A stretch of DNA of 64,000 nucleotides from assembly GCA_947492995.1 (NCBI GenBank), contig CANLOU010000001.1:815001-879000 (forward strand). The letters run 5' to 3'. This DNA is from an uncultured Litoreibacter sp. (GTDB lineage Bacteria > Pseudomonadota > Alphaproteobacteria > Rhodobacterales > Rhodobacteraceae). The position numbers and the translations under genes were made by a program. Shown here piece by piece: positions 1 to 64,000 of this stretch; the stretch's first letter is position 1, and each line of letters opens with the position of its first letter. The notes beneath the pieces were generated by a model, which made no database searches, was not told where the DNA came from, and saw nothing but the letters and a program-made list of their open reading frames with translations.

Positions 1-309
1 GAGATCAAGGAAACCTTCATCGGTTACGCCGCGATCAAAGAAGTCTTCAAGGTCACAGGTGTCGGCAAGGTCGCCGGTTGCTTGGTCACCGAAGGCGTTG
101 CCCGCCGGTCCGCAGGCGTCCGCCTGCTGCGCGACAACGTGGTGATCCACGAAGGTACGCTGAAAACTCTGAAACGCTTCAAGGACGAAGTGCCAGAAGT
201 TATCTCCGGCCAGGAATGCGGTATGGCATTTGAAAACTACGAGGACATCCGCCCCGACGACGTCATCGAAATCTTCACCCGCGAAGAAGTCGAGCGGAAC
301 CTGACCTAG
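1..309 (+). CDS. infB: Translation initiation factor IF-2, C-terminal end (partial)
   Basis: The reading frame is open from base 1 and stops at 307-309, so only the last 102 residues are present. They match the C-terminal domain of IF-2, the part that binds the formyl-methionine end of initiator tRNA on the ribosome. The diagnostic stretches are [26 protein letters not shown] and [18 protein letters not shown], and the length and ending are normal for the family. A strong Rho-independent terminator follows 20 bases after the stop, so infB ends its transcription unit here. The 5' part lies outside the window. Confidence 0.97.
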
Positions 310-328
310 CCCAAACAAACCTACTCCT

Positions 329-358
329 AGCCCCGCCCTTCATCAGGCGGGGCTTTTT
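329..358 (+). terminator. Rho-independent terminator of infB
   Basis: A 9-bp perfect stem (AGCCCCGCC at 329-337, GGCGGGGCT at 346-354) with an 8-base loop is followed directly by a run of five T. It lies 20 bases after the infB stop. Confidence 0.9.
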
Positions 359-360
359 CG

Positions 361-404
361 TTTCATCTTGGCGAAAATACCTCGGGGTTTGGGGCAGAGC
401 CCCA
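361..404 (+). repeat. Dispersed 3'-flanking repeat, copy 1
   Basis: TTTCATCTTGGC, one variable base, then AAAATACCTCGGGG and an imperfect inverted repeat GGGGCAGAGCCCC. The same block recurs at 9249-9292 with one mismatch in the first 27 bases. Both copies sit directly after the terminator of a rightward gene (infB here, secB there). Two copies in one window suggest a dispersed family. Confidence 0.7.
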
Positions 405-460
405 AGTCTGCGCGACAGCGCAAAACAAACAAGCGCGGCGCAGCCGCCCATTTAGATCAC

Positions 461-489
461 TTTGCGCCTCCCTCAAACCGTGCCTATAT
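461..489 (+). promoter_or_regulatory. RpoH-like promoter for hslV
   Basis: TTTG at 461-464 and CCTATAT at 483-489 are separated by 18 bases. This resembles the alphaproteobacterial sigma-32 pattern (CTTG, 17-18 bases, CYTATNT). HslVU is a classic heat-shock operon. The dnaK promoter candidate in this window has the same spacing. Confidence 0.5.
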
Positions 490-516
490 GTCCATAAGGC
501 AAGAAGGAGAGCGGCA

Positions 517-1074
517 ATGACCAAAGAAGAATTTCCCGGCTGGCACGGCACGACAATCATCGGCGTGCGCAAAGGCGGCAAAGTCGTCGTCGCGGGCGAC
601 GGTCAGGTCAGCCTCGGCCAAACCGTCATCAAAGGCACCGCCAAAAAGGTGCGCCGCCTTTCCCCGGGCGGGATGGATGTGGTTGCCGGTTTTGCGGGGT
701 CCACTGCGGATGCCTTCACTTTGCTCGAACGGCTTGAGGCCAAGCTCGAAGCCACGCCCGGCCAGTTGGCCCGCGCCGCCGTTGAGCTCGCCAAAGACTG
801 GCGTATGGACAAATATCTGAAAAATCTGGAGGCCATGCTCATCGTCACCGACGGCAAGGACCTCTTCGTCATCACCGGTGCGGGCGATGTGCTTGAACCT
901 GAACACGACGTCGCCGCAATCGGGTCTGGTGGAAACTTCGCGCTCGCCGCCGCCCGTGCGCTGATGCCGTCCGAAAAGGATGCTGAAGACGTCGCGCGTG
1001 AGGCGATGGCCATCGCTGCCGAAATTTGCGTCTATACCAACGGAAATCTAACGGTGGAATCTATTGATGGTTGA
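517..1074 (+). CDS. hslV: ATP-dependent protease peptidase subunit HslV
   Basis: Proteasome-like threonine peptidase subunit of the HslVU (ClpQY) complex, which degrades misfolded cytoplasmic proteins in the heat-shock response. The 185-residue product has the family start [22 protein letters not shown]. The expected nucleophile is Thr12, exposed after removal of an 11-residue propeptide. GDGQV and the GSGG turn ([15 protein letters not shown]) are also in place. An AAGGAG-type ribosome site stands 9 bases before the ATG. The stop overlaps the start of the next membrane-protein gene by 8 bases. hslU follows about 1.6 kb downstream, rather than adjacent as in many bacteria. Confidence 0.97.
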
Positions 1075-2149
1075 GGGTGTGACACGTGACGATCTGCGCG
1101 CCGCTGTCGCCTCGGGCGTCATAGATGAGGCTCAGGCCGTATCGCTGCAAACCCTGTCAGATCAACGCATGGGCTACCGCGCCAACATGGTCGGCGACGA
1201 CGAGCCATTCGAGCTGTTCAAAGGTTTCGCAGAAATCTTCGTCACCGTCGGCATCGGCCTCCTTATGTCCGGCTTCATTGGCCTGACAGCGCTGCTTGGA
1301 GACGCGATCTTTATCCCGTTGGTTGGGCTGGTCGTGTCTTGGGGCATGGCCATGTATTTCACCAAGAAGCGCCGGATGTCTTTGCCATCCATCGCGCTGT
1401 GCCTGTCTTTCGCCGCATGCGCCGCGTTTCTGATCTGGGCCATTGTCGCAGATGACTTTGGGCGTATGAATGCGACCCATACCATTATGATCGGCGTCGT
1501 CGGAATGGCGACAATGATCGGCTACTTTGCCTTCTTCCGTCTGCCATTCACGATGTTCGTGGTTGGCGTCTTTGGAATCGTAACTACTCTTGGCATCGTT
1601 GATCTGATTGACGGCACTGCGCTGCAAACGCGCGGGGCGCTTACCGACTTCTTTGATCTGCGGGAAAGCCCCCTCCTTGCCATTGGTACGCTTGTATTCG
1701 GTGTCCTGGCCTTTCTGGCCGCGCTCTATTTCGACACCAAGGACCCTCACCGGGTTAGTCGCTATGCGTCGACCGCCTTCTGGCTCCACATCCTTGCAGC
1801 CCCTGCACTGGTGAACACTTTGGTGATGTCCAACTACACCATGGGCGGCATTGGAACGGTCATTGCAATCATCGTTCTCACCCTCTTCACACTCCTTGCC
1901 GTCATCATCGACCGCCGCAGTTTTTTGACAGCGGGGCTGATCTACATGGGACTTCTCATCGCACAGGCCATCGGCGATACCGGCACCGAATGGGCACCTG
2001 TTCTCACGACTTTGGTTTTGGGGGTTTTCGTCACCGCGCTGGGCGCGTTCTGGACGCAGGCGCGCGCCGCGATCATGGGCGCGCTGCCTGACTTTCCGGG
2101 CAAAGACCGCCTGCCGCCATATTCGGCTGGGCTGGCAGTCTCTGAATAG
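1067..2149 (+). CDS. Conserved polytopic membrane protein between hslV and hslU
   Basis: A 360-residue protein whose ATG overlaps the hslV stop by 8 bases, so the two are probably co-translated. The first 40 residues are hydrophilic ([20 protein letters not shown], reminiscent of the N-terminal helix pair of DUF2157-like membrane proteins). About ten hydrophobic segments follow from residue 50 to 340. I see no catalytic motif or transporter signature and do not assign a function. The start at 1067 is preferred over the in-frame TTG at 1064. The gene ends exactly where the convergent DM13 gene ends, with no spacer. Its place between the two subunits of one protease makes a membrane-stress role possible but unproven. 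Confidence 0.85.
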
Positions 2150-2527
2150 TTAACCGAGCTTCGCAACACCCAACGGCACGTTGAACTTCTCGCACCAGAC
2201 CCACACTTCGTTGTAGTCGTCTGGATTGATGCCAGCCGGGATCTCATAGCTGGAAGCACCTTTGTTGGACTTCAACTTGCCCATTAGAGTGTTGGCATCA
2301 TAGCCGTTCTTGCCAAGCGCAATCTTGGGATCAGGCGCGCCGTCAAACGTGAAATCACCAAGCAGGTTCACCTTTCCGTCTGCGATTTCGGCGGTGCCAG
2401 TTGTCACATGGTTGCTGGCGCCTTTGAACTTGCCTAAACGGCCATGCCCACCCGCAAATGCAGCCGGTGCAACAGTCAAAGCAGAAAGGGCGGCAAAACC
2501 CTGAAGGACGTTACGACGTGTGGTCAT
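2150..2527 (-). CDS. DM13-domain exported protein
   Basis: A 125-residue protein with a twin-arginine type signal (TRRNVLQG, a hydrophobic run, then APAAFA at about residues 20-25). The mature part is a single DM13 domain, recognisable by GxFKGASNHVTTGTAEI, LGDFTFDGAPDPKIALG and the closing VWVWCEKFNVPLGVAKL with its conserved Cys. DM13 domains are thought to be redox-related extracellular modules. The ATG at 2525-2527 is chosen because GAGGAG stands about 8 bases upstream; the frame stays open further upstream, but without a signal peptide. The gene is convergent with the preceding membrane-protein gene and diverges from hslU. Confidence 0.85.
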   Translation of the reverse strand: MTTRRNVLQGFAALSALTVAPAAFAGGHGRLGKFKGASNHVTTGTAEIADGKVNLLGDFTFDGAPDPKIALGKNGYDANTLMGKLKSNKGASSYEIPAGINPDDYNEVWVWCEKFNVPLGVAKLG

Positions 2528-2630
2528 TTTCGAATCTCCTCGTTTCACATCATCTGGGCGCAGTATGGATTCATTACAAGGCTCAAGCATAGCCCCCAAC
2601 ACGCAATCGTCATAACCACGGAGGGCAAGC

Positions 2631-2657
2631 CTTGCGTTTCCGCCTCGCGTCCATAAG
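2631..2657 (+). promoter_or_regulatory. Possible RpoH-like promoter for hslU
   Basis: CTTGCG at 2631-2636 and CCATAAG at 2651-2657 lie 36-62 bases before the hslU GTG. The spacing is 16 bases and the -10 match is imperfect, so this is a weak suggestion. Confidence 0.25.
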
Positions 2658-2692
2658 TCTAGGGGACTGATAGAATTTAAAGGTACCCCCGT

Positions 2693-4000
2693 GTGACTGA
2701 CCTGACCCCTCGCGAAATCGTGTCCGAGCTGGACCGCTTCATCATCGGCCAAAACGACGCCAAACGTGCGGTTGCGGTCGCCCTTCGAAACCGCTGGCGG
2801 CGCAAGCAATTGGGCGATGATCTGCGCGACGAGGTTTACCCGAAGAACATCCTGATGATCGGCCCCACTGGCGTTGGCAAAACCGAAATTTCGCGGCGTC
2901 TGGCCAAACTTGCCCGCGCGCCGTTCCTGAAGGTCGAGGCCACCAAGTTCACCGAAGTCGGCTATGTCGGGCGCGACGTCGAACAGATCATTCGCGATCT
3001 AGTAGATGCCGCAATCATCATGGTCCGCGAGAATATGCGAGAGGACGTCAAGTCTTCCGCCCATGAGGCCGCTGAAACCCGTGTGATCGAAGCCCTCGCC
3101 GGTGAAGGGGCCCGCGACCAAACCCGTGAAATGTTCCGCAAGAAGCTCCGCGACGGATTGCTGGATGACAAAGAGATCGAGCTGGAGCTGGCCGATACCT
3201 CGAACCCATTTGGCGGCATGGAAATCCCTGGCCAACCAAATTCTGGCGCTGGTGGGATGATGAACCTCGGCGACATCTTCGGCAAAATGGGCGGGCGCAC
3301 GAAGAAGGTGAAAACCACCGTCAAGGAAAGCTACGCCCTGTTGATCGCTGATGAGGCGGACAAGTTATTGGACGATGAGAAGGTGAAACTCGACGCGATT
3401 GAGGCCGTTGAACAGAACGGCATCGTTTTCCTGGACGAGATAGACAAGGTCTGCGCGCGCTCTGATGCGAAGGGGGCCGATGTGTCCCGCGAAGGGGTTC
3501 AGCGCGACCTGCTGCCATTGATCGAGGGCACGACCGTCTCCACCAAGCATGGGCCGGTGAAGACCGACCACGTGCTGTTCATCGCGTCGGGCGCGTTTCA
3601 TATCGCCAAGCCCTCGGACCTGTTGCCCGAACTTCAGGGGCGGCTGCCAATCAGGGTGGAACTCAGGGCGCTGACGGAGGAAGATTTCGTTCGCATCCTG
3701 ACCGAGACCGATAACGCCCTTACGCTTCAATATACGGCGCTGATGAAGACCGAAGAGGTCGCGGTCTCCTTCACGCCGGACGGGATCAAGGCGCTGGCCA
3801 AGATCGCGGCGGAGGTGAACCACTCGGTCGAGAATATCGGGGCGCGGCGGCTTTACACGGTGATCGAGCGGGTGTTCGAGGATCTCAGCTTCACGGCCCC
3901 TGACAGGGCGGGGGAGGAGATCGTGGTGGATGCCGGCTTCGTGGAGATTCATCTGGGTGAGCTGAGCAAGTCGGCTGATGTCAGCCGCTACGTTCTTTAG
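2693..4000 (+). CDS. hslU: ATP-dependent protease ATPase subunit HslU
   Basis: AAA+ unfoldase that feeds substrates to HslV. The 435-residue length is normal. Walker A GPTGVGKT is at 57-64, the intermediate (I) domain covers about 110-235, and Walker B IVFLDEID is at 244-251. The sensor/arginine region [21 protein letters not shown] is followed by the C-terminal tail DVSRYVL, which inserts into HslV to activate it. The start is GTG at 2693; the overlapping GTG at 2691 runs into a stop at once. hslU is separated from hslV by a membrane-protein gene and a convergent DM13 gene, so it probably has its own promoter. Confidence 0.97.
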
Positions 4001-4005
4001 ACCCG

Positions 4006-4019
4006 CGACGCATGCGTCG
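4006..4019. repeat. Palindrome CGACGCATGCGTCG, copy 1
   Basis: Perfect 14-base palindrome 6 bases after the hslU stop. It recurs as CCGACGCATGCGTCGG at 49223-49238, next to the ubiX stop. In both copies the palindrome is followed on the right by GA, one variable base, and TTT. Confidence 0.6.
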
Positions 4020-4118
4020 GAATTTGTAACCCACTGATCTAAAACGCCTTTCCAAATTCTGTTTACCACTCATTAACCCGCGCTATCGGGCCTTCCACGG
4101 GTGCGCTATAGCTGGCGG

Positions 4119-5351
4119 ATGGGCACGCTTCAGTTCATCCGAGACAACCTCAAATTCCTGTCGGCGGGCTTCCTGCTGACCTTTGCGTCATGCTTTGGGC
4201 AAACTTTCTTCATCTCGATCTTCGCGGGGGAGATCATGGCGGAGTTTGACCTGACCCATGGGCGCTGGGGCGCGATCTATATGGTCGGCACGCTGGCCTC
4301 GGCCATCGTGATGGTCTGGGCGGGGGCGCTGACCGACCACTTCCGCGTGCGCCGGTTGGGCGGCATCGTCATTGCGGGCATCGCCGCCGCCTGCCTGTTC
4401 ATGGCCGTTAACAATTCCGTCTGGCTGCTGCCGCTCGCGATCTTCGCACTCAGGTTGATGGGCCAAGGGATGCTGTCGCATCTCGCCTCCGTCTCGATGG
4501 CGCGCTGGTACGTCGCCGCGCGGGGCCGCGCCTTGGCGCTGGCATCCTTCGGCTTCCTGATTGGGGAGGCGTTGCTGCCGATCCTGTTCGTGTCGATCCT
4601 TGGCTTTATCGGCTGGCGCTGGTCATGGGGCATCTCTGCCATCGCTGCGCTGGCGCTGTTACCCATCATGCTGATGCTGCTGAAAGCGGAACGCACCCCG
4701 CAGGCCGTGGCGGAGGAAAACCAAGCGGTGGGCCTTGGCGGCAAACACTGGACCCGGGGCGAAGTGCTGCGCCATTGGTTGTTCTGGCTGTTGGTCCCGC
4801 TGCTCATAGGCCCGTCGATGTTTGGCACCGCGTTCTTCTTCCACCAAGTGCATCTGGCAGAGGTCAAAGGCTGGACGCATCTGCAAATGGTCAGCCTGTT
4901 CCCCGTCTACACGGTGACATCGACCATCATCTCGATCATCGCGGGCTTCGCCGTCGACCGCTTCGGCGCGGGCCGCGTGTTGCCGTTCCTGCTGATCCCC
5001 GTGGCGGTCGGATTCTTCATCTTCTCCGCCACCACGACGATGCTAGGAGCCGCCATCGGCGTGGTCCTTTTCGGCGTCTCCAGCGGCATGAATGCCACCG
5101 CGCCGTCCGCATTCTGGGCCGAGTATTTCGGCACCCGCCACCTAGGGTCCATCAAAGCCATGGCCACCGCTGTGATGGTTCTTGGCTCAGCTATTGGTCC
5201 AGGGCTGACGGGGTGGGTTATTGATAGTGGAGTGAATTACTCCGACCAAATGGCGTGGGTGTCGGTGTATTTTCTGATTGCGGCAGGGCTGACGTTTGTG
5301 GGGATTTGGAAGGCGGAGCAGGGGTTGGGCAACCTCAAAGCAGGAAGTTAA
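4119..5351 (+). CDS. Major facilitator superfamily transporter
   Basis: A 410-residue integral membrane protein with about twelve hydrophobic segments in two halves and the loop pattern of MFS permeases (for example GALTDHFRVRRLGG between segments 2 and 3, and AGFAVDRFGAGRVLP in the second half). I cannot name the substrate. The ATG at 4119 starts a typical short cytoplasmic N-terminus (GTLQFIRDNLKFLSAGFLL). An in-frame GTG at 4101 would add six residues. The gene stands alone, with hslU upstream and a leftward small gene and terminator downstream. Confidence 0.88.
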   Translation: MGTLQFIRDNLKFLSAGFLLTFASCFGQTFFISIFAGEIMAEFDLTHGRWGAIYMVGTLASAIVMVWAGALTDHFRVRRLGGIVIAGIAAACLFMAVNNSVWLLPLAIFALRLMGQGMLSHLASVSMARWYVAARGRALALASFGFLIGEALLPILFVSILGFIGWRWSWGISAIAALALLPIMLMLLKAERTPQAVAEENQAVGLGGKHWTRGEVLRHWLFWLLVPLLIGPSMFGTAFFFHQVHLAEVKGWTHLQMVSLFPVYTVTSTIISIIAGFAVDRFGAGRVLPFLLIPVAVGFFIFSATTTMLGAAIGVVLFGVSSGMNATAPSAFWAEYFGTRHLGSIKAMATAVMVLGSAIGPGLTGWVIDSGVNYSDQMAWVSVYFLIAAGLTFVGIWKAEQGLGNLKAGS

Positions 5352-5360
5352 GGGGATTTG

Positions 5361-5393
5361 GAAAAGAAAAGGGGACTGTCCGAAGACAGTCCC
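5361..5393 (-). terminator. Leftward Rho-independent terminator with TTCG loop
   Basis: Read on the minus strand, GGGACTGTC, loop TTCG and GACAGTCCC form a perfect 9-bp stem with a stable UUCG tetraloop, followed by CTTTTCTTTTC. On the plus strand the stem has no T run. It therefore ends transcription of the small leftward gene at 5405-5515, whose stop is 12 bases away. Confidence 0.85.
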
Positions 5394-5404
5394 ATGATCC
5401 CGCC

Positions 5405-5515
5405 TTAGACGAACAAGCTCACAAGCCAGACCAGAGCTGTTAGGCTCAAACCGATCTCGCAGCGATACTTATCGCCGTTGGACTTACTGGCTTGGAAGTA
5501 GAGACCAATTTTCAT
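5405..5515 (-). CDS. Small membrane peptide (36 aa), hypothetical
   Basis: A short leftward frame with ATG at 5513-5515 and TAA at 5405-5407. It begins MKIGLYFQASKSNGDKYRC and ends with a hydrophobic stretch of about 17 residues (IGLSLTALVWLVSLFV) that could span the membrane. AGGGAGAG stands about 6 bases before the ATG, and a strong terminator follows 12 bases after the stop, so the gene is framed as an independent unit. I recognise no family. It could be an unannotated single-pass small protein. Confidence 0.6.
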   Translation of the reverse strand: MKIGLYFQASKSNGDKYRCEIGLSLTALVWLVSLFV

Positions 5516-5742
5516 GGTAACTCTCCCTATATAGCCGCGCTTGGCTCTTAGAGTAGTCGGTCTAAGACGCGGTTAAACCAGCGGCCGGGTTTGCCTTTAA
5601 TATAGCGGCTGGAGGTCCCGACAGCTCCGACTATTTCGGTGCAGCTTTTTAGCCGCTTAGCCTTTACATGGGTACAACAATCCTGGTTTTCAATACCAAG
5701 TTTGCAAAAATCAGAATCATCCAAAAAATTGTCAAAGTAGCT

Positions 5743-6315
5743 TTACCGCCGCCGCCGCAAATACACATACAGCGCCCCGGACCCGCCGTGGTTTTGGCTG
5801 GCTTGGTTGGTCTGCAACACCACCGCATTCAGCGGGGCCTGACGGAGCCATTGGGGCACTGCGTGTTTTAGGATGCCGGTGCGCACGGGGATGGGGCCTC
5901 CGTCATCTCTGACTTTGCCCTTCCCCGTGACGACCAGCACCAGACGTTTGCCAGCCGCGTGGGCGTTCAAGATGGTGGAGACCAAGGCGGGGTGCGCCTG
6001 TTCCTGCGTCATGCCGTGCAAGTCGATCTTGGCGTCGGGGCTGATCTTGCCGCGCTTCATTTTGCCGAAGGCCTTTTTGTCCATCGCGATGGGCGTTTGC
6101 GGCGCGGGCATGGCGGTTTGAGTGGGCTTGGCTTTTTGGCCGATGGAGAACGGCTCCAGCTTGGTGGGCAGCTTTTTGGGGGCCACGGCGGGGCCTTGGG
6201 CGGGGGTATCGACGAACAGCGTTTGGGAGGTGCGGATCGGGATTGCGGTCTCGGTCACGCGGGACCAAAGCTCCTTTTCCTCGTGGTTCAGCCCACGTGG
6301 CTTGCGGCGTGACAT
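5743..6315 (-). CDS. Smr-domain protein
   Basis: A 190-residue protein with a charged, variable first half. The C-terminal Smr domain runs from about residue 95 and shows KIDLHGMTQEQAHPAL, LVVTGKGK and HGGSGALYVYLRRRR, the usual DLHG and TGKG-type motifs. Stand-alone Smr proteins are putative nucleases acting on nicked or branched DNA, or on RNA during ribosome rescue. The exact substrate here is unknown. The ATG is immediately next to the mltA stop, so it is the last gene of a timA-mltA-smr leftward operon. Confidence 0.9.
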   Translation of the reverse strand: MSRRKPRGLNHEEKELWSRVTETAIPIRTSQTLFVDTPAQGPAVAPKKLPTKLEPFSIGQKAKPTQTAMPAPQTPIAMDKKAFGKMKRGKISPDAKIDLHGMTQEQAHPALVSTILNAHAAGKRLVLVVTGKGKVRDDGGPIPVRTGILKHAVPQWLRQAPLNAVVLQTNQASQNHGGSGALYVYLRRRR

Positions 6316-7347
6316 CTACCCACCCGGCACAAGGGTGTAGGCGATCTGGATCGGCATCAGCACCACCAGCCGCCCCTTGTCCTTGATGGTGCCGGCGGCG
6401 TTGCCGGCCTCCGCGCCAGTGCCGAAATAGATGTCGGCGCGCTGCGCGCCCTTGATGGCAGACCCGGTGTCTTGCGCGATCATCAGGCGGTTGAGCGGGT
6501 TGCGACCCGCCTTTTCGATCCAGACGGGCGCGCCGAGTTTGGTAAAAGCGGGGTCGACCGCGATGGACCGCATCGGCGTGATGGAGCGGTTCATGGCACC
6601 GAGCGGGCCTTTGTGGGCGGGGACCTCGGACACTTCGCGGAAGAAGACGAAGCTGTCATTGTGTTGCAGCAGGTCGCGGCCTTCGACGGGGTTGTTACGC
6701 ACCCAGCGTTTGATGCGTTGGGCGGATACCTGGTGGGCGTTGTAGACCCCGCGCCGGACCAGTTCTTTGCCGATGGAGGAGTAGTTGCGCCCGTTCTTGC
6801 CGCCGTAGCCGACGCGGATTGCCCCGCCTTCTTGAAGCGCGACGCGGCCGGAGCCCTGGACCTGCAGGAAGAACACATCGACGGGGTCGTTGATGTAGAC
6901 GATTTCAAGGCCGCGGTTGTTGAGGATGCCCGTGTTTTCAATCTCCCGGCGGGTGAACCACGAGGTGCCGGGTTTAATTTCGGGCGGCATGCGGTAGAGC
7001 GGGTATTGGTACTGCCCGCCCCGGTAGCGGGAGCCTTTCAGCTCGGGCTCGTAATAGCCGGTGAACAGCGCGGGGGCGTCGCCGTTGATGACGACGGGGC
7101 GGAAGAACAGCTCGAAGAAGCCGCGCGCGCTGGGCTGGCTGGTGGCAAAGGCGCAAAGCGACGCCCATTCGGGGTCGTCTATGTCGGCGCAGGTTTCCAG
7201 AAACACGTCCAACGCGGCCTGATGGTCGTCATCGGCCCAGCCGTCCAGCTGGTCGTAGCCCAGAATTTCGTAGGTGGGCGCGGCGGGGGCGGGGTCAGAC
7301 ATAAGCGCCCCGATGGCGAAAGCCGCTGCCCATTGTAACCCCCGCAC
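6316..7347 (-). CDS. mltA: Membrane-bound lytic murein transglycosylase A
   Basis: A 343-residue MltA that cleaves peptidoglycan between MurNAc and GlcNAc to leave 1,6-anhydro ends. The GTG start at 7347 gives a hydrophobic leader (LQWAAAFAIGALMSDPAPAA), consistent with export; there is no lipobox Cys. The MltA domain has FTGYYEPELKG, VFFLQVQGSGRV and RVGYGGKNGRNYSSIG. The C-terminal 3D domain has AQDTGSAIKGAQRADIYFG, whose first Asp is the expected catalytic acid. The gene sits between a Tim44-like gene and smr, 9 bases from the former and adjoining the latter. Confidence 0.93.
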   Translation of the reverse strand: MRGLQWAAAFAIGALMSDPAPAAPTYEILGYDQLDGWADDDHQAALDVFLETCADIDDPEWASLCAFATSQPSARGFFELFFRPVVINGDAPALFTGYYEPELKGSRYRGGQYQYPLYRMPPEIKPGTSWFTRREIENTGILNNRGLEIVYINDPVDVFFLQVQGSGRVALQEGGAIRVGYGGKNGRNYSSIGKELVRRGVYNAHQVSAQRIKRWVRNNPVEGRDLLQHNDSFVFFREVSEVPAHKGPLGAMNRSITPMRSIAVDPAFTKLGAPVWIEKAGRNPLNRLMIAQDTGSAIKGAQRADIYFGTGAEAGNAAGTIKDKGRLVVLMPIQIAYTLVPGG

Positions 7348-7356
7348 CGCCGGACC

Positions 7357-8025
7357 TTATTCGCCCGTGGCGACCAGCTGCCAGTTGGGGTTGTCGGACC
7401 CCATGACGCGTTCGAACGACCAGATGTCTTTCTGGCGCTTCACTTCGTTGAGGTTGCCCTCGATGATGTCGCCAGCGCTGTCGCGCACGACGGATGTCAG
7501 CTCGCCCACGAAGCGGATCTTCAGCTCGCCCTCTTTGGTGGCCTCGTCAAAAGACGCGTCCAGCAGGGTCATTTCGCGCACGCCCACAAAGTTGGCGTCG
7601 ACGGTGATGCCTTCCTTCTTGCGCAGGTCGATCACCTCTTGGAAGGTTTCGAAAACCTCCTTGGACAGGAACGGGGCAATGTCGTCGATGTCGCCTGATT
7701 CAAACGCCATCAGGATCATTTCATAGGCGCCTTTGGCACCCCCCAGAAACTCGCCGACGTTGAAGGACGGCTCTGCCGCTTTCATCTTGCCAAGCGCGTC
7801 GGCGGCGCTGGAATCCTCCGGCACATGGTCGGTGATGTCGCGGTCGGGGCCGCCATCAATCACCTCAAACCCCTTGCGGGCCTCGGCGGCGGGGTCCTTC
7901 TGACCGGGCATCGGCAACGGAGGCTTCTCAAAGCCTTCGCGCGAGCCGAGCACATTTTTCAATCGTAGGATCAGGAAGACGGCAATGCCGGCCAGAACGA
8001 GTAGTTGGATCATTTCGCTGCTCAT
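7357..8025 (-). CDS. Tim44/TimA-family membrane-anchored protein
   Basis: A 222-residue protein with one N-terminal membrane anchor (residues 5-24, IQLLVLAGIAVFLILRL), a Pro-rich linker and a C-terminal Tim44-like domain from about residue 90. That domain has FLGGAKGAYEMILMAFESGD, VREMTLLDASFD and IRFVGELTSVVRD. Alphaproteobacterial relatives of mitochondrial Tim44 are inner-membrane proteins of unsettled function. The gene is first in a leftward operon with mltA and smr, and diverges from fxsA and secB, another protein-export gene. Confidence 0.88.
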   Translation of the reverse strand: MSSEMIQLLVLAGIAVFLILRLKNVLGSREGFEKPPLPMPGQKDPAAEARKGFEVIDGGPDRDITDHVPEDSSAADALGKMKAAEPSFNVGEFLGGAKGAYEMILMAFESGDIDDIAPFLSKEVFETFQEVIDLRKKEGITVDANFVGVREMTLLDASFDEATKEGELKIRFVGELTSVVRDSAGDIIEGNLNEVKRQKDIWSFERVMGSDNPNWQLVATGE

Positions 8026-8144
8026 AATATCCTCTGATGTGCCTTTGCAGGCGGCGCGGAATGGAAATTTGTCTGTTGTGGTCTTATGTAGGTGCTAGGC
8101 GGGCAATAGTCCACTCACGCTCAACAAAACCCGAGGTTTGCCCC

Positions 8145-8624
8145 ATGTGGCTGTTTCTACTTTTTGTCACCATCCCAATAATCGAGATCGCCTTGTTCAT
8201 TCAGGTCGGTGGCTGGCTGGGGCTGTGGCCAACGCTGGGCATCGTCATTCTGACCGCAATTGCGGGGACATGGCTGGTGCGGGCGCAGGGGTTGCAGGCG
8301 ATGGGCAACATCAAATCCAACCTCAACGATCTTCGTGACCCGACCGAAAGTCTGGCCCATGGCGCAATGATTCTTGCGTCGGGCCTGTTGCTGCTGACGC
8401 CGGGCTTCTTCACCGATGCCGTGGGGTTTGCGTTGCTGATCCCGCCGGTGCGGCTGGCGTTGTTTCACTGGATCCGCTCGAAGGTCAAAGTGCAAAGTTT
8501 CGTGAACACCGGTCCAACGCCGCAGCGGCGCAGCCAGCCCGATGTGATTGACGGCGATTTTGTGGATCTGGATGACGACGCCCCGAAACCAACCGGCGCC
8601 CCGTCAGAATGGACAAAGCATTGA
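8145..8624 (+). CDS. fxsA: FxsA family membrane protein
   Basis: A 159-residue protein with the FxsA core: MWLFLLFVTIPIIEIALF, then GGWLGLWPTLGIVILTA, GTWLVRAQG and the conserved LLLTPGFFTDAVGFALLIPP. It has three to four membrane segments in the first 120 residues and an acidic cytoplasmic tail. E. coli FxsA overproduction relieves phage T7 F-exclusion, but its native role is unknown. The ATG at 8145 starts directly on the first membrane segment; longer upstream frames add an unlikely Arg/Cys-rich leader. secB follows after 63 bases. Confidence 0.92.
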   Translation: MWLFLLFVTIPIIEIALFIQVGGWLGLWPTLGIVILTAIAGTWLVRAQGLQAMGNIKSNLNDLRDPTESLAHGAMILASGLLLLTPGFFTDAVGFALLIPPVRLALFHWIRSKVKVQSFVNTGPTPQRRSQPDVIDGDFVDLDDDAPKPTGAPSEWTKH

Positions 8625-8687
8625 GGCCCCCTGCCTGACCTGCTAGAGGGGTCGGGACTTATTTTTACGCTTTAGGAGAGACCAGAG

Positions 8688-9188
8688 ATGGCCGAAGAAA
8701 ACGGCGCAGCCGCCACCCCGCCAGCCCAACCAAAAATGCAAGTGATGGCGCAGTTCATCAAAGACATGAGCTTTGAAAACGTTGCCGCCCAAAAAGGCAT
8801 CGGCGAAGGCGACCCGACACCTGACATTCAGGTGCAGGTCAACCTAGACGCCAAGAAGCGCACGCAGGACAACCAGTACGACGTCACCGTCAAGCTGGAG
8901 GTTAACGCCAAGACCAAGGAAGGGGCCAAGCCGATCTTCCTGATGGAGCTGGAATATACCGGCGTGTTCTTCGTCGAAAACGTGCCAGAGGATCAACTGC
9001 ACCCGTTCTTGATGATCGAATGCCCACGCATGCTGTTCCCGTTCATCCGCCGCATCGTGTCCGACGTGACCCGCGACGGTGGCTTCCCGCCGCTGAACCT
9101 AGAAAACATCGACTTCCTTGCGCTCTACCGCAACGAGCTGCAACGCCGCGCGGCAGCCGAAAAGGCAGAACCGGTCGGAACAGCGTAA
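8688..9188 (+). CDS. secB: Protein-export chaperone SecB
   Basis: A 166-residue tetrameric cytosolic chaperone that holds presecretory proteins unfolded and hands them to SecA. Family motifs are FIKDMSFENVAA near residue 24, VKLEVNAKTKEGAKPIFLMELEYTGVF-type strands, and LFPFIRRIVSDVTRDGGFPPLNLENIDF near the C-terminus. AGGAGAG stands 7 bases before the ATG, and a clear terminator follows 19 bases after the stop. Confidence 0.97.
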   Translation: MAEENGAAATPPAQPKMQVMAQFIKDMSFENVAAQKGIGEGDPTPDIQVQVNLDAKKRTQDNQYDVTVKLEVNAKTKEGAKPIFLMELEYTGVFFVENVPEDQLHPFLMIECPRMLFPFIRRIVSDVTRDGGFPPLNLENIDFLALYRNELQRRAAAEKAEPVGTA

Positions 9189-9207
9189 ATTTCGCGCATC
9201 CAATTCA

Positions 9208-9239
9208 AAAGGCCACGCCCATCAAAGCGTGGCCTTTTT
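9208..9239 (+). terminator. Rho-independent terminator of secB
   Basis: An 11-bp perfect stem (AAAGGCCACGC at 9208-9218, GCGTGGCCTTT at 9227-9237) with an 8-base loop and a run of five T. Confidence 0.92.
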
Positions 9240-9248
9240 CTATTCTGA

Positions 9249-9292
9249 TTTCATCTTGGCAAAAATACCTCGGGGTGCGGGGCAGCGCCCCG
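9249..9292 (+). repeat. Dispersed 3'-flanking repeat, copy 2
   Basis: TTTCATCTTGGCAAAAATACCTCGGGGT is followed by GGGGCAGCGCCCC, nearly identical to 361-404. It lies directly after the secB terminator. A second GC-rich hairpin (CGCGGC, AAA, GCCGCG at 9301-9315) separates it from the end of the convergent dnaQ gene. Confidence 0.7.
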
Positions 9293-9327
9293 CGTGTCGA
9301 CGCGGCAAAGCCGCGGCGAAACCACTT

Positions 9328-10056
9328 TTACCCAAACTTTTTCCACAGGGGTGCATCGCCAAGATTGGCCATGAATGCCTCATGCGCCGCACGTTCATCA
9401 TCTGTGATTTTTGACCCCAATGGGGCGGGTCTTGGTTGCGGACGCCACGCATCGCCAGACCCGTCACCGCTTTGTCCGCCGGAAGATGCCAAGGCAAAAT
9501 CGGGCTGCCTGCCGCCGATCAGCTCCAGATAGACCTCGGCCAGAATTTCGCTGTCCAGCAACGCGCCGTGCTTGTCACGGGCAGAGTTGTCGATGCCAAA
9601 TCGGCGGCAGAGCGCGTCCAGAGACGCGGGCGAGCCGGGGAATTTCTTGCGCGCAATGGCCAGCGTATCCAGCGATTGATCCATCGGCAGCAGCGGCTTG
9701 TTGCACCAGCCCAGCTCGGCATTGAGGAATTTCATGTCAAACGCCGCGTTGTGAATGACCAGCTTGCCGTCCCCCACAAAATCCAGAAACCCTTGTGCAA
9801 TATCCGCAAAGACGGGTTTGTCTTTCAGGATCACCTGCCCCGGCGCGGCGGGTTGCGGCGGGGACAGCAGGTCGGGGCCAATACCATGCACTTCAAACGC
9901 GCCCGCGGGCATGTCGCGCATGGGGTTGATATATTGGTGGTAGACGCGGCCCGTCGGCATGTGGCCTTGCAGCTCTACCGCGCCGATTTCGACGATGCGG
10001 TCGCCCTCGGACGGTTCAAATCCGGTGGTTTCGGTGTCGAGTACGATTTCACGCAT
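9328..10056 (-). CDS. dnaQ: DNA polymerase III epsilon subunit (proofreading exonuclease)
   Basis: A 242-residue DEDDh 3'-5' exonuclease. Exo I is DTETTGF (residues 7-13), Exo II is HNAAFDMKFL, and Exo III contains the His/Asp pair in RDKHGALLDSEIL. These residues bind the two metal ions that remove mismatched 3' nucleotides during replication. The C-terminal tail, which contacts DnaE, is variable as usual. The start overlaps coaE by 8 bases, and the gene is the last of the maf-aroE-coaE-dnaQ operon next to the predicted origin. Confidence 0.95.
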   Translation of the reverse strand: MREIVLDTETTGFEPSEGDRIVEIGAVELQGHMPTGRVYHQYINPMRDMPAGAFEVHGIGPDLLSPPQPAAPGQVILKDKPVFADIAQGFLDFVGDGKLVIHNAAFDMKFLNAELGWCNKPLLPMDQSLDTLAIARKKFPGSPASLDALCRRFGIDNSARDKHGALLDSEILAEVYLELIGGRQPDFALASSGGQSGDGSGDAWRPQPRPAPLGSKITDDERAAHEAFMANLGDAPLWKKFG

Positions 10057-10648
10057 GATCTGCCCTCAGTTTCTCGACCAAAGCTTGCACCTGGGCGCGT
10101 GCGCCGTCCAGCGTTTCCGTGTCAATGACCGTGTCAGCCCCTGCCCGCTTTTCGGCATCGGGGGTTTGCTTGCGCATAATCATGTTGAAGGTCGGCGCGT
10201 CCATGGTGCCCCGCGCCAAGACGCGGTCGCGCTGATTTTCGGGGGAGGTCGAGACCACCACCACATGATGCACCTTCTTATGTGCCCCGGTTTCAAACAG
10301 CAGCGGCACATCAAACACGATCATCTCGGCATCCTGGTGGCGGGCCGCGAAATCGCGGCGGTCCTGTTTGACCAGCGGGTGCACGATGCTTTCGATCTCA
10401 AGCAGCAGGTTCGGGGACCCCGCAATCGCCGCTTTCAATTCGGTCTTGCTGATCGCACCATCAACCACGGCTGACGGCACCAACGCGCCAAGCGGCTCCA
10501 CCGCCGCGCCACCCTTGGCATAGAGCCGCCCCACAGCCGCATCCGCGTCCCAGACCGGAAACCCGTGATCCGCGAACATTTTGGCAGTGGTCGACTTGCC
10601 CATGCCTATAGAGCCCGTCAGCCCAATCAAAATCGGTTGTGTCGTCAC
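10049..10648 (-). CDS. coaE: Dephospho-CoA kinase
   Basis: A 199-residue P-loop kinase that phosphorylates the ribose 3'-OH of dephospho-CoA, the last step of CoA synthesis. The P-loop GSIGMGKST is at about residues 12-20, followed by PVWDADAAVGRLY (the usual D-A-D motif), VFDVPLLFETG and the lid region RVLARGTMDAPTF. It overlaps aroE by 4 bases and dnaQ by 8 bases, as expected in a tightly coupled operon. Confidence 0.96.
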   Translation of the reverse strand: MTTQPILIGLTGSIGMGKSTTAKMFADHGFPVWDADAAVGRLYAKGGAAVEPLGALVPSAVVDGAISKTELKAAIAGSPNLLLEIESIVHPLVKQDRRDFAARHQDAEMIVFDVPLLFETGAHKKVHHVVVVSTSPENQRDRVLARGTMDAPTFNMIMRKQTPDAEKRAGADTVIDTETLDGARAQVQALVEKLRADHA

Positions 10649-11478
10649 CGCAGCATCACCTGTCTTAGCTCTTCATCCACCTCGGGCGTGGTGCCGAACC
10701 AGCGTTCAAACCCCGGCACCGCCTGGTGCAGCAACATGCCCAGCCCGTCCACCACCGGACAGCCCTTGGCATGCGCACTTGCCAGCAAGTTGGTCGTGAG
10801 CGGGGTGTAGACGATGTCGGTCACCAGCGCCGTTTTCGGCAGCGTCTCGATCGACAGCTTCAGCTCCTCTTTGCCGGCCATGCCCAGCGAGGTGGTGTTG
10901 ATGAGCGTCGCGACCTCTTCCATGCGGGCGGTGGCCTGGCTCCAGTCGATGACCTCGATCTTCCCGCCGAAATGGGATTTCAATGCGTCGGCACGCGCCC
11001 GCGTGCGGTTGGCCAGAATGACCTGCGGCACCCGGTCATGCAGCAGCGCCGCCACAATCGCGCGGGCCGCGCCGCCCGCCCCAAGCACCATGGCCGGGCC
11101 AGCGGCCGCCGACCAGTCGGGCGCGTTTTGCTTCAGGTTCGACACGAACCCGACGCCGTCGGTGTTGTCGGCATGCAGCTTGCCATCGCTTTGAAAGGTC
11201 AGCGTGTTCGCCGCCCCGATCAGCGCCGCGCGGTCAGAGATGACATCGGCAATGTCCAGCACCGCCTCCTTATGCGGGATCGTCACATTCACCCCGCGAA
11301 AGCCCGCCTTGGGCAACACGTTCAGCACATGCGCCAGATCGTTGCTGGCGACCTCCATCGGGATGTAGTGGCCCGCAATGCCGTAGCGTTTCAGCCAGTG
11401 GCCATGCAGCCGCGGCGATTTGGAATGGGCGATGGGGTGGCCGATCACGCCGGCAAGGGGAATGGAAGGGATGTTCAT
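10645..11478 (-). CDS. aroE: Shikimate dehydrogenase
   Basis: A 277-residue NADP-dependent enzyme that reduces 3-dehydroshikimate to shikimate in aromatic amino acid synthesis. Substrate-site motifs are [17 protein letters not shown] and [12 protein letters not shown] (Lys is the catalytic base). The nucleotide-binding motif is [16 protein letters not shown], followed by [12 protein letters not shown], where the Arg is consistent with NADP preference. The C-terminal [18 protein letters not shown] is also typical. It overlaps both coaE and maf by 4 bases. Confidence 0.96.
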
Positions 11479-12080
11479 CCGTCTATCGCGCCTTTCAAGG
11501 ACAGGTAGTTCAACACATCCAATAGCGGAATTCCGAGCACCGTGAAATAATCGCCTGTCACTTGGGCGAACAGCCGCGCACCCTCGGCTTCAAGCTGGTA
11601 GCCGCCGACGCAATACTGAATGTCGTTCCAGTTGCGGGTGACGTAGTCCTGCAAATACCCGTCCGAGAAATTGCGCATGATAAGCTTGGCTTCTTTGACC
11701 GCGCGCCAGACGGGTTTGCCATCCTCAAAGATCACCGCCGCCGAGAACAGCGAATGCTGCGACCCGCGCAAAGACTGCAGCTGCGCGACTGCGTCGTCAG
11801 GCGTTAGAGGTTTGTTAAGCAAGCCGCCCCTATGTTCAAGAACCTGATCGCAGCCAATCACGAAGGCCTGCGGGTTCTTGGCGGCTACTTTTTGCGCTTT
11901 GAATTCCGCCAGCGCATCCGCAATGTCGCGGGGCTTGGCGTCCTCGGCCAACAGGCTGGCAGTGATCGCATCCTCGTCCACCCGGGCGGTTTGCACGTCG
12001 AAGACCACGCCCGCATTTGCCAGCAACTGGCGGCGTATGTCGGAGCCGGAGGCAAGGATGATGGACGCGGACATGTGCAT
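11475..12080 (-). CDS. Maf-like nucleotide pyrophosphatase
   Basis: A 201-residue Maf/YhdE-family protein, which hydrolyses non-canonical or modified nucleoside triphosphates. It shows [18 protein letters not shown] at the N-terminus, [14 protein letters not shown], and [13 protein letters not shown]. It may start at 12080 or at the second Met, 12074. The first gene of the maf-aroE-coaE-dnaQ operon, it reads away from the predicted origin immediately to its right, an arrangement I recall from Caulobacter near its oriC. Confidence 0.9.
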
Positions 12081-12458
12081 AACTCTGAGGGCAACCTTAG
12101 GGATAGTTGCTGCGTTCAGGGCGGTTTATCCACCGCTAAATTGTACCGACACGGTTTTACCAACACTGCTCGGATTCCGTTCGCGCATTTATGCGCTGTG
12201 GTGGAATCGTTTTTTGCGATGTGGGGGAATCTGGCAGGCCAGTTTTTTCCCACAGGTTACACACAAGGCTACATACCCTATAAGACGTTGATATATATAT
12301 GTAAAAATATATCTATGGATAGATTTTTGATGGGCTATTCACAGCCCTTACCTCTGTGGATCACTATTTGATCCCCGTTATCCACAGTACCTACTAACAA
12401 CATCATATTTTCTTTCTTCTTTATTAATTTAAGAAGGGATAACCGAAAGCGAGATAAT
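12081..12458. other. Predicted chromosomal replication origin (oriC)
   Basis: A 378-base gene-free interval between divergent maf and hemJ. It holds a perfect DnaA box TTATCCACA at 12378-12386 and 8/9 matches at 12126-12134 (TTATCCACC) and 12355-12363 (minus strand, TGATCCACA). Weaker matches are at 12246-12254 (TTTCCCACA), 12257-12265 (TTACACACA) and 12335-12343 (CTATTCACA). An AT-rich tract at 12289-12330 (runs of TA and A) could be the unwinding element. Replication and segregation genes flank it (dnaQ on the left, rho/mnmG/rsmG/parAB with parS on the right). dnaA itself is not in the window. Confidence 0.72.
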
Positions 12459-12908
12459 ATGAGCGATTTCCTGATCTCCCTCTACCCGTGGGTCAAAGCC
12501 CTTCACATCATTGCCGTGATTTCATGGATGGCAGGGATCTTCTATCTGCCACGATTGTTCGTGCATCATACTGAGAAAGTCGAGACCGGGTCTGACACCG
12601 ACGCGCTGTTTCAGATGATGGAGATGAAGTTGCTCAAGGTCATCATGAATCCCGCAATGATCGTGACATGGATTGCAGGGTTGTTTTTGATCGGGCTTGG
12701 AATGTTTGACTGGTCCGCTGTGTGGTCCTGGCTGAAACTGGCCTGCGTGATCGCAATGACGGTGTTCCACATCTGGCTTGGCCAGCGCCGCAAAGATTTT
12801 GTGGCGGGCAACAACGCCCTGACCGGCAAACAGTTCCGCATGATGAACGAGGTCCCGACAGTGTTGATGATTGTCATAGTGATCTCTGTCGTGGTGCGGC
12901 CTTTCTAA
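12459..12908 (+). CDS. hemJ: HemJ-type protoporphyrinogen oxidase
   Basis: A 149-residue protein with four to five membrane segments that matches HemJ (UPF0093), the oxygen-independent enzyme that oxidises protoporphyrinogen IX to protoporphyrin IX in heme synthesis. Family features are WVKALHIIAVISWMAGIFYLP with its conserved His, LFVHH, and the C-terminal LTGKQFRMMNEVPTVLMI. It is the first gene to the right of the predicted origin. The ribosome site is weak (GAAAGCGAG). Confidence 0.9.
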   Translation: MSDFLISLYPWVKALHIIAVISWMAGIFYLPRLFVHHTEKVETGSDTDALFQMMEMKLLKVIMNPAMIVTWIAGLFLIGLGMFDWSAVWSWLKLACVIAMTVFHIWLGQRRKDFVAGNNALTGKQFRMMNEVPTVLMIVIVISVVVRPF

Positions 12909-12961
12909 AAATTTGACTCGCGGGGTCAGCCTCCTTACACCCAAATCAAACGCAAACAGTG

Positions 12962-13029
12962 CGCCGTCCGGCGTGGCTGGTTTCCGACTGAAATTTACAA
13001 TGACAGCGCCAAGGCGGTTTCCGCTTGGC
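12962..13029 (+). promoter_or_regulatory. Hairpins in the rho leader
   Basis: Two inverted repeats lie in the gap before rho. One is CGCCG/CGGCG at 12962-12973. The larger has GCCAAG plus CGG (13008-13017) pairing with CCG plus CTTGGC (13021-13029) across a TTT loop, with one bulged G. They could take part in rho autoregulation, since Rho attenuates its own transcript in several bacteria. This is only a structural suggestion. Confidence 0.3.
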
Positions 13030-13049
13030 CGTATGACAGGTGAGTACCT

Positions 13050-14384
13050 ATGTCCGACGAAAATACTGGCGAGACCGCCACAGAAAACAAAACCGAAGAA
13101 ATGCTGCTGGGCGAGGATACCGAAAGCCTCAGCCTGTCTGATCTGAAAAAGCAAAAGCCTGCTGATCTGGTGTCCATGGCCGAAGAGCTGGAAATCGAGA
13201 ACGCGTCCACGATGCGCAAGGGTGACATCATGTTCTCGATCCTCAAGGAACGGGCCGAGGATGATTGGGAAATCTCCGGCGACGGTGTGCTGGAAGTCCT
13301 GCAGGATGGCTTCGGCTTCCTACGCTCGCCGGAGGCGAATTACCTGTCCGGGCCCGATGACATCTACGTCTCCCCCGACATGATCCGCCAGCATTCGCTG
13401 CGCACCGGCGACACAGTTCACGGTGTGATGGACGCGCCCAAAGAGGGGCAGAATTATTTCGCGATCAACAAGGTCACGACGATCAACTTTGAAGATCCTG
13501 AAAAAGCGCGCCACAAGGTGAGCTTCGACAACCTGACGCCGCTTTATCCTGACGAGCGGATGACGATGGAGATTGAGGACCCGACCATCAAAGACCGCTC
13601 CGCGCGGATCATTGATCTGGTGGCCCCCATCGGCAAAGGCCAGCGGTCCCTGATCGTGGCCCCGCCGCGCACTGGTAAAACCGTGCTGTTGCAAAACATC
13701 GCGGCGAGTATCGAACGCAACCACCCCGAATGCTACCTAATCGTGCTTCTGATCGACGAACGTCCCGAGGAAGTCACCGACATGCAGCGCTCTGTCAAAG
13801 GCGAAGTTGTGTCTTCTACCTTTGATGAGCCTGCCACCCGCCACGTCGGCGTGTCCGAGATGGTGATCGAGAAAGCCAAGCGTCTGGTCGAACATAAACG
13901 CGACGTGGTGATCTTGCTCGATTCCATCACCCGCCTGGGCCGCGCATTTAACACCGTGGTGCCGTCATCTGGTAAGGTTCTGACCGGTGGTGTCGACGCG
14001 AACGCCCTACAGCGTCCCAAGCGCTTCTTTGGGGCCGCTCGTAACATCGAGGAAGGTGGCTCCCTGACCATTATCGCCACGGCGCTGATCGACACAGGCT
14101 CGCGTATGGACGAGGTCATCTTTGAAGAATTCAAAGGCACCGGTAACTCGGAAATTGTTCTGGACCGTAAGGTCGCTGATAAGCGCGTCTTCCCGGCGAT
14201 GGATATTCTGAAATCCGGCACCCGGAAGGAAGAGCTGTTGGTCGACAAGAACGATCTGCAGAAAACCTTCGTGCTGCGGCGTATCCTGAACCCGATGGGC
14301 ACCACGGATGCGATCGAATTCCTCATGGGTAAGATGAAGCAAACCAAGACCAATCAGGAATTCTTCGATTCCATGAATGCGTAG
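13050..14384 (+). CDS. rho: Transcription termination factor Rho
   Basis: A 444-residue hexameric RNA helicase. An acidic N-terminal extension of about 25 residues precedes the Rho-N fold ([20 protein letters not shown], residues 31-50). A cold-shock-like RNA-binding domain follows ([16 protein letters not shown], near 79-94), then the ATPase domain with Walker A APPRTGKT at 204-211 and Walker [17 protein letters not shown]. The core ends with [18 protein letters not shown]. Length is slightly above the typical 420 because of the N-terminal extension. mnmE follows 45 bases after the stop. Confidence 0.97.
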
Positions 14385-14400
14385 CGCTTAACGCCTGATT

Positions 14401-14418
14401 TATTGTTCTAAAACAATA
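14401..14418 (+). terminator. Weak AT-rich hairpin between rho and mnmE
   Basis: TATTGTT (14401-14407), loop CTAA and AACAATA (14412-14418). The stem is short and AT-rich and no T run follows, so at most it attenuates read-through into mnmE. Confidence 0.25.
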
Positions 14419-14429
14419 GGTTAATTAAG

Positions 14430-15713
14430 ATGAGCACGATTTATTCCCTCGCTTCCGCTCGCGGTAAGGCGGGTGTCGCGGTCATTCGGGTCTCTGGCCC
14501 GTTGGCGCGTGCGTGTGTCGTGTCTTTGGCGGGTGCTGCGCCTGCGGGTCGTGTGCCGTCTTTGCGGCGTCTGCATTCAGCGGATGGCGTGCTGATTGAC
14601 GAGGCGTTGGTGCTGATGTTTGAGGCCGGCCATAGCTTCACTGGTGAAGACGTGGCCGAGTTTCAGACCCATGGCAGCCCTGCGATTGTCTCTGCCCTTT
14701 TGGATGCGCTGGGCGCCATTGACGGTGTGCAGCTGGCCGAGCCAGGGGAATTCACCCGCCGCGCATTGGAGAACGGCCGGCTGGACCTGGCGCAGGTCGA
14801 AGGCCTCGCTGATCTGATTGACGCGGAAACGGAGGCGCAGCGCCGTCAGGCGATCCGCGTTTTTGACGGGGCTTTGGGGGATCGGGCCGAGGGCTGGCGT
14901 CGTGACCTGATCCGTGCCGCCGCATTGCTGGAGGCCACGATTGATTTCGCCGACGAGGACGTGCCCGTCGATGTGACGCCTGAGGTCATTGAATTAACCA
15001 CCTCTGTTCAAGCGCAGCTGGTTGCGGAGGCTCGGGGGTCTTATACCGCTGAACGCATCCGCGACGGGTTCGAGGTCGCAATTCTTGGCGAGCCGAATAT
15101 TGGCAAGTCGACGCTGCTGAATGCGCTGGCGGGCCGTGACGCGGCCATCACCTCCTCTGTCGCTGGCACCACCCGCGATGTGATTGAGGTGCGGATGGAT
15201 CTGAACGGGCTGCCTGTGACCTTTCTTGATACGGCTGGCTTGCGGGAAACTGAGGATGAGGTTGAAGCCCTTGGCATTCAACGTGCGTTGGACCGTGCCG
15301 AGAAGGCTGATCTGCGGGTTGTTCTGACCGAAGACGGGGTCGCGCCCACATCTGTCGTGCTGGACGCCGATGATCTGGTGATACGCGGGAAGTCTGATTT
15401 GAATGACGGCAAAGGCGTTTCCGGCCTGACAGGCGCGGGCGTCAGCAAGCTGGTCCAAGACGTCACGGAACGCCTTGAAACACGGGCTACCGGGGCGTCA
15501 TTGGCGATCAGGGCGCGGCATCGTGAAGCGCTGGAAACCGGGGTAAGCTCTTTGCAGAACGCGCTGGATGAGTTAGAGCGCGGCATGGAAAGATCTGAGT
15601 TGGCCGCAGAAGAGCTAAGAATCGCCATCCGCGCCCTTGAATCCATGGTGGGGCGTATTGATGTTGAAACCCTGCTCGACGAGATTTTTGCGAGCTTCTG
15701 TCTAGGCAAGTAG
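14430..15713 (+). CDS. mnmE: tRNA modification GTPase MnmE (TrmE)
   Basis: A 427-residue protein that, with MnmG, installs the cmnm5 group on U34 of certain tRNAs. The N-terminal folate-binding domain has [19 protein letters not shown] and [17 protein letters not shown]. The G domain has G1 [13 protein letters not shown]2 GTTRD and G3 DTAG. Where G4 is normally NKxD this protein reads GKSD (in VIRGKSDL), an apparent loss of the Asn. The C-terminal tetrapeptide CLGK carries the conserved catalytic Cys. Length is at the short end of the family. mnmG follows immediately, matching the functional partnership. Confidence 0.95.
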
Positions 15714-15716
15714 GAG

Positions 15717-15732
15717 TGTTTCACGTGAAACA
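15717..15732. promoter_or_regulatory. parS: parS centromere site 1
   Basis: A perfect copy of the 16-base parS palindrome TGTTTCACGTGAAACA, the ParB binding site. It lies between the AGGAG ribosome site and start codon of mnmG, covering the first bases of the gene. parA and parB are 2.5-3.3 kb to the right. Confidence 0.95.
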
Positions 15733-17590
15733 TCTAGACTTTGATGTGATCGTTATCGGAGGTGGCCACGCTGGGACGGAGGCCGCAGCCGCATCCGCGC
15801 GTGCAGGTGCTAAGACCGCGTTAATTACGCATAAGGCCGAAACTATAGGGGTTATGTCCTGCAACCCGGCCATTGGCGGGTTGGGCAAGGGCCACTTGGT
15901 CCGTGAAATCGACGCTTTGGATGGCTTGATGGGTGTTGCGGCTGACCAGGCGGGCATCCAGTTCCGTTTGCTCAACCGCTCTAAGGGCCCGGCCGTGCAA
16001 GGCCCCCGCGCTCAGGCCGACCGTGCGCTGTACCGCGCCGCTATTCAGAAGGCGATAGCCGCACAGCAAGGTCTTACCGTTGTTGAGGCCGAGGTTGCCG
16101 ATCTGATCCTCGATAAAAATAAGGTGTCTGGCGTTGTTTTGGCGGACGGCAGCCAGGTCCGTGCTGGCGCCGTTGTTTTGACAACAGGCACTTTCCTGCG
16201 TGGTGTGATCCACATCGGCGATGTCTCGCGTCCGGGTGGTCGCATCGGCGATGACCCGTCGGTGACGCTGGCCGAGCGCATTGATAGCTTCGGTCTGCCG
16301 CTAGGACGGCTGAAAACCGGCACGCCCCCACGTCTTGATGGGCGGACGATCAATTGGGATGGGTTGGAGATGCAGGCCGGTGATGACACCCCCTCGCTAT
16401 TTTCTTTCATGTCTGACCAGCCCGCTGCGCGTCAGATTTCCTGCGGCATCACGCATACTAATGCGCAGACCCATGACATTATCCGTGAAAACCTTGAACG
16501 GTCCGCCATGTATGGGGGCCATATCGATGGCGTCGGGCCCCGCTATTGCCCGTCGATTGAAGATAAGGTGGTGCGTTTTGCGGAAAAGGACTCGCATCAG
16601 GTCTTTCTTGAGCCAGAGGGCCTTGATGATCCGACGATTTACCCAAACGGGATTTCGACGTCTTTGCCGATTGATGTGCAGGACGCGTATGTCCGATCTA
16701 TCAAAGGCCTTGAAAAGGTTGAGATTCTTCAACCGGGCTATGCGATTGAATATGATTACGTCGATCCGCGTGCCTTGCGGCACAGCCTTGAGCTGAAAGA
16801 TGTGTCTGGCTTGTATCTGGCGGGCCAAATCAACGGGACGACTGGATACGAGGAGGCCGGTGCGCAGGGCTTGCTGGCCGGATTGAACGCAGCACGCGCG
16901 GTTCAGGGGATTGATCGCCACGTCTTTAGCCGGTCAGAGGCCTATATCGGGGTGATGATTGATGATCTGGTCACCCGCGGTGTTGTTGAGCCGTACCGGA
17001 TGTTCACGTCTCGCGCGGAATATCGGTTAACATTGCGGGCCGACAATGCCGACCAACGGTTGACCGACGCTGGCGTTCAGCTTGGGCTTGTCGGAAAAGA
17101 TCGCGAAATGCGCTTTGGCGAGAAGCGGGAAAGCCTGAATGCGTTGCGCGATCAGCTGGAGGGCCTGAATGTGACGCCACAGCAAGCCCAAGCAAGCGGC
17201 ATTAAGGTTAAAAGTGACGGCAAACGCCGGACTGGCATTGATCTGTTGGCCTTCCCTGATGTGACATTTGCTGATTTGCAGCTGATTTGGCCTGAACTTG
17301 CGTCGGTGGCTGCAAGCGACGCGGAGCAAATCGAACGCGATGCGCTTTATATGAATTATCTGGATCGCCAAACGCGGGACGCAGAGCTGCTTAAGAAGGA
17401 CGAGAATCACGTTATCCCCATGGATTTCGCATTTCAGGATATTGAGGGTCTGTCGAACGAGTTGAAGGCCAAGCTGCAGCAGCATCGCCCGGAAACGCTG
17501 GCGCAGGCTGCGCGGATTGATGGAATTACACCGGCGGCGCTGACGCTGTTGCTTGCTAATCTTCGGAAATCTATGCGGAAATCTGCTTGA
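15725..17590 (+). CDS. mnmG: tRNA uridine 5-carboxymethylaminomethyl modification enzyme MnmG (GidA)
   Basis: An FAD-dependent partner of MnmE, about 621 residues. The N-terminal dinucleotide-binding motif is [21 protein letters not shown], followed by [35 protein letters not shown] and [16 protein letters not shown], all typical of GidA. I prefer the GTG at 15725 because AGGAG at 15712-15716 is 8 bases upstream of it; the GTG at 15716 would overlap that ribosome site and add three residues. The start region coincides with parS. The TGA overlaps the rsmG ATG by one base. Confidence 0.95.
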
Positions 17591-18222
17591 TGACCCCGAC
17601 CGAGGCCTTTGGTCGGTTGCAAGCAGTCGCCAATGTTTCACGTGAAACATTTGAGAAGCTTGAAGAGTTTGCCGAGCTTCTGAAGAAATGGAACGCCAAG
17701 ATAAATTTGGTGTCTCCTGCAACGATCCCTGTGCTTTGGGACCGGCATATTATTGATTCCGCCCAACTGATGCCGATCGTTCCCGCAGGAACATCCAAGC
17801 TTGTTGATATCGGGACGGGTGGCGGTTTCCCTGGGCTTGTTCTGGCAATTTTGGCGTCTGACAGCCATGAGGCCATGAAAACCACGATGATAGAATCGGA
17901 TGCGCGTAAATGCGCGTTTCTTCAGACAGCGGTGAGCCAGTTCGGGCTAAACGCCGATGTTATGACCAACCGGATAGAGCGGGTTGCGCCCCAGCAGGCG
18001 GATGTTTTGACATCTCGGGCGCTGGCCCCGGGGCCTTTGCTGATGTCCTTTGCGCACCGTCATTTGGCCAAAGGTGGCAAAGCATTGCTGTTGAAGGGTG
18101 CAAACGCTCAAAAAGAGATTGATGAATCCCTTGCGTCATGGGCGTTTGACCTTAAAAAGAAGGCAAGCGAAACGAGTGCCGAGGCAGTTGTTTTGGAAAT
18201 TTCCAACCTGAGGCCGCGCTGA
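17590..18222 (+). CDS. rsmG: 16S rRNA (guanine-N7) methyltransferase RsmG (GidB)
   Basis: A 210-residue SAM-dependent methyltransferase for G527 (E. coli numbering) of 16S rRNA, whose loss gives low-level streptomycin resistance. The key motif is LVDIGTGGGFPGLVLAI (SAM binding), preceded by WDRHIIDSAQL and followed by SDARKCAFLQTAVSQFG. Residues 17-23 (NVSRETF) are encoded by a parS site, so coding and segregation functions share those bases. The ATG overlaps the mnmG stop in TGATG. Confidence 0.95.
   Translation: MTPTEAFGRLQAVANVSRETFEKLEEFAELLKKWNAKINLVSPATIPVLWDRHIIDSAQLMPIVPAGTSKLVDIGTGGGFPGLVLAILASDSHEAMKTTMIESDARKCAFLQTAVSQFGLNADVMTNRIERVAPQQADVLTSRALAPGPLLMSFAHRHLAKGGKALLLKGANAQKEIDESLASWAFDLKKKASETSAEAVVLEISNLRPR
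17634..17649. promoter_or_regulatory. parS: parS centromere site 2
   Basis: A second perfect TGTTTCACGTGAAACA, inside the rsmG coding sequence where it encodes part of NVSRETF. It lies about 1.9 kb from site 1 and 0.6 kb before parA. Confidence 0.95.
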
Positions 18223-18226
18223 TTTC

Positions 18227-19012
18227 ATGACCAAAGCTCCACGTATTATTTCGGTGGCCAACCAAAAAGGCGGTGTGGGGAAGACGACGACGACCATCAA
18301 TCTTGGTGCGGCGTTGGCGGCAAGCGGGCTTAAAATTCTGCTGATTGACCTTGATCCGCAAGGAAATGCGTCCACTGGTTTGGGGATCGACCAAAAGGAC
18401 CGCAAGCTGTCGACTTACGATCTGATATTGAACGATGCCGATGTCGAAAACGTCGTGATTCCGACAAATGTGCCTGATCTATGGATTTCGCCAGCGACGA
18501 CTGATCTAAGCTCTGCTGATCTGGAACTGGTGTCCACCGCCAGGCGCGTCTTCTTGTTGAAAGACGCTTTGCGCAGCACTGCGGTTCAGGATCTTGGGTT
18601 CGACTACATTTTGATCGACTGCCCGCCGTCGCTGAACTTGCTGACGTTGAATGCGATGGTGGCGTCTGATTCAGTCCTGGTCCCTTTGCAGGCAGAGTTC
18701 TTTGCGCTTGAAGGGTTGTCCCAGCTTATGTTGTCGGTCCGCGAAATTCGCGAGACAGCGAACCCCAACTTGCGGTTGGAGGGCGTGGTCTTGACGATGT
18801 ATGACAAGCGCAACAACCTTTGCCATCAAGTTGAGATTGACGCACGTGAGAACCTGCAAGCCCTTGTTTTCAATACAATGATCCCCCGGAATGTGCGCCT
18901 CAGCGAAGCGCCGTCATATGGGATGCCGGTCATCAATTACGACCCGACGTCGCGTGGGGCGGTGGCGTATAAGGCGCTGGCGCGTGAGATCACCGAACGC
19001 AGGCTAAGTTAG
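18227..19012 (+). CDS. parA: Chromosome partitioning ATPase ParA
   Basis: A 261-residue deviant Walker ATPase that forms DNA-bound gradients and moves ParB-parS complexes to the cell poles. The deviant Walker A is NQKGGVGKTTTTINLG at about residues 11-26, followed by LIDLDPQGNASTGLG and YILIDCPPSLNLLTLNA. The start is 4 bases after the rsmG stop and the stop is 12 bases before parB, so rsmG-parA-parB is one unit. Confidence 0.97.
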   Translation: MTKAPRIISVANQKGGVGKTTTTINLGAALAASGLKILLIDLDPQGNASTGLGIDQKDRKLSTYDLILNDADVENVVIPTNVPDLWISPATTDLSSADLELVSTARRVFLLKDALRSTAVQDLGFDYILIDCPPSLNLLTLNAMVASDSVLVPLQAEFFALEGLSQLMLSVREIRETANPNLRLEGVVLTMYDKRNNLCHQVEIDARENLQALVFNTMIPRNVRLSEAPSYGMPVINYDPTSRGAVAYKALAREITERRLS

Positions 19013-19024
19013 AGGAGAGGCGTC

Positions 19025-19918
19025 ATGGCTGACAAAAAAGAGAAACGTGGCCTTGGGCGGGGCCTTTCTGCATTGATGGCCGATGTTGAGCTAGACTCGC
19101 AGGCCCCGGCGACCTCCCGCACGGGTGCGGAGATGATGCGGATCGATAAGATCCGCGCGAATTCCAAACAGCCGCGGAAAGATTTTGACGAGGGGGAACT
19201 AAAGGAACTGGCAGAATCCATCGCCTCCAAAGGGGTGATTCAGCCTTTGATCGTGCGGGCCGATCCTGATTTCGATGGGTCTTACCAGATCGTTGCAGGC
19301 GAACGCCGTTGGCGGGCGTCCCAGATGGCCCGGTTACACGAAGTGCCTGTTGTTATTCGGGACTTCAGCGATCAGGACGTTCTTGAGATTGCGATTATCG
19401 AGAACATTCAGCGCGCCGATTTGAATGCTGTCGAAGAAGCGATGGGCTATCGCAGCCTGCAAGAGCAGTACGGGCATACGCAGGAACAGCTGTCGTCCGC
19501 TTTGGGCAAAAGCCGAAGCCATATTGCGAACCTGATGCGGCTGTTAAACTTGCCGGATGATGTGTTGACCTGGCTGCGCGAAGACAAGCTGAGCGCCGGA
19601 CACGCGCGGGCTTTGATTACTGCCGAAGACCCGACATCGCTAGCGCGGGTGGTTATTGCCAAAGGCCTTTCTGTTCGTGAGACCGAGAAATTGGCGAAAA
19701 ACGGCTCTAAACCAGCGCAAAAGTCAAAAACGTCTGATAAAGCTGAGAAAGATGCCGATACACGCGCCTTGGAAAACGATCTGGCAGCCGCACTGGGCAT
19801 GAAGGTGGCGATTGACCATTCTGCTGGCGGTGAAGCGGGTAAGCTGACTGTCAGCTACACGTCTTTCGAGCAGCTGGACGAAATTTGCCGGAAGCTGTCA
19901 AAGACAAAGACGGGTTAG
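19025..19918 (+). CDS. parB: Chromosome partitioning protein ParB
   Basis: A 297-residue CTP-dependent clamp that loads at parS and spreads along DNA. The N-terminal RGLGRGLSALMAD segment contacts ParA. The ParB/Srx domain has KQPRKDFD, IQPLIVR, AGERRWRASQMA and EIAIIENIQRADLNA. The central helix-turn-helix (ALGKSRSHIANLMRLLNLP) reads parS, and the C-terminal domain dimerises. Its stop overlaps the stop of the convergent hemW by 4 bases. Confidence 0.97.
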   Translation: MADKKEKRGLGRGLSALMADVELDSQAPATSRTGAEMMRIDKIRANSKQPRKDFDEGELKELAESIASKGVIQPLIVRADPDFDGSYQIVAGERRWRASQMARLHEVPVVIRDFSDQDVLEIAIIENIQRADLNAVEEAMGYRSLQEQYGHTQEQLSSALGKSRSHIANLMRLLNLPDDVLTWLREDKLSAGHARALITAEDPTSLARVVIAKGLSVRETEKLAKNGSKPAQKSKTSDKAEKDADTRALENDLAAALGMKVAIDHSAGGEAGKLTVSYTSFEQLDEICRKLSKTKTG

Positions 19919-21072
19919 ACCAGCAATTCCTTGAGGATTGCATTCAGCAGCACGCGTTTGTCGGCTGGAACGGAAATGTGGGAGTCCGACCTGACAAGCA
20001 GGTTCATTTCCTCTAACTTATTGATATTATTAGTAATATCAGACATCAGACGGCCTGAAAGACGCTGTAGATCAGTGCCCTCCGCGGTTCTGAGCGACAT
20101 CATCACATATTCGGTCTCGACCTCATCGGCAGAAACCCTTGATTGACTGGCCTGCCCGGTTCCGGTGTCTTCAACCGATTTCAGCCAGATAGACGGGGCC
20201 AAGGGCGTTTCTGTCGCATAGCGCGTGCCGTTAATGGTTAATCGACCATGTGCCCCGGGCCCGATGCCGAGGTAGTCGCCGCCGCGCCAGTAGATCAGGT
20301 TATGGCGGGACTCTTCGCCCGCTTTGGCGTGATTGGACACCTCGTAGGCTGGCAGGCCTGCAGCCGTCATCGTGGATTGAGTGAGCTCGAACATATCGGC
20401 GGAGATGTCTTCATCCGGCAGGTCACACAACTTTCCAGCTTTGAGGCGGTCGCCGAAGGCGGTGCCGTCTTCAATGGTTAATTGGTAAAGCGACATATGC
20501 GCCGTGCCGTAGGACAACGCCTTGGTTAATTCGGCCTCCCAATCGGCGAGAGATTGGTTCTGGCGGGCGTAGATCAGGTCGAAACTGACGCGGTCGAATG
20601 TTGATTGCGCGATGTCTAATGCGGCTTTGGCCTCGCCAGCGGAATGAAGGCGACCGAGGGCTTTGAGGTCCGTGTCATTCAGGGCCTGAATTCCAAGCGA
20701 TACCCGGTCGACCCCTGCTGCGCGGTAGGCTTGAAAACGTGTAGCTTCGACCGAGGATGGATTGGCTTCCATCGTGACTTCGAAGTCGTTGGCGACATTC
20801 CAGTTGGCGCGGATGCGGTCCATGATTTGGTCGACGGTGCGTGGGTCCATCAGGCTAGGTGTGCCACCACCAAAGAAAACGGTGCCCAGGATGCGGTCAG
20901 ATGTGTCAGCTGCGACGCGGTCCAGTTCGGACAGGTAGGCGCGCGCCCAGCGGTCTTGGTCAATGGATTTGACGACGTGGCTGTTGAAGTCGCAATAGGG
21001 GCACTTCGCCTGGCAGAACGGCCAGTGGATGTAGAGGCCGAAGCCGCCTACCCGCCACGGTTCAGCGTTCAA
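19915..21072 (-). CDS. hemW: Radical SAM heme chaperone HemW (HemN-like)
   Basis: A 385-residue radical SAM protein that binds heme and the 4Fe-4S cluster. The N-terminal [19 protein letters not shown] contains the CxxxCxxC cluster motif, and [13 protein letters not shown] and [13 protein letters not shown] are radical-SAM core motifs. The HemN C-terminal domain ends the protein. Because HemN's extra N-terminal residues are absent, HemW rather than coproporphyrinogen oxidase is favoured. I choose TTG at 21072, which gives the usual length and overlaps the rdgB stop by 11 bases. The frame stays open further into rdgB, but that part is unlike any HemW. Confidence 0.88.
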
Positions 21073-21670
21073 AGGCCGCGACCAGTTTTGCGAAAGCGTC
21101 GGCGCGGTGGGAGATGCGGTTTTTCTCCTCCCAGCCCATCTCGCCGAAGGTGATGTCGTAGCCCATGGGTTGGAACATCGGGTCGTAGCCGTGCCCGTCC
21201 ACGCCGCGCATTGGCCAGACCAATGTGCCTTCAACTTTGCCTTCGAAGACCTCGTCATGACCGTCCGGCCACGCCAAAACGAGCGTGGCTTTGAACCGCC
21301 CCGTGCGTGGGTGAGGCGCGTTGACTGCTTCCATCTCGTTATGGGTGCGGGTCATGGCCATGACGAAATCGCGGCCATTTTCGGTCTCTGCCCAATCGGC
21401 AGTGTAAACGCCAGGTGCGCCGTTCAATGCGTCGACCTCGATGCCGCTGTCATCGGACAAAGCAGGCAGGCCCGTGGCCTTCGCCGCGGCATGTGCCTTG
21501 ATCCGCGCGTTGCCGACAAAGGTGGTTTCGGTTTCTTCCGGTTCCGGCAGGTCGTGTTCTGCAGCACCAGTCACCGTGATCCCTAAGGGCTTGAAAAGAT
21601 GTACCATCTCTTCAAGTTTGCCGGCGTTATGCGTGGCAATGAGCAGGGTATTGCCGGTGAATTTGCGCAT
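21062..21670 (-). CDS. rdgB: Non-canonical purine NTP pyrophosphatase (ITPase/RdgB)
   Basis: A 202-residue Ham1/RdgB enzyme that hydrolyses ITP, dITP and XTP to monophosphates and so keeps deaminated purines out of nucleic acids. Family motifs are [14 protein letters not shown] at the N-terminus, [35 protein letters not shown] and [10 protein letters not shown], with the expected lysine and acidic metal ligands. The ATG shares one base with the rph stop (TAATG-type junction). The operon order is rph-rdgB-hemW. Confidence 0.96.
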
Positions 21671-22380
21671 TACGTGGTTGCCGCTTTCTGTGCTGCGACC
21701 AGTTCGGACACGCCTTTTTCGGCGAGGTCCATCAGCGTGTTGAATTCATCACGGGAGAAGGTCGCGCCCTCGGCAGAGCCCTGAATTTCGACCAAGCCTG
21801 CGCTGCCGGTCATGACGAAATTCGCGTCAGTGCCGGCGTCGCTGTCTTCGATGTAATCAAGGTCCAGCACCGGCTGGCCTGCGTAGATGCCGCAGCTGAC
21901 AGCGGCGACGTGATCGGTCAGCGGATCGTCTTTGATGTCGCCCGCCTTCATCAACGCATTCACCGCAAGACGTAGAGCAACCCAGCCGCCAGTGATCGAC
22001 GCGCAGCGGGTGCCGCCATCGGCTTGGATGACGTCGCAGTCGATGCTGATCTGACGCTCGCCCATGGCGACGCGGTCAACGCCTGCACGAAGCGACCGAC
22101 CGATGAGACGCTGAATTTCCTGAGTGCGACCGGACTGACCGTTCTTGGCCTCGCGGCGCATTCGTGTGTGGGTGGCGCGGGGCAGCATGCCGTATTCGGC
22201 GGTGACCCAACCAAGGCCGGAATTGCGCAGAAACGGCGGCACGCGGTCTTCGACCGTGGCGGTACACAACACGTGGGTTTCGCCGCATTTAATCATGCAG
22301 GAGCCTTCCGCGTATTTGGTCACATTGGTTTCAATTGTGATGTCGCGCATGGCGTCGAGGGCACGGCCTGAGGGTCTCAT
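21670..22380 (-). CDS. rph: Ribonuclease PH
   Basis: A 236-residue phosphorolytic 3'-5' exoribonuclease that trims tRNA precursors. It starts [14 protein letters not shown] (ATG at 22378-22380 with AGGAG 6 bases upstream; a longer reading from 22395 is less likely). It contains [31 protein letters not shown] and [16 protein letters not shown], followed by [18 protein letters not shown] with the phosphate-binding and metal residues. It diverges from hrcA across 111 bases. Confidence 0.96.
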
Positions 22381-22433
22381 GGGAACTCCTGTCAAAATGG
22401 GTTGAGCCAGCTTTACGCCCGGGCCCGTTTGGG

Positions 22434-22461
22434 TTGCAAGCAGGTTTGACGTCTCTTAGGT
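22434..22461 (+). promoter_or_regulatory. Possible RpoH-like promoter for hrcA-grpE
   Basis: GTTG (22433-22436) and CTTAGGT (22455-22461) with an 18-base spacer resemble the sigma-32 pattern. The -10 match is only partial. No CIRCE inverted repeat (TTAGCACTC-N9-GAGTGCTAA) is visible in the divergent interval. Confidence 0.3.
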
Positions 22462-22491
22462 TTGTGTGTCGCTGGAATCGGGCCTGATGTG

Positions 22492-23547
22492 ATGGACAAC
22501 GCCAACCTTTTGAACGAGATGACCGACCGCTCGCGCGAGGTGTTTCAACGCATTGTTGAAGGGTATCTTGTGTCTGGTTCCCCCGTCGGGTCGCGGTCTT
22601 TGACCCGCGAGATGAGCGAGAAGGTCAGCGCCGCCACCATCCGTAACGTGATGCAGGATCTGGAATTCATGGGGCTGCTCGGCAGCCCGCATGTGTCGGC
22701 GGGGCGTATTCCCACGCAACAGGGTCTGCGGATGTTTGTGGATGGGATGCTTGAGGTCAGCGATCTGAACGACGCGGACCGGACCAGGATCGAATCTACT
22801 GTGGGTGTTGGGCAGCCGGATGTGGGTGCCATGTTGGACCATGTTGGAAGCGCTTTATCGGGTCTAACACAGGGCGCAAGCCTTGTTCTGGCACCGAAAC
22901 ACGAAGCGCCCATCAAGCATGTGGAATTTGTCAGCCTTGCGCCGGATCGCGCCTTGGTGGTGCTGGTCTTTGCGGACGGGCATGTCGAAAACCGGGTGTT
23001 CACGCCGCCGATGGGGCAAACGCCATCATCCATGCGGGAGGCGGCGAACTTCCTTAACGCGATGGCGGCAGGGTTAACCATTTCCGAGCTACAGGCGCGG
23101 ATCAGCGCAGAGATCAAGCTGCGGCGGCAGGAACTGGACACGTTGGCCTCTAATATGGTCGAGGCTGGATTGGCCGTTTGGGAAAACGAAGGCGACAGCA
23201 ACGAACGGTTGATCGTGCGGGGGCGTTCGAACCTGCTGAGCGAAGAAGACAGTGAAGGTTTGGATCGCATTCGTACCCTGTTTGACGACCTGGAACGCAA
23301 GCGGGACATCGCCGAATTCCTTGAATTGGCCGAGGACGGTGAAGGTGTGCGCATTTTTATTGGCTCAGAGAACAAACTCTTCTCACTTTCGGGTTCCTCT
23401 TTGGTTGTAAGTCCTTATATGAACGCTGACCGCAAGGTGATCGGCGCTGTCGGCGTGATTGGCCCGACGCGGTTGAACTACGGGCGGATTGTGCCGATCG
23501 TGGATTACACCGCAAAGCTGATCGGCAAGATGATTTCGGATGGTTAA
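22492..23547 (+). CDS. hrcA: Heat-inducible transcription repressor HrcA
   Basis: A 351-residue repressor that binds CIRCE operators upstream of groE and related operons and is kept active by GroEL. The N-terminal winged helix has REVFQRIVEGYLVSGSPVGS, VSAATIRNVMQDLEFMGLL and PHVSAGRIPTQQGLRMFVD. The C-terminal region has the family ending RLNYGRIVPIVDYTAKLIG. The ATG at 22492 is preferred; a GTG directly before it is possible. grpE follows 9 bases after the stop. Confidence 0.95.
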   Translation: MDNANLLNEMTDRSREVFQRIVEGYLVSGSPVGSRSLTREMSEKVSAATIRNVMQDLEFMGLLGSPHVSAGRIPTQQGLRMFVDGMLEVSDLNDADRTRIESTVGVGQPDVGAMLDHVGSALSGLTQGASLVLAPKHEAPIKHVEFVSLAPDRALVVLVFADGHVENRVFTPPMGQTPSSMREAANFLNAMAAGLTISELQARISAEIKLRRQELDTLASNMVEAGLAVWENEGDSNERLIVRGRSNLLSEEDSEGLDRIRTLFDDLERKRDIAEFLELAEDGEGVRIFIGSENKLFSLSGSSLVVSPYMNADRKVIGAVGVIGPTRLNYGRIVPIVDYTAKLIGKMISDG

Positions 23548-23556
23548 GGGCCGGAC

Positions 23557-24111
23557 ATGAGTGACATGAGAGACGAAGAAGAATTTTTGGAAGACCCTTT
23601 GGAGGCGTATGCCGAGGAAGAGGTCGATATTATCGCGGAAGAAGCGGACGAGCTGGAAGAGCTGCGTGCCGAGAACAAAGAGCTGAAAGATCGCCTTTTG
23701 CGCGCCATGGCGGATGCAGAGAATATCCGCAAACGTGGTGAACGCGATCGCCGTGAGGCGGAGCAATATGGCGGGTCGAAACTCGCGCGCGACCTGATGC
23801 CAGTCTATGACAACCTGAAGCGCGCTTTGGATTCTGCTGATGAAGCGCAACGCGAGGCCGCCAAGGGCGTTTTTGACGGTGTTGAACTTACTTTGCGGGA
23901 ATTGATTTCTGTCTTCGGCAAGCACAGAATCGACCCTATTGTGCCTCAAGTTGGCGACAAATTTGACCCGCAGTTCCATCAGGCGATGTTTGAAGCACCT
24001 TTGCCGGATACCAAGGCGGGCGACATCATTCAGGTGATGACAGAAGGCTTTATGTTGCATGATCGGCTGCTGCGCGCGGCGCAGGTTGGGGTGTCATCCA
24101 CCCCGGCTTAG
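23557..24111 (+). CDS. grpE: Nucleotide exchange factor GrpE
   Basis: A 184-residue DnaK co-chaperone that releases ADP. A long acidic and coiled-coil N-terminal half (ELEELRAENKELKDRLLRAM) continues into AENIRKRGERDRREAEQYG. The C-terminal beta-wing has GDKFDPQFHQAMFEAPLP and VMTEGFMLHDRLLRAAQVGV. It forms a unit with hrcA. The last 18 bases overlap the end of the convergent mutS gene. Confidence 0.96.
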   Translation: MSDMRDEEEFLEDPLEAYAEEEVDIIAEEADELEELRAENKELKDRLLRAMADAENIRKRGERDRREAEQYGGSKLARDLMPVYDNLKRALDSADEAQREAAKGVFDGVELTLRELISVFGKHRIDPIVPQVGDKFDPQFHQAMFEAPLPDTKAGDIIQVMTEGFMLHDRLLRAAQVGVSSTPA

Positions 24112-26748
24112 GTCTTTCAACTCATAAAGAAGCTGTAAGGCTTCGCGTGGTGTCAGCTCGTCGGGAAGAATATCTTCCAAGCGTGCATCAACCTGCGAAG
24201 CCTTTTCTTTTTGCGGCGCCGGTGTCGGCGTGGCAGAGAATAGCGGCAGGTCGTCAATCAATGCTTTGGGGTTCGCGGCGCCTTCTCTTTCGCCTTTTTC
24301 CAGCGCGTCGAGAACAATTCTAGCGCGTTCGACCACGGCTTCAGGCAGTCCGGCGAGCTTCGCGACCTGTACCCCATATGACCGGTCGGCGGCCCCTTTG
24401 CGGACCTCGTGCAGGAAGATCACGTCGCCTTCCCATTCCTTAACGGCGACGGTGGCGCAATCGACCCCATCAAGTTTGGACGCCAGCGCGGTCAGCTCGT
24501 GGTAATGCGTCGCGAACAGCGCGCGGCAGGTGTTGACGTCGTGCAGATGCTCCATCGTGGCCCAAGCGATGGACAGGCCGTCATAGGTTGCGGTGCCGCG
24601 GCCGATCTCATCCAGGATCACCAAGGCGCGGTCGTCTGCCTGGTTTAGAATGGCTGCGGTTTCGACCATTTCGACCATGAAAGTGGACCGGCCCCGCGCC
24701 AAATCATCGGACGCGCCGACGCGGCTGAACAGCTGTGAGACCATGCCGATATGAGCGTAGGACGCGGGCACATAAGACCCTATTTGGGCCAAAAGAGCCA
24801 CAATTGCGTTCTGGCGCAGGAAGGTCGACTTACCCGCCATGTTGGGGCCGGTGAGCAGCCAGATGTTGGCGTTCTTGTCCTCGGCCGACAAGTCGCAGGA
24901 GTTGGCAATGAAGGGCGCACCGGACTGGGCCTTAAGTGCGCGTTCCACCACGGGATGGCGCGCGTCTTTGACGTCAAAGGCGCGGCTTTCGTCGATGATG
25001 GGCTTGGTCCAGTTTTCCGAGACCGCCAGATCGGCGAGGGCTGCCGCGAGGTCGATCTCTGACAAAGCATCTGACGCTTGGGTTAACGCAGGCGCGACAT
25101 CGTTAATGGATTGGCGCAGCTCTTCGAAAATGCGTTTCTCGATTTCGATAGCGCGGCCACCGGCGTTCAGGATCTTGGTTTCAAGCTCGCTTAGCTCAAC
25201 CGTGGTGAAACGCACTTGATTGGCTGTGGTCTGCCGGTGAATGAATTTTTCGGACAGAGGCTCTGACAGCATCTTTTCCGCATGCGTGGCGGTGGTTTCG
25301 ATAAAATAGCCAAGGACGTTGTTGTGCTTGATCTTGAGCGCGGTGATTTCCGTGATGGCGGAGTATTCCGCCTGCATCTCGGCGATGACCTTGCGCCCTT
25401 CGTCCCGTAGCTTGCGCACCTCGTCCAGTTCTTCGTCATATTCAGCGGCCACGAAGCCACCGTCGCGGGCAAGAAGGGGCGGTTCTGCGACCAGGGCATT
25501 GCTGAGCAAATTGAGCAATTGGTCATGACCAATGAGGTCTTTGGCACGATCCGAAATTGTGTCAGGAAGATCGAACTTGCCCAGGAGATCATTCAAAAAC
25601 AGACACTGTTCCAGCGCATTTCTGATAGATTTCAGATCCCGAGGGCCTGCGCGATCCAGCGAAATTCGGGACAAGGCGCGGTCCATATCGGGCGTCTTGC
25701 GTAGCGCTTCGCGGGTATCGGTGCGTGCAGTGGGGGTTTCAAAAAAGAAATCAACTGCGCCAAGCCGGGTGTCCAATGTGGGCGCATGGGTAGACGGGCT
25801 GGCAATGCGGCGATCCAGCAAACGGCTACCGGCGGCAGTCATCGTGCGGTCGATGGTGGACATCAGCGATCCATCGCGGCCGCCTGCCAAAGAGTGGGTT
25901 AATTCCAGATTCCGCCGCGTAGCAGCGTCGATCTGCATAACGCGGTTTGTCTCTTCCCGGATGGGCGGGTTGAGGCGCGGCATCCGGCCTTTTTGCGTGA
26001 TTTCAAGATAGTCGAAAATCGCGCCCATGGCGGACAGCTCGGCCCTAGTGAATTGGCCAAACGCGTCAAGTGAGCCGACGCCGTAGAAACCCAGTAGCCG
26101 CTTCTCGGCAGATGTGCTGTCGAAACTGGCACCGCTTAGAGGAATAGCGGCAATTCCGGTCTCAGTGATTTGTTCATCTAGGTTATCAAAGCTGGCATCC
26201 GTTAACAGTAATTCACGCGGCGCGAGGCGCGCCAAGTCGGGGCCAAGACGGACCAGAGGGCAAGGTGTCACACGAAAAGTGCCGGTGGATATGTCGACCC
26301 AGGCAAGCGCGCAATCACCACGAATTTCGGCGAAGGCGGCGAGGAAATTGTTGCGCCGAGCATCAAGCAATGTGTCTTCGGTCAGTGTGCCGGGGGTGAC
26401 CAATCGAACCACGCCGCGTTTGACGACGGATTTCGAGCCGCGCTTCTTTGCCTCTGCCGGGTTTTCCATCTGCTCGCACACGGCGACGCGAAAACCTTTG
26501 CGGATCAGGGACAGAAGGTAGTTCTCGGATGAATGGGCGGGCACCCCGCACATGGGGATGTCTTGGCCAAGATGTTTACCACGTTTCGTTAACGCAATGT
26601 CCAGTGCTTCTGCGGCGGCGACAGCGTCGTCAAAGAACATCTCGTAGAAATCGCCCATGCGATAGAACAGCAGGGCGTCTGGATACTCGGCTTTTATCTC
26701 CAGAAATTGCGCCATCATGGGCGTGACTGATGCGTTGGCAGTGGTCAC
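24094..26748 (-). CDS. mutS: DNA mismatch repair protein MutS
   Basis: An 884-residue mismatch recognition ATPase. Domain I starts TPMMAQFLEIKAEYPDALLF and has the mismatch-reading FYEMFFDDA motif (Phe-x-Glu). The connector, lever and clamp domains are normal. The C-terminal ATPase has Walker A GPNMAGKST and Walker B ALVILDEIGRGTATYDGLS, with ATHYHELT. I choose GTG at 26748, which gives a family-like length; the frame is open for 50 more codons upstream, but that part overlaps the divergent maeB promoter region. The end overlaps grpE by 18 bases. Confidence 0.95.
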   Translation of the reverse strand: MTTANASVTPMMAQFLEIKAEYPDALLFYRMGDFYEMFFDDAVAAAEALDIALTKRGKHLGQDIPMCGVPAHSSENYLLSLIRKGFRVAVCEQMENPAEAKKRGSKSVVKRGVVRLVTPGTLTEDTLLDARRNNFLAAFAEIRGDCALAWVDISTGTFRVTPCPLVRLGPDLARLAPRELLLTDASFDNLDEQITETGIAAIPLSGASFDSTSAEKRLLGFYGVGSLDAFGQFTRAELSAMGAIFDYLEITQKGRMPRLNPPIREETNRVMQIDAATRRNLELTHSLAGGRDGSLMSTIDRTMTAAGSRLLDRRIASPSTHAPTLDTRLGAVDFFFETPTARTDTREALRKTPDMDRALSRISLDRAGPRDLKSIRNALEQCLFLNDLLGKFDLPDTISDRAKDLIGHDQLLNLLSNALVAEPPLLARDGGFVAAEYDEELDEVRKLRDEGRKVIAEMQAEYSAITEITALKIKHNNVLGYFIETTATHAEKMLSEPLSEKFIHRQTTANQVRFTTVELSELETKILNAGGRAIEIEKRIFEELRQSINDVAPALTQASDALSEIDLAAALADLAVSENWTKPIIDESRAFDVKDARHPVVERALKAQSGAPFIANSCDLSAEDKNANIWLLTGPNMAGKSTFLRQNAIVALLAQIGSYVPASYAHIGMVSQLFSRVGASDDLARGRSTFMVEMVETAAILNQADDRALVILDEIGRGTATYDGLSIAWATMEHLHDVNTCRALFATHYHELTALASKLDGVDCATVAVKEWEGDVIFLHEVRKGAADRSYGVQVAKLAGLPEAVVERARIVLDALEKGEREGAANPKALIDDLPLFSATPTPAPQKEKASQVDARLEDILPDELTPREALQLLYELKDLSRGG

Positions 26749-26875
26749 GAAAACCCCCCTGTCTCGTGCGTTGGCAGACTCTACTAACCGTGCGGGGTGG
26801 GCGAAAGGCCGAATTGGTTGTCTGAGGGCTATCGCGGCGTTAACACTGTTGGCTGGCCCAACAGGAATTTTAACC

Positions 26876-29134
26876 ATGTCTAAGAACAACCGCGTCACCG
26901 ACGACGAAGCCCTGCGCTATCACCTTGACCCAACGCCGGGCAAGATCGAGATCAACGCATCGACCCCGATGGCGACGCAGCGCGATCTGTCACTGGCTTA
27001 TTCGCCCGGCGTTGCGGTGCCGGTTGAGGTGATCGCGGAGAACCCAGACACGGCATACGACTACACCACCAAGGGCAACATGGTGGCTGTCATCTCGAAC
27101 GGGACGGCGATTTTGGGGCTGGGGAATTTGGGCGCGTTGGCGTCGAAGCCCGTGATGGAAGGCAAGTCGGTTCTGTTCAAACGCTTTGCAGATGTGAACA
27201 GCATCGACATTGAATTGGACACCGAAGACGCGGATGAATTCATTAACGCGGTAAGGTTAATGGGGCCGAGTTTCGGGGGCATTAACCTTGAAGACATCAA
27301 GGCGCCGGAATGTTTCATCATCGAACAGCGGCTGCGCGAAGAGATGGATATTCCGGTCTTCCATGACGACCAACATGGGACCGCGGTGATCTGTGCGGCG
27401 GGCTTGCTGAACGCGCTGCACCTGACGGGCAAGAAAATCGAAGATGTGAAGATCGTTTTGAACGGTGCGGGTGCTGCGGGGATTGCGTGCGTTGAGCTGA
27501 TTAAGGCGATGGGCGCGAAGCACAACAATTGCATTGCGTGCGATACGAAGGGCGTCATTTACCAAGGTCGGACGGAGGGGATGAACCAGTGGAAATCGGC
27601 GCATGCGGCGAAAACCACAGACCGAACTTTGGAAGACGCGATGAAGGGGGCCGATGTGTTCCTTGGTGTCTCGGCCAAGGGTGCGGTGACGCAGGAGATG
27701 GTGAAGTCGATGGCGGACAATCCGGTGATTTTTGCGATGGCGAACCCCGACCCGGAGATCACACCAGAGGATGCGCACGAGGTCCGGCCGGACGCGATTG
27801 TGGCGACGGGGCGGTCGGATTATCCGAACCAGATTAACAACGTTTTGTGTTTCCCGTATTTGTTCCGCGGCGCGTTGGATATTCGGGCGCGGACGATCAA
27901 TGACACGATGAAGATTGCGTGTGCCGAGGCATTGGCGAAACTGGCGCGTGAGGACGTGCCGGACGAGGTCGCGATGGCCTATGGGCGCAAATTGGCCTTT
28001 GGTAGAGACTATATTATCCCGACGCCGTTTGATCCGCGCTTGATCCACAAGATCCCGCCAGCGGTCGCGAAGGCGGGCATTGATACGGCAGTGTCACGCA
28101 AGCCGATTGTCGATTTTGAGGAATATGAGGCCGCGTTGCGGGCGCGGATGGACCCGACGGCAACGATGTTGGACGGGCTTCACAACCGCGCGCGCAAGAC
28201 GCAGGCGCGGATGATTTTTGCCGAAGGGGACGACCCGCGCGTGCTGCGCGCGGCGGTGGCCTATGCACGGTCTGGCTTTGGTGAAGCCTTGGTTGTGGGT
28301 CGCGAAGATGACGTGCGGGAGAAGTTGGACGAGGCTGGATTGGCGGATGCCTATCGTGAGTTAACCATCGTGAACGCCCGGAATTCGGAGCATTTGGAGA
28401 CGTATAAAGACTTCCTGTATGCCCGTTTGCAGCGCAAAGGGTATGATCGGCAGGACGTGCACCGGCTGGCGGCGCGGGACCGGCATGTGTTTTCCGCATT
28501 GATGTTGGCGCATGGGCATGGCGACGGGTTGGTGACGGGCGCGACGCGGAAGTCGGCGCATGTGCTGGGCTTGTTGAACCACGTCTTGGACGTGTCTGAG
28601 GAAGACGGCGCGGTTGGCGTGACGGCGTTGTTGCATAAGGGGCGGATCGTTCTGATTTCGGACACGTTGGTACATGAATGGCCGGACGAGGAAGACCTGG
28701 CCAACATCGCGGTGCGCGCGGCGGGGACGGCGCGGTCGCTGGGGTTGGACCCGCGCGTCGCGTTTGTCAGCTTCTCGACTTTTGGCTACCCGATCTCGGA
28801 ACGGGCGGAAAAGATGGGCGTGGCCCCTGCCGTTTTGGAGAAGATGGGCGTCGATTTCGAATTCGACGGGGAGATGAACGTGGATGTCGCGTTGAACCCT
28901 GACGTGCTGGCAAATTACCCGTTCTGCAAATTGTCGGGACCTGCGAATATCCTGGTGGTGCCGGCGCGGCACTCGGCCTCGATCTCGGTCAAGCTGATGC
29001 AGGAAATGGGCGGCGCGACGGTCATTGGCCCGATTTTGAGCGGGCTGGATGAGCCCATTCAGCTGTGTTCGACCACCTCGACCGCGAATGACATTTTGAA
29101 CATGGCGGTGATGTCGGCGTGTAAAGTCGGGTAG
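26876..29134 (+). CDS. maeB: NADP-dependent malic enzyme with phosphotransacetylase-like domain
   Basis: A 752-residue MaeB-type enzyme that decarboxylates malate to pyruvate with NADP. The malic domain has SLAYSPGVAVPVEVI, TKGNMVAVISNGTAILGLGN, and VFHDDQHGTAVICAAGLLNA with its metal-binding residues. The NAD-binding motif is VLNGAGAAGIACVEL. The C-terminal third is a phosphate acetyl/butyryl transferase-like module (MIFAEGDDPRVLRAAVAYA, GYPISERAEKMGVAPAVLEKMG) that I recall has a regulatory rather than catalytic role in this family. The ATG at 26876 has AGGA about 10 bases upstream. The gene diverges from mutS and ends at an inverted repeat shared with dnaJ. Confidence 0.95.
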   Translation: MSKNNRVTDDEALRYHLDPTPGKIEINASTPMATQRDLSLAYSPGVAVPVEVIAENPDTAYDYTTKGNMVAVISNGTAILGLGNLGALASKPVMEGKSVLFKRFADVNSIDIELDTEDADEFINAVRLMGPSFGGINLEDIKAPECFIIEQRLREEMDIPVFHDDQHGTAVICAAGLLNALHLTGKKIEDVKIVLNGAGAAGIACVELIKAMGAKHNNCIACDTKGVIYQGRTEGMNQWKSAHAAKTTDRTLEDAMKGADVFLGVSAKGAVTQEMVKSMADNPVIFAMANPDPEITPEDAHEVRPDAIVATGRSDYPNQINNVLCFPYLFRGALDIRARTINDTMKIACAEALAKLAREDVPDEVAMAYGRKLAFGRDYIIPTPFDPRLIHKIPPAVAKAGIDTAVSRKPIVDFEEYEAALRARMDPTATMLDGLHNRARKTQARMIFAEGDDPRVLRAAVAYARSGFGEALVVGREDDVREKLDEAGLADAYRELTIVNARNSEHLETYKDFLYARLQRKGYDRQDVHRLAARDRHVFSALMLAHGHGDGLVTGATRKSAHVLGLLNHVLDVSEEDGAVGVTALLHKGRIVLISDTLVHEWPDEEDLANIAVRAAGTARSLGLDPRVAFVSFSTFGYPISERAEKMGVAPAVLEKMGVDFEFDGEMNVDVALNPDVLANYPFCKLSGPANILVVPARHSASISVKLMQEMGGATVIGPILSGLDEPIQLCSTTSTANDILNMAVMSACKVG

Positions 29135-29140
29135 CGGTAA

Positions 29141-29158
29141 GGCGGGGTTAACCCCGCC
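29141..29158. repeat. Perfect inverted repeat between maeB and dnaJ
   Basis: GGCGGGGTTAACCCCGCC is an 18-base perfect palindrome in the 24 bases between the two convergent genes. It could act as a two-way terminator stem, although neither strand has a T run after it. Confidence 0.5.
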
Positions 29159-30301
29159 CTACGCTGATCCGTCCCAGAAGGATTTGACCTTCTTGAAGAA
29201 GCCCGAAAGTTCGGGGTTGTTCTCTTCGCTGAGCTTTTCGAACTCGCGCAGCAGCTCTTTTTGTTTGCTGGTCAGGTTCACGGGGGTCTCGACAGCAAGT
29301 TCGATGAACATGTCGCCCGATCCGCCGCCGCGCAGCGCTGGCATGCCTTTGGACCGCAGCCGCATTTGACGACCCGATTGGCTGCCGCCGGGGACTTTGA
29401 CCCGCGAACGACCGCCGTCAATTGTTGGCACTTCCACGTCACCGCCAATGGCGGCCGTGGTCATGGACACCGGCACCCGGCAGAACAGATCGACACCGTC
29501 GCGTTGGAACAGGTCGTGTTCCTTCACCTCGATGAAGATGTACAAATCACCCGTTGGCCCGCCGCGCATGCCGGCTTCGCCTTCGCCCGCCAATCGGATG
29601 CGGGTTCCGGTTTCCACCCCTGCCGGGATGTTGACCGAGAGGGAGCGTTCTTTTTGTTCGCGCCCTGCCCCGCCGCAAGTTTTGCACGGGTTCTTGATGA
29701 TCTGGCCGACGCCGGAACATGTGGGGCATGTGCGTTCAACGGTGAAGAAGCCCTGTTGCGCGCGGACCTTGCCCATGCCCGAACAGGTTGGGCACGCTTG
29801 CGGTTCTGCCCCGCCTTCTGCACCGCTGCCGTCGCAGGAAGAACAGGACACAGATGTGGGGACGGTGATTGCCTTTTGCAGGCCGTTGAATGCTTCTTCC
29901 AGTTCGATGCGCAGGTTGTAGCGCAGATCGGACCCGCGCGACGCGCGTTGGCGTCCGCCGCGTTGACCACCGCCACCCATGAAGTCGCCGAACAGGTCTT
30001 CGAACACGTCCGAGAACGCGCTGGAAAAGTCGCCGCCGCCCGGGCCACGCTGACCGCCGCCGCCGCCCATTCCGCCTTCGAATGCGGCATGGCCATAGCG
30101 GTCGTAGGCCGCTTTTTTGTCGGCGTCCTTCAGGACCTCGTAAGCCTCGTTGGCTTCTTTGAATTGTTCCTCGGCATTGGGGTTATCGCTGTTGCGGTCG
30201 GGGTGAAGTTCCTTGGCCTTCTTGCGATAGGCCTTCTTCAATTCGTCCGCAGATGCCCCTTTGGAGGCGCCAAGCACGTCGTAATAGTCACGTTTTGCCA
30301 T
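29159..30301 (-). CDS. dnaJ: Chaperone protein DnaJ
   Basis: A 380-residue type I Hsp40. The J domain has the DnaK-activating HPD at 33-35 (KELHPDRN). A Gly-rich linker follows ([19 protein letters not shown]). Four CxxCxGxG zinc-finger repeats come next ([32 protein letters not shown]), then the C-terminal substrate-binding domains. It lies 78 bases downstream of dnaK on the same strand, with a stable hairpin in the gap. Confidence 0.97.
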
Positions 30302-30324
30302 AGTCTGTGTCTCCCCTGAAATGC

Positions 30325-30358
30325 GCGAGACCGGCCGATTGACATGGGCCGGCCTCGC
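30325..30358 (-). promoter_or_regulatory. Hairpin between dnaK and dnaJ
   Basis: GCGAG-A-CCGGCC (30325-30336) pairs with GGCCGG-C-CTCGC (30347-30358), a 12-position stem with one A-C mismatch. There is no T run. It may stabilise or process the dnaK-dnaJ message, or lower dnaJ relative to dnaK. Confidence 0.45.
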
Positions 30359-30379
30359 AGGTTCAGGTTAAGGTCGCAA

Positions 30380-32311
<1,932 letters not shown>

Positions 32312-32422
32312 AGATGCAGGTCCTTCTTACTTGCGGCGATGTTGCGGAAGACAGACCCATTATGGCCCCTGCCCTCCAATCCCAATGAACCGGGGATTGC
32401 TCCCCTATCGGAGTTCGGAGGG

Positions 32423-32452
32423 TATATAAGGATGGGGTCAGGGTGCTGCAAG
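32423..32452 (-). promoter_or_regulatory. RpoH-type promoter of dnaK
   Basis: On the minus strand, CTTG (complement of 32449-32452), an 18-base spacer and CTTATATA (complement of 32423-32430) match the alphaproteobacterial sigma-32 consensus CTTG-N17/18-CYTATNT. It is about 110 bases before the dnaK start. Confidence 0.65.
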
Positions 32453-32538
32453 GCGGTGGCCCCCGGGAATCTGCTGAAATGACTCATAAAATGTCCATTT
32501 CGCTTGAGCGGGGCATATGTTGTGGCTTCTATGGCGCT

Positions 32539-33144
32539 ATGACCCCAAATTTGACCATTCGCGGCTTCGAAATTTACGAAGGATTTTTGGCTTCCGGGGA
32601 CCAGCAAACCCTTGTCGAGGAGCTGCGGGCGCTGACCGCTGCAACGCCTATGGTGCAGCCAGTGACGCCGAGCGGCAAAAAGATGTCGGTCCGCATGACC
32701 TCGTTAGGGTCAAAGGGCTGGATCACCGACCGCAGCGGCTACCGATACGAGGCGCAGCACCCCAACGGTTTGGATTGGCCAGCCATCCCCGACAGCATCC
32801 TGTCGATCTGGCGCGCGGTGTCAGGCGTGGACCGCCTGCCCGATTGCTGCTTGATGAATTACTACGCCGAGGCCACCAGGATGGGCATGCATCAGGACAA
32901 GGACGAGGCCAATTTCGACTGGCCGGCGGTGTCGGTGTCCTTGGGTGATGAGGCGCTGTTTCGGATGGGCAACGACACGCGTGGCGGCAAGACGGACAGC
33001 ATCTGGCTGCGGTCCGGCGACGTGGTGGTGATGGGCGGCTCTGCCCGGCTGGCCTATCACGGGATCGACCGCATCAAGTTTGGATCGTCGCCGCTGCTTG
33101 CCAAAGGCGGGCGGTTGAACCTGACCCTGCGGGTGGTCGATTAA
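32539..33144 (+). CDS. alkB: Alpha-ketoglutarate-dependent dioxygenase AlkB
   Basis: A 201-residue Fe(II)/2-oxoglutarate dioxygenase that removes methyl groups from alkylated DNA bases. The HxD iron motif is in MGMHQDKDEANFDWPAVSVS, the distal His is in ARLAYHGIDRI, and the 2-oxoglutarate Arg is in GGRLNLTLRVVD. The ATG at 32539 gives a normal length; in-frame ATGs at 32478 and 32491 lie within the dnaK promoter region and are less likely. It ends in a 4-base convergent overlap with a permease gene. Confidence 0.9.
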   Translation: MTPNLTIRGFEIYEGFLASGDQQTLVEELRALTAATPMVQPVTPSGKKMSVRMTSLGSKGWITDRSGYRYEAQHPNGLDWPAIPDSILSIWRAVSGVDRLPDCCLMNYYAEATRMGMHQDKDEANFDWPAVSVSLGDEALFRMGNDTRGGKTDSIWLRSGDVVVMGGSARLAYHGIDRIKFGSSPLLAKGGRLNLTLRVVD

Positions 33145-33962
33145 CGCCCCGCCGTCCAGCTGAGGGATGCATTCTTGCGGGCGTAAAACTCGCCCATCAA
33201 CCCGACCATCAGCAGAACTACGGCGATGGTCAGCGGATAGCTGATCGAGCTGAAATGCGGGTTGTAGTTGATGAACGCAAAGCCCCGCGCCTGATCGATG
33301 CAATGAAACAGGGGGTTCCAATCGAAGAACGCCAGGATGTAGCCGGGCATGGTGTTGGCCACGAACATTTTGCCAGACGCGATCATGTTGGCGCGGCTGT
33401 AGACCATGGCCAATGTGCTGGCGACGCCCGGCAGCCACGGCTTCATCGCCAAGAATACCATCCCAACGGCCACGCCTGAGAACCACGCCAGCAGGAACAT
33501 CCCGATGGTCGGGATCGGTTTGTAGATCACCACCGGATGCCAGACCACATGCACCATGAACAGGATGAACGCGGCCGACAGTACCTGGATGTAAAGCGAC
33601 GACAGCGCCGCCGACATGATGGCGATGGCGGTGTTCATTGGCGCGTGTTTCATCATCGCGGATGTCGGCCCTTCGGAGCCCATGATCGCGCCGACCGCCT
33701 TGGTGTGGGTCAGGAACAGGAAAATGCCCGACAGCAGGTACAGGATGAAGTCGCCCCGGATCGCGTTGCCGCGCAGGCCCAAGACGGAAAACATCAGATA
33801 GAACGCCGCCACAAACACAATGGTCTGCATCAGGTTGGTGGCCAGCCCGATAAATGCGTTGCGGTGGGTCTTGCGCACGGACCGCACGGTGGAGAAATAG
33901 ATCAGCTCAGCCAGCCCGATGGCCGACCGAAAATGAGAGTTGCGTTCTTCCGTTCTGAACAT
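33141..33962 (-). CDS. ABC-2 type polysaccharide export permease (Wzm/KpsM-like), no ATPase nearby
   Basis: A 273-residue membrane protein with six hydrophobic segments and the layout of Wzm/KpsM permeases. A cytoplasmic N-terminus (AIGLAELIYFSTVRSVRKTHR) is followed by membrane spans, and a conserved stretch near the end reads YILAFFDWNPLFHCIDQARG. Such permeases move glycan chains across the inner membrane with a Wzt/KpsT ATPase. No ATPase gene is next to it; alkB is on one side and the divergent cysQ on the other. I choose ATG at 33962; a longer start at 33980 is possible. Confidence 0.8.
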   Translation of the reverse strand: MFRTEERNSHFRSAIGLAELIYFSTVRSVRKTHRNAFIGLATNLMQTIVFVAAFYLMFSVLGLRGNAIRGDFILYLLSGIFLFLTHTKAVGAIMGSEGPTSAMMKHAPMNTAIAIMSAALSSLYIQVLSAAFILFMVHVVWHPVVIYKPIPTIGMFLLAWFSGVAVGMVFLAMKPWLPGVASTLAMVYSRANMIASGKMFVANTMPGYILAFFDWNPLFHCIDQARGFAFINYNPHFSSISYPLTIAVVLLMVGLMGEFYARKNASLSWTAGR

Positions 33963-34082
33963 TGCGCGTCTGCCTACCACTGGACGGTGCCTGATCTTAA
34001 CGTCAGAAAACTTGCCGTTCCGTTAGCGACGCAGCATAAGAAGGGCAAAGCACACAAGCAATACACAGGCAGGAGAGCCGCA

Positions 34083-34880
34083 ATGGACTATAACAAGATG
34101 GCAACGGTGTTCCGCACCTTGGCGCTGGAAGCTGGCGACATCATCATGGACATCTACAACGCCGACGATTTTGAGGTGAAAGCCAAATCCGACGACAGCC
34201 CCGTGACCGAAGCGGACGAGGCTGCCGACGCGCATATCTCTGCCGGGTTGGCCGCGGCCTTCCCTGACGTCTTGGTCGTGACCGAGGAACAAGCCGCCAG
34301 CCACGCCGAAAGCGCGTCGGAATTCATTATCGTGGATCCGCTGGACGGCACGAAGGAATTCATCAAACGCCGCGGCGATTTCACGGTGAATATCGCCTAT
34401 GTCGTCAATGGCGCGCCAATGCGGGGCGTCGTTTACGCGCCAGCGAAGAACCGGCTTTTCTATACTGATCCTGACGGCAACTCTGTTGAGGAACAGGGGC
34501 CGTTTGATGCCCAAAAACAGGGTCTAACCCTGCCCATCTCGGTTAAAAAGCCTGACAATGATGCGCTTGTCGTGGTTGCGTCCAAGTCCCACCGTGACGA
34601 GGCGACGGACGCCTATATCAACAAGTACAAGGTCGCCGATATGACCGGCGCGGGCTCGTCGCTGAAATTCTGCTTGGTCGCAACCGGAGAGGCGGACATT
34701 TACCCCCGTCTTGGTCGCACGATGGAATGGGACACCGCCGCTGGCGACGCCGTTCTGCGCGGCGCGGGTGGCGCGATGGTGCGGTTCGACAACCACATGT
34801 CGTTCACCTACGGCAAGCCGATCTATGAAAACCCGTTTTTCATTGCCTACGCGCCCGGCGTTGAGTTGCAGCCGGCCTGA
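34083..34880 (+). CDS. cysQ: 3'(2'),5'-bisphosphate nucleotidase CysQ
   Basis: A 265-residue Mg-dependent phosphatase of the inositol monophosphatase fold that converts PAP to AMP. PAP is the by-product of PAPS-dependent sulfotransferases and PAPS reductase. Metal-binding motifs are DDSPVTEADEAAD, VDPLDGTKEFIKRRGDF (85-90 is DPLDGT) and EWDTAAGDAVLRGAGG. The start at 34083 follows AGGAGAG by 5 bases; the much longer open frame upstream is antisense to the permease and is not coding. It overlaps kdsB in TGATG and leads a glycan cluster that includes a sulfotransferase. Confidence 0.95.
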   Translation: MDYNKMATVFRTLALEAGDIIMDIYNADDFEVKAKSDDSPVTEADEAADAHISAGLAAAFPDVLVVTEEQAASHAESASEFIIVDPLDGTKEFIKRRGDFTVNIAYVVNGAPMRGVVYAPAKNRLFYTDPDGNSVEEQGPFDAQKQGLTLPISVKKPDNDALVVVASKSHRDEATDAYINKYKVADMTGAGSSLKFCLVATGEADIYPRLGRTMEWDTAAGDAVLRGAGGAMVRFDNHMSFTYGKPIYENPFFIAYAPGVELQPA

Positions 34881-35680
34881 TGTCGGTCGCGATCATCATC
34901 CCGGCGCGTTATGCGTCAACGCGCTACCCCGGCAAGCCGTTGGTGCCGCTTACCGGGGCCACGGGTCAGGCGCAAACCCTGATCGAACGCTCCTGGCGCG
35001 CCGCGATGGAGGTCAACGGCGTTGACCGAGTGGTTGTCGCGACAGATGACGACCGCATCAAAAGCGAGGCAGAGGGATTCGGGGCGGAGGTCGTAATGAC
35101 CTCCCCGCAATGTGCGAACGGGACAGAACGATGCGCCGAGGCGCATGCCGTGATGGGCGGGGGGTACGACATTGTTGTCAATTTGCAAGGTGACGCCCCG
35201 CTGACACCGGCTTGGTTCATCGAAGATCTGGTGAAGGGTCTGAAAGCCGATTCTGACGCGATGGTGGCGACCCCGGTGCTGAAAACAGACGCTGAGGCCC
35301 TGAACGGGTTTATGCAAGACCGCCGCGAAGGCCGTGTTGGTGGGACCACAGCCGTTTTCGACCGCAACCGGCACGCGCTGTATTTTTCGAAAGAAGTGAT
35401 TCCGTTCACGCCCAAAACATACTCTAACAATGACGAAACACCGGTTTTTCATCACGTAGGGGTGTACGCCTACCGGCCGAAACCGTTGGCGGATTACTCA
35501 ACATGGACGTCCGGCCCATTGGAGACTCTGGAAGGCTTGGAGCAGCTGCGCTTTCTTGAGAATGGGCATTCTGTTCTGTGTGTAGAAGTCGATGCGCGGG
35601 ATCGGCAGTTCTGGGAGCTGAACAACCCCGAAGACGTGCCGCGCCTTGAGGCGATGATGAAGGCCATGGGCGTGGCATGA
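34880..35680 (+). CDS. kdsB: 3-deoxy-manno-octulosonate cytidylyltransferase
   Basis: A 266-residue enzyme that activates Kdo as CMP-Kdo for LPS core or capsule. It shows IIIPARYASTRYPGKPLVPL, VVVATDDDRI, CANGTERCAEA, NLQGDAPLT and HHVGVYAYRPKPLADY. It is slightly longer than E. coli KdsB and has TGATGQAQT within the first loop, where E. coli has a shorter segment. Translation is coupled to cysQ upstream and to the next glycosyltransferase through a 4-base ATGA overlap. Confidence 0.9.
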   Translation: MSVAIIIPARYASTRYPGKPLVPLTGATGQAQTLIERSWRAAMEVNGVDRVVVATDDDRIKSEAEGFGAEVVMTSPQCANGTERCAEAHAVMGGGYDIVVNLQGDAPLTPAWFIEDLVKGLKADSDAMVATPVLKTDAEALNGFMQDRREGRVGGTTAVFDRNRHALYFSKEVIPFTPKTYSNNDETPVFHHVGVYAYRPKPLADYSTWTSGPLETLEGLEQLRFLENGHSVLCVEVDARDRQFWELNNPEDVPRLEAMMKAMGVA

Positions 35681-36897
35681 CCACGTCATCGGTCAGTGTC
35701 GTTGTTGTTAGTCGACACCGGCCAGAAGAGCTGCGGAAGTGCCTGCTGGCGCTGACATTTCAAACGCTCCCCATCTTTGAAGTCATCATAGTCGGGGATC
35801 CCGGCGTTGCAGACGTTGTTGCGCAGCTGGACCGCCCGATTGCGGTGCAACAGAGCCTGTTTGACGAAGCCAACATCTCGAAAGCCCGCAATATCGGGAT
35901 CGCTATGGCGGCTGGAGACGTTGTCGCCTTCATTGATGATGATGCGGTGGCCGAACCGACCTGGCTTGAGCGTCTGATCGCGCCTTTTTCTGACACCGAG
36001 GTCGCCGCCGTGGGTGGTTTTGTGCGGGGCCGCAACGGGATCAGCTACCAATGGAAGGCCGAGGCGATTGGTCGGACTGGCGATTCCGAGCCGTTTGAGG
36101 TTCACCAGACCACCATCTTGGAAGGAACCGAATATCGCGCGATCAAGACCCAAGGCACCAACTGCGCCTTTCGGCGGGACGTGCTGATTGAACTGGGCGG
36201 GTTTGATGAAAACTACCACTTCTACATGGATGAAACCGACCTGAATATGCGGCTGGCCTATGCGGGAAAAATGACGGCAATTGTGCCGGATGCAGAAGTT
36301 CAGCACGGATATGCTGAAAGTGCGCGGCGCACACGGAACCGCGCGCCTCGCACGCTGTATGACATTGGCGCCAGCCGCGCCTATTTCTTGAAAAAACATG
36401 GTCAGGATTTGGCGAAACTCGATGTCGCGCGGGACCATCAACGCGTCCGCCTGCTGCGCCATATGGTGTATGGAGAGATTGAACCAAAAGACGTCGCGCG
36501 CCTGCTGCAAACTTTTGATGAGGGCGTCGAGAACGGGCTGAAAAGAGAGTCTATTACACCCCAATTCGACGAACCCGGCGCTTTTCAGAATTTCAGAACC
36601 CTTGGTGACGGCGATCATCAGGTGTTCTTTGGCCGGCGTCGCAACAAGGCCAAACTGTTTGAGTCGGCTCAGTCTCATAGCGGTGGCGCGACGGCGATGG
36701 TGTTTTCGCGGACCGGACTGTTCCACCGTCGCTGGTTTCACCGCGATGGGTTCTGGGTGCAGTCAGGTGGGCTCTATGGCAAGTCGGACCGTAGCGACAA
36801 GCTGCTGGCACGGTACACAACCCGGGCCCGTGCCGAGCGGGAATGTGCCGCCTTGGAGAAGACCCGCCCAATGGCTGACAAGCCGAAGAGACAATAA
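35677..36897 (+). CDS. Family 2 glycosyltransferase
   Basis: A 406-residue protein with an N-terminal GT-A domain: SVVVVSRHRPEELRKCLLAL, NISKARNIGIAMAAGD, and the metal-binding VAFIDDDAVAEPTWLERLI. A later stretch, GGFDENYHFYMDETDLNMRL, is typical of GT2 enzymes with the D-E-x-D acceptor motif. Residues 250-400 are an additional domain of unknown role, ending in a basic tail. It begins within the last bases of kdsB (ATGA), so it is probably translated with it. The sugar and acceptor cannot be read from sequence. Confidence 0.85.
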   Translation: MTTSSVSVVVVSRHRPEELRKCLLALTFQTLPIFEVIIVGDPGVADVVAQLDRPIAVQQSLFDEANISKARNIGIAMAAGDVVAFIDDDAVAEPTWLERLIAPFSDTEVAAVGGFVRGRNGISYQWKAEAIGRTGDSEPFEVHQTTILEGTEYRAIKTQGTNCAFRRDVLIELGGFDENYHFYMDETDLNMRLAYAGKMTAIVPDAEVQHGYAESARRTRNRAPRTLYDIGASRAYFLKKHGQDLAKLDVARDHQRVRLLRHMVYGEIEPKDVARLLQTFDEGVENGLKRESITPQFDEPGAFQNFRTLGDGDHQVFFGRRRNKAKLFESAQSHSGGATAMVFSRTGLFHRRWFHRDGFWVQSGGLYGKSDRSDKLLARYTTRARAERECAALEKTRPMADKPKRQ

Positions 36898-37019
36898 ACG
36901 AAAATTTTACCGATTGTGTCCACTCTTGGGCCATTCCGCCACAAAAATTCCCCTTAGATTGTGCACTAGGTGACAGGCAGAAGGCGTTAAGCTAGTTACG
37001 AATAAAGATTGAGGCACCA

Positions 37020-37913
37020 ATGAAACGTAAAGTCACAAAGGCTATCTTCCCCGTCGCAGGGCTTGGAACACGGTTCCTTCCGGCAACGAAGTCGATCCCA
37101 AAAGAGATCATGACCTTGGTCGATCGCCCCCTGATTCAATACGCCATTGACGAGGCCCGCGCGGCCGGGATCAAGGAATTCATCTTCGTGACCTCGCGCG
37201 GCAAAGGTGCGTTGGAAGACTATTTTGATCACGCGCCAGAGCTGGAAAGCTCCCTGCGCAAGAAGGGCAAAAAGGAACTTCTGAAGACGCTGAAGAACAC
37301 AAACATGGACAGCGGCGCGATTGCCTATATCCGTCAGCACAAGGCGCTGGGTCTGGGTCACGCTGTTTGGTGCGCACGTCGGCTGATTGCGAATGAACCG
37401 TTCGCGGTGATTTTGCCGGACGATGTTATTGCGGCGGAAAAGCCGTGCCTGCAGCAGATGACCGAGGCCTATGCCGAAACCGGCGGCTGCATGGTCGCCG
37501 CGATGGAAGTCCCGCCTGAAAAAGCGCCATCCTACGGGGTGCTTGATGTCAAAGAAGACATGGGCTCGATGGTGTCGGTGCGCGGCATGGTGGAAAAACC
37601 CGCCCAGGACGAAGCGCCGTCGAATTTGGCCGTGATCGGCCGCTACATTCTGACGCCGCAAATTTTGCAGAACCTTCAAAAGATCAAGCAGGGCGCCGGC
37701 GGTGAAATCCAGCTGACCGACGCCATCGCCCAGGAGATCGAGGCGGACCGTGACGTCTATGGCTACCGCTTCCGCGGGCAACGGTTCGATTGCGGTTCCA
37801 AAGCGGGTTACTTGCAAGCGACCGTGTCCTTTGGACTGTCACGCCCGGAACTGCGCGGCGAATTCCAAGGCTACCTTGACGAGATGGCCGCGCTGCGAAA
37901 CGCGGCTGAATAA
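37020..37913 (+). CDS. galU: UTP-glucose-1-phosphate uridylyltransferase
   Basis: A 297-residue enzyme that makes UDP-glucose from UTP and glucose 1-phosphate. It has KAIFPVAGLGTRFLPATKSI, the nucleotide-binding pyrophosphorylase motif, PKEIMTLVDRPLIQYAIDEA, and GLGHAVWCARRLI with FAVILPDDVI. It lies 122 bases after the preceding glycosyltransferase, an interval in which I see no clear promoter. galE follows 18 bases later, so UDP-glucose and UDP-galactose are supplied from adjacent genes. Confidence 0.96.
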   Translation: MKRKVTKAIFPVAGLGTRFLPATKSIPKEIMTLVDRPLIQYAIDEARAAGIKEFIFVTSRGKGALEDYFDHAPELESSLRKKGKKELLKTLKNTNMDSGAIAYIRQHKALGLGHAVWCARRLIANEPFAVILPDDVIAAEKPCLQQMTEAYAETGGCMVAAMEVPPEKAPSYGVLDVKEDMGSMVSVRGMVEKPAQDEAPSNLAVIGRYILTPQILQNLQKIKQGAGGEIQLTDAIAQEIEADRDVYGYRFRGQRFDCGSKAGYLQATVSFGLSRPELRGEFQGYLDEMAALRNAAE

Positions 37914-37931
37914 GCTGGGGTTCGTGGGGGC

Positions 37932-38915
37932 ATGAAAACGGTTCTGGTCAGCGGGGGCGCCGGATATATCGGCTCGCATGCGTGCAAAGTGCTGGCGCAG
38001 GCGGGCTTTACCCCTGTCACATATGACAACTTGTCGACCGGCTGGGCCCAGGCGGTCAAGTTCGGTCCTTTCGAGCAGGGCGACCTGCTGGACCGCGCCC
38101 GCCTGGACGAGGTGTTCGCCAAGCACAAACCTGTGGCCGTGATGCATTTCGCGGCGTTCAGCCAGGTTGGGGAATCCATGTCGGATCCCGGCCTGTACTG
38201 GCGTAACAACGTCCTTGGCTCGCTTAACCTGATCGAGGCGGCGGTGGCGGCTGACTGCAAGAATTTTGTTTTCTCGTCGACCTGCGCCACTTACGGCGAA
38301 CAAGACGGCGTGGCGCTGACCGAAAGCAGTGACCAGATGCCCATCAACGCCTATGGGGCGTCCAAGCGGGCCATCGAAGACATTTTGCAGAACTTTGGCG
38401 AAAGCCACGGGCTGCACCACGTGATATTCCGCTACTTCAATGTGGCGGGTGCCGACCCTGACGGGGAGGTGGGCGAATACCACCAGCCCGAAACGCATCT
38501 GATCCCGCTGGTTTTGGACGCGATCGAAGGCAAACGTGACTCGCTGACCCTGCATGGGACCGATTACGATACGCCGGACGGGACCTGCATTCGCGACTAT
38601 GTGCATGTGATGGATTTGATAGACGCCCATGTTTTGGGTCTGAATTGGTTGCTGGATGGCAAGGGGAACGCTGCGTTCAACCTTGGTACCGGCGCCGGTT
38701 TTTCGGTGCGCGAGGTTGTCGATAGCAGCCGCACGATCACCAATAAGGAAGTCCCGATAGTCGAAGGGCCGCGCAGGCCCGGGGACGCGACGAAACTTGT
38801 ATCTGGAAGTGCTGCCGCACGTGACCAACTGGGGTGGGACCCGAAACGGTCAACGATGGAGGCAATGGTAACCGATGCTTGGCGCTGGCACCAAAACGGC
38901 CATTACGACCGCTAG
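37932..38915 (+). CDS. galE: UDP-glucose 4-epimerase
   Basis: A 327-residue short-chain dehydrogenase/epimerase that interconverts UDP-glucose and UDP-galactose. The NAD-binding motif is SGGAGYIGSHACKVL, the catalytic Ser/Thr region is FSSTCATYG, the YxxxK pair is in YGASKRAIEDIL, and FRYFNVAGADPDG and GTCIRDYVHVMDL are diagnostic of GalE. The last 41 bases overlap the start of the next glycosyltransferase. Confidence 0.95.
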   Translation: MKTVLVSGGAGYIGSHACKVLAQAGFTPVTYDNLSTGWAQAVKFGPFEQGDLLDRARLDEVFAKHKPVAVMHFAAFSQVGESMSDPGLYWRNNVLGSLNLIEAAVAADCKNFVFSSTCATYGEQDGVALTESSDQMPINAYGASKRAIEDILQNFGESHGLHHVIFRYFNVAGADPDGEVGEYHQPETHLIPLVLDAIEGKRDSLTLHGTDYDTPDGTCIRDYVHVMDLIDAHVLGLNWLLDGKGNAAFNLGTGAGFSVREVVDSSRTITNKEVPIVEGPRRPGDATKLVSGSAAARDQLGWDPKRSTMEAMVTDAWRWHQNGHYDR

Positions 38916-40128
38916 GGATTTCCCGGCGATCATTGATGTCACGCGACTGACCAGCAGGGTCGGGCGCGGGCCCTATACGGGTGTCGATCGTGTCGAATTG
39001 GCCTATCTGGAATGGTGCCTTGCGACGGGGCCGGACCTGTTTGGCTTTGCCAAAGTGTCTGATGGCTATGTGCTGCTGGACCGCGAAGGGCTGACCGAAT
39101 TTTACAAAAAGCTGACGGGCGAGGCCGCTTGGGGCAAGCGAGACCTCCGCGCGATTGTTGGGATCAAGACGCCCGCACCGCGCGGGGCGGCGGAGTCTGA
39201 TCTAAGGCGGCTCGCCACCCGCAAGATGAACGATATTCTCGGGCCCTTTCGTCGGTTCGGTGTGACGGGGTGCAAATACCTCAACGTTGGCCATTCCAAC
39301 CTGACCCGCGCTGTCCTTTGGGGCTTTGCAGAGGCCAGAATTGCGCCAGTGGTGTTCTTGCATGACGTAATCCCCATCGAATTCCCTCAGTTCCAACGGA
39401 AGGGGTCGCAAGACGCCTTTGCGATGAAGCTGGGCGCGATGAAGGACTACGCGAACCGGATTGTGACGAATTCGCAGGATTCGCTAACCAAAGCCACCAA
39501 GGCAATGGATGGTCGCTATTGGGGCATGTCATATGCGCATCTTGGAATTGATGTGCCGACGGTCGCTGACCATGTTTCAGGCAATGTTAGACCCTATTTT
39601 GTGACATTGGGAACGATTGAGCCTCGCAAGAACCATGCGCTTTTGCTGGAGGTTTGGCAGGATCTGATCGACACGCTGCCAGAGGATAAAGTCCCCGATC
39701 TACACATCATCGGCCAGCGTGGCTGGGAAAATATTGATGTGATCACAAAGCTGGACAGGCTGCGTGACCACCCGCGGATCCATGAAGATAACAACATGGA
39801 TGATGATGAGTTGTGGCCATTGATTGCCGGCTCGCACGGGTTGTTGTTTCCCAGCTTTGCCGAGGGGTTCGGCCTGCCCTCGCTTGAGGCTGCTGCCTTA
39901 AACGTGCCGGTGATCTGTGGCGATCTTGCCATCCATCATGAATTGTTAGGGGACTACCCCGTTTACGCAAACGTAAATGACGGATACCTTTGGAAAAAAA
40001 CAATAATTGAGCAGGCAGAGAAAAGGCTGGAAGACCTTCGGAACGCATCCGCAACCCGGATGCCGCCAATCCCCACTTGGAACGAGCACTTTGCCCGCGT
40101 TAACCACGCGGTCATGGGTCCGAACTAG
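38875..40128 (+). CDS. Family 4 glycosyltransferase
   Basis: A 417-residue GT-B glycosyltransferase. The N-terminal half has RVGRGPYTGVDRVELAYLEW. The C-terminal half has FVTLGTIEPRKNHALLLEVW and the donor-binding region LLFPSFAEGFGLPSLEAAAL with the usual Glu pair. This pattern is common in Rhodobacteraceae polysaccharide loci. The ATG lies inside the end of galE, with GGAGG about 11 bases upstream. Sugar specificity is not predictable here. Confidence 0.85.
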   Translation: MLGAGTKTAITTARDFPAIIDVTRLTSRVGRGPYTGVDRVELAYLEWCLATGPDLFGFAKVSDGYVLLDREGLTEFYKKLTGEAAWGKRDLRAIVGIKTPAPRGAAESDLRRLATRKMNDILGPFRRFGVTGCKYLNVGHSNLTRAVLWGFAEARIAPVVFLHDVIPIEFPQFQRKGSQDAFAMKLGAMKDYANRIVTNSQDSLTKATKAMDGRYWGMSYAHLGIDVPTVADHVSGNVRPYFVTLGTIEPRKNHALLLEVWQDLIDTLPEDKVPDLHIIGQRGWENIDVITKLDRLRDHPRIHEDNNMDDDELWPLIAGSHGLLFPSFAEGFGLPSLEAAALNVPVICGDLAIHHELLGDYPVYANVNDGYLWKKTIIEQAEKRLEDLRNASATRMPPIPTWNEHFARVNHAVMGPN

Positions 40129-40161
40129 CATGGTGGGCAGGGCTATTCAGTCAGGACAAAC

Positions 40162-41172
40162 ATGGGTGTCTTGAAATCATATCGCATGCGGCTGGAACGC
40201 CGCCGATGGAGGGCCCGCGCCTTCCGCAAAAGGCGTGAGCTGACCACAAAGCGCAATCGCACCCAGCAGATCGGCAAGAACGATATTTTGCTGTTTTGTA
40301 CCCTGCGCAATGAACGGGTCCGGCTGCCGTATTTTCTGAAATACTACCGCGACCTTGGGGTCGATCATTTCTTCTTTGTCGACAATGGCTCAGACGATGG
40401 GACGGGCGAGTATCTCGCTGAACAAATGGATGTGTCGGTCTTTTACAGCGAAGAGGGCTACAAGCGGTCGCGATTTGGGGTTGATTGGCTGAACTGGCTG
40501 CAAATGCGATATGCGCATGGGCATTGGTCGCTTGTGGTCGATGTGGACGAGTTCTTCATCTACCCGTTCTGCGACACACGCCCGATCAGAGCGTTGACCG
40601 ATTGGCTTGACGCGTCCTCGATCAAATCGTTTGGAACGATGTTGTTGGACATGTACCCCAAAGGGCCCATCGACAGCGCTAAATACGAAGAAGGGTCTGA
40701 CCCGTTCGAAATCGCGCATTGGTTCGACAGCGGCAATTATTCGATCACCAAAAATTCGCGATACGGCAACCTGTGGATACAGGGCGGCCCCCGTGCGCGC
40801 GCCTTCTTCCCAGAAAATGCGGAACGCGCACCTGCGATGAACAAGATCCCTCTGGTGAAGTGGGACCGCGCCTATGCCTATGTCAGCTCGACCCATATGC
40901 TTCTGCCTCGCGGGCTGAATCTTGTGTATGACGAATGGGGTGGTGAAAAGACGTCGGGCTGTTTGCTGCACGCCAAGTTTCTGGACATATTCACCCAAAA
41001 ATCTGCCGAGGAGCTGGAGCGCAAACAGCACTTCGCCAACAGCCACGAATACAAAGCCTATAACGAAGGCTTGGCCGTCAACCCCGACCTGTGGTGCCAG
41101 TGGTCCGAGAAATACATCAACTGGCGGCAGCTTGAGATTTTGGGCCTGATGTCGAAAGGGAACTGGGCATGA
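40162..41172 (+). CDS. Glycosyltransferase, family 2/92-like
   Basis: A 336-residue protein with a very basic N-terminus (about 15 Arg/Lys in the first 40 residues). A GT domain follows: ILLFCTLRNERVRLPYFLKY, VDHFFFVDNGSDDGTGEYL, and a DxD-type SLVVDVDEFFIYP. This layout fits the glycosyltransferase family 92 / Glyco_tranf_2_4 group. The C-terminal part has YAYVSSTHMLLP with a His that could bind metal. The stop overlaps the next gene by 4 bases, so the three downstream genes are probably co-translated. Confidence 0.8.
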   Translation: MGVLKSYRMRLERRRWRARAFRKRRELTTKRNRTQQIGKNDILLFCTLRNERVRLPYFLKYYRDLGVDHFFFVDNGSDDGTGEYLAEQMDVSVFYSEEGYKRSRFGVDWLNWLQMRYAHGHWSLVVDVDEFFIYPFCDTRPIRALTDWLDASSIKSFGTMLLDMYPKGPIDSAKYEEGSDPFEIAHWFDSGNYSITKNSRYGNLWIQGGPRARAFFPENAERAPAMNKIPLVKWDRAYAYVSSTHMLLPRGLNLVYDEWGGEKTSGCLLHAKFLDIFTQKSAEELERKQHFANSHEYKAYNEGLAVNPDLWCQWSEKYINWRQLEILGLMSKGNWA

Positions 41173-42863
41173 GCGTCGGTTTCGTCATGCTTGTCCACGA
41201 GGCGCTGGACCGCGCCGCGCAGACCGCGCGGCATTTCCACGACCACGACAAACCCGTTGTGATCCATGTCGACAAACGCGTGTCCGACGACGACTTCAGC
41301 TGGTTCCGTCAAAAGCTGAATGACTGCGAGAACATCCGGTTCTCCGAGCGCCATGCCTGTGAGTGGGGCAACTGGTCCATCGTGGGTGCGACACAAACCG
41401 CCTGCGAGGTGATGCTGGCAGACTTCGAAGACGTGCGGCACGTTTTTCTGTCCAGCGGGTCCTGTCTGCCGCTGCGCCCCCTGGACGAATTGCAGTCCTA
41501 TCTTGACGAACGCCAACGCACCGACTTCATCGAATCCGTCACCACGGACGAAGTGGACTGGACCGTCGGCGGCCTTGACCAGGAACGCTTCACCCTGCGG
41601 TTCCCGTTCTCCTGGAAGAAGAACCGCCGCTTGTTTGATGGCTACGTCAACCTGCAGCGCCGCCTCAAATTTCAACGCAAGATCCCCGACGGTCTGACGC
41701 CGCATCTTGGGTCGCAGTGGTGGTGCCTGACGCGCCAAACCCTGTCGGCCATCCTGCAAGATCCGCGGCGGGAGGAATTCGACCGGTACTTCAAACGGGT
41801 GTGGATCCCTGATGAAAGCTACTTCCAGACCTTGGCCCGGCTGTATTCGACGCAGATCGAAAGCCGGTCGCTGACGCTGTCCAAGTTCGACTTTCAGGGC
41901 AAGCCTCACGTGTTCTACGACGACCACATCCAGCTGCTGCGGCGGTCGGATTGCTTTGTGGCCCGCAAGATTTGGCCGCAGGCGGAACGCCTGTATCGCG
42001 ACTTCCTGACGCCCGCTGGCAGGGCGATGGTAAAGGTCGAACCCAACCCGTTGAAGATCGACAGGTTGTTCAGCCGCGCCACGGAACGGCGCACGCGGGG
42101 CAGGGCCGGCTTGTACATGCAGGGCCGCTTTCCCAACGATGGTTGGGAGAACGGAAAAACCGCCGGCCGCTATTCGGTGTTCGAAGGCTTCGATGATCTG
42201 TTTGAAGATTTTGACGCATGGCTTGCGCGCCGCACGGGCAACCGGGTTCATAAGCATCTGTTTGCGCAAGACCGTGTGCAGTTTGCAGGCGATGTGCCGG
42301 TCTACAACGGTGCGCTGCCCGACAGTGCGGCGCTGCGCGATTACAACCCGCGCAGCTTCATCACCAGCCTGACGTGGAACACCCGTGGGGAGCATCAATG
42401 CTTTATGTTTGGCCCGCGCGATGTTCAGGATGTGGGCTCCTTTTTGTCCGCTGATCGCAATGCGCAAATCTCGGTCATCACGGGGGCCTGGGCGATCCCG
42501 CTGTTCCATTCCAACCGCAATTTCGCCGACCTGCGTAAGGAAGCGGCGCAGCTGCAACGGACCGAGGCCGCGCATCTTGAGCTGCTGCGCAACGGCCAGA
42601 CCAAGGCCCGCGTCAGCATCTGGAACCTTGCGGAATTCATCGAAGACCCGATGGAGAAACTGCAGCTCATTCTTGATGAGCTTGGCGGTGGCGCGCAGCG
42701 CCGTCTGACCGAGGTGCCGCAAATGGCAAACCTTGCCGGATTTGGCCAGTTCCTTCAAAATCTCAAGAATCAGGGCATGAGCCCGCATTTGATGGGCGAC
42801 TTCCCGGTGGTCGAAGGGGAGCAGCGGCAAGAGGGCGGCCAACGCCCGTATTTGGTCAGGTAG
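41169..42863 (+). CDS. Core-2/I-branching-type beta-1,6-N-acetylglucosaminyltransferase family protein
   Basis: A 564-residue protein. Residues 1-300 resemble GT14 (branching) enzymes: VGFVMLVHEALDRAAQTARH, PVVIHVDKRVSDDDF, VFLSSGSCLPLRPLDEL, LGSQWWCLTRQTLSAIL and VWIPDESYFQTL. Residues 300-564 form an extra domain (GLYMQGRFPNDGWENGKTA, then QCFMFGPRDVQDVGSFL) with no motif I can name, resembling a second transferase-like module. It sits between a GT2/92 gene and a sulfotransferase gene; the stop is immediately followed by the sulfotransferase ATG. Confidence 0.75.
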   Translation: MSVGFVMLVHEALDRAAQTARHFHDHDKPVVIHVDKRVSDDDFSWFRQKLNDCENIRFSERHACEWGNWSIVGATQTACEVMLADFEDVRHVFLSSGSCLPLRPLDELQSYLDERQRTDFIESVTTDEVDWTVGGLDQERFTLRFPFSWKKNRRLFDGYVNLQRRLKFQRKIPDGLTPHLGSQWWCLTRQTLSAILQDPRREEFDRYFKRVWIPDESYFQTLARLYSTQIESRSLTLSKFDFQGKPHVFYDDHIQLLRRSDCFVARKIWPQAERLYRDFLTPAGRAMVKVEPNPLKIDRLFSRATERRTRGRAGLYMQGRFPNDGWENGKTAGRYSVFEGFDDLFEDFDAWLARRTGNRVHKHLFAQDRVQFAGDVPVYNGALPDSAALRDYNPRSFITSLTWNTRGEHQCFMFGPRDVQDVGSFLSADRNAQISVITGAWAIPLFHSNRNFADLRKEAAQLQRTEAAHLELLRNGQTKARVSIWNLAEFIEDPMEKLQLILDELGGGAQRRLTEVPQMANLAGFGQFLQNLKNQGMSPHLMGDFPVVEGEQRQEGGQRPYLVR

Positions 42864-44282
42864 ATGAGTTTCGAGTATTTCGTCATTTTCGCAGAGATGC
42901 GGACCGGCTCCAATTTCCTCGAAGCCAGCCTCAACGAATTTGAAGACGTCCATTGCTACGGCGAAGTGTATAACCCGCATTTTGTTGGCCATCACAACAA
43001 GGACGAATTGTTCGGCATTGACCTCGCGCAGCGCGAAACCGCGCCGATTGCGCTGATTGAGCGGATCAAATCCAAGACCTCCGGGATTGGTGGGTTTCGG
43101 TTTTTCAATGACCATGACCCTCGGGTGATGGCGCATGTGCTGGCTGATCCGGCCTGCGCAAAAATCGTACTGACGCGCAACCCGCTGGACAGTTACGTGT
43201 CATGGAAAATTGCCGCGCAAACGGGTCAATGGAAACTGTCCGATGTCAAACAGCGGCGGTCTGCCAAGGTCACGTTTGAAGACGCGGAATTCCGGCGTCA
43301 ACTCGACGACAAACGCGCCTTTCAGTTGGATATTCTGCAAGGACTGCAACGCGGCGGGCAAACCGCCTTTTACATCGCCTATGAAGACATTGGTGACGCG
43401 TCTGTATTGAACGGCATGGCGCGCTTTCTTGGGTCGCAGCACGAAATCGAAGGCGCCTCCAAGAAGACCAAGAAACAGAACCCAAGCGATTTGGAAGACA
43501 AGGTGTCCAACTATGAACAGATGGTCACCGCGCTGGCCTCTGTCGATCATTTTGGGTTGTCTGATACGCCAAATTTCGAACCGCGTCGGGGTCCGGGCGT
43601 TCCGGGCTTTTTCACGGCGGCGCACGCGCCGTTGCTATACATGCCAATGGCCTCCGGCCCGCACGCGCAGGTGTTGAACTGGCTCGCCGCCTTGGACGGT
43701 GTGACGGCTGAGGATCTGCCGACAGGGTTTTCTCAGAAGGACCTGAGGCTTTGGAAAAAAAGCCGTCCCGGCCATCGCGGCTTTAGCGTTCTGCGGCACC
43801 CGCTTGCCCGCGCCCATCACGTGTTTTGCACCTGTATTGTGCCCAAGGAAGACAATAATTTTCAGGACCCCCGGCGCATCTTGCGTAACAAATACGGTGT
43901 GTCGGTGCCCAAAGACGGTGATCTGACGGGCTACACTCAGGACGATCACAAAGTTGCTTTCGTCAATTTTCTGAAATTCCTGAAGGGCAATCTGGCGGGG
44001 CAAACAAGCGTCCGTATTGACGCGTCATGGGCGTCTCAGGCGTCGCTGTTGGAAGGGGCTTCATCCGTGGCCTTGCCGGACGTGTTGATCCGCGAAGATC
44101 AGGCGGCGCTTCAACTGTCGCGCATGGCCGAAGATTTGGGTTTGGACGCCCCCGCGTTTGAGGCCGCCACGGAAGATGCCCCCTTCACGCTGAAAGACAT
44201 CTACGACCCGGAGCTGGAGAAACTCTGCTTCCAGACCTACCGCAAGGACTACATCAATTTTGGGTTTGCCGACTGGGCTTAA
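42864..44282 (+). CDS. Double-domain sulfotransferase-like protein
   Basis: A 472-residue protein with two sulfotransferase-like halves. The first (1-240) has a PAPS 5'-phosphosulfate loop EMRTGSNFLEASLNEF and a 3'-phosphate motif KIVLTRNPLDSYVSWKIA, as in NodH/Stf0 enzymes. The second (about 265-472) has a carbohydrate-sulfotransferase-like 3'-phosphate motif GFSVLRHPLARAHHVFCT and ends YKDYINFGFADWA. Both halves are expected to be cytoplasmic. Neighbouring glycosyltransferases and cysQ, which degrades PAP, suggest sulfation of a surface glycan. The gene ends in a 4-base convergent overlap with ptsN. Confidence 0.78.
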   Translation: MSFEYFVIFAEMRTGSNFLEASLNEFEDVHCYGEVYNPHFVGHHNKDELFGIDLAQRETAPIALIERIKSKTSGIGGFRFFNDHDPRVMAHVLADPACAKIVLTRNPLDSYVSWKIAAQTGQWKLSDVKQRRSAKVTFEDAEFRRQLDDKRAFQLDILQGLQRGGQTAFYIAYEDIGDASVLNGMARFLGSQHEIEGASKKTKKQNPSDLEDKVSNYEQMVTALASVDHFGLSDTPNFEPRRGPGVPGFFTAAHAPLLYMPMASGPHAQVLNWLAALDGVTAEDLPTGFSQKDLRLWKKSRPGHRGFSVLRHPLARAHHVFCTCIVPKEDNNFQDPRRILRNKYGVSVPKDGDLTGYTQDDHKVAFVNFLKFLKGNLAGQTSVRIDASWASQASLLEGASSVALPDVLIREDQAALQLSRMAEDLGLDAPAFEAATEDAPFTLKDIYDPELEKLCFQTYRKDYINFGFADWA

Positions 44283-44743
44283 GCCGCTTCGCTGCTCTCA
44301 GCGCCGGTCAGGATGGTAAACAGGGTCGACGCGTCGTCATTGGCGCGCAGCTTGGCGCAGGTTTGTGACACGCGCAGTGTCCGCGACACCAAGGCCAGCG
44401 CTTTGAGATGCTCAACACCCGCATCGGTGGGGGCAAGCAAGCACAGGAACAGATCAACCGGTTGGCGATCCGCAGAATCGAAATCCACCGGCTTGTCGAG
44501 GCGCAGGAACAAAGCCACCACTTTGTCGATAGAATCGAGACGCGCATGAGGCAAAGCAACCCCTTGGCCCACACCTGTCGGGCCAAGGCTTTCGCGATCT
44601 TGAAGGGCTTCAAACACTTTTGCGGAAGACAGCTCGTAACAAGATTCCGCCATATCGGCGAGTTCCTGAAACAACCGCTTCTTGCTGGAAATGGAGCTGA
44701 CGCTCCTAACAGCGCTGGGCTGAAGAATATTTCCTATTTGCAT
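44279..44743 (-). CDS. ptsN: PTS IIA-like nitrogen regulatory protein
   Basis: A 154-residue EIIA-Ntr that takes phosphate from NPr and regulates carbon, nitrogen and potassium processes. The phospho-accepting His is in GQGVALPHARLDSIDKV, preceded by RESLGPTGV and followed by DRQPVDLFLCLLAPTDAGVEHL. It is downstream of hpf by 33 bases on the minus strand, as in many proteobacteria where rpoN, hpf and ptsN are adjacent. Confidence 0.94.
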   Translation of the reverse strand: MQIGNILQPSAVRSVSSISSKKRLFQELADMAESCYELSSAKVFEALQDRESLGPTGVGQGVALPHARLDSIDKVVALFLRLDKPVDFDSADRQPVDLFLCLLAPTDAGVEHLKALALVSRTLRVSQTCAKLRANDDASTLFTILTGAESSEAA

Positions 44744-44776
44744 TTTCCGCTCTCAAAAAGTGCAGCCTTCTGGCTG

Positions 44777-45352
44777 TCAGTTTCCGTCCGAAGGATCGAC
44801 CCAACCAATGTTGCCGTCCTCACGTCGATACACGACGTTGATCCTTTTCTCTCCCTCGTTGCGGAACACCAGCACTGGAGCTTCCGCCAATTCCATCTGC
44901 ATAACGGCTTCACCAACTGAAAGCGAAGGAATTTTTGATTCCATCTCAGCCACGATAATCGGCTGCAGCGACTCGGGTTCGCTGTCTTCGGAGTCTTCCG
45001 TTGCGGCGAGGATATAGGAGGATGCGCCGGAAAGTTCAACCGGTTGTGATCGCTCCTTGTGGTGGTCCTTCAACCGGCGTTTGTAGCGACGCAACTGCTT
45101 GTCCATCTTCTCGGAACAGCTATCAAACGCGGCGTAAATCTCGGTTTCCTTGGCCTTGGCCTGGCTGGTCAGACCCGTGCTCAGATGCACGGTCGCCTCG
45201 CACATATATTCATGCGCATGTTTGGAGAAAACGACGGTCGCATCCGTAGGGCGCCCCGCATATTTTCCAAGCATTTCGGCCAGTTCGCTTTCTACATGGC
45301 CCTGCAGTGCTTCCCCGATGTCAATTTGCTTGCCGGTGACTTGATAGCGCAT
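44777..45352 (-). CDS. hpf: Long-form ribosome hibernation promoting factor
   Basis: A 191-residue HPF. The N-terminal domain has MRYQVTGKQIDIGEALQGHV and a basic helix KMDKQLRRYKRRLKDHHKE. A linker of about 35 acidic residues leads to the C-terminal dimerisation domain (SVGEAVMQMELAEAPVLVFR, INVVYRREDGNIGWVDP). Long HPF alone forms 100S ribosome dimers, unlike the short HPF/RMF system of E. coli. The ATG at 45350-45352 is preceded by AAGGAGA; the frame continues upstream but is not HPF-like. Confidence 0.95.
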   Translation of the reverse strand: MRYQVTGKQIDIGEALQGHVESELAEMLGKYAGRPTDATVVFSKHAHEYMCEATVHLSTGLTSQAKAKETEIYAAFDSCSEKMDKQLRRYKRRLKDHHKERSQPVELSGASSYILAATEDSEDSEPESLQPIIVAEMESKIPSLSVGEAVMQMELAEAPVLVFRNEGEKRINVVYRREDGNIGWVDPSDGN

Positions 45353-45607
45353 GGCGTCTCCTTCTTTAGGTGGCGGAATGGTCCCGCAGTGATGCGGGTC
45401 AGTCCTGACGATTTGGTTAAGTGATGACATGCGCCCGAAGCGTTGGGGCGGTTCCGCAGGGCCACATTGTGAGGCGTGACCAAAACCAAAGAGGTTTGCG
45501 ATATCATCCCCGCCATTTGGCGTCACGGGGCAGGGGTCTGTCAACCGAGTCGTTGCCTACCGTCGCCGGTAACCCCATGTGAAATCGGCGGAATTGGGCG
45601 CAAAACC

Positions 45608-46369
45608 TCAGGAAATGCGGAAATTCTGGCCCAGATAAACCCTGCGCACATTTTCGTCCTTAACCACCTCGTCGGTGGTGCCGCTCATCAAAACATGGCC
45701 GTCATGCAGGATGTAGGCGCGGTCCACGATCTCCAGCGTTTCGCGCACGTTGTGGTCGGTAATCAGCACGCCGATGCCGCGTTTCTTCAGGTCCGCGACC
45801 AGCCCCCGGATCTCGCCCACGGCAATCGGGTCGACGCCGGCAAAGGGTTCGTCCAGCAGCAGATATTTCGGGTCGGCGGCCAGGCAACGCGCGATCTCCG
45901 CCCGCCGTCTTTCGCCGCCAGACAGCGACAGCGCGGGGGCGCGGCGCAGATGCCCGATGGAGAATTCGTTCAGCAGTTCTTCCAGCCGTTCGCGCCGCTT
46001 CACGCGGTTCTTCACCGAGATTTCCAAAATCGCCAGAATGTTGTCTTCGACGCTCAGGCCCCGGAAGATCGACATCTCTTGCGGCAGGTACCCGATGCCC
46101 ATCTTGGCGCGGCGATACATCGGCAGCAGGGTCACGTCTTCGCCGTCGATGGTGACGGTGCCCGCTTCGGGGGTCACCAGTCCGGCGATGGAATAAAAGC
46201 AGGTGGTTTTGCCCGACCCGTTCGGCCCCAGCAAGGCCACCACTTCGCCCCGCGCCAATTCCAGGGCCACGTCCCGGATCACGGGGCGCTTCTTGTAGCT
46301 TTTGCGCAGCCCGATGATCTTCAGGCCCGATGAGCCGTCAGTCACCGTCAGGTCGGGGGACGGCGCCAT
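45608..46369 (-). CDS. lptB: LPS export ABC transporter ATP-binding protein LptB
   Basis: A 253-residue ATPase that powers extraction of LPS from the inner membrane with LptFG. Walker A is LLGPNGSGKTTCFYSIAGL, the Q-loop region is GYLPQEMSIFRGLSVEDNI, the signature is LSLSGGERRRAEIAR, and Walker B is YLLLDEPFAGVDPIAVGEI. The first 18 residues are a non-conserved extension. The start shares one base with the lptA stop. A 255-base gap without rpoN separates it from hpf. Confidence 0.95.
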   Translation of the reverse strand: MAPSPDLTVTDGSSGLKIIGLRKSYKKRPVIRDVALELARGEVVALLGPNGSGKTTCFYSIAGLVTPEAGTVTIDGEDVTLLPMYRRAKMGIGYLPQEMSIFRGLSVEDNILAILEISVKNRVKRRERLEELLNEFSIGHLRRAPALSLSGGERRRAEIARCLAADPKYLLLDEPFAGVDPIAVGEIRGLVADLKKRGIGVLITDHNVRETLEIVDRAYILHDGHVLMSGTTDEVVKDENVRRVYLGQNFRIS

Positions 46370-46875
46370 CAGTTGCCGCCGGTTTGGAAAATGGTTTTGA
46401 CGCGGCCGGACATGCGGCCTTTGCCGGTGGTCAGGTCCACGGTCAGTTTCTCGCCGGACAAGGCGTTGACGCCTTGCGTAAGAATCACGTCGCCGGTCAT
46501 CACGATTTCGGCGCTGCTGACGGAATAGACCGCGTCGCGGGCTTCGGCCGCTTCGCCGCCGTTCACCAGTGTCACGCCGCCGGATGCGATCAGCTTGTCG
46601 ATGTCACCGGAGGGCTGGCCGTTCACCACCGCGTATTGAACTTGGACGCGCGCGGCGCTCAGGCGCATTTCGCCTTGGCCAGCAACGACGTTGCCGATGA
46701 AGACGGCGGACCCGGTTGATTGGTCCACGGTCAATTCATCGGCAGTGATTTCAACCGGTAACGAGGCATCCTGCTGCAAACCCCCGAACGCAACGGTGGC
46801 CCCTTGGGCAAGCAGCGCGGTGCTGGTGCAGACCGCAAAAAAGATGCCCAACATGGGCCGTACTATGTGTCTCAT
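46369..46875 (-). CDS. lptA: LPS transport periplasmic protein LptA
   Basis: A 168-residue OstA-like protein with an N-terminal signal peptide (LGIFFAVCTSTALLAQGATVAFG). A single LptA beta-jellyroll follows, recognisable by LPVEITADELTVDQSTGSAV, GNVVAGQGEMRLSAARV and GDVILTQGVNALSGEKLTVD. It forms the periplasmic bridge that carries LPS to LptDE. Its stop overlaps lptB and it starts 8 bases after lptC, in the order lptC-lptA-lptB. Confidence 0.92.
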   Translation of the reverse strand: MRHIVRPMLGIFFAVCTSTALLAQGATVAFGGLQQDASLPVEITADELTVDQSTGSAVFIGNVVAGQGEMRLSAARVQVQYAVVNGQPSGDIDKLIASGGVTLVNGGEAAEARDAVYSVSSAEIVMTGDVILTQGVNALSGEKLTVDLTTGKGRMSGRVKTIFQTGGN

Positions 46876-46883
46876 GACACCCC

Positions 46884-47480
46884 CTAGTTCTGAGGTTGGT
46901 ATATCAGCTTAACACCGCCCTTGAAAACAAGAACCTGCGCGCCGTTTGATCCTGTCAGTTCCATCTGCCCGGCTTCAAGGTCCCCGGCAGGCCCTCTGCC
47001 GATCACGCGGCCGGGCGAAACCAGCCCCGTTTCAGCCATATCTGCAACCAGAGCCTCGGTGTTCAGCTGGTACCCGGTCGAGGTGTTGATGCGCACACGA
47101 CCGCGCAGGTCCAGCGTATCCTCATTGCCGTTGTATTCAGCGTTATCGGCCAGCACCATTATTTGCGTGCCAGTTGCCGTCTTTATGTCAGCCATCACAT
47201 TTTTGGCCGATAGAAGTCGGGGGTCGCTCAGGTTGGGTTTGGCTGATTCCGCCGTAACAGAGACGGTCGAGCCATCGGACGTCACGCCCGAAAATTTTGG
47301 GGCCGCCAGACTTTGTTCGCGGGCGATTTCTTCTGCGCCTTCGTAAATGGGCAGCTGGCTGTCTATGTCGACGCTGCGCGAAAACAGGAACATTGTCGAC
47401 AACAACCCAAGCGCCAGGATGGGCAGCAGAACTTTCGCAAACTGCACAAAGCGAGAATATGGGTTATTGGCAACTGCCAT
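46884..47480 (-). CDS. lptC: LPS export system protein LptC
   Basis: A 198-residue bitopic inner-membrane protein. Residues 12-31 (FAKVLLPILALGLLSTMFLF) form the membrane anchor and the rest is a periplasmic jellyroll (GVTSDGSTVSVTAESAKPNL, LDLRGRVRINTSTGYQL, GPAGDLEAGQMELTG). It links LptBFG to LptA. It starts one base after the kdsD stop. Confidence 0.9.
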   Translation of the reverse strand: MAVANNPYSRFVQFAKVLLPILALGLLSTMFLFSRSVDIDSQLPIYEGAEEIAREQSLAAPKFSGVTSDGSTVSVTAESAKPNLSDPRLLSAKNVMADIKTATGTQIMVLADNAEYNGNEDTLDLRGRVRINTSTGYQLNTEALVADMAETGLVSPGRVIGRGPAGDLEAGQMELTGSNGAQVLVFKGGVKLIYQPQN

Positions 47481-47481
47481 C

Positions 47482-48459
47482 TCAGACCACGCCCGCCCGC
47501 AGGCAATCGTGGATATGCAACAGACCCATTGGCGCGGTGGCCGTGCCGTTCTCGGTCACAAACAGACAGGTAATTTTTCGCTCATTCATGATGCTTACGG
47601 CGGCCTCAGCCAGTGAACCGGGTACGATGGTTTGCGGGGCGGGGGTCATAACGGTCTCGGCGGTTTGATCCAGCAGCCCATCCATGTGCCGACGCAAGTC
47701 ACCATCAGTTATGATACCGGCAAGATTGCCATCCGCGTCTGTGACAGCCACAACGCCAAAGCCTTTTTGGCTGATTTCAAGCAGCGCCTCTGACATTGGC
47801 GTTTTCAGCTGAACCACGGGCAATGCGTCGCCCGAATGCATAAGGTCGCCAACCTTTGCCAGCTTCGCGCCAAGTTTGCCACCCGGGTGGAAGTCGCGGA
47901 AATTTTCAGGCGTGAATTTACGATGTTCCATCATCGCGATTGCCAAGGCGTCGCCAAGTGCAAGCGTCATGGTGGTCGATGTGGTCGGCACAATACCGGT
48001 GTCGCAGGCTTCCTCCGCCGGGGGTAGCAGCAGGGCGACATCGGCTTGCTTCATCAAGGTTGAATTTGCGCGGCTCGCGATCCCGATCAACGGAATGTTG
48101 AAGCGGCGGGTATAGGCAATGACATCCGCCAGCTCCGGCGTCTCGCCGGAATTGGACAGAACCAACGCCACATCCCCCTCGGCCATCATGCCAAGGTCAC
48201 CGTGACTCGCCTCAGCCGGGTGGACGAAATGTGCGGGCGTACCAGTCGAGGCAAAGGTGGCCGCGATCTTGCGCGCGATGTGGCCCGATTTGCCCATGCC
48301 GCTGATGATTAACCGCCCCCTAGCGGCAAGCATCAATTCAACCGCGTCCGAGAACGCATCGTCCAGCGCGCCGCCCAAAAAGGTCAGTGCTTCGGCTTCG
48401 CGGGCAATCACGCGGCGGCCCGTGGCGAGAAACTTGTCTTTGCTCATGCGCTTCAACAT
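47482..48459 (-). CDS. kdsD: D-arabinose 5-phosphate isomerase (KdsD/KpsF family)
   Basis: A 325-residue enzyme that converts ribulose 5-phosphate to arabinose 5-phosphate, the first step of Kdo synthesis. The SIS domain has LIISGMGKSGHIARKIAATF, STGTPAHFVHPAEASHGDLG, and LVLSNSGETPELADVIAYTR. Two CBS domains follow (GDLMHSGDALPVVQLKTP, DADGNLAGIITDGDLRRHM). It may start at the first Met or at the Met four codons later. It complements kdsB elsewhere in the window; kdsC is not found here. Confidence 0.92.
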   Translation of the reverse strand: MLKRMSKDKFLATGRRVIAREAEALTFLGGALDDAFSDAVELMLAARGRLIISGMGKSGHIARKIAATFASTGTPAHFVHPAEASHGDLGMMAEGDVALVLSNSGETPELADVIAYTRRFNIPLIGIASRANSTLMKQADVALLLPPAEEACDTGIVPTTSTTMTLALGDALAIAMMEHRKFTPENFRDFHPGGKLGAKLAKVGDLMHSGDALPVVQLKTPMSEALLEISQKGFGVVAVTDADGNLAGIITDGDLRRHMDGLLDQTAETVMTPAPQTIVPGSLAEAAVSIMNERKITCLFVTENGTATAPMGLLHIHDCLRAGVV

Positions 48460-48468
48460 GCCTCTTAC

Positions 48469-49080
48469 TTAGTGTGCGAAGATATCAATGTCAGGCCAAC
48501 CGGCCAAATCCAGCCGAGCGCGGGTCGGAAGAAAGTCAAAACAGGCTTGCGCCGTCTCCATTCTACCCTCGCGTTCCAGCATGATATTCAGCTTCGCGCG
48601 CAGCTCGTGCAGGTACAAAACATCTGACGCGGCATAATCCAGTTGCGCGTCCGACAATGTCTCCGCACCCCAGTCGCTGGATTGCTGCTGTTTCGAGATG
48701 TCTTTGTTCATCAACTCCTGCAACAGGTTCTTCAACCCGTGCCGGTCGGTGTAGGTGCGCACCAGCTTTGATGCGATCTTGGTGCAATAGACCGGCGCTG
48801 TGACCACGCCGAACGCGTTCAGCATCGCCGCAATATCGAAGCGGCCAAAGTGAAACAGCTTCAGCACGTTGGGGTCGGCCAGCATTTTGCACAGGTTTGG
48901 CGCCTCGGTCTGGCCCTTCTGGACCTGCACCATATGCGCGTTTCCGTCACCGCCCGACATTTGGATCACGCACAGGCGGTCCCGATGCGGGTTCAGCCCC
49001 ATGGTTTCACAGTCGATGGCAACGGTTTTGCCAAGGTCCAAGCCGTCGGGAAGGTCGCCGATATAAAGATGATTTGCCAC
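48469..49080 (-). CDS. Ribonuclease D-like 3'-5' exonuclease
   Basis: A 203-residue DEDDy exonuclease. Exo I is TVAIDCETMGLNPHRDRL, Exo II is KLFHFGRFDIAAML, and Exo III is QLDYAASDVLYLHELR, whose Tyr and Asp are catalytic. It lacks the HRDC domains of full-length RNase D, so it is a short RNase D/KapD-like enzyme probably acting on tRNA or other RNA. It is the first gene of a leftward run ahead of kdsD. Confidence 0.88.
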   Translation of the reverse strand: MANHLYIGDLPDGLDLGKTVAIDCETMGLNPHRDRLCVIQMSGGDGNAHMVQVQKGQTEAPNLCKMLADPNVLKLFHFGRFDIAAMLNAFGVVTAPVYCTKIASKLVRTYTDRHGLKNLLQELMNKDISKQQQSSDWGAETLSDAQLDYAASDVLYLHELRAKLNIMLEREGRMETAQACFDFLPTRARLDLAGWPDIDIFAH

Positions 49081-49222
49081 GTGCGTGTCCTGCTATTTGG
49101 TTAGGGCAGGGAATACGTGCTTTGAGCGCGTTTTTCAACAAAACCTGGGACCCCGCGTCGGCGGGTTAATATATCCCTAACAAAAATGGGAAAATCGTTT
49201 GGCTTCAATGCTTTAAGGTGGT

Positions 49223-49238
49223 CCGACGCATGCGTCGG
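49223..49238. repeat. Palindrome CCGACGCATGCGTCGG, copy 2
   Basis: A perfect 16-base palindrome 4 bases beyond the ubiX stop. It shares its 14-base core and right flank (GA, one variable base, TTT) with 4006-4019 near the hslU stop. No T run follows on the ubiX strand, so a simple terminator is unlikely. Confidence 0.6.
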
Positions 49239-49241
49239 ATT

Positions 49242-49871
49242 TTAGTCCTTCCAGCGCGGCGCCAGATCTGTGTGGATATTCATAGCATCCAACCACCGCC
49301 CCACCTGATGGTTCACGAGGTCATCCAGCGAGTTGGTCTTCATATAAAAAGCCGGCATCGGCGGCGCGATCACCGCCCCCATCTCCGTGGCGGCGGTCAT
49401 ATTTTTGAGGTGCCCCAGATGCAGCGGGGTCTCCCGCACACCCAAGATCAGCGGCCGCCGCTCCTTGAGCGTCACATCAGCCGCCCGCGTCAAGAGACTG
49501 CTGCCGATCCCGTTCGCAATCTCAGCCAGGGTCTTCACACTGCAAGGGGCGATTATCATCCCATGCGCCCTGAAAGACCCCGAAGCGATCCCCGCCCCGA
49601 TGTCCCCATTCGAATGCACATGATCCGCCAGCGACCGAACCATTTCCGCGGAGTGGTCCGTCTCAACCGCCAGCGTCTGCACCGCTGGCTTGGTCATTAT
49701 CAGATGGGTTTCAACCGACAGGCCCTGCAACACCTCAAGAAGCCTGACCGCATAGGGCATCCCCGACGCGCCCGACAGGCCAACAATGATCCGACAGGGT
49801 ACGTTGTTACCGCCATTTATTTCTTGGGTCCGCTGCTGCGAGGAGGTGGAAATATTACTGTGTGTATACAT
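49242..49871 (-). CDS. ubiX: Flavin prenyltransferase UbiX
   Basis: A 209-residue protein that makes prenylated FMN for UbiD decarboxylases in ubiquinone synthesis. It has RIIVGLSGASGMPYAVRLLE (flavin-binding), GAGIASGSFRAHGMIIAPCS, AEIANGIGSSLLTRAADV and RRPLILGVRETPLHLGHLKN. The first 28 residues form a short hydrophilic extension; the only ATG in frame is at 49871. It is the last core gene before the accessory locus and diverges from the regulator at 50094. Confidence 0.93.
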   Translation of the reverse strand: MYTHSNISTSSQQRTQEINGGNNVPCRIIVGLSGASGMPYAVRLLEVLQGLSVETHLIMTKPAVQTLAVETDHSAEMVRSLADHVHSNGDIGAGIASGSFRAHGMIIAPCSVKTLAEIANGIGSSLLTRAADVTLKERRPLILGVRETPLHLGHLKNMTAATEMGAVIAPPMPAFYMKTNSLDDLVNHQVGRWLDAMNIHTDLAPRWKD

Positions 49872-49929
49872 TGCAAAAGGCCTTCGAAAAGTAGCGTGAT
49901 TGAATTGACATTTTCTGTTACAAGCTATC

Positions 49930-49946
49930 TAGGTTACCTAAGGTAA
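49930..49946. promoter_or_regulatory. Nested palindromes upstream of the regulator gene
   Basis: TAGGTTACCTA (49930-49940) and TTACCTAAGGTAA (49934-49946) are two overlapping perfect odd-length palindromes in the AT-rich divergent interval between ubiX and the response regulator. They are candidate operator sites; the rest of 49872-50093 shows no recognisable gene. Confidence 0.4.
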
Positions 49947-50093
49947 AGACCAAACCAATTTGCATCGATGGTTAGTTGGTAGCATCAAATTTAGCTCGTT
50001 TGTTTCGTTGCTTCATAATTCTATTGGCGTCGAGGCCAATATACACATGATAATTTGTGCTATTTTTTTAGCAAATTTATAGGGACGAATAGA

Positions 50094-50873
50094 ATGATTA
50101 AGGTACTTTTGATAGATGACGATGTAGAGCTCGCCGAGCTTATGCGCGACGTTCTGACAAACTATAGTATCGAATTACATGCGGTTCACACGCCCAGTGA
50201 GGGGTTTGAAGCGCTTGAAAATAATAAATACGACCTTGTTTTGCTGGATGTGATGCTTCCGCAACTCAATGGGCTGCAGATGTGTAGTAAGATTCGCTAC
50301 AGCAATTCCTCTTATAAAGACGTTTCGATTATCATCCTTACCGCGCGCACTGAACTGACGGATATGGTCGTTGGTCTAGAAACTGGTGCCGACGACTACG
50401 TTAAGAAGCCCTTTGAGCCTCGAGAACTGGTCGCGAGAATTAATGCGATTCTACGCCGAACCAAAACTCCTGAAGCAACTTCGGCACCAAGCACGACTTC
50501 CGCTTCACCTGCGCCCACCGCAACTCAAGGCCGCAGCGGCCTTTGCGTGGAAGTGGTGTTGGAGGGAGACGTCTTACAGATCGAAACGCAGCGCGCTCAA
50601 GTTTTGGTAAATGGCGAGAAGCTGGTTATCACATCAATGGAGTTTGAATTGATAGCGGCCTTGGCGCAAAGACCTGGCGAAATTCTAAACCGGGATGATC
50701 TTCTGGACGAGGTGCATGGCACCAGTGTGATCTACACGCGAAGTATTGATGCATTGATTTACCGCTTGAGGACCAAAATCAAGGAAGCGGGTGCTTCACA
50801 AGACTTCATTCGGACCGTGCGCGGCCGTGGATATTCCCTTGTTGGCCAAGTCAATAACCCCACAAACGCTTGA
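50094..50873 (+). CDS. OmpR-family response regulator 1
   Basis: A 259-residue two-component regulator. The receiver domain has the acidic pocket LLIDDD (5-10), phospho-acceptor Asp52 in LVLLDVMLPQLNG, Thr83 and Lys104 in DDYVKKPFEPRELVAR. A Ser/Thr/Pro/Ala linker (about 118-140) leads to a winged-helix domain with ITSMEFELIAALAQRPGEIL and SIDALIYRLRTKIKEAG. It resembles the second regulator at 56842 over the whole receiver (ELTD...LETGADD against ELTD...LESGIDD). No sensor kinase is next to it; the nearest is at 57551. Start at 50094 with AGGGA upstream; first gene of the accessory locus. Confidence 0.92.
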   Translation: MIKVLLIDDDVELAELMRDVLTNYSIELHAVHTPSEGFEALENNKYDLVLLDVMLPQLNGLQMCSKIRYSNSSYKDVSIIILTARTELTDMVVGLETGADDYVKKPFEPRELVARINAILRRTKTPEATSAPSTTSASPAPTATQGRSGLCVEVVLEGDVLQIETQRAQVLVNGEKLVITSMEFELIAALAQRPGEILNRDDLLDEVHGTSVIYTRSIDALIYRLRTKIKEAGASQDFIRTVRGRGYSLVGQVNNPTNA

Positions 50874-51489
50874 GCCTGCGCTCAAAACGCTGAGCTTTGA
50901 AGTCCGCACATCCTTGGCGACTGTCAAAGATCTGGGCGCGCTATTGGCAATGCGTGCGTCATCATCTGTGAATGGAATTTCGCGAAGTGAGCTCTCTTTT
51001 CGCAAGACGGAACTGAAGAGGCCTTTCATCGCTGTAGATAATGACCTGCTGCCTTGCTCAGTCTCGCATGTGCCAGGTCTTGTCGTGGCGGTTGCTGGGC
51101 CGTTGGGGGTCAATGTCGGAATAGATGCAGAACGACTAAGTCGCTTTGAGCGTATGGATGAGAGGATGGTCGATGAAATTCTTTCGCCGAGGGAACGTGA
51201 GCAGCAGTGCGATTGGACCGCAGAGACTTTGTTGCATGCATGGAGCCAGAAAGAGGCTTTTGTGAAAGCTATGGGGACAGGGTTCAAGGCCCGGCCAAAT
51301 ACGTATGAGGTGTCGCATCTGAATCTCGATGAAATTCACGACATGGGTGCAGGACGATTCTGGCGTTGCCGACAGTATCCTGCATGCGACGACTACTGGA
51401 TCACACTTGGTGTTCTGGCTGATAATCAAGATGTGTTAGAAAACTGGACACATACCCATCAGAAGATTGATGAAGCGGAATTTTTGTGA
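50791..51489 (+). CDS. 4'-phosphopantetheinyl transferase (Sfp/EntD type)
   Basis: Transfers the phosphopantetheine arm of CoA to carrier proteins. Motifs are CSVSHVPGLVVAVAG (89-103), VNVGIDAERLSRF (108-120, with the metal-binding Asp) and LLHAWSQKEAFVKAMGTGF (147-165, with the WxxKEAxxKA signature). The GTG at 50791 lies inside the regulator gene (83-base overlap) and has AAGGA 6 bases upstream; an ATG at 50950 would give a 179-residue protein and is the main alternative. Its presence beside ketosynthases and an adenylation enzyme indicates that this locus needs its own carrier-protein activation. Confidence 0.85.
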   Translation: MLHKTSFGPCAAVDIPLLAKSITPQTLEPALKTLSFEVRTSLATVKDLGALLAMRASSSVNGISRSELSFRKTELKRPFIAVDNDLLPCSVSHVPGLVVAVAGPLGVNVGIDAERLSRFERMDERMVDEILSPREREQQCDWTAETLLHAWSQKEAFVKAMGTGFKARPNTYEVSHLNLDEIHDMGAGRFWRCRQYPACDDYWITLGVLADNQDVLENWTHTHQKIDEAEFL

Positions 51490-51631
51490 CGCAATATCAC
51501 AAAACGCCATAAATGAAGCGCATGCTGTTTTATATCGAATGATATGTGGGGCCATATCTTTTGAAACCGTGTCAGCCTAAATTGGATTCGCGGACAAGGC
51601 TCCGTTCCAATTAATAACCAGAGCAATTACC

Positions 51632-52156
51632 ATGCCCCGTCTTTCCTTCTTTCTTTGTCTTGTGCCTTTGGTGCTTTTCGGCGCGATCGGCGGCTTTTTC
51701 TACGCATATTCCGTTTCCGTCATGCTGGGACTGAACAACCTTGCCGACAGCGCTGCGATTCAAGCCATGCAGGAATTGAACCGTGGAACCAGAAACGGGG
51801 TCTTCCTGGTAACGTTCCTGTTCACACCGATCGTCGCTGCAATATGCGGGGTGACCCTATTTTTCAAAGGTAACAAGGCAACGGGTGGGTTTTTGTTGGC
51901 GGCAGCTGGGATATATTTTGTCGGATCGTTTTTGCCGACCGTGAGCATAAGTGTCCCGATGAATCACGAAATTGAAGCATTGAATGCGGCCACGTTATCT
52001 GCCGCAGAGGCCGCGAAAGTCTGGGCAGAATACAGTGCCAATTGGACGTTCTGGAATACCGTCCGTGCGTCCATGGCGCTGATTGGATTGGGCCTGACTG
52101 GGTCCGCAATATATGTCCTCAATCGCAGCCCAGCACCTGCCGTCACCGTGGCCTGA
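51632..52156 (+). CDS. DUF1772 (anthrone oxygenase-like) membrane protein
   Basis: A 174-residue protein with four hydrophobic segments (about 5-25, 57-77, 82-102, 143-163). The DUF1772 pattern is visible in FFYAYSVSVMLGLNNLADSA, AMQELNRGTRNGVFL, SISVPMNHEIEAL and WAEYSANWTFWNTVRASMAL. Some family members assist oxygenation of polyketides and are called anthrone oxygenase-like, but most are uncharacterised. It is flanked by 142 bases on the left and ends at its own terminator, so it is transcribed separately from the export genes. A role in the locus product is possible but not shown. Confidence 0.78.
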   Translation: MPRLSFFLCLVPLVLFGAIGGFFYAYSVSVMLGLNNLADSAAIQAMQELNRGTRNGVFLVTFLFTPIVAAICGVTLFFKGNKATGGFLLAAAGIYFVGSFLPTVSISVPMNHEIEALNAATLSAAEAAKVWAEYSANWTFWNTVRASMALIGLGLTGSAIYVLNRSPAPAVTVA

Positions 52157-52198
52157 TACCAACCCAGGCCGCGGCCCAAAGGTCGCTTGAGGCGCATC

Positions 52199-52240
52199 AG
52201 CCGCCGAGTGTGTTTAGTCATGCACTCGGCGGCTTTTTTT
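52199..52240 (+). terminator. Rho-independent terminator after the DUF1772 gene
   Basis: AGCCGCCGAGTG (52199-52210) pairs with CACTCGGCGGCT (52223-52234) in a perfect 12-bp stem with a 12-base loop, followed by seven T. It lies 42 bases after the DUF1772 stop. Confidence 0.93.
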
Positions 52241-52264
52241 GTTTGTTGGGCCGATTCCTAATTG

Positions 52265-52284
52265 TGAGAGACAAAAAAATCTCA
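52265..52284. promoter_or_regulatory. Inverted repeat in the promoter region of the export operon
   Basis: TGAGA (52265-52269) and TCTCA (52280-52284) form a short inverted repeat around a run of A. It is in the 180 bases between the terminator and the ABC ATPase gene, which must contain that operon's promoter. Low weight because the arms are short. Confidence 0.25.
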
Positions 52285-52421
52285 GTCATAAAGCAGCGTT
52301 CATTTGTGACATTCGATCATCTTATAGCGTTGAAATACCATCCTTTGTTGTTTGTTTTTGAGAGGTCCTCATCGCTACGTTCGGAGCAAGATAACCAACT
52401 TGAGCCATAAGGAATGGACAC

Positions 52422-53165
52422 GTGAACAGTATTTCAACCCAAAGGTCTTTTCAGCCCGACAGCCAGTTTCAGCCTGTAGATCTGACAAAGGCCGGCGCGC
52501 CTGCTGTACGGTTTAACAACATCAAGAAGACCTACACGATGGATCGTGTTGAAGTGGATGCGCTGGCCGACGTGTCGGGCTCGATAGCGCGCCAAGAGAC
52601 AACATTCATCACCGGACCTTCGGGAAGTGGCAAGTCGACTTTGCTCAACATCATGGGTCTGATTGACCAGCCTACGTCTGGCGAGTTGTTCATCCTTGAT
52701 GAAGATGTGTCGCGCCTTAGCGACAAAGCCGCAGCGGATTTCAGATCTGAACATATCGGATTTATCTTTCAGTCTTTTAACCTGATCCCGGTTCTGACTG
52801 TCGGCGAGAATGTAGAGTTCCCGCTGTTGCGTCGCGTAAAGTCTGCATCCGAACGCCGCGAAAAAGCGGAGCAGTATCTGGATTCAGTGGGCCTGGCCGA
52901 TTTGATCGACCGCCGACCCGGCGAGATCTCTGGTGGTCAACGCCAGCGCGTTGCAATTGCCCGTGCGCTGGTGACCGAGCCGACACTCATCATTGCAGAT
53001 GAACCGACAGCAAATCTCGACTCCAAAACATCGCTCGAGATCATCGCGTTGCTCGACCACATGAAATCGGAATTCGACACCTCTGTGGTGATTTGTACCC
53101 ACGACACCAGCCTGATTACCGCAGGCAGTGCCACGATCAACATTATCGACGGCCATACGGCTTAG
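52422..53165 (+). CDS. LolD/MacB-type ABC transporter ATP-binding protein
   Basis: A 247-residue ATPase. A non-conserved N-terminal extension of about 28 residues precedes the ABC domain. Walker A is GPSGSGKST at 65-73, Q-loop IGFIFQSFNLIPVLTVGENV, signature EISGGQRQRVAIARAL (168-183), and Walker B LIIADEPTANLDSKTS, ending with the switch His in VVICTHDTSLI. This is the subgroup that pairs with FtsX-fold permeases (LolD, MacB, YbbA) and performs mechanotransmission in the envelope rather than classical import. Start is GTG at 52422 with AAGGA 10 bases upstream. The permease follows at once. Confidence 0.93.
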   Translation: MNSISTQRSFQPDSQFQPVDLTKAGAPAVRFNNIKKTYTMDRVEVDALADVSGSIARQETTFITGPSGSGKSTLLNIMGLIDQPTSGELFILDEDVSRLSDKAAADFRSEHIGFIFQSFNLIPVLTVGENVEFPLLRRVKSASERREKAEQYLDSVGLADLIDRRPGEISGGQRQRVAIARALVTEPTLIIADEPTANLDSKTSLEIIALLDHMKSEFDTSVVICTHDTSLITAGSATINIIDGHTA

Positions 53166-53175
53166 GAGCAGAAAA

Positions 53176-54561
53176 ATGATCTGGAAAATTGCATTTAGAA
53201 ATCTCACCAAAAACGCCAGACGGTCTGTGACTACGGCTATGGCAATTGGCATTGGCGGCTTCGCCGCGCTGCTGTTTGGCGGCTTTGTGACATCGATTTG
53301 GTTCGGAGTTCAAACCTCGATGATCCAAGAGCAGGGCAACCTGCAAATCTATCGCCAGGGCTACCTGGAATTTGGCGCCGCCAATCCTGACGACTACACA
53401 ATTCAAGGCTGGGATGAAGTTGCCGCCTTGTTGGCGAGCGACCCTGTTTTGAACCAGCAGCTGGCGGTGATAACGCCGCGCATTGACTTGGCTGGTGTGG
53501 CAGGCAACGCTCAGACCGGCAATTCCAAGACCTTTATCGGGTCTGGTGTGGTGCCTTCCCAGATTGACGAGATGCACAAGTGGGACGGCTGGTCTATTGG
53601 CCAAGTATCCCCCGCTTCCGGCCTAACCGATCAAGTCCTTGATGGTGTTGTCATTGGTATCGGCATGGCTCGCATGATGGGTATGTGCGGTCCGTTGAAC
53701 GTCGCTGATTGTCAGGACCGGCCAGTCGATGAGGATGCGCTGACCGAAGTCGAAACCGATTTTACGTCTTTGGTTAACGATGAAGCTGAGATCACTGATC
53801 TTCGCGAAGGCAGCGTGGAGCGCCCACAGCTGAACTTGATGGCGGCGACATCATCCGGCGTCCCAAACATCGCCCGGGTAGGTATCGAGGCCGCACGCCC
53901 GCAAGCCATTCGTGCCATCGACAACGCTTATGTCATGATGCATTTCGAACAAGCACGTGGCCTGCTGTATGGCGACAGCCAAGAGGCCACAACGCTGATG
54001 CTTCAGGTGGCCAACCCCGACCAGGTGGACGCAACCAAAGACCGTATCCAAGAGGTGCTTGACCGCGCCGGGCTGGATCTGAAGGTCTTCCACTTCACTG
54101 AAGTTGACCCGACCTTCAACCGCATCTTCGGCATGTTCACCTTCATGTTCATCGTGGTGTCCATCGTCCTGTCGATCGTGATTGTCTTCACGATTGTGAA
54201 CACGGTCTCGATGAACGTCATGGAGCGCGTCAAAGAGATTGGGACAATCCGTGCTCTGGGCTTCCGCAAAGGTTTTGTGCGGGCCCTGTTCCTGACGGAG
54301 AGCGCGCTGATTGGGTTGTTTGGAGCGCTGATTGCGCTGAGCGCAGCGGTGGTCATCGCCAACATCGTAAATTCCGCCGGCGTGCAGTGGACGCCACCTT
54401 CCAACGCAACCCCCCTGACGGTTCAGTTGATGGTTCTAGACAACCCGCTCTTTGCTGCAAGCGTGGTCGGTTTGCTGATCCTCATCTCCGTCGTCGCCTC
54501 GGTGATGCCTACTTTCAAGGCTGCCCGCCTGAACATCGTCGAAAGCCTGCAACGCGCATAA
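53176..54561 (+). CDS. FtsX-family ABC permease
   Basis: A 461-residue permease with the MacB/LolCE architecture. One N-terminal membrane helix (RSVTTAMAIGIGGFAALLF, about 15-35) is followed by a large periplasmic domain (about 40-310) and three C-terminal helices in the FtsX domain (FMFIVVSIVLSIVIVFTIVN, VMERVKEIGTIRALGFRKGF, SALIGLFGALIALSAAVVIA). It ends with TFKAARLNIVESLQRA, a typical coupling tail. Only one permease gene is present, so it probably works as a homodimer with the ATPase upstream. ATG at 53176 follows TAGGAG by 8 bases. Confidence 0.9.
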   Translation: MIWKIAFRNLTKNARRSVTTAMAIGIGGFAALLFGGFVTSIWFGVQTSMIQEQGNLQIYRQGYLEFGAANPDDYTIQGWDEVAALLASDPVLNQQLAVITPRIDLAGVAGNAQTGNSKTFIGSGVVPSQIDEMHKWDGWSIGQVSPASGLTDQVLDGVVIGIGMARMMGMCGPLNVADCQDRPVDEDALTEVETDFTSLVNDEAEITDLREGSVERPQLNLMAATSSGVPNIARVGIEAARPQAIRAIDNAYVMMHFEQARGLLYGDSQEATTLMLQVANPDQVDATKDRIQEVLDRAGLDLKVFHFTEVDPTFNRIFGMFTFMFIVVSIVLSIVIVFTIVNTVSMNVMERVKEIGTIRALGFRKGFVRALFLTESALIGLFGALIALSAAVVIANIVNSAGVQWTPPSNATPLTVQLMVLDNPLFAASVVGLLILISVVASVMPTFKAARLNIVESLQRA

Positions 54562-54601
54562 CCGCGCAACCCAAGAAATATGAACCTGAAAGGAACATAA
54601 A

Positions 54602-55393
54602 ATGGAACTTCAACGTCGTGAATTTACTCAGCTCATGTTTGGTGGCGCAGCCGCCGCTGGCCTGACGAGCTTCGGCCTCCCCGTCTTCGCCGCTGGTAGC
54701 GCGAGCAACATCTTGTCGAAAGCGGATGCCATTCGGAACCCGCAGACTTCGTTTGCTGTCGATGTCACCCTGTCTGCCTACGAGCGTGGTAAGCTGAAAG
54801 ATCAGACGAAGGTGACGACTTACTCGCGTGCCGCTGGTCGCCAATTCCAGACATTGGTCCACATCAATGCGCCAAGCGCAGATCGCGGCAAGATCCTGCT
54901 GCGCAACGGGAACATCCTGTGGCTCTATGATCCGGCATCTAAAGCGTCGGTTCGCATCTCGCCGCGCCAGCGCCTTCTGGGTAACGCGTCGAACGGTGAT
55001 GTTGTCAGCTCCAATTTGGTCGGTGACTATAGCGCGAGCCTTCAGGGTCAGGAGACCATCGCTGACGGTGACAAGAAGAACCGCGCCTGCCACAAACTGC
55101 ACCTGAAAGCTGCCGCGAAATCTGCGCCATATAGTGCCGTCGATTTCTGGGTAGATGCCAGCAACAACGCCCCAATCAAAGGCAAGTACTTCACCAAGAG
55201 CGGCAAGCTCATCAAGGTGGCTTGGTACCGTAAGTGGAAAAACCAAATGGGCGCCCGCCGTCCCACCGAAGTGGTGATCGCCGATGGCTTCGACCCGAAT
55301 AAGGTCACCGTCATGACCATGGGCAACTTCCGGTCCAAGAAACTTCCTCAATCCTGGTTCAGCAAAGAATGGCTGCCCAACTTCAAAGCATAA
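54602..55393 (+). CDS. LolA-like outer-membrane lipoprotein-sorting family protein with Tat signal
   Basis: A 263-residue protein with a twin-arginine signal (LQRREFTQLMFGG, hydrophobic core, FGLPVFAAG at about 24-32). The mature part has the LolA-like fold: SFAVDVTLSAYERGKLKDQT, ILLRNGNILWLYDPASKASV, ISPRQRLLGNASNGDVVSSN and FWVDASNNAPIKGKYFTKSG. Members of this family are thought to carry lipids or lipoproteins through the periplasm. Its place directly after an ABC ATPase and permease, and before an outer-membrane barrel, suggests it is the periplasmic shuttle of a lipid-like export route. Confidence 0.82.
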   Translation: MELQRREFTQLMFGGAAAAGLTSFGLPVFAAGSASNILSKADAIRNPQTSFAVDVTLSAYERGKLKDQTKVTTYSRAAGRQFQTLVHINAPSADRGKILLRNGNILWLYDPASKASVRISPRQRLLGNASNGDVVSSNLVGDYSASLQGQETIADGDKKNRACHKLHLKAAAKSAPYSAVDFWVDASNNAPIKGKYFTKSGKLIKVAWYRKWKNQMGARRPTEVVIADGFDPNKVTVMTMGNFRSKKLPQSWFSKEWLPNFKA

Positions 55394-55408
55394 GAAGGAA
55401 CTCGTGCG

Positions 55409-56794
55409 ATGAAAGATCTTCTGACGTATTCGGCCGCTACGGCCATCGGCGTATTTGGCCTGCCAGCCTTTGCGCAAGACTTTGACCTTCCGCCGGATTT
55501 GATCCCTGCGGCGGAGGAGAGTGTTTTTTCCCAAGAGGACACTGTCGAAGCGCCCGATACGTCGGAAGTGCGGACGCGTAGCGCCACATTGGAAACTGAA
55601 TTCCGAGCGTTTCGTACTGAAGAGTTGGCGGGTGGCAACACCTCAGGGGTACGCGCCTCCGCTCATTATTTCGGGACGTATGCACTGAGTGATCGTGCCA
55701 GCCTGCTTTTCAATCTGCGAGGTCGGCTGGACCGATTTGAGGGGACGTCTTTTGACTTTGGGAACAACGTGAACCTAGACGTTCAGGAACTTGCTCTCAG
55801 CTATACCATATCGCCCCAGACGACATTGCAATTTGGGCGCATCAATATCCGCAACGGGGTTGCAGTTGGCTTCAACCCAACTGACTGGTTTAAGGATAAC
55901 AGCCTTGTCACTGCGGATAGCGCGGCCCCTTCTGATCGCCGTCGTGAGCGGTTGGGTGTCCTGGCGATTACCGGGACTGCAACCGTTGGTAACACGTTGC
56001 TGCAGTTTGGCTATCGGCCCGAAGTCAGCGCAAGTGCGGGGTCGGTCGTCACCGATCAGGACTCTATTGGTCTTGGGCTGGACCGCACAAACCCGACCGA
56101 TGCTTTTTTCATCAAGGCGACTCCTCAATTCGGCGGCAACCTGTCTGTTACCGGCAATATCTTGCTGGATGATGGCGATCCGGGCTTGGGCTTTGAGGTC
56201 AGCGGCACAATCGGGGATAACTTGGTTCTGTACGGTGAAGTATTTGGACAAAAGCGACTTTCAATTGCATCCGAGGCTCTTGCTGGCGGGTTAGGATCTG
56301 CGGCTTTTCAGCAAGGCATCGGCGTGAGCAGCACCAAGGACTGGGAAGTGCAAGCAGCATTGGGATTGAACTGGGCGTTGCCACAATCGTTTGTGGGGTC
56401 CAGGGATATTTCCGTCGCGTTTGAGTACCACCTGAACACCGCAGGGCTGACAAGCAATCAGATTGACGTTTTGGCTGGAGCTACCGGCGCAGACGGCGCG
56501 GCAGCGGGTGCGATCTATGGGACAGCTTCGCGCAGGCAGGAACCACTGGCACGAAATCAGCTTTTTACACGCGTGGCATGGACTGACTTTTGGGGGGACA
56601 GTGACCTGTCTGTTCTTGGGTTCTACGTCCCAGCCGATGACAGTGGGTTGGCGCAAATTTCGGTGGATGTGCCGATTGGCCAGAATGCCACCATGAACTT
56701 GCGCGGCATTTCAACATTTGGCGACAGCACATCTGTTTACGGGGCGAACCCCGTTAAGCGAACCCTCCAAATGGGACTGACATACGTATTCTAA
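55409..56794 (+). CDS. Outer-membrane beta-barrel protein
   Basis: A 461-residue protein with a signal peptide (AATAIGVFGLPAFAQ, cleaved at about residue 22), an acidic linker, and a repeated pattern of alternating hydrophobic residues from about 55 to the end. It closes with MGLTYVF, a typical C-terminal aromatic barrel signature recognised by BamA. Lengths and strand density suggest about 16-18 strands. I do not recognise the family. It begins 15 bases after the LolA-like gene, so it is probably the outer-membrane terminus of the same export system. Confidence 0.75.
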   Translation: MKDLLTYSAATAIGVFGLPAFAQDFDLPPDLIPAAEESVFSQEDTVEAPDTSEVRTRSATLETEFRAFRTEELAGGNTSGVRASAHYFGTYALSDRASLLFNLRGRLDRFEGTSFDFGNNVNLDVQELALSYTISPQTTLQFGRINIRNGVAVGFNPTDWFKDNSLVTADSAAPSDRRRERLGVLAITGTATVGNTLLQFGYRPEVSASAGSVVTDQDSIGLGLDRTNPTDAFFIKATPQFGGNLSVTGNILLDDGDPGLGFEVSGTIGDNLVLYGEVFGQKRLSIASEALAGGLGSAAFQQGIGVSSTKDWEVQAALGLNWALPQSFVGSRDISVAFEYHLNTAGLTSNQIDVLAGATGADGAAAGAIYGTASRRQEPLARNQLFTRVAWTDFWGDSDLSVLGFYVPADDSGLAQISVDVPIGQNATMNLRGISTFGDSTSVYGANPVKRTLQMGLTYVF

Positions 56795-56841
56795 CAAGTT
56801 CAATTCTTTTGGCTTGAGGTTTTCATAACAGGACGACGACT

Positions 56842-57546
56842 TTGCACGTTTTAATACTTGATGATGATGAGGAACTAGGCGAGCTGATGCAGCCGATACT
56901 TGCCCAATATGGCATGGACCTTAAACTTGCCTTCACCCCATCCAGCGCTTTTGAGCAGCTTGAAGCAGAGACCTTCGACGTTCTCTTGCTTGATATGATG
57001 TTGCCAGAACTGGACGGCATGGCCGTCTGCCACAAAATCCGTGGCAGTGGCGCGGCATATAGCCAGATCCCGATTGTCGCCTTGACGGCCCGAGCCGAAT
57101 TGACGGACCGGATCGTGGCTTTAGAAAGTGGCATTGATGACTTCGTCGCCAAGCCCGTTGAGATGCGCGAATTGGTTGCGCGCCTGAACGCGGTTATGCG
57201 TCGCCGTAGGGCTGACGCAGCTGAGCGACTGCAAGGTGAAGTTGACGGGAGCTCCAGCACTTCGCTTGAACTGTCGGAAGCCCATATGTCCGCAAGCTTC
57301 GGTGGACATGTTGTGAACTTGACCGAACTTGAAATGCAGATCGTAAAGGCCTTGGCAGATGCCAATGGTGTGATCGTCAGCAGGGCAGAAATTCTGGAGA
57401 GGATTGGCTATGCCGAACACAACGATCCGGCTATGATCGACACGATAATTTATAGGGTCCGCCAAAAGTTCCGAGACCAGGGCTTGCAGACAGATTTCAT
57501 CAAGACACTGCGCAGCCAAGGCTACCGCATCGAAACAAGGAATTAA
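56842..57546 (+). CDS. OmpR-family response regulator 2
   Basis: A 234-residue regulator. The receiver pocket has LILDDDEELG, Asp51 in LLLDMMLPELDGM, Thr82 and Lys104 in DDFVAKPVEMRELVAR. The DNA-binding domain has VNLTELEMQIVKALADANGV and IDTIIYRVRQKFRDQG. Start is TTG at 56842 with AGGA 8 bases upstream; there is no better start in frame. It precedes the histidine kinase by 4 bases and is its obvious partner. It is a paralog of regulator 1. Confidence 0.9.
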   Translation: MHVLILDDDEELGELMQPILAQYGMDLKLAFTPSSAFEQLEAETFDVLLLDMMLPELDGMAVCHKIRGSGAAYSQIPIVALTARAELTDRIVALESGIDDFVAKPVEMRELVARLNAVMRRRRADAAERLQGEVDGSSSTSLELSEAHMSASFGGHVVNLTELEMQIVKALADANGVIVSRAEILERIGYAEHNDPAMIDTIIYRVRQKFRDQGLQTDFIKTLRSQGYRIETRN

Positions 57547-57550
57547 GATC

Positions 57551-58861
57551 GTGGGCTTTGTGGAACGCGCCGGGCTTTGGATACGGACCCGATCCGTCTT
57601 TAGCTTTTTGCTGGCGGCGACATTGATGTCGACTACGTTGCTGAGCATTGTACTTGTGCTGTCGTTGCAGCGCGTCGCTGATGAGCATCCCCGTCGGTAT
57701 CTTGCACGCGCATTGTTTGACGCGTTTTCCCAAAGTGCGATGAACCCTGATAGCGAAGTTACTGTCATTGGCGGCGCGCCAATGATTTTGATGTCGCCGG
57801 ACGAGGCGAGCGCTTCGGAATTTGCGACTCTGTATAAGGCAGCCGCGAATGACAAAGATGGTATTGCGATTAGTAGGTTGGGGGACCGCTATGCTGCGGT
57901 TTCAGTGCGCGGTGACAAGGTAGCTATTCTGCCGGAGTTTGGCCAACCCATCTCGGCCTTTGCTTTGATGTTGGTTGGGATCGTAATCTTCGCGATCTGC
58001 GCGACCATTACTGTGATCTATCTTTTGATGCGTCGTTTGACGTTGCCTTTCACGGAGCTGACGACCGGTATCACCAGAGTTGAGGACGGCGATCTGGACT
58101 ACCAGATCCCGTTGGACCGAACCTTCGGCGAATACCGAAAGTTTGCCGAGGGCTTCAACACGATGGTTGCTGAGTTGCAGCGGATCCACGAAAGCCGCCG
58201 CCATATGTTGTTGGCGTTACCCCATGAAATCCTCACACCTCTGTCCCGGCTGAAGGTGCGTAAGGACATGGTAGATAATGCCAAGCTTCGCGACCAGATC
58301 AGTGGGGACATTACCGTAGTTGAAGAAATTCTTTCGTCGATTCTGGCTGCTGAAAAACGCAGCTCCGGTCAGGCCCAGGCAGAGTTTGTAGATATTGAAC
58401 CTTACGCTGCCGAGCAGGTAGAACAGCTTCTTAATCAAGGGGTCGATATTTCGATCAGCAATGACACGGGCATGGATACCGCATATTTCGATCCATTCCT
58501 AACCAGCGTCTTGTTGAAGAACTTCGTCTCAAACGCTGTGCGTTACGGCAAAGGTAACCCGATCGCCGTCAGGTTCTCCGCCGTAGAAGGAGAAGCCTGC
58601 GATATGCGCATTTCGGTCAAAGACCAAGGCGTCGGAATCGCGCCGGAACAGTTACAATATTTGATGGAGCCTTTCTGGCGCGCAGATGAGTCGCGCGGTC
58701 GCGCTTCTGGTGGGTACGGACTTGGGCTGTATCTTTGTAAGACAATTGCCACTGGTCTTGATGGCCGGATTGACGTCGAAAGCACGCTAGATGTCGGCAC
58801 CGAGATTAGCGTGATATTGCCACAGGCGCTTTGCACGACCTTAGAGGATGTTTCAAAATGA
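57551..58861 (+). CDS. Sensor histidine kinase
   Basis: A 436-residue kinase with two membrane helices (about 18-40 and 135-160), a short periplasmic sensor of about 95 residues, and a HAMP domain (about 160-212). The H-box has His225 in LALPHEILTPLSRLKV, which differs from the usual SHELRTPL around the His. The ATPase domain has N-box LLKNFVSNAVRYG, G1 VKDQGVGIAPEQLQ, F-box EPFWRADESRGRAS and G2 GYGLGLYLCKTIA. Start is GTG at 57551. It overlaps the next gene by 4 bases (ATGA), so sensor and transglutaminase-like protein are co-translated. Confidence 0.92.
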   Translation: MGFVERAGLWIRTRSVFSFLLAATLMSTTLLSIVLVLSLQRVADEHPRRYLARALFDAFSQSAMNPDSEVTVIGGAPMILMSPDEASASEFATLYKAAANDKDGIAISRLGDRYAAVSVRGDKVAILPEFGQPISAFALMLVGIVIFAICATITVIYLLMRRLTLPFTELTTGITRVEDGDLDYQIPLDRTFGEYRKFAEGFNTMVAELQRIHESRRHMLLALPHEILTPLSRLKVRKDMVDNAKLRDQISGDITVVEEILSSILAAEKRSSGQAQAEFVDIEPYAAEQVEQLLNQGVDISISNDTGMDTAYFDPFLTSVLLKNFVSNAVRYGKGNPIAVRFSAVEGEACDMRISVKDQGVGIAPEQLQYLMEPFWRADESRGRASGGYGLGLYLCKTIATGLDGRIDVESTLDVGTEISVILPQALCTTLEDVSK

Positions 58862-59517
58862 CACCGAATACATTGGCAGAAACCGAATTTTTTGATTTTT
58901 CTGATCCGGCCCTGGATCTGTTCGCGGCCCGTGCGCTGAAGTCCGGTAGTACTGACAAACGCACTCAAGCGGTCGAGCTGTTTTATGCGGTTCGCGATGG
59001 GCTGTTTTATGAAATATACAACGCGGACTTTGGCCGTGATGATCTGACTGCGAGCGCAATCATAAGTAAGGGCTCCGGTTTGTGTATTCACAAATCAATT
59101 GTCTACACGGCATTGCTACGCAAGATGGGTATTCCCGCCAAGTTGTGGATTACGGATGTAAAGAATCATTTGTGCTCACCACAATTAGCTAAACTCATGG
59201 GGAGCAACGTTTTTCATTTCCATGTGTTGGTGTCCCTCCAGCTGGATGGCAAATGGATTAAGGCCACACCAGTGTTCAATGCGCGCCTCTGTCAGCTCTA
59301 TAAGATGACGCCGCTAGAGTTTGATGGCATCGAGGACTGCGTTCACCACGCCTATGATACAAAGGGCAACAGCTACATGGAGATCACCCATGAGCATGGT
59401 GAATATACTGATCTTCCCTACGAGATGCTGCTTGAGGGTTTACATCAAAAGCACGGAAAGATGTTCGAGACAGAAACGAAATTTAGATCGGGTTCGTTAG
59501 TGGCAGACGCCGTCTAA
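58858..59517 (+). CDS. Transglutaminase-like superfamily protein
   Basis: A 219-residue protein with a transglutaminase core. Cys76 lies in SKGSGLCIHKSIVYTALLRK, with the usual RKMGIPAKLW following. His122 is in FHFHVLVSLQLDGKWIK. At the third catalytic place, where WxxxDP is expected, it reads WIKATP, so Thr137 stands where the Asp would be by my alignment. Such domains act as proteases or amide-bond-forming enzymes; in some antibiotic clusters (AdmF of andrimid) they condense carrier-bound acyl groups. Here it ends the regulator-kinase unit, just before the ketosynthase operon. ATG at 58858. Confidence 0.8.
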   Translation: MTPNTLAETEFFDFSDPALDLFAARALKSGSTDKRTQAVELFYAVRDGLFYEIYNADFGRDDLTASAIISKGSGLCIHKSIVYTALLRKMGIPAKLWITDVKNHLCSPQLAKLMGSNVFHFHVLVSLQLDGKWIKATPVFNARLCQLYKMTPLEFDGIEDCVHHAYDTKGNSYMEITHEHGEYTDLPYEMLLEGLHQKHGKMFETETKFRSGSLVADAV

Positions 59518-59542
59518 TTACTGCCAAATTATTCTTTCGTTG

Positions 59543-59575
59543 AGGCCGCCTTCGAATCAGAAGGTGGCCTTTTTT
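59543..59575 (+). terminator. Rho-independent terminator after the transglutaminase-like gene
   Basis: AGGCCGCCTTC (59543-59553) pairs with GAAGGTGGCCT (59560-59570), one G-T wobble, with a 6-base loop and T run to 59575. It separates the regulator/export unit from the biosynthetic unit downstream. Confidence 0.88.
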
Positions 59576-59694
59576 GATGCTTTCTCTGCCTTTGTGTGAG
59601 TGACCTTCGGGAAGTAACAACTGTTTGTGATCTAATACTAATTAAGATTTTGAAGCACGTGACTTTCTCGTCAGAGATAATTCGTTAAACAATA

Positions 59695-59769
59695 TTTTGT
59701 GAAGTTCGAAATTCTTTTCGCACAAAACACCAAACTATCCACAAATTAGCTGTCCTATAGTGAATTCAC
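59695..59769. promoter_or_regulatory. Palindromes in the promoter region of the biosynthetic operon
   Basis: The 318-base interval 59518-59835 holds no gene. Besides the terminator it contains TTTTGTG (59695-59701) and its inverted copy CACAAAA (59721-59727), and a perfect palindrome GTGAATTCAC (59760-59769) about 67 bases before the first start codon. They are candidate operator sites for one of the two response regulators. Confidence 0.4.
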
Positions 59770-59835
59770 ACCAGAAGACGCAGCGTCAATTAGCTGCAGA
59801 ATCTGGCCCAGGATAACATTAAGAGAGCTAAGAAA

Positions 59836-60216
59836 ATGATCATCAATTCCATTGACAACATCCAAGACACCGACCGCGATGTATCGTGGGGCAACGGCAA
59901 AAGCCGCCGTCTTCTGATTGAAAAGGATCAGATGGGTTATTCCCTGACTGATACGATTATTGATGAAGGCACGTCTTCACTGCTGGAATATAAAAACCAC
60001 CTTGAGGCCTGCTATTGCATCGAAGGCGACGGCGAAGTTGTCGACGAACAAACCGGCGAAACGCACCGCATTACGCCTGGCACAATGTACGCATTGGACA
60101 AACACGATAAGCATTGGCTGAAGGCCAACAAAACCCTTCGCTTGGTATGTGTCTTCAACCCGCCCCTCAAAGGCCACGAAGTTCATTCCCTGACCGGAGA
60201 CAGCTCGGCTTATTGA
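59836..60216 (+). CDS. Ectoine synthase-like cupin (solitary EctC)
   Basis: A 126-residue small cupin that aligns along its length with EctC, which cyclises N-gamma-acetyl-diaminobutyrate to ectoine. I see EYKNHLEACYCIEGDGEV, ALDKHDKHWLKA and VFNPPLKGHEVH, as in EctC. By numbering, the residues I recall as iron ligands (Glu57, Tyr85, His93) and several substrate contacts (Thr40, Tyr52, Cys105, Phe107, Glu115) are kept; Trp21 and Asn38 are not (Gly, Thr). No ectA or ectB is present. It opens an operon with ketosynthases, so its substrate may be a carrier- or lipid-linked diamino acid rather than free acetyl-diaminobutyrate. Confidence 0.85.
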   Translation: MIINSIDNIQDTDRDVSWGNGKSRRLLIEKDQMGYSLTDTIIDEGTSSLLEYKNHLEACYCIEGDGEVVDEQTGETHRITPGTMYALDKHDKHWLKANKTLRLVCVFNPPLKGHEVHSLTGDSSAY

Positions 60217-60271
60217 GCCGAACCCTCTTCCTCCCTTCTGTCTCCCCGACTAACCAAAGGTTGTATCTGTC

Positions 60272-61258
60272 ATGAAAGACAGCGTCATAGTTTCAGCGGC
60301 ATGCGCGGACGTCGCGCCAGGTGGTCCTCTCCCTGCCACCGGGCAGACTGCAGGTGCAACCTTTGGTTCTTTTAACGTCAATTTCTTGGATCATTCCGAG
60401 TTTGAAACGCACAGAAAGGCCGAGCGTGGACGGCACACGAAAGTGTCCTACCGGCTTTGCCAAATGGTTGACCGCCTGCTTGCAGATGCCGGCCTAACCA
60501 GAGATCAAATTTCCGGCCCAAGCACAGCGCTTATTTCGGGCTCAAACTACGGCTGTTCGCAGGTTTTCGAAATGCATCGCCGCCTTCGTAAGCATGGACC
60601 ACGCGGCATTGATGCTGTCCGGTTCGCGCAAGCGACACATAACTACCCAGTGTCTGCCTGCGCCATTGAATACGGCTTGATGGGCCCGTGCCTGGCGGTG
60701 GTCAGTACCGAGACCGCTGGCATGGATGCGCTACACTGTGCTTACGACTGGATCACTGATGAGCGGTGCGACCGCGCTATCGTTGTGGGCTTTGAAGATT
60801 TTTCTTCCCCGACCGGTGAACATGTCTGCGCCCGAGCGAAGGACGCGCCCGCCGGGCATGCGGTGAGTGAGGCCATGGTGATGGTGATGCTGGAACGCCA
60901 ATCGACGGCCCAGGCCCGAGGGGCCGCAGATGGCAAACCCGTCATCACGGGCATAACAACCACCTACAGCGGCGCTGATGCCGCAGAAGCAGAACGTGTC
61001 CGCAGCAAAATCGCTGGCGACGCGCTTGATACTGACAAAATTTCTTCCCTGACCACGCACCGCATGGGGCAACGCGCGGTTGGGACAAAAGATACGGATT
61101 ACCTTGGTGCCGGCGGACTGCTGGAGATTGCACACCTGTTGAACAGCCCAAATAAGGGCCAACAAGGACAGCAACATTGGCAAGTCGGCGCCCTTTCGCA
61201 AGGCGGTAGCGGCGTGATGGCCGGCATCAAGGTAACTCAATTGGAACCAGCTCTATGA
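60272..61258 (+). CDS. Degenerate ketosynthase (chain-length-factor-like)
   Basis: A 328-residue protein with a thiolase/ketosynthase fold that is shorter than the usual 400. Where FabF has GPSISIATACTSG, this protein has GPCLAVVSTETAG, so Glu147 stands at the active-site Cys. The two catalytic His motifs are also lost (SSLTTHRMGQRAVG instead of HGT and KSxxGH). It ends with SQGGSGVMAGIKV. This is what a KS-beta/chain-length factor partner looks like, although those usually carry Gln. It overlaps the active ketosynthase by 4 bases, which supports a heterodimer. No acyltransferase or carrier protein is visible. Confidence 0.82.
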   Translation: MKDSVIVSAACADVAPGGPLPATGQTAGATFGSFNVNFLDHSEFETHRKAERGRHTKVSYRLCQMVDRLLADAGLTRDQISGPSTALISGSNYGCSQVFEMHRRLRKHGPRGIDAVRFAQATHNYPVSACAIEYGLMGPCLAVVSTETAGMDALHCAYDWITDERCDRAIVVGFEDFSSPTGEHVCARAKDAPAGHAVSEAMVMVMLERQSTAQARGAADGKPVITGITTTYSGADAAEAERVRSKIAGDALDTDKISSLTTHRMGQRAVGTKDTDYLGAGGLLEIAHLLNSPNKGQQGQQHWQVGALSQGGSGVMAGIKVTQLEPAL

Positions 61259-62493
61259 CCCGTTCAGTTGTTGTTACCGGTATGGGTGTTGTGACGCGCA
61301 ACGTCATAGGCACCCGCGCATTTGACCAGTTGTTGGCTGATGGCAGCCCGGCACCTGGCAGACCGTCTCAGTTTGATTCTGGCCGCTTTAGGGCGAAGAA
61401 TGCCTACGCCACTGACCCTTCCGCAGCGAACACAGCGTTGCGAGAGGCGCTGCTGCGCAAAGGTAAAGATTTAGGTCTTGGAAACGTCACTGAGACCGAC
61501 ATGAATTGCGCAGGCTACGGTTTGCTTGCCGCGATAGAAGCTGTTGAGCAGGCTGGGCTAACGCCAGAGATGCTCAAATCGGCAGGATGCTCGATTGCCA
61601 CAACCAGTGGTGGGATGATGGACCGCTATACTGACGCCCTTGATGAGGGCGACCATAGCGCGCAATTTCAAGAGCTTGTCACCCCCGGCAGTGCCGCGCT
61701 TGTGCTGCGCCGCATCTTTGGGTTGCACGGTCCGCTCAGCAGCTTCTCTTGCGCCTGCGCTAGCAGTTTGGGCGCGGTGTCCTACGCATTTATGCGGGTC
61801 CGAAACGGTGATGCGCCGGTAATGCTTGTTGGTGGCAATGACCGCATCCGCGAGGCCGACTTTGCAGGGTTTAATGCTTTGCGCGCCATGGACCGCGACA
61901 GATGCAGGCCGTTTGATGTCGATCGGCGTGGGATGATTATCGGCGACGGTGGCGCAATTTTGGTCATCGAAGACGAGGAGCATGCGCGCGCACGCGGTGC
62001 TGTGCCCCTTGCGAGAATGGCAAGCGTCGCCTTGTCGACAGACTCTCATCACATCACCTGCCCAAAACCTGATGGGCTATCACGGGCGATGGAGCAGGCG
62101 TTGGAACGCGCAGAGATGAAGCCAGATGTGGTTGGCTATGTGAACTGCCATGGCACCGGCACCCAGATCAACGACGAGGCAGAGGCCATCGCGCTTGAAG
62201 CTGTGTTTGGTGGCGGTGCCACTCGACCCATCGTGAGTTCAACCAAAGGCACAACCGGCCACTTGTTGGGCAGCGCTGGCGCTATCGAAGCCATCGCCAC
62301 AGTTTTGGCTTTGCGCGCGGGCGAGGCCCCCAAAATGACCTCGACGATCAACCCCGAAGACATCCCGTTCACCTTGCCCGTCGAGGGAGAGGACCGAACG
62401 ATCCGCACAAATGTCGCCATGAGCAACTCGCTTGGATTTGGTGGCCTCAATGGGAGCCTGATTTTTCAGCTCCCTGAAACTGGAGATTTCTGA
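61255..62493 (+). CDS. Beta-ketoacyl synthase (active, FabF-like)
   Basis: A 412-residue ketosynthase with a complete catalytic set: Cys168 in SFSCACASSLGAVSYAF, His299 in NCHGTGTQINDEAEAI, and Lys331/His336 in SSTKGTTGHLLGSAGA. The N-terminus VVVTGMGVVTRNVIG is FabF-like. It would condense malonyl-ACP with an acyl starter, probably as a heterodimer with the preceding degenerate ketosynthase. The ATG overlaps that gene by 4 bases, and the TGA overlaps the acyl-CoA dehydrogenase start by one base. Confidence 0.92.
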   Translation: MTRSVVVTGMGVVTRNVIGTRAFDQLLADGSPAPGRPSQFDSGRFRAKNAYATDPSAANTALREALLRKGKDLGLGNVTETDMNCAGYGLLAAIEAVEQAGLTPEMLKSAGCSIATTSGGMMDRYTDALDEGDHSAQFQELVTPGSAALVLRRIFGLHGPLSSFSCACASSLGAVSYAFMRVRNGDAPVMLVGGNDRIREADFAGFNALRAMDRDRCRPFDVDRRGMIIGDGGAILVIEDEEHARARGAVPLARMASVALSTDSHHITCPKPDGLSRAMEQALERAEMKPDVVGYVNCHGTGTQINDEAEAIALEAVFGGGATRPIVSSTKGTTGHLLGSAGAIEAIATVLALRAGEAPKMTSTINPEDIPFTLPVEGEDRTIRTNVAMSNSLGFGGLNGSLIFQLPETGDF

Positions 62494-63674
62494 TGCGTAC
62501 GATACGCAATCTGTCCCGTGCCAATGACAACGGCAGCTACCGGACCGAATTAGTTGAAACATTGGCTGAAGCCCTGGATCAATGGGGGCCCCTTTTGAAC
62601 GAGGGCTGGCAGGCCGACGATCAGGCATCTGTGTTTGGCAAGAACCGCTGGCAAGCAATGGTCGACGCCGGACTGACTGGACTGACGACTTCGGAAGAGC
62701 TTGGTGGATTAGAGCTGACAGTCTCGGAGCTGACGGATGTCTTGGTTCATCTCGGCTATGTCTGCGAGGACTCTGGTCTAGGCTTTTCGTTGGCCACACA
62801 TCTTTGCAGCACATGCATCCCAATTCAAAAATTTGGAAGTGATGCGTTGAAGGATGATCTGCTTCCGAAATTGACGGTGGCCGAAGTGGTGGGCGCACAT
62901 GCAATCACGGAACCAGACAGTGGTTCAGACGCGTTTGCGATGGGAACCAAAGCCGTCAAAGATGGTGATGAGTACATCCTGTCCGGCGAGAAATGTTACA
63001 TCTCCAATGCGCCCATCGCAGATGTTTGCGTAGTCTATGCTCGAACCCATCCGGAGAAGGGCGCGCTTGGTGGGTTCTCTGCTTTTGTGGTCGATTGCGA
63101 CACCAAAGGGTTCACAATTGGTAAAGCCCGCAAAAAGATGGGGCTTCGCACCGCACCGATGGCGGATCTCTATTTTGATGACGTTCGCGTGCCAGCCAGC
63201 CGTCTGATTGGCCGAGAGGGGCAAGGCTTCTCGATTTTGGATTTTGTCATGAAATGGGAAATCCTTTGTGTCTTCGCGCTGCAAGTTGGCGAGATGCGTC
63301 GGCAATTAGATCGCTGCATTTCGTTTGCAAAAACGCGCCAACAATTCGGGGCGGCGATTGGCAGCTATCAGGCGATTTCACATCGCGTCAGCGATATGCA
63401 TATCCGGCTTGAAAATGCGCGCAATTGGTTGAGCCGCGCGGTCACCGCCATGGACGGTGGTGGTCAAGCGTCGCTGGAAATTGCGTCTGCCAAACTGGCA
63501 ATTTCAGAAGCCAATGTCGCCAATTCCATGGATGCGATCACGCTGCATGGCGGCGCTGGCTACATGATTGAGACCGGGATCGAGAGCCATCTGCGCAACG
63601 CCATGGGGGGGCTGATCTACTCAGGCAGCTCAGACATTCAAAAGAACCGCATTTCCGCAATGCTAGGCCTGTAA
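62493..63674 (+). CDS. Acyl-CoA dehydrogenase family protein
   Basis: A 393-residue flavoprotein. The N-terminal helical and middle domains have GAHAITEPDSGSDAFAMGTK and SGEKCYISNAPIADV, typical of the family. The C-terminal domain has HGGAGYMIETGIESHLRNAM and IYSGSSDIQKNRI. The catalytic Glu of the usual YEGT motif is replaced by Ser377. Glu256 in FVMKWEILCV aligns with the helix-G Glu that serves as base in isovaleryl-CoA dehydrogenase. In this operon it probably desaturates an acyl or aminoacyl thioester bound to a carrier protein. Coupled to the ketosynthase by TGATG. Confidence 0.88.
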   Translation: MRTIRNLSRANDNGSYRTELVETLAEALDQWGPLLNEGWQADDQASVFGKNRWQAMVDAGLTGLTTSEELGGLELTVSELTDVLVHLGYVCEDSGLGFSLATHLCSTCIPIQKFGSDALKDDLLPKLTVAEVVGAHAITEPDSGSDAFAMGTKAVKDGDEYILSGEKCYISNAPIADVCVVYARTHPEKGALGGFSAFVVDCDTKGFTIGKARKKMGLRTAPMADLYFDDVRVPASRLIGREGQGFSILDFVMKWEILCVFALQVGEMRRQLDRCISFAKTRQQFGAAIGSYQAISHRVSDMHIRLENARNWLSRAVTAMDGGGQASLEIASAKLAISEANVANSMDAITLHGGAGYMIETGIESHLRNAMGGLIYSGSSDIQKNRISAMLGL

Positions 63675-63689
63675 AACGAGGTATTTGAG

Positions 63690-64000
63690 ATGTTACTGCA
63701 AACAAATTTCCAAATTTCCAAGACCCGCGCTTTCTATGAATTGCTGCGCGAAGAGATGCTGAAAACCCCTGACGCTGAAGTTGGGACGATGACCGAAAAG
63801 GCCAACTTTGCGGAGATATTGGATCTGGCGGAAATCATTTGTGCCGAGTTTCCAGAGGTCAGCAGCGACCGTGATGAAACAATTGCGATCTGTGCCGAAA
63901 AAAGCCCCAAGACGGTTGCCGCTATATTGGGTGCGTTGTCGGGAGGTATCGCTTATGCGCCACTTGATCCCACCCACCCCGACACCCGATTGACCAACAT
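63690..64000 (+). CDS. NRPS-type adenylation enzyme, N-terminal part (partial)
   Basis: A frame open to the window edge, beginning with ATG 63690, 15 bases after the dehydrogenase stop. The first 70 residues are a variable N-terminal region. AAILGALSGGIAYAPLDPTH matches adenylation core motif A1 (the LKAGxAYVPLDP block of NRPS adenylation domains), and PDTRL follows as in that family. It would activate an amino or aryl acid as an AMP ester for loading onto a carrier protein. Substrate and downstream domains are outside the window; a carrier domain may lie in the missing part. Confidence 0.85.
   Translation, partial: MLLQTNFQISKTRAFYELLREEMLKTPDAEVGTMTEKANFAEILDLAEIICAEFPEVSSDRDETIAICAEKSPKTVAAILGALSGGIAYAPLDPTHPDTRLTN

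Follow-up and report, generated by a model that had tools for sequence, protein, structure and literature searches.

A genomic island in Litoreibacter that may make and export a small pyrrole-based molecule

What would an uncultured Litoreibacter, a member of the Rhodobacter group, make with a carrier protein, a pair of ketosynthases, and a Lol-like transport system that are encoded side by side, and where would the product go? The locus lies at one end of the stretch of 64,000 nucleotides that we analyzed (the window). A preliminary description had listed its gene classes, and all of these are real open frames at the given positions, as judged by Pfam scans or, for the outer-membrane barrel, by a structure model. 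That description missed both the beginning of the locus, a UbiX gene at 49242, and a continuation of 13.9 kb to the right. The entire island comprises 28 genes in 28.7 kb, with a ribonuclease-D-type gene on one side and tRNA-Leu(CAG) on the other, and its right end is at 77863 in window numbering. Thirteen of the 28 genes are past the window: these include the carrier protein, four enzymes that resemble TrpD, TrpC, TrpA, and TrpF, a flavin oxidase, an AfsA-type protein, UbiD, and an MMPL transporter accompanied by a second LolA-like protein. In the same-genus genome G171, the ribonuclease-D-type gene and tRNA-Leu are just 28 bp apart and the island is absent from the site. Five further genomes of the genus have no match to KSb (a ketosynthase-like protein that we discuss below), so the locus is accessory, as had been proposed. 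Our best explanation, which as a whole falls somewhat short of an even chance, is that the island serves the synthesis and delivery of a single small heteroaromatic compound.

Homology supports the putative start unit of the pathway and the linkage. A stand-alone amino-acid adenylating enzyme has its first 103 codons in the window (63690..64000, + strand), and extending the sequence completed the gene, which ends at 65216. It matches PF00501 and PF13193 and scores 294.8 bits against TIGR01733 (cut-off 317.4). Its best free-standing match in PDB is the L-proline--carrier ligase 6o6e, with a profile score of 285 bits versus 237 and 205 bits for the two LgrA domains taken singly; when whole proteins are scored, LgrA and 8xjz, a peptide synthetase, are above 6o6e. 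Directly after the ligase is a carrier protein of 84 amino acids with a DSL serine, which bears out the idea of carrier-protein-dependent biosynthesis. The gene before the ligase (62493..63674, +) encodes a flavoenzyme of the acyl-CoA dehydrogenase family (ACAD) that is similar to L-prolyl-carrier-protein dehydrogenases. It scores 365 and 363 bits against models of the PigA/RedW type, versus 256 bits for the next family, and is under the cut-offs of both prolyl models (NF053553 PigA, 364.6 vs 500; NF045652, 362.8 vs 650). Three of its best four PDB matches are prolyl-PCP/ACP dehydrogenases, while the second is labelled a butyryl-CoA dehydrogenase. By sequence, the ligase and the dehydrogenase best resemble L-proline-to-pyrrole enzymes, and the amino acid that is loaded on the carrier would most likely be L-proline.

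The MBC branch of prodiginine and tambjamine biosynthesis uses PigI, PigG, and PigA. Our ligase, carrier, and dehydrogenase match these by family, but the dehydrogenase scores under the cut-offs of the PigA and RedW-type models, so that a shared proline start is a candidate resemblance. The MBC branch differs in the second ring, which here would use PRPP-type carbons via TrpD/F/C/A-like enzymes instead of PigH and PigJ. The cluster contains no second-ring enzymes of the PigH/PigJ type, and its catalytic ketosynthase, KSa, scores 103 bits against the PigJ model (cut-off 900).

KSa (61255..62493, +; PF00109 and PF02801) keeps Cys-His-His in eight of eight sequences. KSb (60272..61258, +; PF00109, N-domain only) is a CLF/CYF-like partner without the active-site Cys: the column of the KSa Cys holds E, S, H, L, or D in all eight, and its model has a ketosynthase-type fold at low confidence (pLDDT 65). 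According to passages of a paper on cispentacin and coronafacic acid, their type II PKS-like system (AmcF-AmcG) also combines a ketosynthase with a short Cys-less partner, a carrier, and an adenylating enzyme, and it performs a single C2 extension (PMC10698177). But our proteins are under all of the corresponding cut-offs (AmcF, 208 vs 325 bits; AmcG, 21 vs 80; AmcB, 27 vs 80), and our ligase is of the amino-acid type, while the ligase in those passages acts on 2-oxoglutarate.

The preliminary description had suggested that the product is an amino-acid-headed acyl-chain lipid that is exported by a Lol-type chain. The ketosynthase pair, the carrier, and the Lol-like transporters are all present, and aryl polyenes provide a partial precedent: in passages on the E. 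coli ape cluster (PMC8253772), KS-type enzymes and a dedicated carrier make the pigment, and LolA-like and RND-type proteins are proposed as its dedicated transport, with the outer membrane as the proposed destination. Our cluster likewise has a LolA-like carrier together with a transporter of the RND/MMPL type. Nevertheless, the acyl-chain reading fits poorly, because Pfam scans that covered all 28 proteins found no ketoreductase, FabA/FabZ dehydratase, or enoyl reductase, and no acyltransferase or thioesterase either. The cluster thus lacks a ketoreductase and a dehydratase with which to build a conjugated chain, and also the glycosyl/acyltransferase and thioesterase of the aryl polyene clusters in those passages; it differs as well by its proline-type start, Trp-type enzymes, UbiX/UbiD, and extra LolD/FtsX/barrel unit. 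Furthermore, the dehydrogenase is prolyl-carrier-like, and an acyl chain would leave four Trp-type enzymes without explanation. Because fatty-acid enzymes of the host could act in trans, as is presumed for FabI in the cispentacin passages (PMC10698177), an acyl chain is still conceivable, but we consider it improbable.

The four tryptophan-pathway-type enzymes past the window imply ring chemistry. They are a second set: canonical trpD, trpC, trpF, and trpA are elsewhere in the genome, and the cluster's enzymes are 29-32% identical to those. None of the 28 cluster genes encodes a protein of the trpE/G/B type. TrpD and TrpA pass their NCBIfam cut-offs (205.8 vs 199.05 and 122.3 vs 102.35), so their substrates could be the ordinary ones, anthranilate and indole. 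On the other hand, the TrpD motifs GTGGD and KHGNR and the Arg of VRxxLG, whose residues presumably bind anthranilate and PRPP, are changed in eight of eight cluster sequences. TrpC retains the essential residues of IGPS (Lys53, Lys110, Glu159, and Asn180; PMC7681013) in all eight.

These enzymes might instead be supply paralogues that raise the flux of indole or tryptophan towards a pyrrole-indole or indigoid pigment. That two of them pass equivalog cut-offs would fit, and TrpA on its own, with no TrpB, would set indole free. Also, passages on the scytonemin cluster describe its expansions of trpE/G, D, C, A, and B as precursor supply (PMC13055916). But anthranilate synthase and TrpB are absent from our cluster, the TrpD motifs are non-canonical, and the genome already has a full set of its own, so we view the supply of indole or tryptophan as an unlikely role.

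We tentatively prefer a scheme with a proline-type pyrrole start, a Trp-type second ring, oxidation, and dedicated export, although we would not quite bet on the whole of it; we infer the ring chemistry, the colour, and the cargo. The adenylating enzyme would charge the carrier with an amino acid, for which L-proline is the most likely choice, and oxidation of the bound unit by the flavin dehydrogenase would lead towards a pyrrole-2-carboxyl-carrier. KSa and KSb would then add one malonyl unit (or a few). The beta-keto thioester could be converted to an enamine-type acceptor by either or both of two proteins. One is an ectoine-synthase-type cupin (59836..60216, +), a candidate cyclase that keeps the EctC motifs (PF06339, 169 bits; NF009806, 176.8 bits vs cut-off 128; PDB EctC, E 3e-40). 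It differs from ectoine synthase in its setting: it is beside ketosynthase genes in every relative seen, and there is no ectA/ectB-type gene among the 28. The other is a transglutaminase-like protein (58831..59517, +; PF01841, 43 bits), a candidate amide-forming or releasing enzyme, in which the Cys of GLCIHK and both His of FHxH are kept in eight of eight compared sequences. The TrpD-TrpF-TrpC-TrpA-like series would put a new pyrrole ring on the acceptor by phosphoribosyl transfer, Amadori isomerization, ring closure, and release of glyceraldehyde phosphate, much as happens to anthranilate in tryptophan biosynthesis. The simplest candidate product of this logic is 2,2'-bipyrrole. UbiD would remove a carboxylate, using prenyl-FMN made by the cluster's own flavin prenyltransferase, UbiX (49242..49871, - strand; PF02441, 148 bits; NF004685, 261 bits vs cut-off 188), and the FAD oxidase could extend the conjugation to give a coloured compound. 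The cluster has no aminotransferase or malonyl transacylase, so the nitrogen for ribosylation by TrpD is unaccounted for.

The AfsA-type protein and the transglutaminase-like protein have no fixed place in the proposed scheme. The AfsA-type protein could join a pyrrolyl beta-keto unit to triose phosphate, giving a butenolide or gamma-butyrolactone-like signal to which the two-component proteins respond. Its stretch FDHPLDHxPGLLLLE is conserved in five of five aligned sequences, and the regulator/kinase pair is conserved in relatives. However, it scores just 71 bits (cut-off 200), we did not see the reductase or the phosphatase of that pathway in the cluster, and such a signal would require neither UbiD nor the Trp-type enzymes, nor a pair of transport units for the envelope. 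We doubt strongly that the product is such a signal.

Where would the product go? The window encodes a LolD-type ABC ATPase (52422..53165, +; PF00005, 120 bits), an FtsX/LolCE-type permease (53128..54561, +; PF02687, 63 bits), a LolA-like periplasmic carrier (54602..55393, +; PF17131, 126 bits) whose N terminus resembles a signal peptide by eye, and a probable outer-membrane beta-barrel (55409..56794, +). The first three are also the components of the LolCDE-LolA lipoprotein route, but the scores are under the cut-offs for LolD (TIGR02211, 219.5 vs 307.75) and for LolCE (TIGR02212, 65.7 vs 362.45), the barrel replaces LolB, and a second LolA-like protein (PF17131) is adjacent to an MMPL protein (PF03176), both of them also beside TrpF in relatives. 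The barrel has no Pfam match, but its AlphaFold model, which is of low confidence (mean pLDDT 69), is rich in long strands and AlgE/porin-like, with the alginate exporter AlgE as its best PDB match (E 8e-14, TM about 0.49). In our preferred scheme, the product or a lipid-linked form would leave the inner membrane via LolD/FtsX and the MMPL protein, and the two LolA-like carriers would take it across the periplasm to the barrel. Two private gene sets could thus carry the product to the outer membrane. We see no enzyme that could provide a membrane anchor by acylation, so it is the transport genes alone that point to this destination.

Across relatives, export and biosynthesis stay together. Fifteen genes (LolD-FtsX-LolA-barrel-RR2-HK-TG-EctC-KSb-KSa-ACAD-A-PCP-TrpD-TrpC) are collinear in all seven relatives with spanning contigs, and an eighth relative, on a contig of 5,359 bp, has the same order across the six genes that it holds. 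This order is far from chance. The same seven relatives contain AO, AfsA, TrpA, TrpF, LolA2, and MMPL in two arrangements (in one relative, on another contig). A UbiX orthologue adjoins the clusters of P. aestuariivivens, G173, A. crassostreae, F. niger, and G. caeruleus, and UbiX and UbiD are members of one cluster. Divergence of the export proteins tracks that of the biosynthetic proteins (r 0.977; 1 of 9,999 permutations was equally high). The coupling that was first proposed from a single sequence therefore holds in these relatives. Nor are the two sets of genes consistently apart, although 4 of 384 other alphaproteobacterial genomes have, at five places, a distant version of the four export genes (27-50% identity) that stands alone, with none of the biosynthetic genes. 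These solitary modules suggest that the substrate of LolD/FtsX/LolA/barrel might be not the product but an envelope lipid or lipoprotein, handled for self-protection or repair. In the relatives that we examined, the cluster's subfamily is linked to the biosynthetic genes and co-diverges with them; genes for protection would be expected to be linked as well, which weakens this argument, but we rate such a role as rather unlikely.

A bolder claim, which is probably wrong in at least some part, is that this is a second bacterial route to bipyrrole-type (or larger oligopyrrole) pigments, in which the place of anthranilate is taken by a pyrrole unit that is made on a carrier and extended by polyketide chemistry, a diverged TrpD-TrpF-TrpC-TrpA series builds a further pyrrole ring onto it with PRPP carbons, and two private Lol-like routes put a dark product in the outer membrane. 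If so, the ring-building sequence of tryptophan biosynthesis can be moved from primary metabolism to a carrier-made substrate, as a modular pyrrole annulation, and a compact island provides a natural product with a trans-envelope delivery chain of its own. The small pyrrole-based product that we propose is perhaps a dark pigment. The colour is a hint from species names only: among the four carriers with species names are one called niger and one called caeruleus, epithets that we take to refer to dark colours, and the literature passages on F. niger and G. caeruleus state no colony colour. Both Fertoeibacter niger and Gemmobacter caeruleus are cultivated type strains. Single gene deletions could reveal the product and the cargo of LolD/FtsX/LolA/barrel, and the genetics would be simplified by a visible phenotype if the epithets do refer to the product.

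We turn last to the remaining island genes in the window. A DUF1772/anthrone-oxygenase-family protein (51632..52156, +; PF08592; NF050162 ChrI, 97.6 bits vs cut-off 275) has no match in the Gemmobacter stretches that we examined. The phosphopantetheinyl transferase of the AcpS superfamily (50791..51489, +; PF01648, 52 bits) is one of two matches in the genome; its start is uncertain and its frame overlaps that of the first regulator. The two-component genes, which would control the system, are two OmpR-type response regulators (50094..50873 and 56842..57546, both + and both PF00072 with PF00486) and a HAMP sensor histidine kinase (57551..58861, +; PF00672 and PF02518). Position 50094, where the locus was first thought to start, is the first ATG of the first regulator's frame, which opens with a TTG at 50055.

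All of the gene classes that the preliminary description had named are in the window (G000:C1:815001-879000), each where it had been placed. Extending the sequence by 20 kb to the right completed the adenylating enzyme (63690-65216, plus strand; its start lies inside the window), and a carrier protein gene then follows (65241-65495, plus strand; PF00550, 25 bits). Positions beyond the window are given in its numbering (window position = position in L004, a fetched stretch, + 64000). The carrier protein gene and genes for TrpD-like, TrpC-like, and receiver-like proteins trail the adenylating enzyme at short spacing. The receiver-like protein (67279-67704, plus strand, or L003:18279-18704 in another fetched stretch) has weak matches that are below the cut-offs. 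It has 141 amino acids and closes the biosynthetic operon; it is fast evolving (30-38% identity), yet it is present in three of the relatives that we compared. After it, on the minus strand, come genes for an MFS transporter (67705-68907; PF07690), a flavin oxidase of the FAD amine-oxidase/desaturase family (68904-70208; PF01593, 98 bits), an AfsA-type hotdog protein (70221-71096; PF03756, and 71 bits for NF041195, whose cut-off is 200), and TrpA-like and TrpF-like proteins. The NCBIfam models nearest to the flavin oxidase are HpnE and protoporphyrinogen oxidase, both far under their cut-offs. Past the TrpF-like gene, on the plus strand, lie a second LolA_like gene (72952-73851; PF17131, 75 bits), an MMPL transporter (73933-76374; PF03176), and a UbiD-family decarboxylase (76358-77863, or L004:12358-13863; PF01977 and PF20696). 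The left end of the locus is UbiX (49242-49871, minus strand). In total, the cluster has 28 genes, and 22 of the 27 gaps between neighbors are under 100 bp or are small overlaps.

The preliminary description had guessed at an amino-acid-headed product with an acyl chain. Because Pfam scans of the 28 cluster proteins found no chain-processing enzyme, we demoted this from the main explanation to a rival, in which fatty-acid synthesis would lend the chain-processing steps.

The proposed start unit and the gene linkage are supported by homology. (In what follows, "8 of 8" means our sequence and seven relatives.) The DSLG motif of the carrier protein, with its serine, is intact in 8 of 8. A profile of eight orthologs of the ligase scored 285 bits against the L-proline ligase 6o6e, while the domains of LgrA, taken singly, scored 237 and 205; by whole-protein totals, LgrA and 8xjz rank above 6o6e. 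The dehydrogenase most resembles prolyl-carrier dehydrogenases, yet it is under both curated cut-offs. The Cys-His-His residues of the catalytic ketosynthase (KSa) are conserved in 8 of 8. Its partner (KSb) has no Cys at the aligned position in any of the eight, but E, S, H, L, or D instead. A structural model of KSb has a ketosynthase-type fold, with low confidence, and the ishigamide KS/CLF is among its matches. The cupin scores above the ectoine-synthase cut-off. In 8 of 8, it retains NHLE and, within the MYALDKHDKH region, the Tyr and the final His, which we take to be metal ligands.

The rest of the genome encodes one further TrpA, TrpC, and TrpF each and two more proteins of the TrpD-fold family. 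The copies in the cluster share 29-32% identity with their canonical counterparts. The TrpC-like protein (66572-67282, plus strand; PF00218, 113 bits) is short at its N terminus, but it keeps the IGPS residues that are reported as essential in an excerpt of PMC7681013 (8 of 8), with ESG changed to ASG. In the TrpA-like protein (71093-71902, minus strand), the Glu and Asp of two motifs are kept in 6 of 7 aligned sequences, and the seventh ends before them. For the TrpF-like protein (71899-72570, minus strand; PF00697), six sequences were aligned: all 6 have the Asp, and 5 have the Cys, the remaining one being truncated at that point. In the TrpD-like protein (65532-66575, plus strand), the motifs GTGGD and KHGNR, as well as the VRxxLG arginine, are altered in 8 of 8; a later DE pair is kept. 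We read the Trp-type enzymes as a working set that would be aimed at a different acceptor. According to its title, PMC7681013 found that indole formation does not depend on decarboxylation, so a wider range of acceptors would be possible. Counter to this reading, the TrpD-like and TrpA-like proteins clear the curated cut-offs (TIGR01245, 205.8 bits against 199.05; TIGR00262, 122.3 bits against 102.35). The strongest rival is that these genes are paralogs for precursor supply, by analogy with the scytonemin cluster, whose trp paralogs have that role according to an excerpt of PMC13055916. If the enzymes do act on a different acceptor, the main gap in the scheme is where the TrpD acceptor would get its nitrogen; we infer the acceptor, the annulation, the color, the cargo, and the direction of export.

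The proposed loading steps of the cluster resemble those of the prodiginine pathway. Similarly, the transport pieces resemble those of aryl polyene systems (excerpt of PMC8253772), and the ketosynthase pair resembles cispentacin-type pairs (excerpt of PMC10698177). The cluster does not contain the full defining set of the aryl polyene, prodiginine, or cispentacin system, and we rejected a plain cispentacin/CFA member on family scores. Among the matches listed from the open-licence literature, no title or start of an abstract concerned this gene set. Passages of papers that name Gemmobacter caeruleus give no color for it or for Fertoeibacter niger.

The order LolD-FtsX-LolA-barrel-regulator 2-histidine kinase-transglutaminase-EctC-KSb-KSa-dehydrogenase-ligase-carrier-TrpD-TrpC is the same in all seven relatives whose contigs span it (Primorskyibacter aestuariivivens, F. 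niger, G. caeruleus, a Gemmobacter MAG, a Rhodobiaceae MAG, the genome G173, and Aliiroseovarius crassostreae). An eighth relative, on a contig of 5,359 bp, has transglutaminase-EctC-KSb-KSa-dehydrogenase-ligase in the same order. The flavin oxidase, AfsA, TrpA, TrpF, second LolA_like, and MMPL genes are present in the same seven, next to this run of genes except in the Rhodobiaceae MAG, where they share a separate contig. UbiD is beside MMPL in five of seven (F. niger, G. caeruleus, G173, A. crassostreae, and the Rhodobiaceae MAG), which are those whose fetched sequence covers that place; the contig of the Gemmobacter MAG ends there. UbiX is also in five of seven (P. aestuariivivens, G173, A. 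crassostreae, F. niger, and G. caeruleus). The Gemmobacter stretches examined have no match to DUF1772 or MFS, nor the Rhodobiaceae stretch to MFS. The phosphopantetheinyl transferase of our cluster is unmatched in the relatives' stretches. P. aestuariivivens (G099) has a different one, with a 4PPT_N domain, adjoining UbiX (L012:7098-7820, minus strand), which suggests that this enzyme was swapped between lineages.

Across eight species, the mean divergence of four export proteins correlates with that of six biosynthetic proteins (r = 0.977; 1 of 9999 permutations was as high). This supports one shared history but is not proof of functional coupling, because the species' shared inheritance would also raise the correlation. 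As for the coupling of synthesis and export that had been claimed from the outset, the two sets of genes were not found consistently apart within the cluster's subfamily; distant four-gene export modules do stand alone. Specifically, the barrel profile found distant relatives at five places in at least 4 of 384 other Alphaproteobacterial genomes. At all five (the fetched stretches L058, L059, L060, L061, and L062), LolD, FtsX, and LolA_like genes adjoin the barrel (27-50% identity). The sequence retrieved around these places (6.6 to 14 kb) had no match to any other cluster protein, apart from a weak one to the second LolA_like protein, overlapping the LolA_like gene, at one of them. The module is thus wider than the cluster and was probably recruited into it. 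It may represent a general family of envelope transporters. The module without biosynthetic genes occurs in other Alphaproteobacterial families, and one genome (G354) has two copies.

The cluster lies between a ribonuclease-D-type gene (48469-49080; PF01612) and a tRNA-Leu(CAG) gene (77817-77902, minus strand, or L004:13817-13902). Beyond the tRNA are an SDR-family gene, BacA, and a gene that we named GltD from its Fer4_20/pyridine-nucleotide-oxidoreductase make-up. In G171, a genome of the same genus without the island, the ribonuclease-D-type gene starts at 14027 (minus strand) and tRNA-Leu is at 14056, with 28 bp between them; in our genome, 28,736 bp separate the two. The G+C content of the island is 53.6%, versus 58.1% to its left (within the window) and 57.3% to its right. 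Because the cluster is rare, we favor gain of the island over its loss from other members of the genus. We rejected a mobile element with its own integrase: no integrase gene was seen in the cluster, and a comparison of the end regions (48900-50100 and 77600-78000) found no exact direct repeat of more than 12 bases. The UbiD frame stops within the tRNA-Leu gene of the opposite strand, so the last residues of UbiD are encoded by tRNA sequence.

All of our distribution counts are lower bounds: the KSb searches by family, order, class, and phylum (and the class-wide barrel search) scored the first few candidates per genome. They found the KSb marker in 4 of 295 genomes of the family and in 2 of 390 genomes sampled from the order (our own genome is one of those counted each time), and in our own genome only in the class (1 of 385) and phylum (1 of 398) samples. 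Five other genomes of the same genus in the order sample lack KSb. Scanning 84,980 species at one genome each, with exact peptide patterns required, gave at least six loci (P. aestuariivivens, F. niger, G. caeruleus, the Gemmobacter MAG, the Rhodobiaceae MAG, and a Rhodobacteraceae MAG). Eleven further plasmid records, from Streptomyces or Embleya, have weak matches to KSb (E = 1e-7 to 1e-5). Eight plasmids of A. crassostreae, which is said in the title of a paper to cause an oyster disease, have a KSb match and the flavin oxidase, and we viewed the whole cluster in one of the eight. There it is on the large plasmid NZ_CP080775.1 (fetched stretches L023 and L038); according to the annotation, RHS and SpvB/TcaC genes flank it at one end and type II secretion-type genes at the opposite end.
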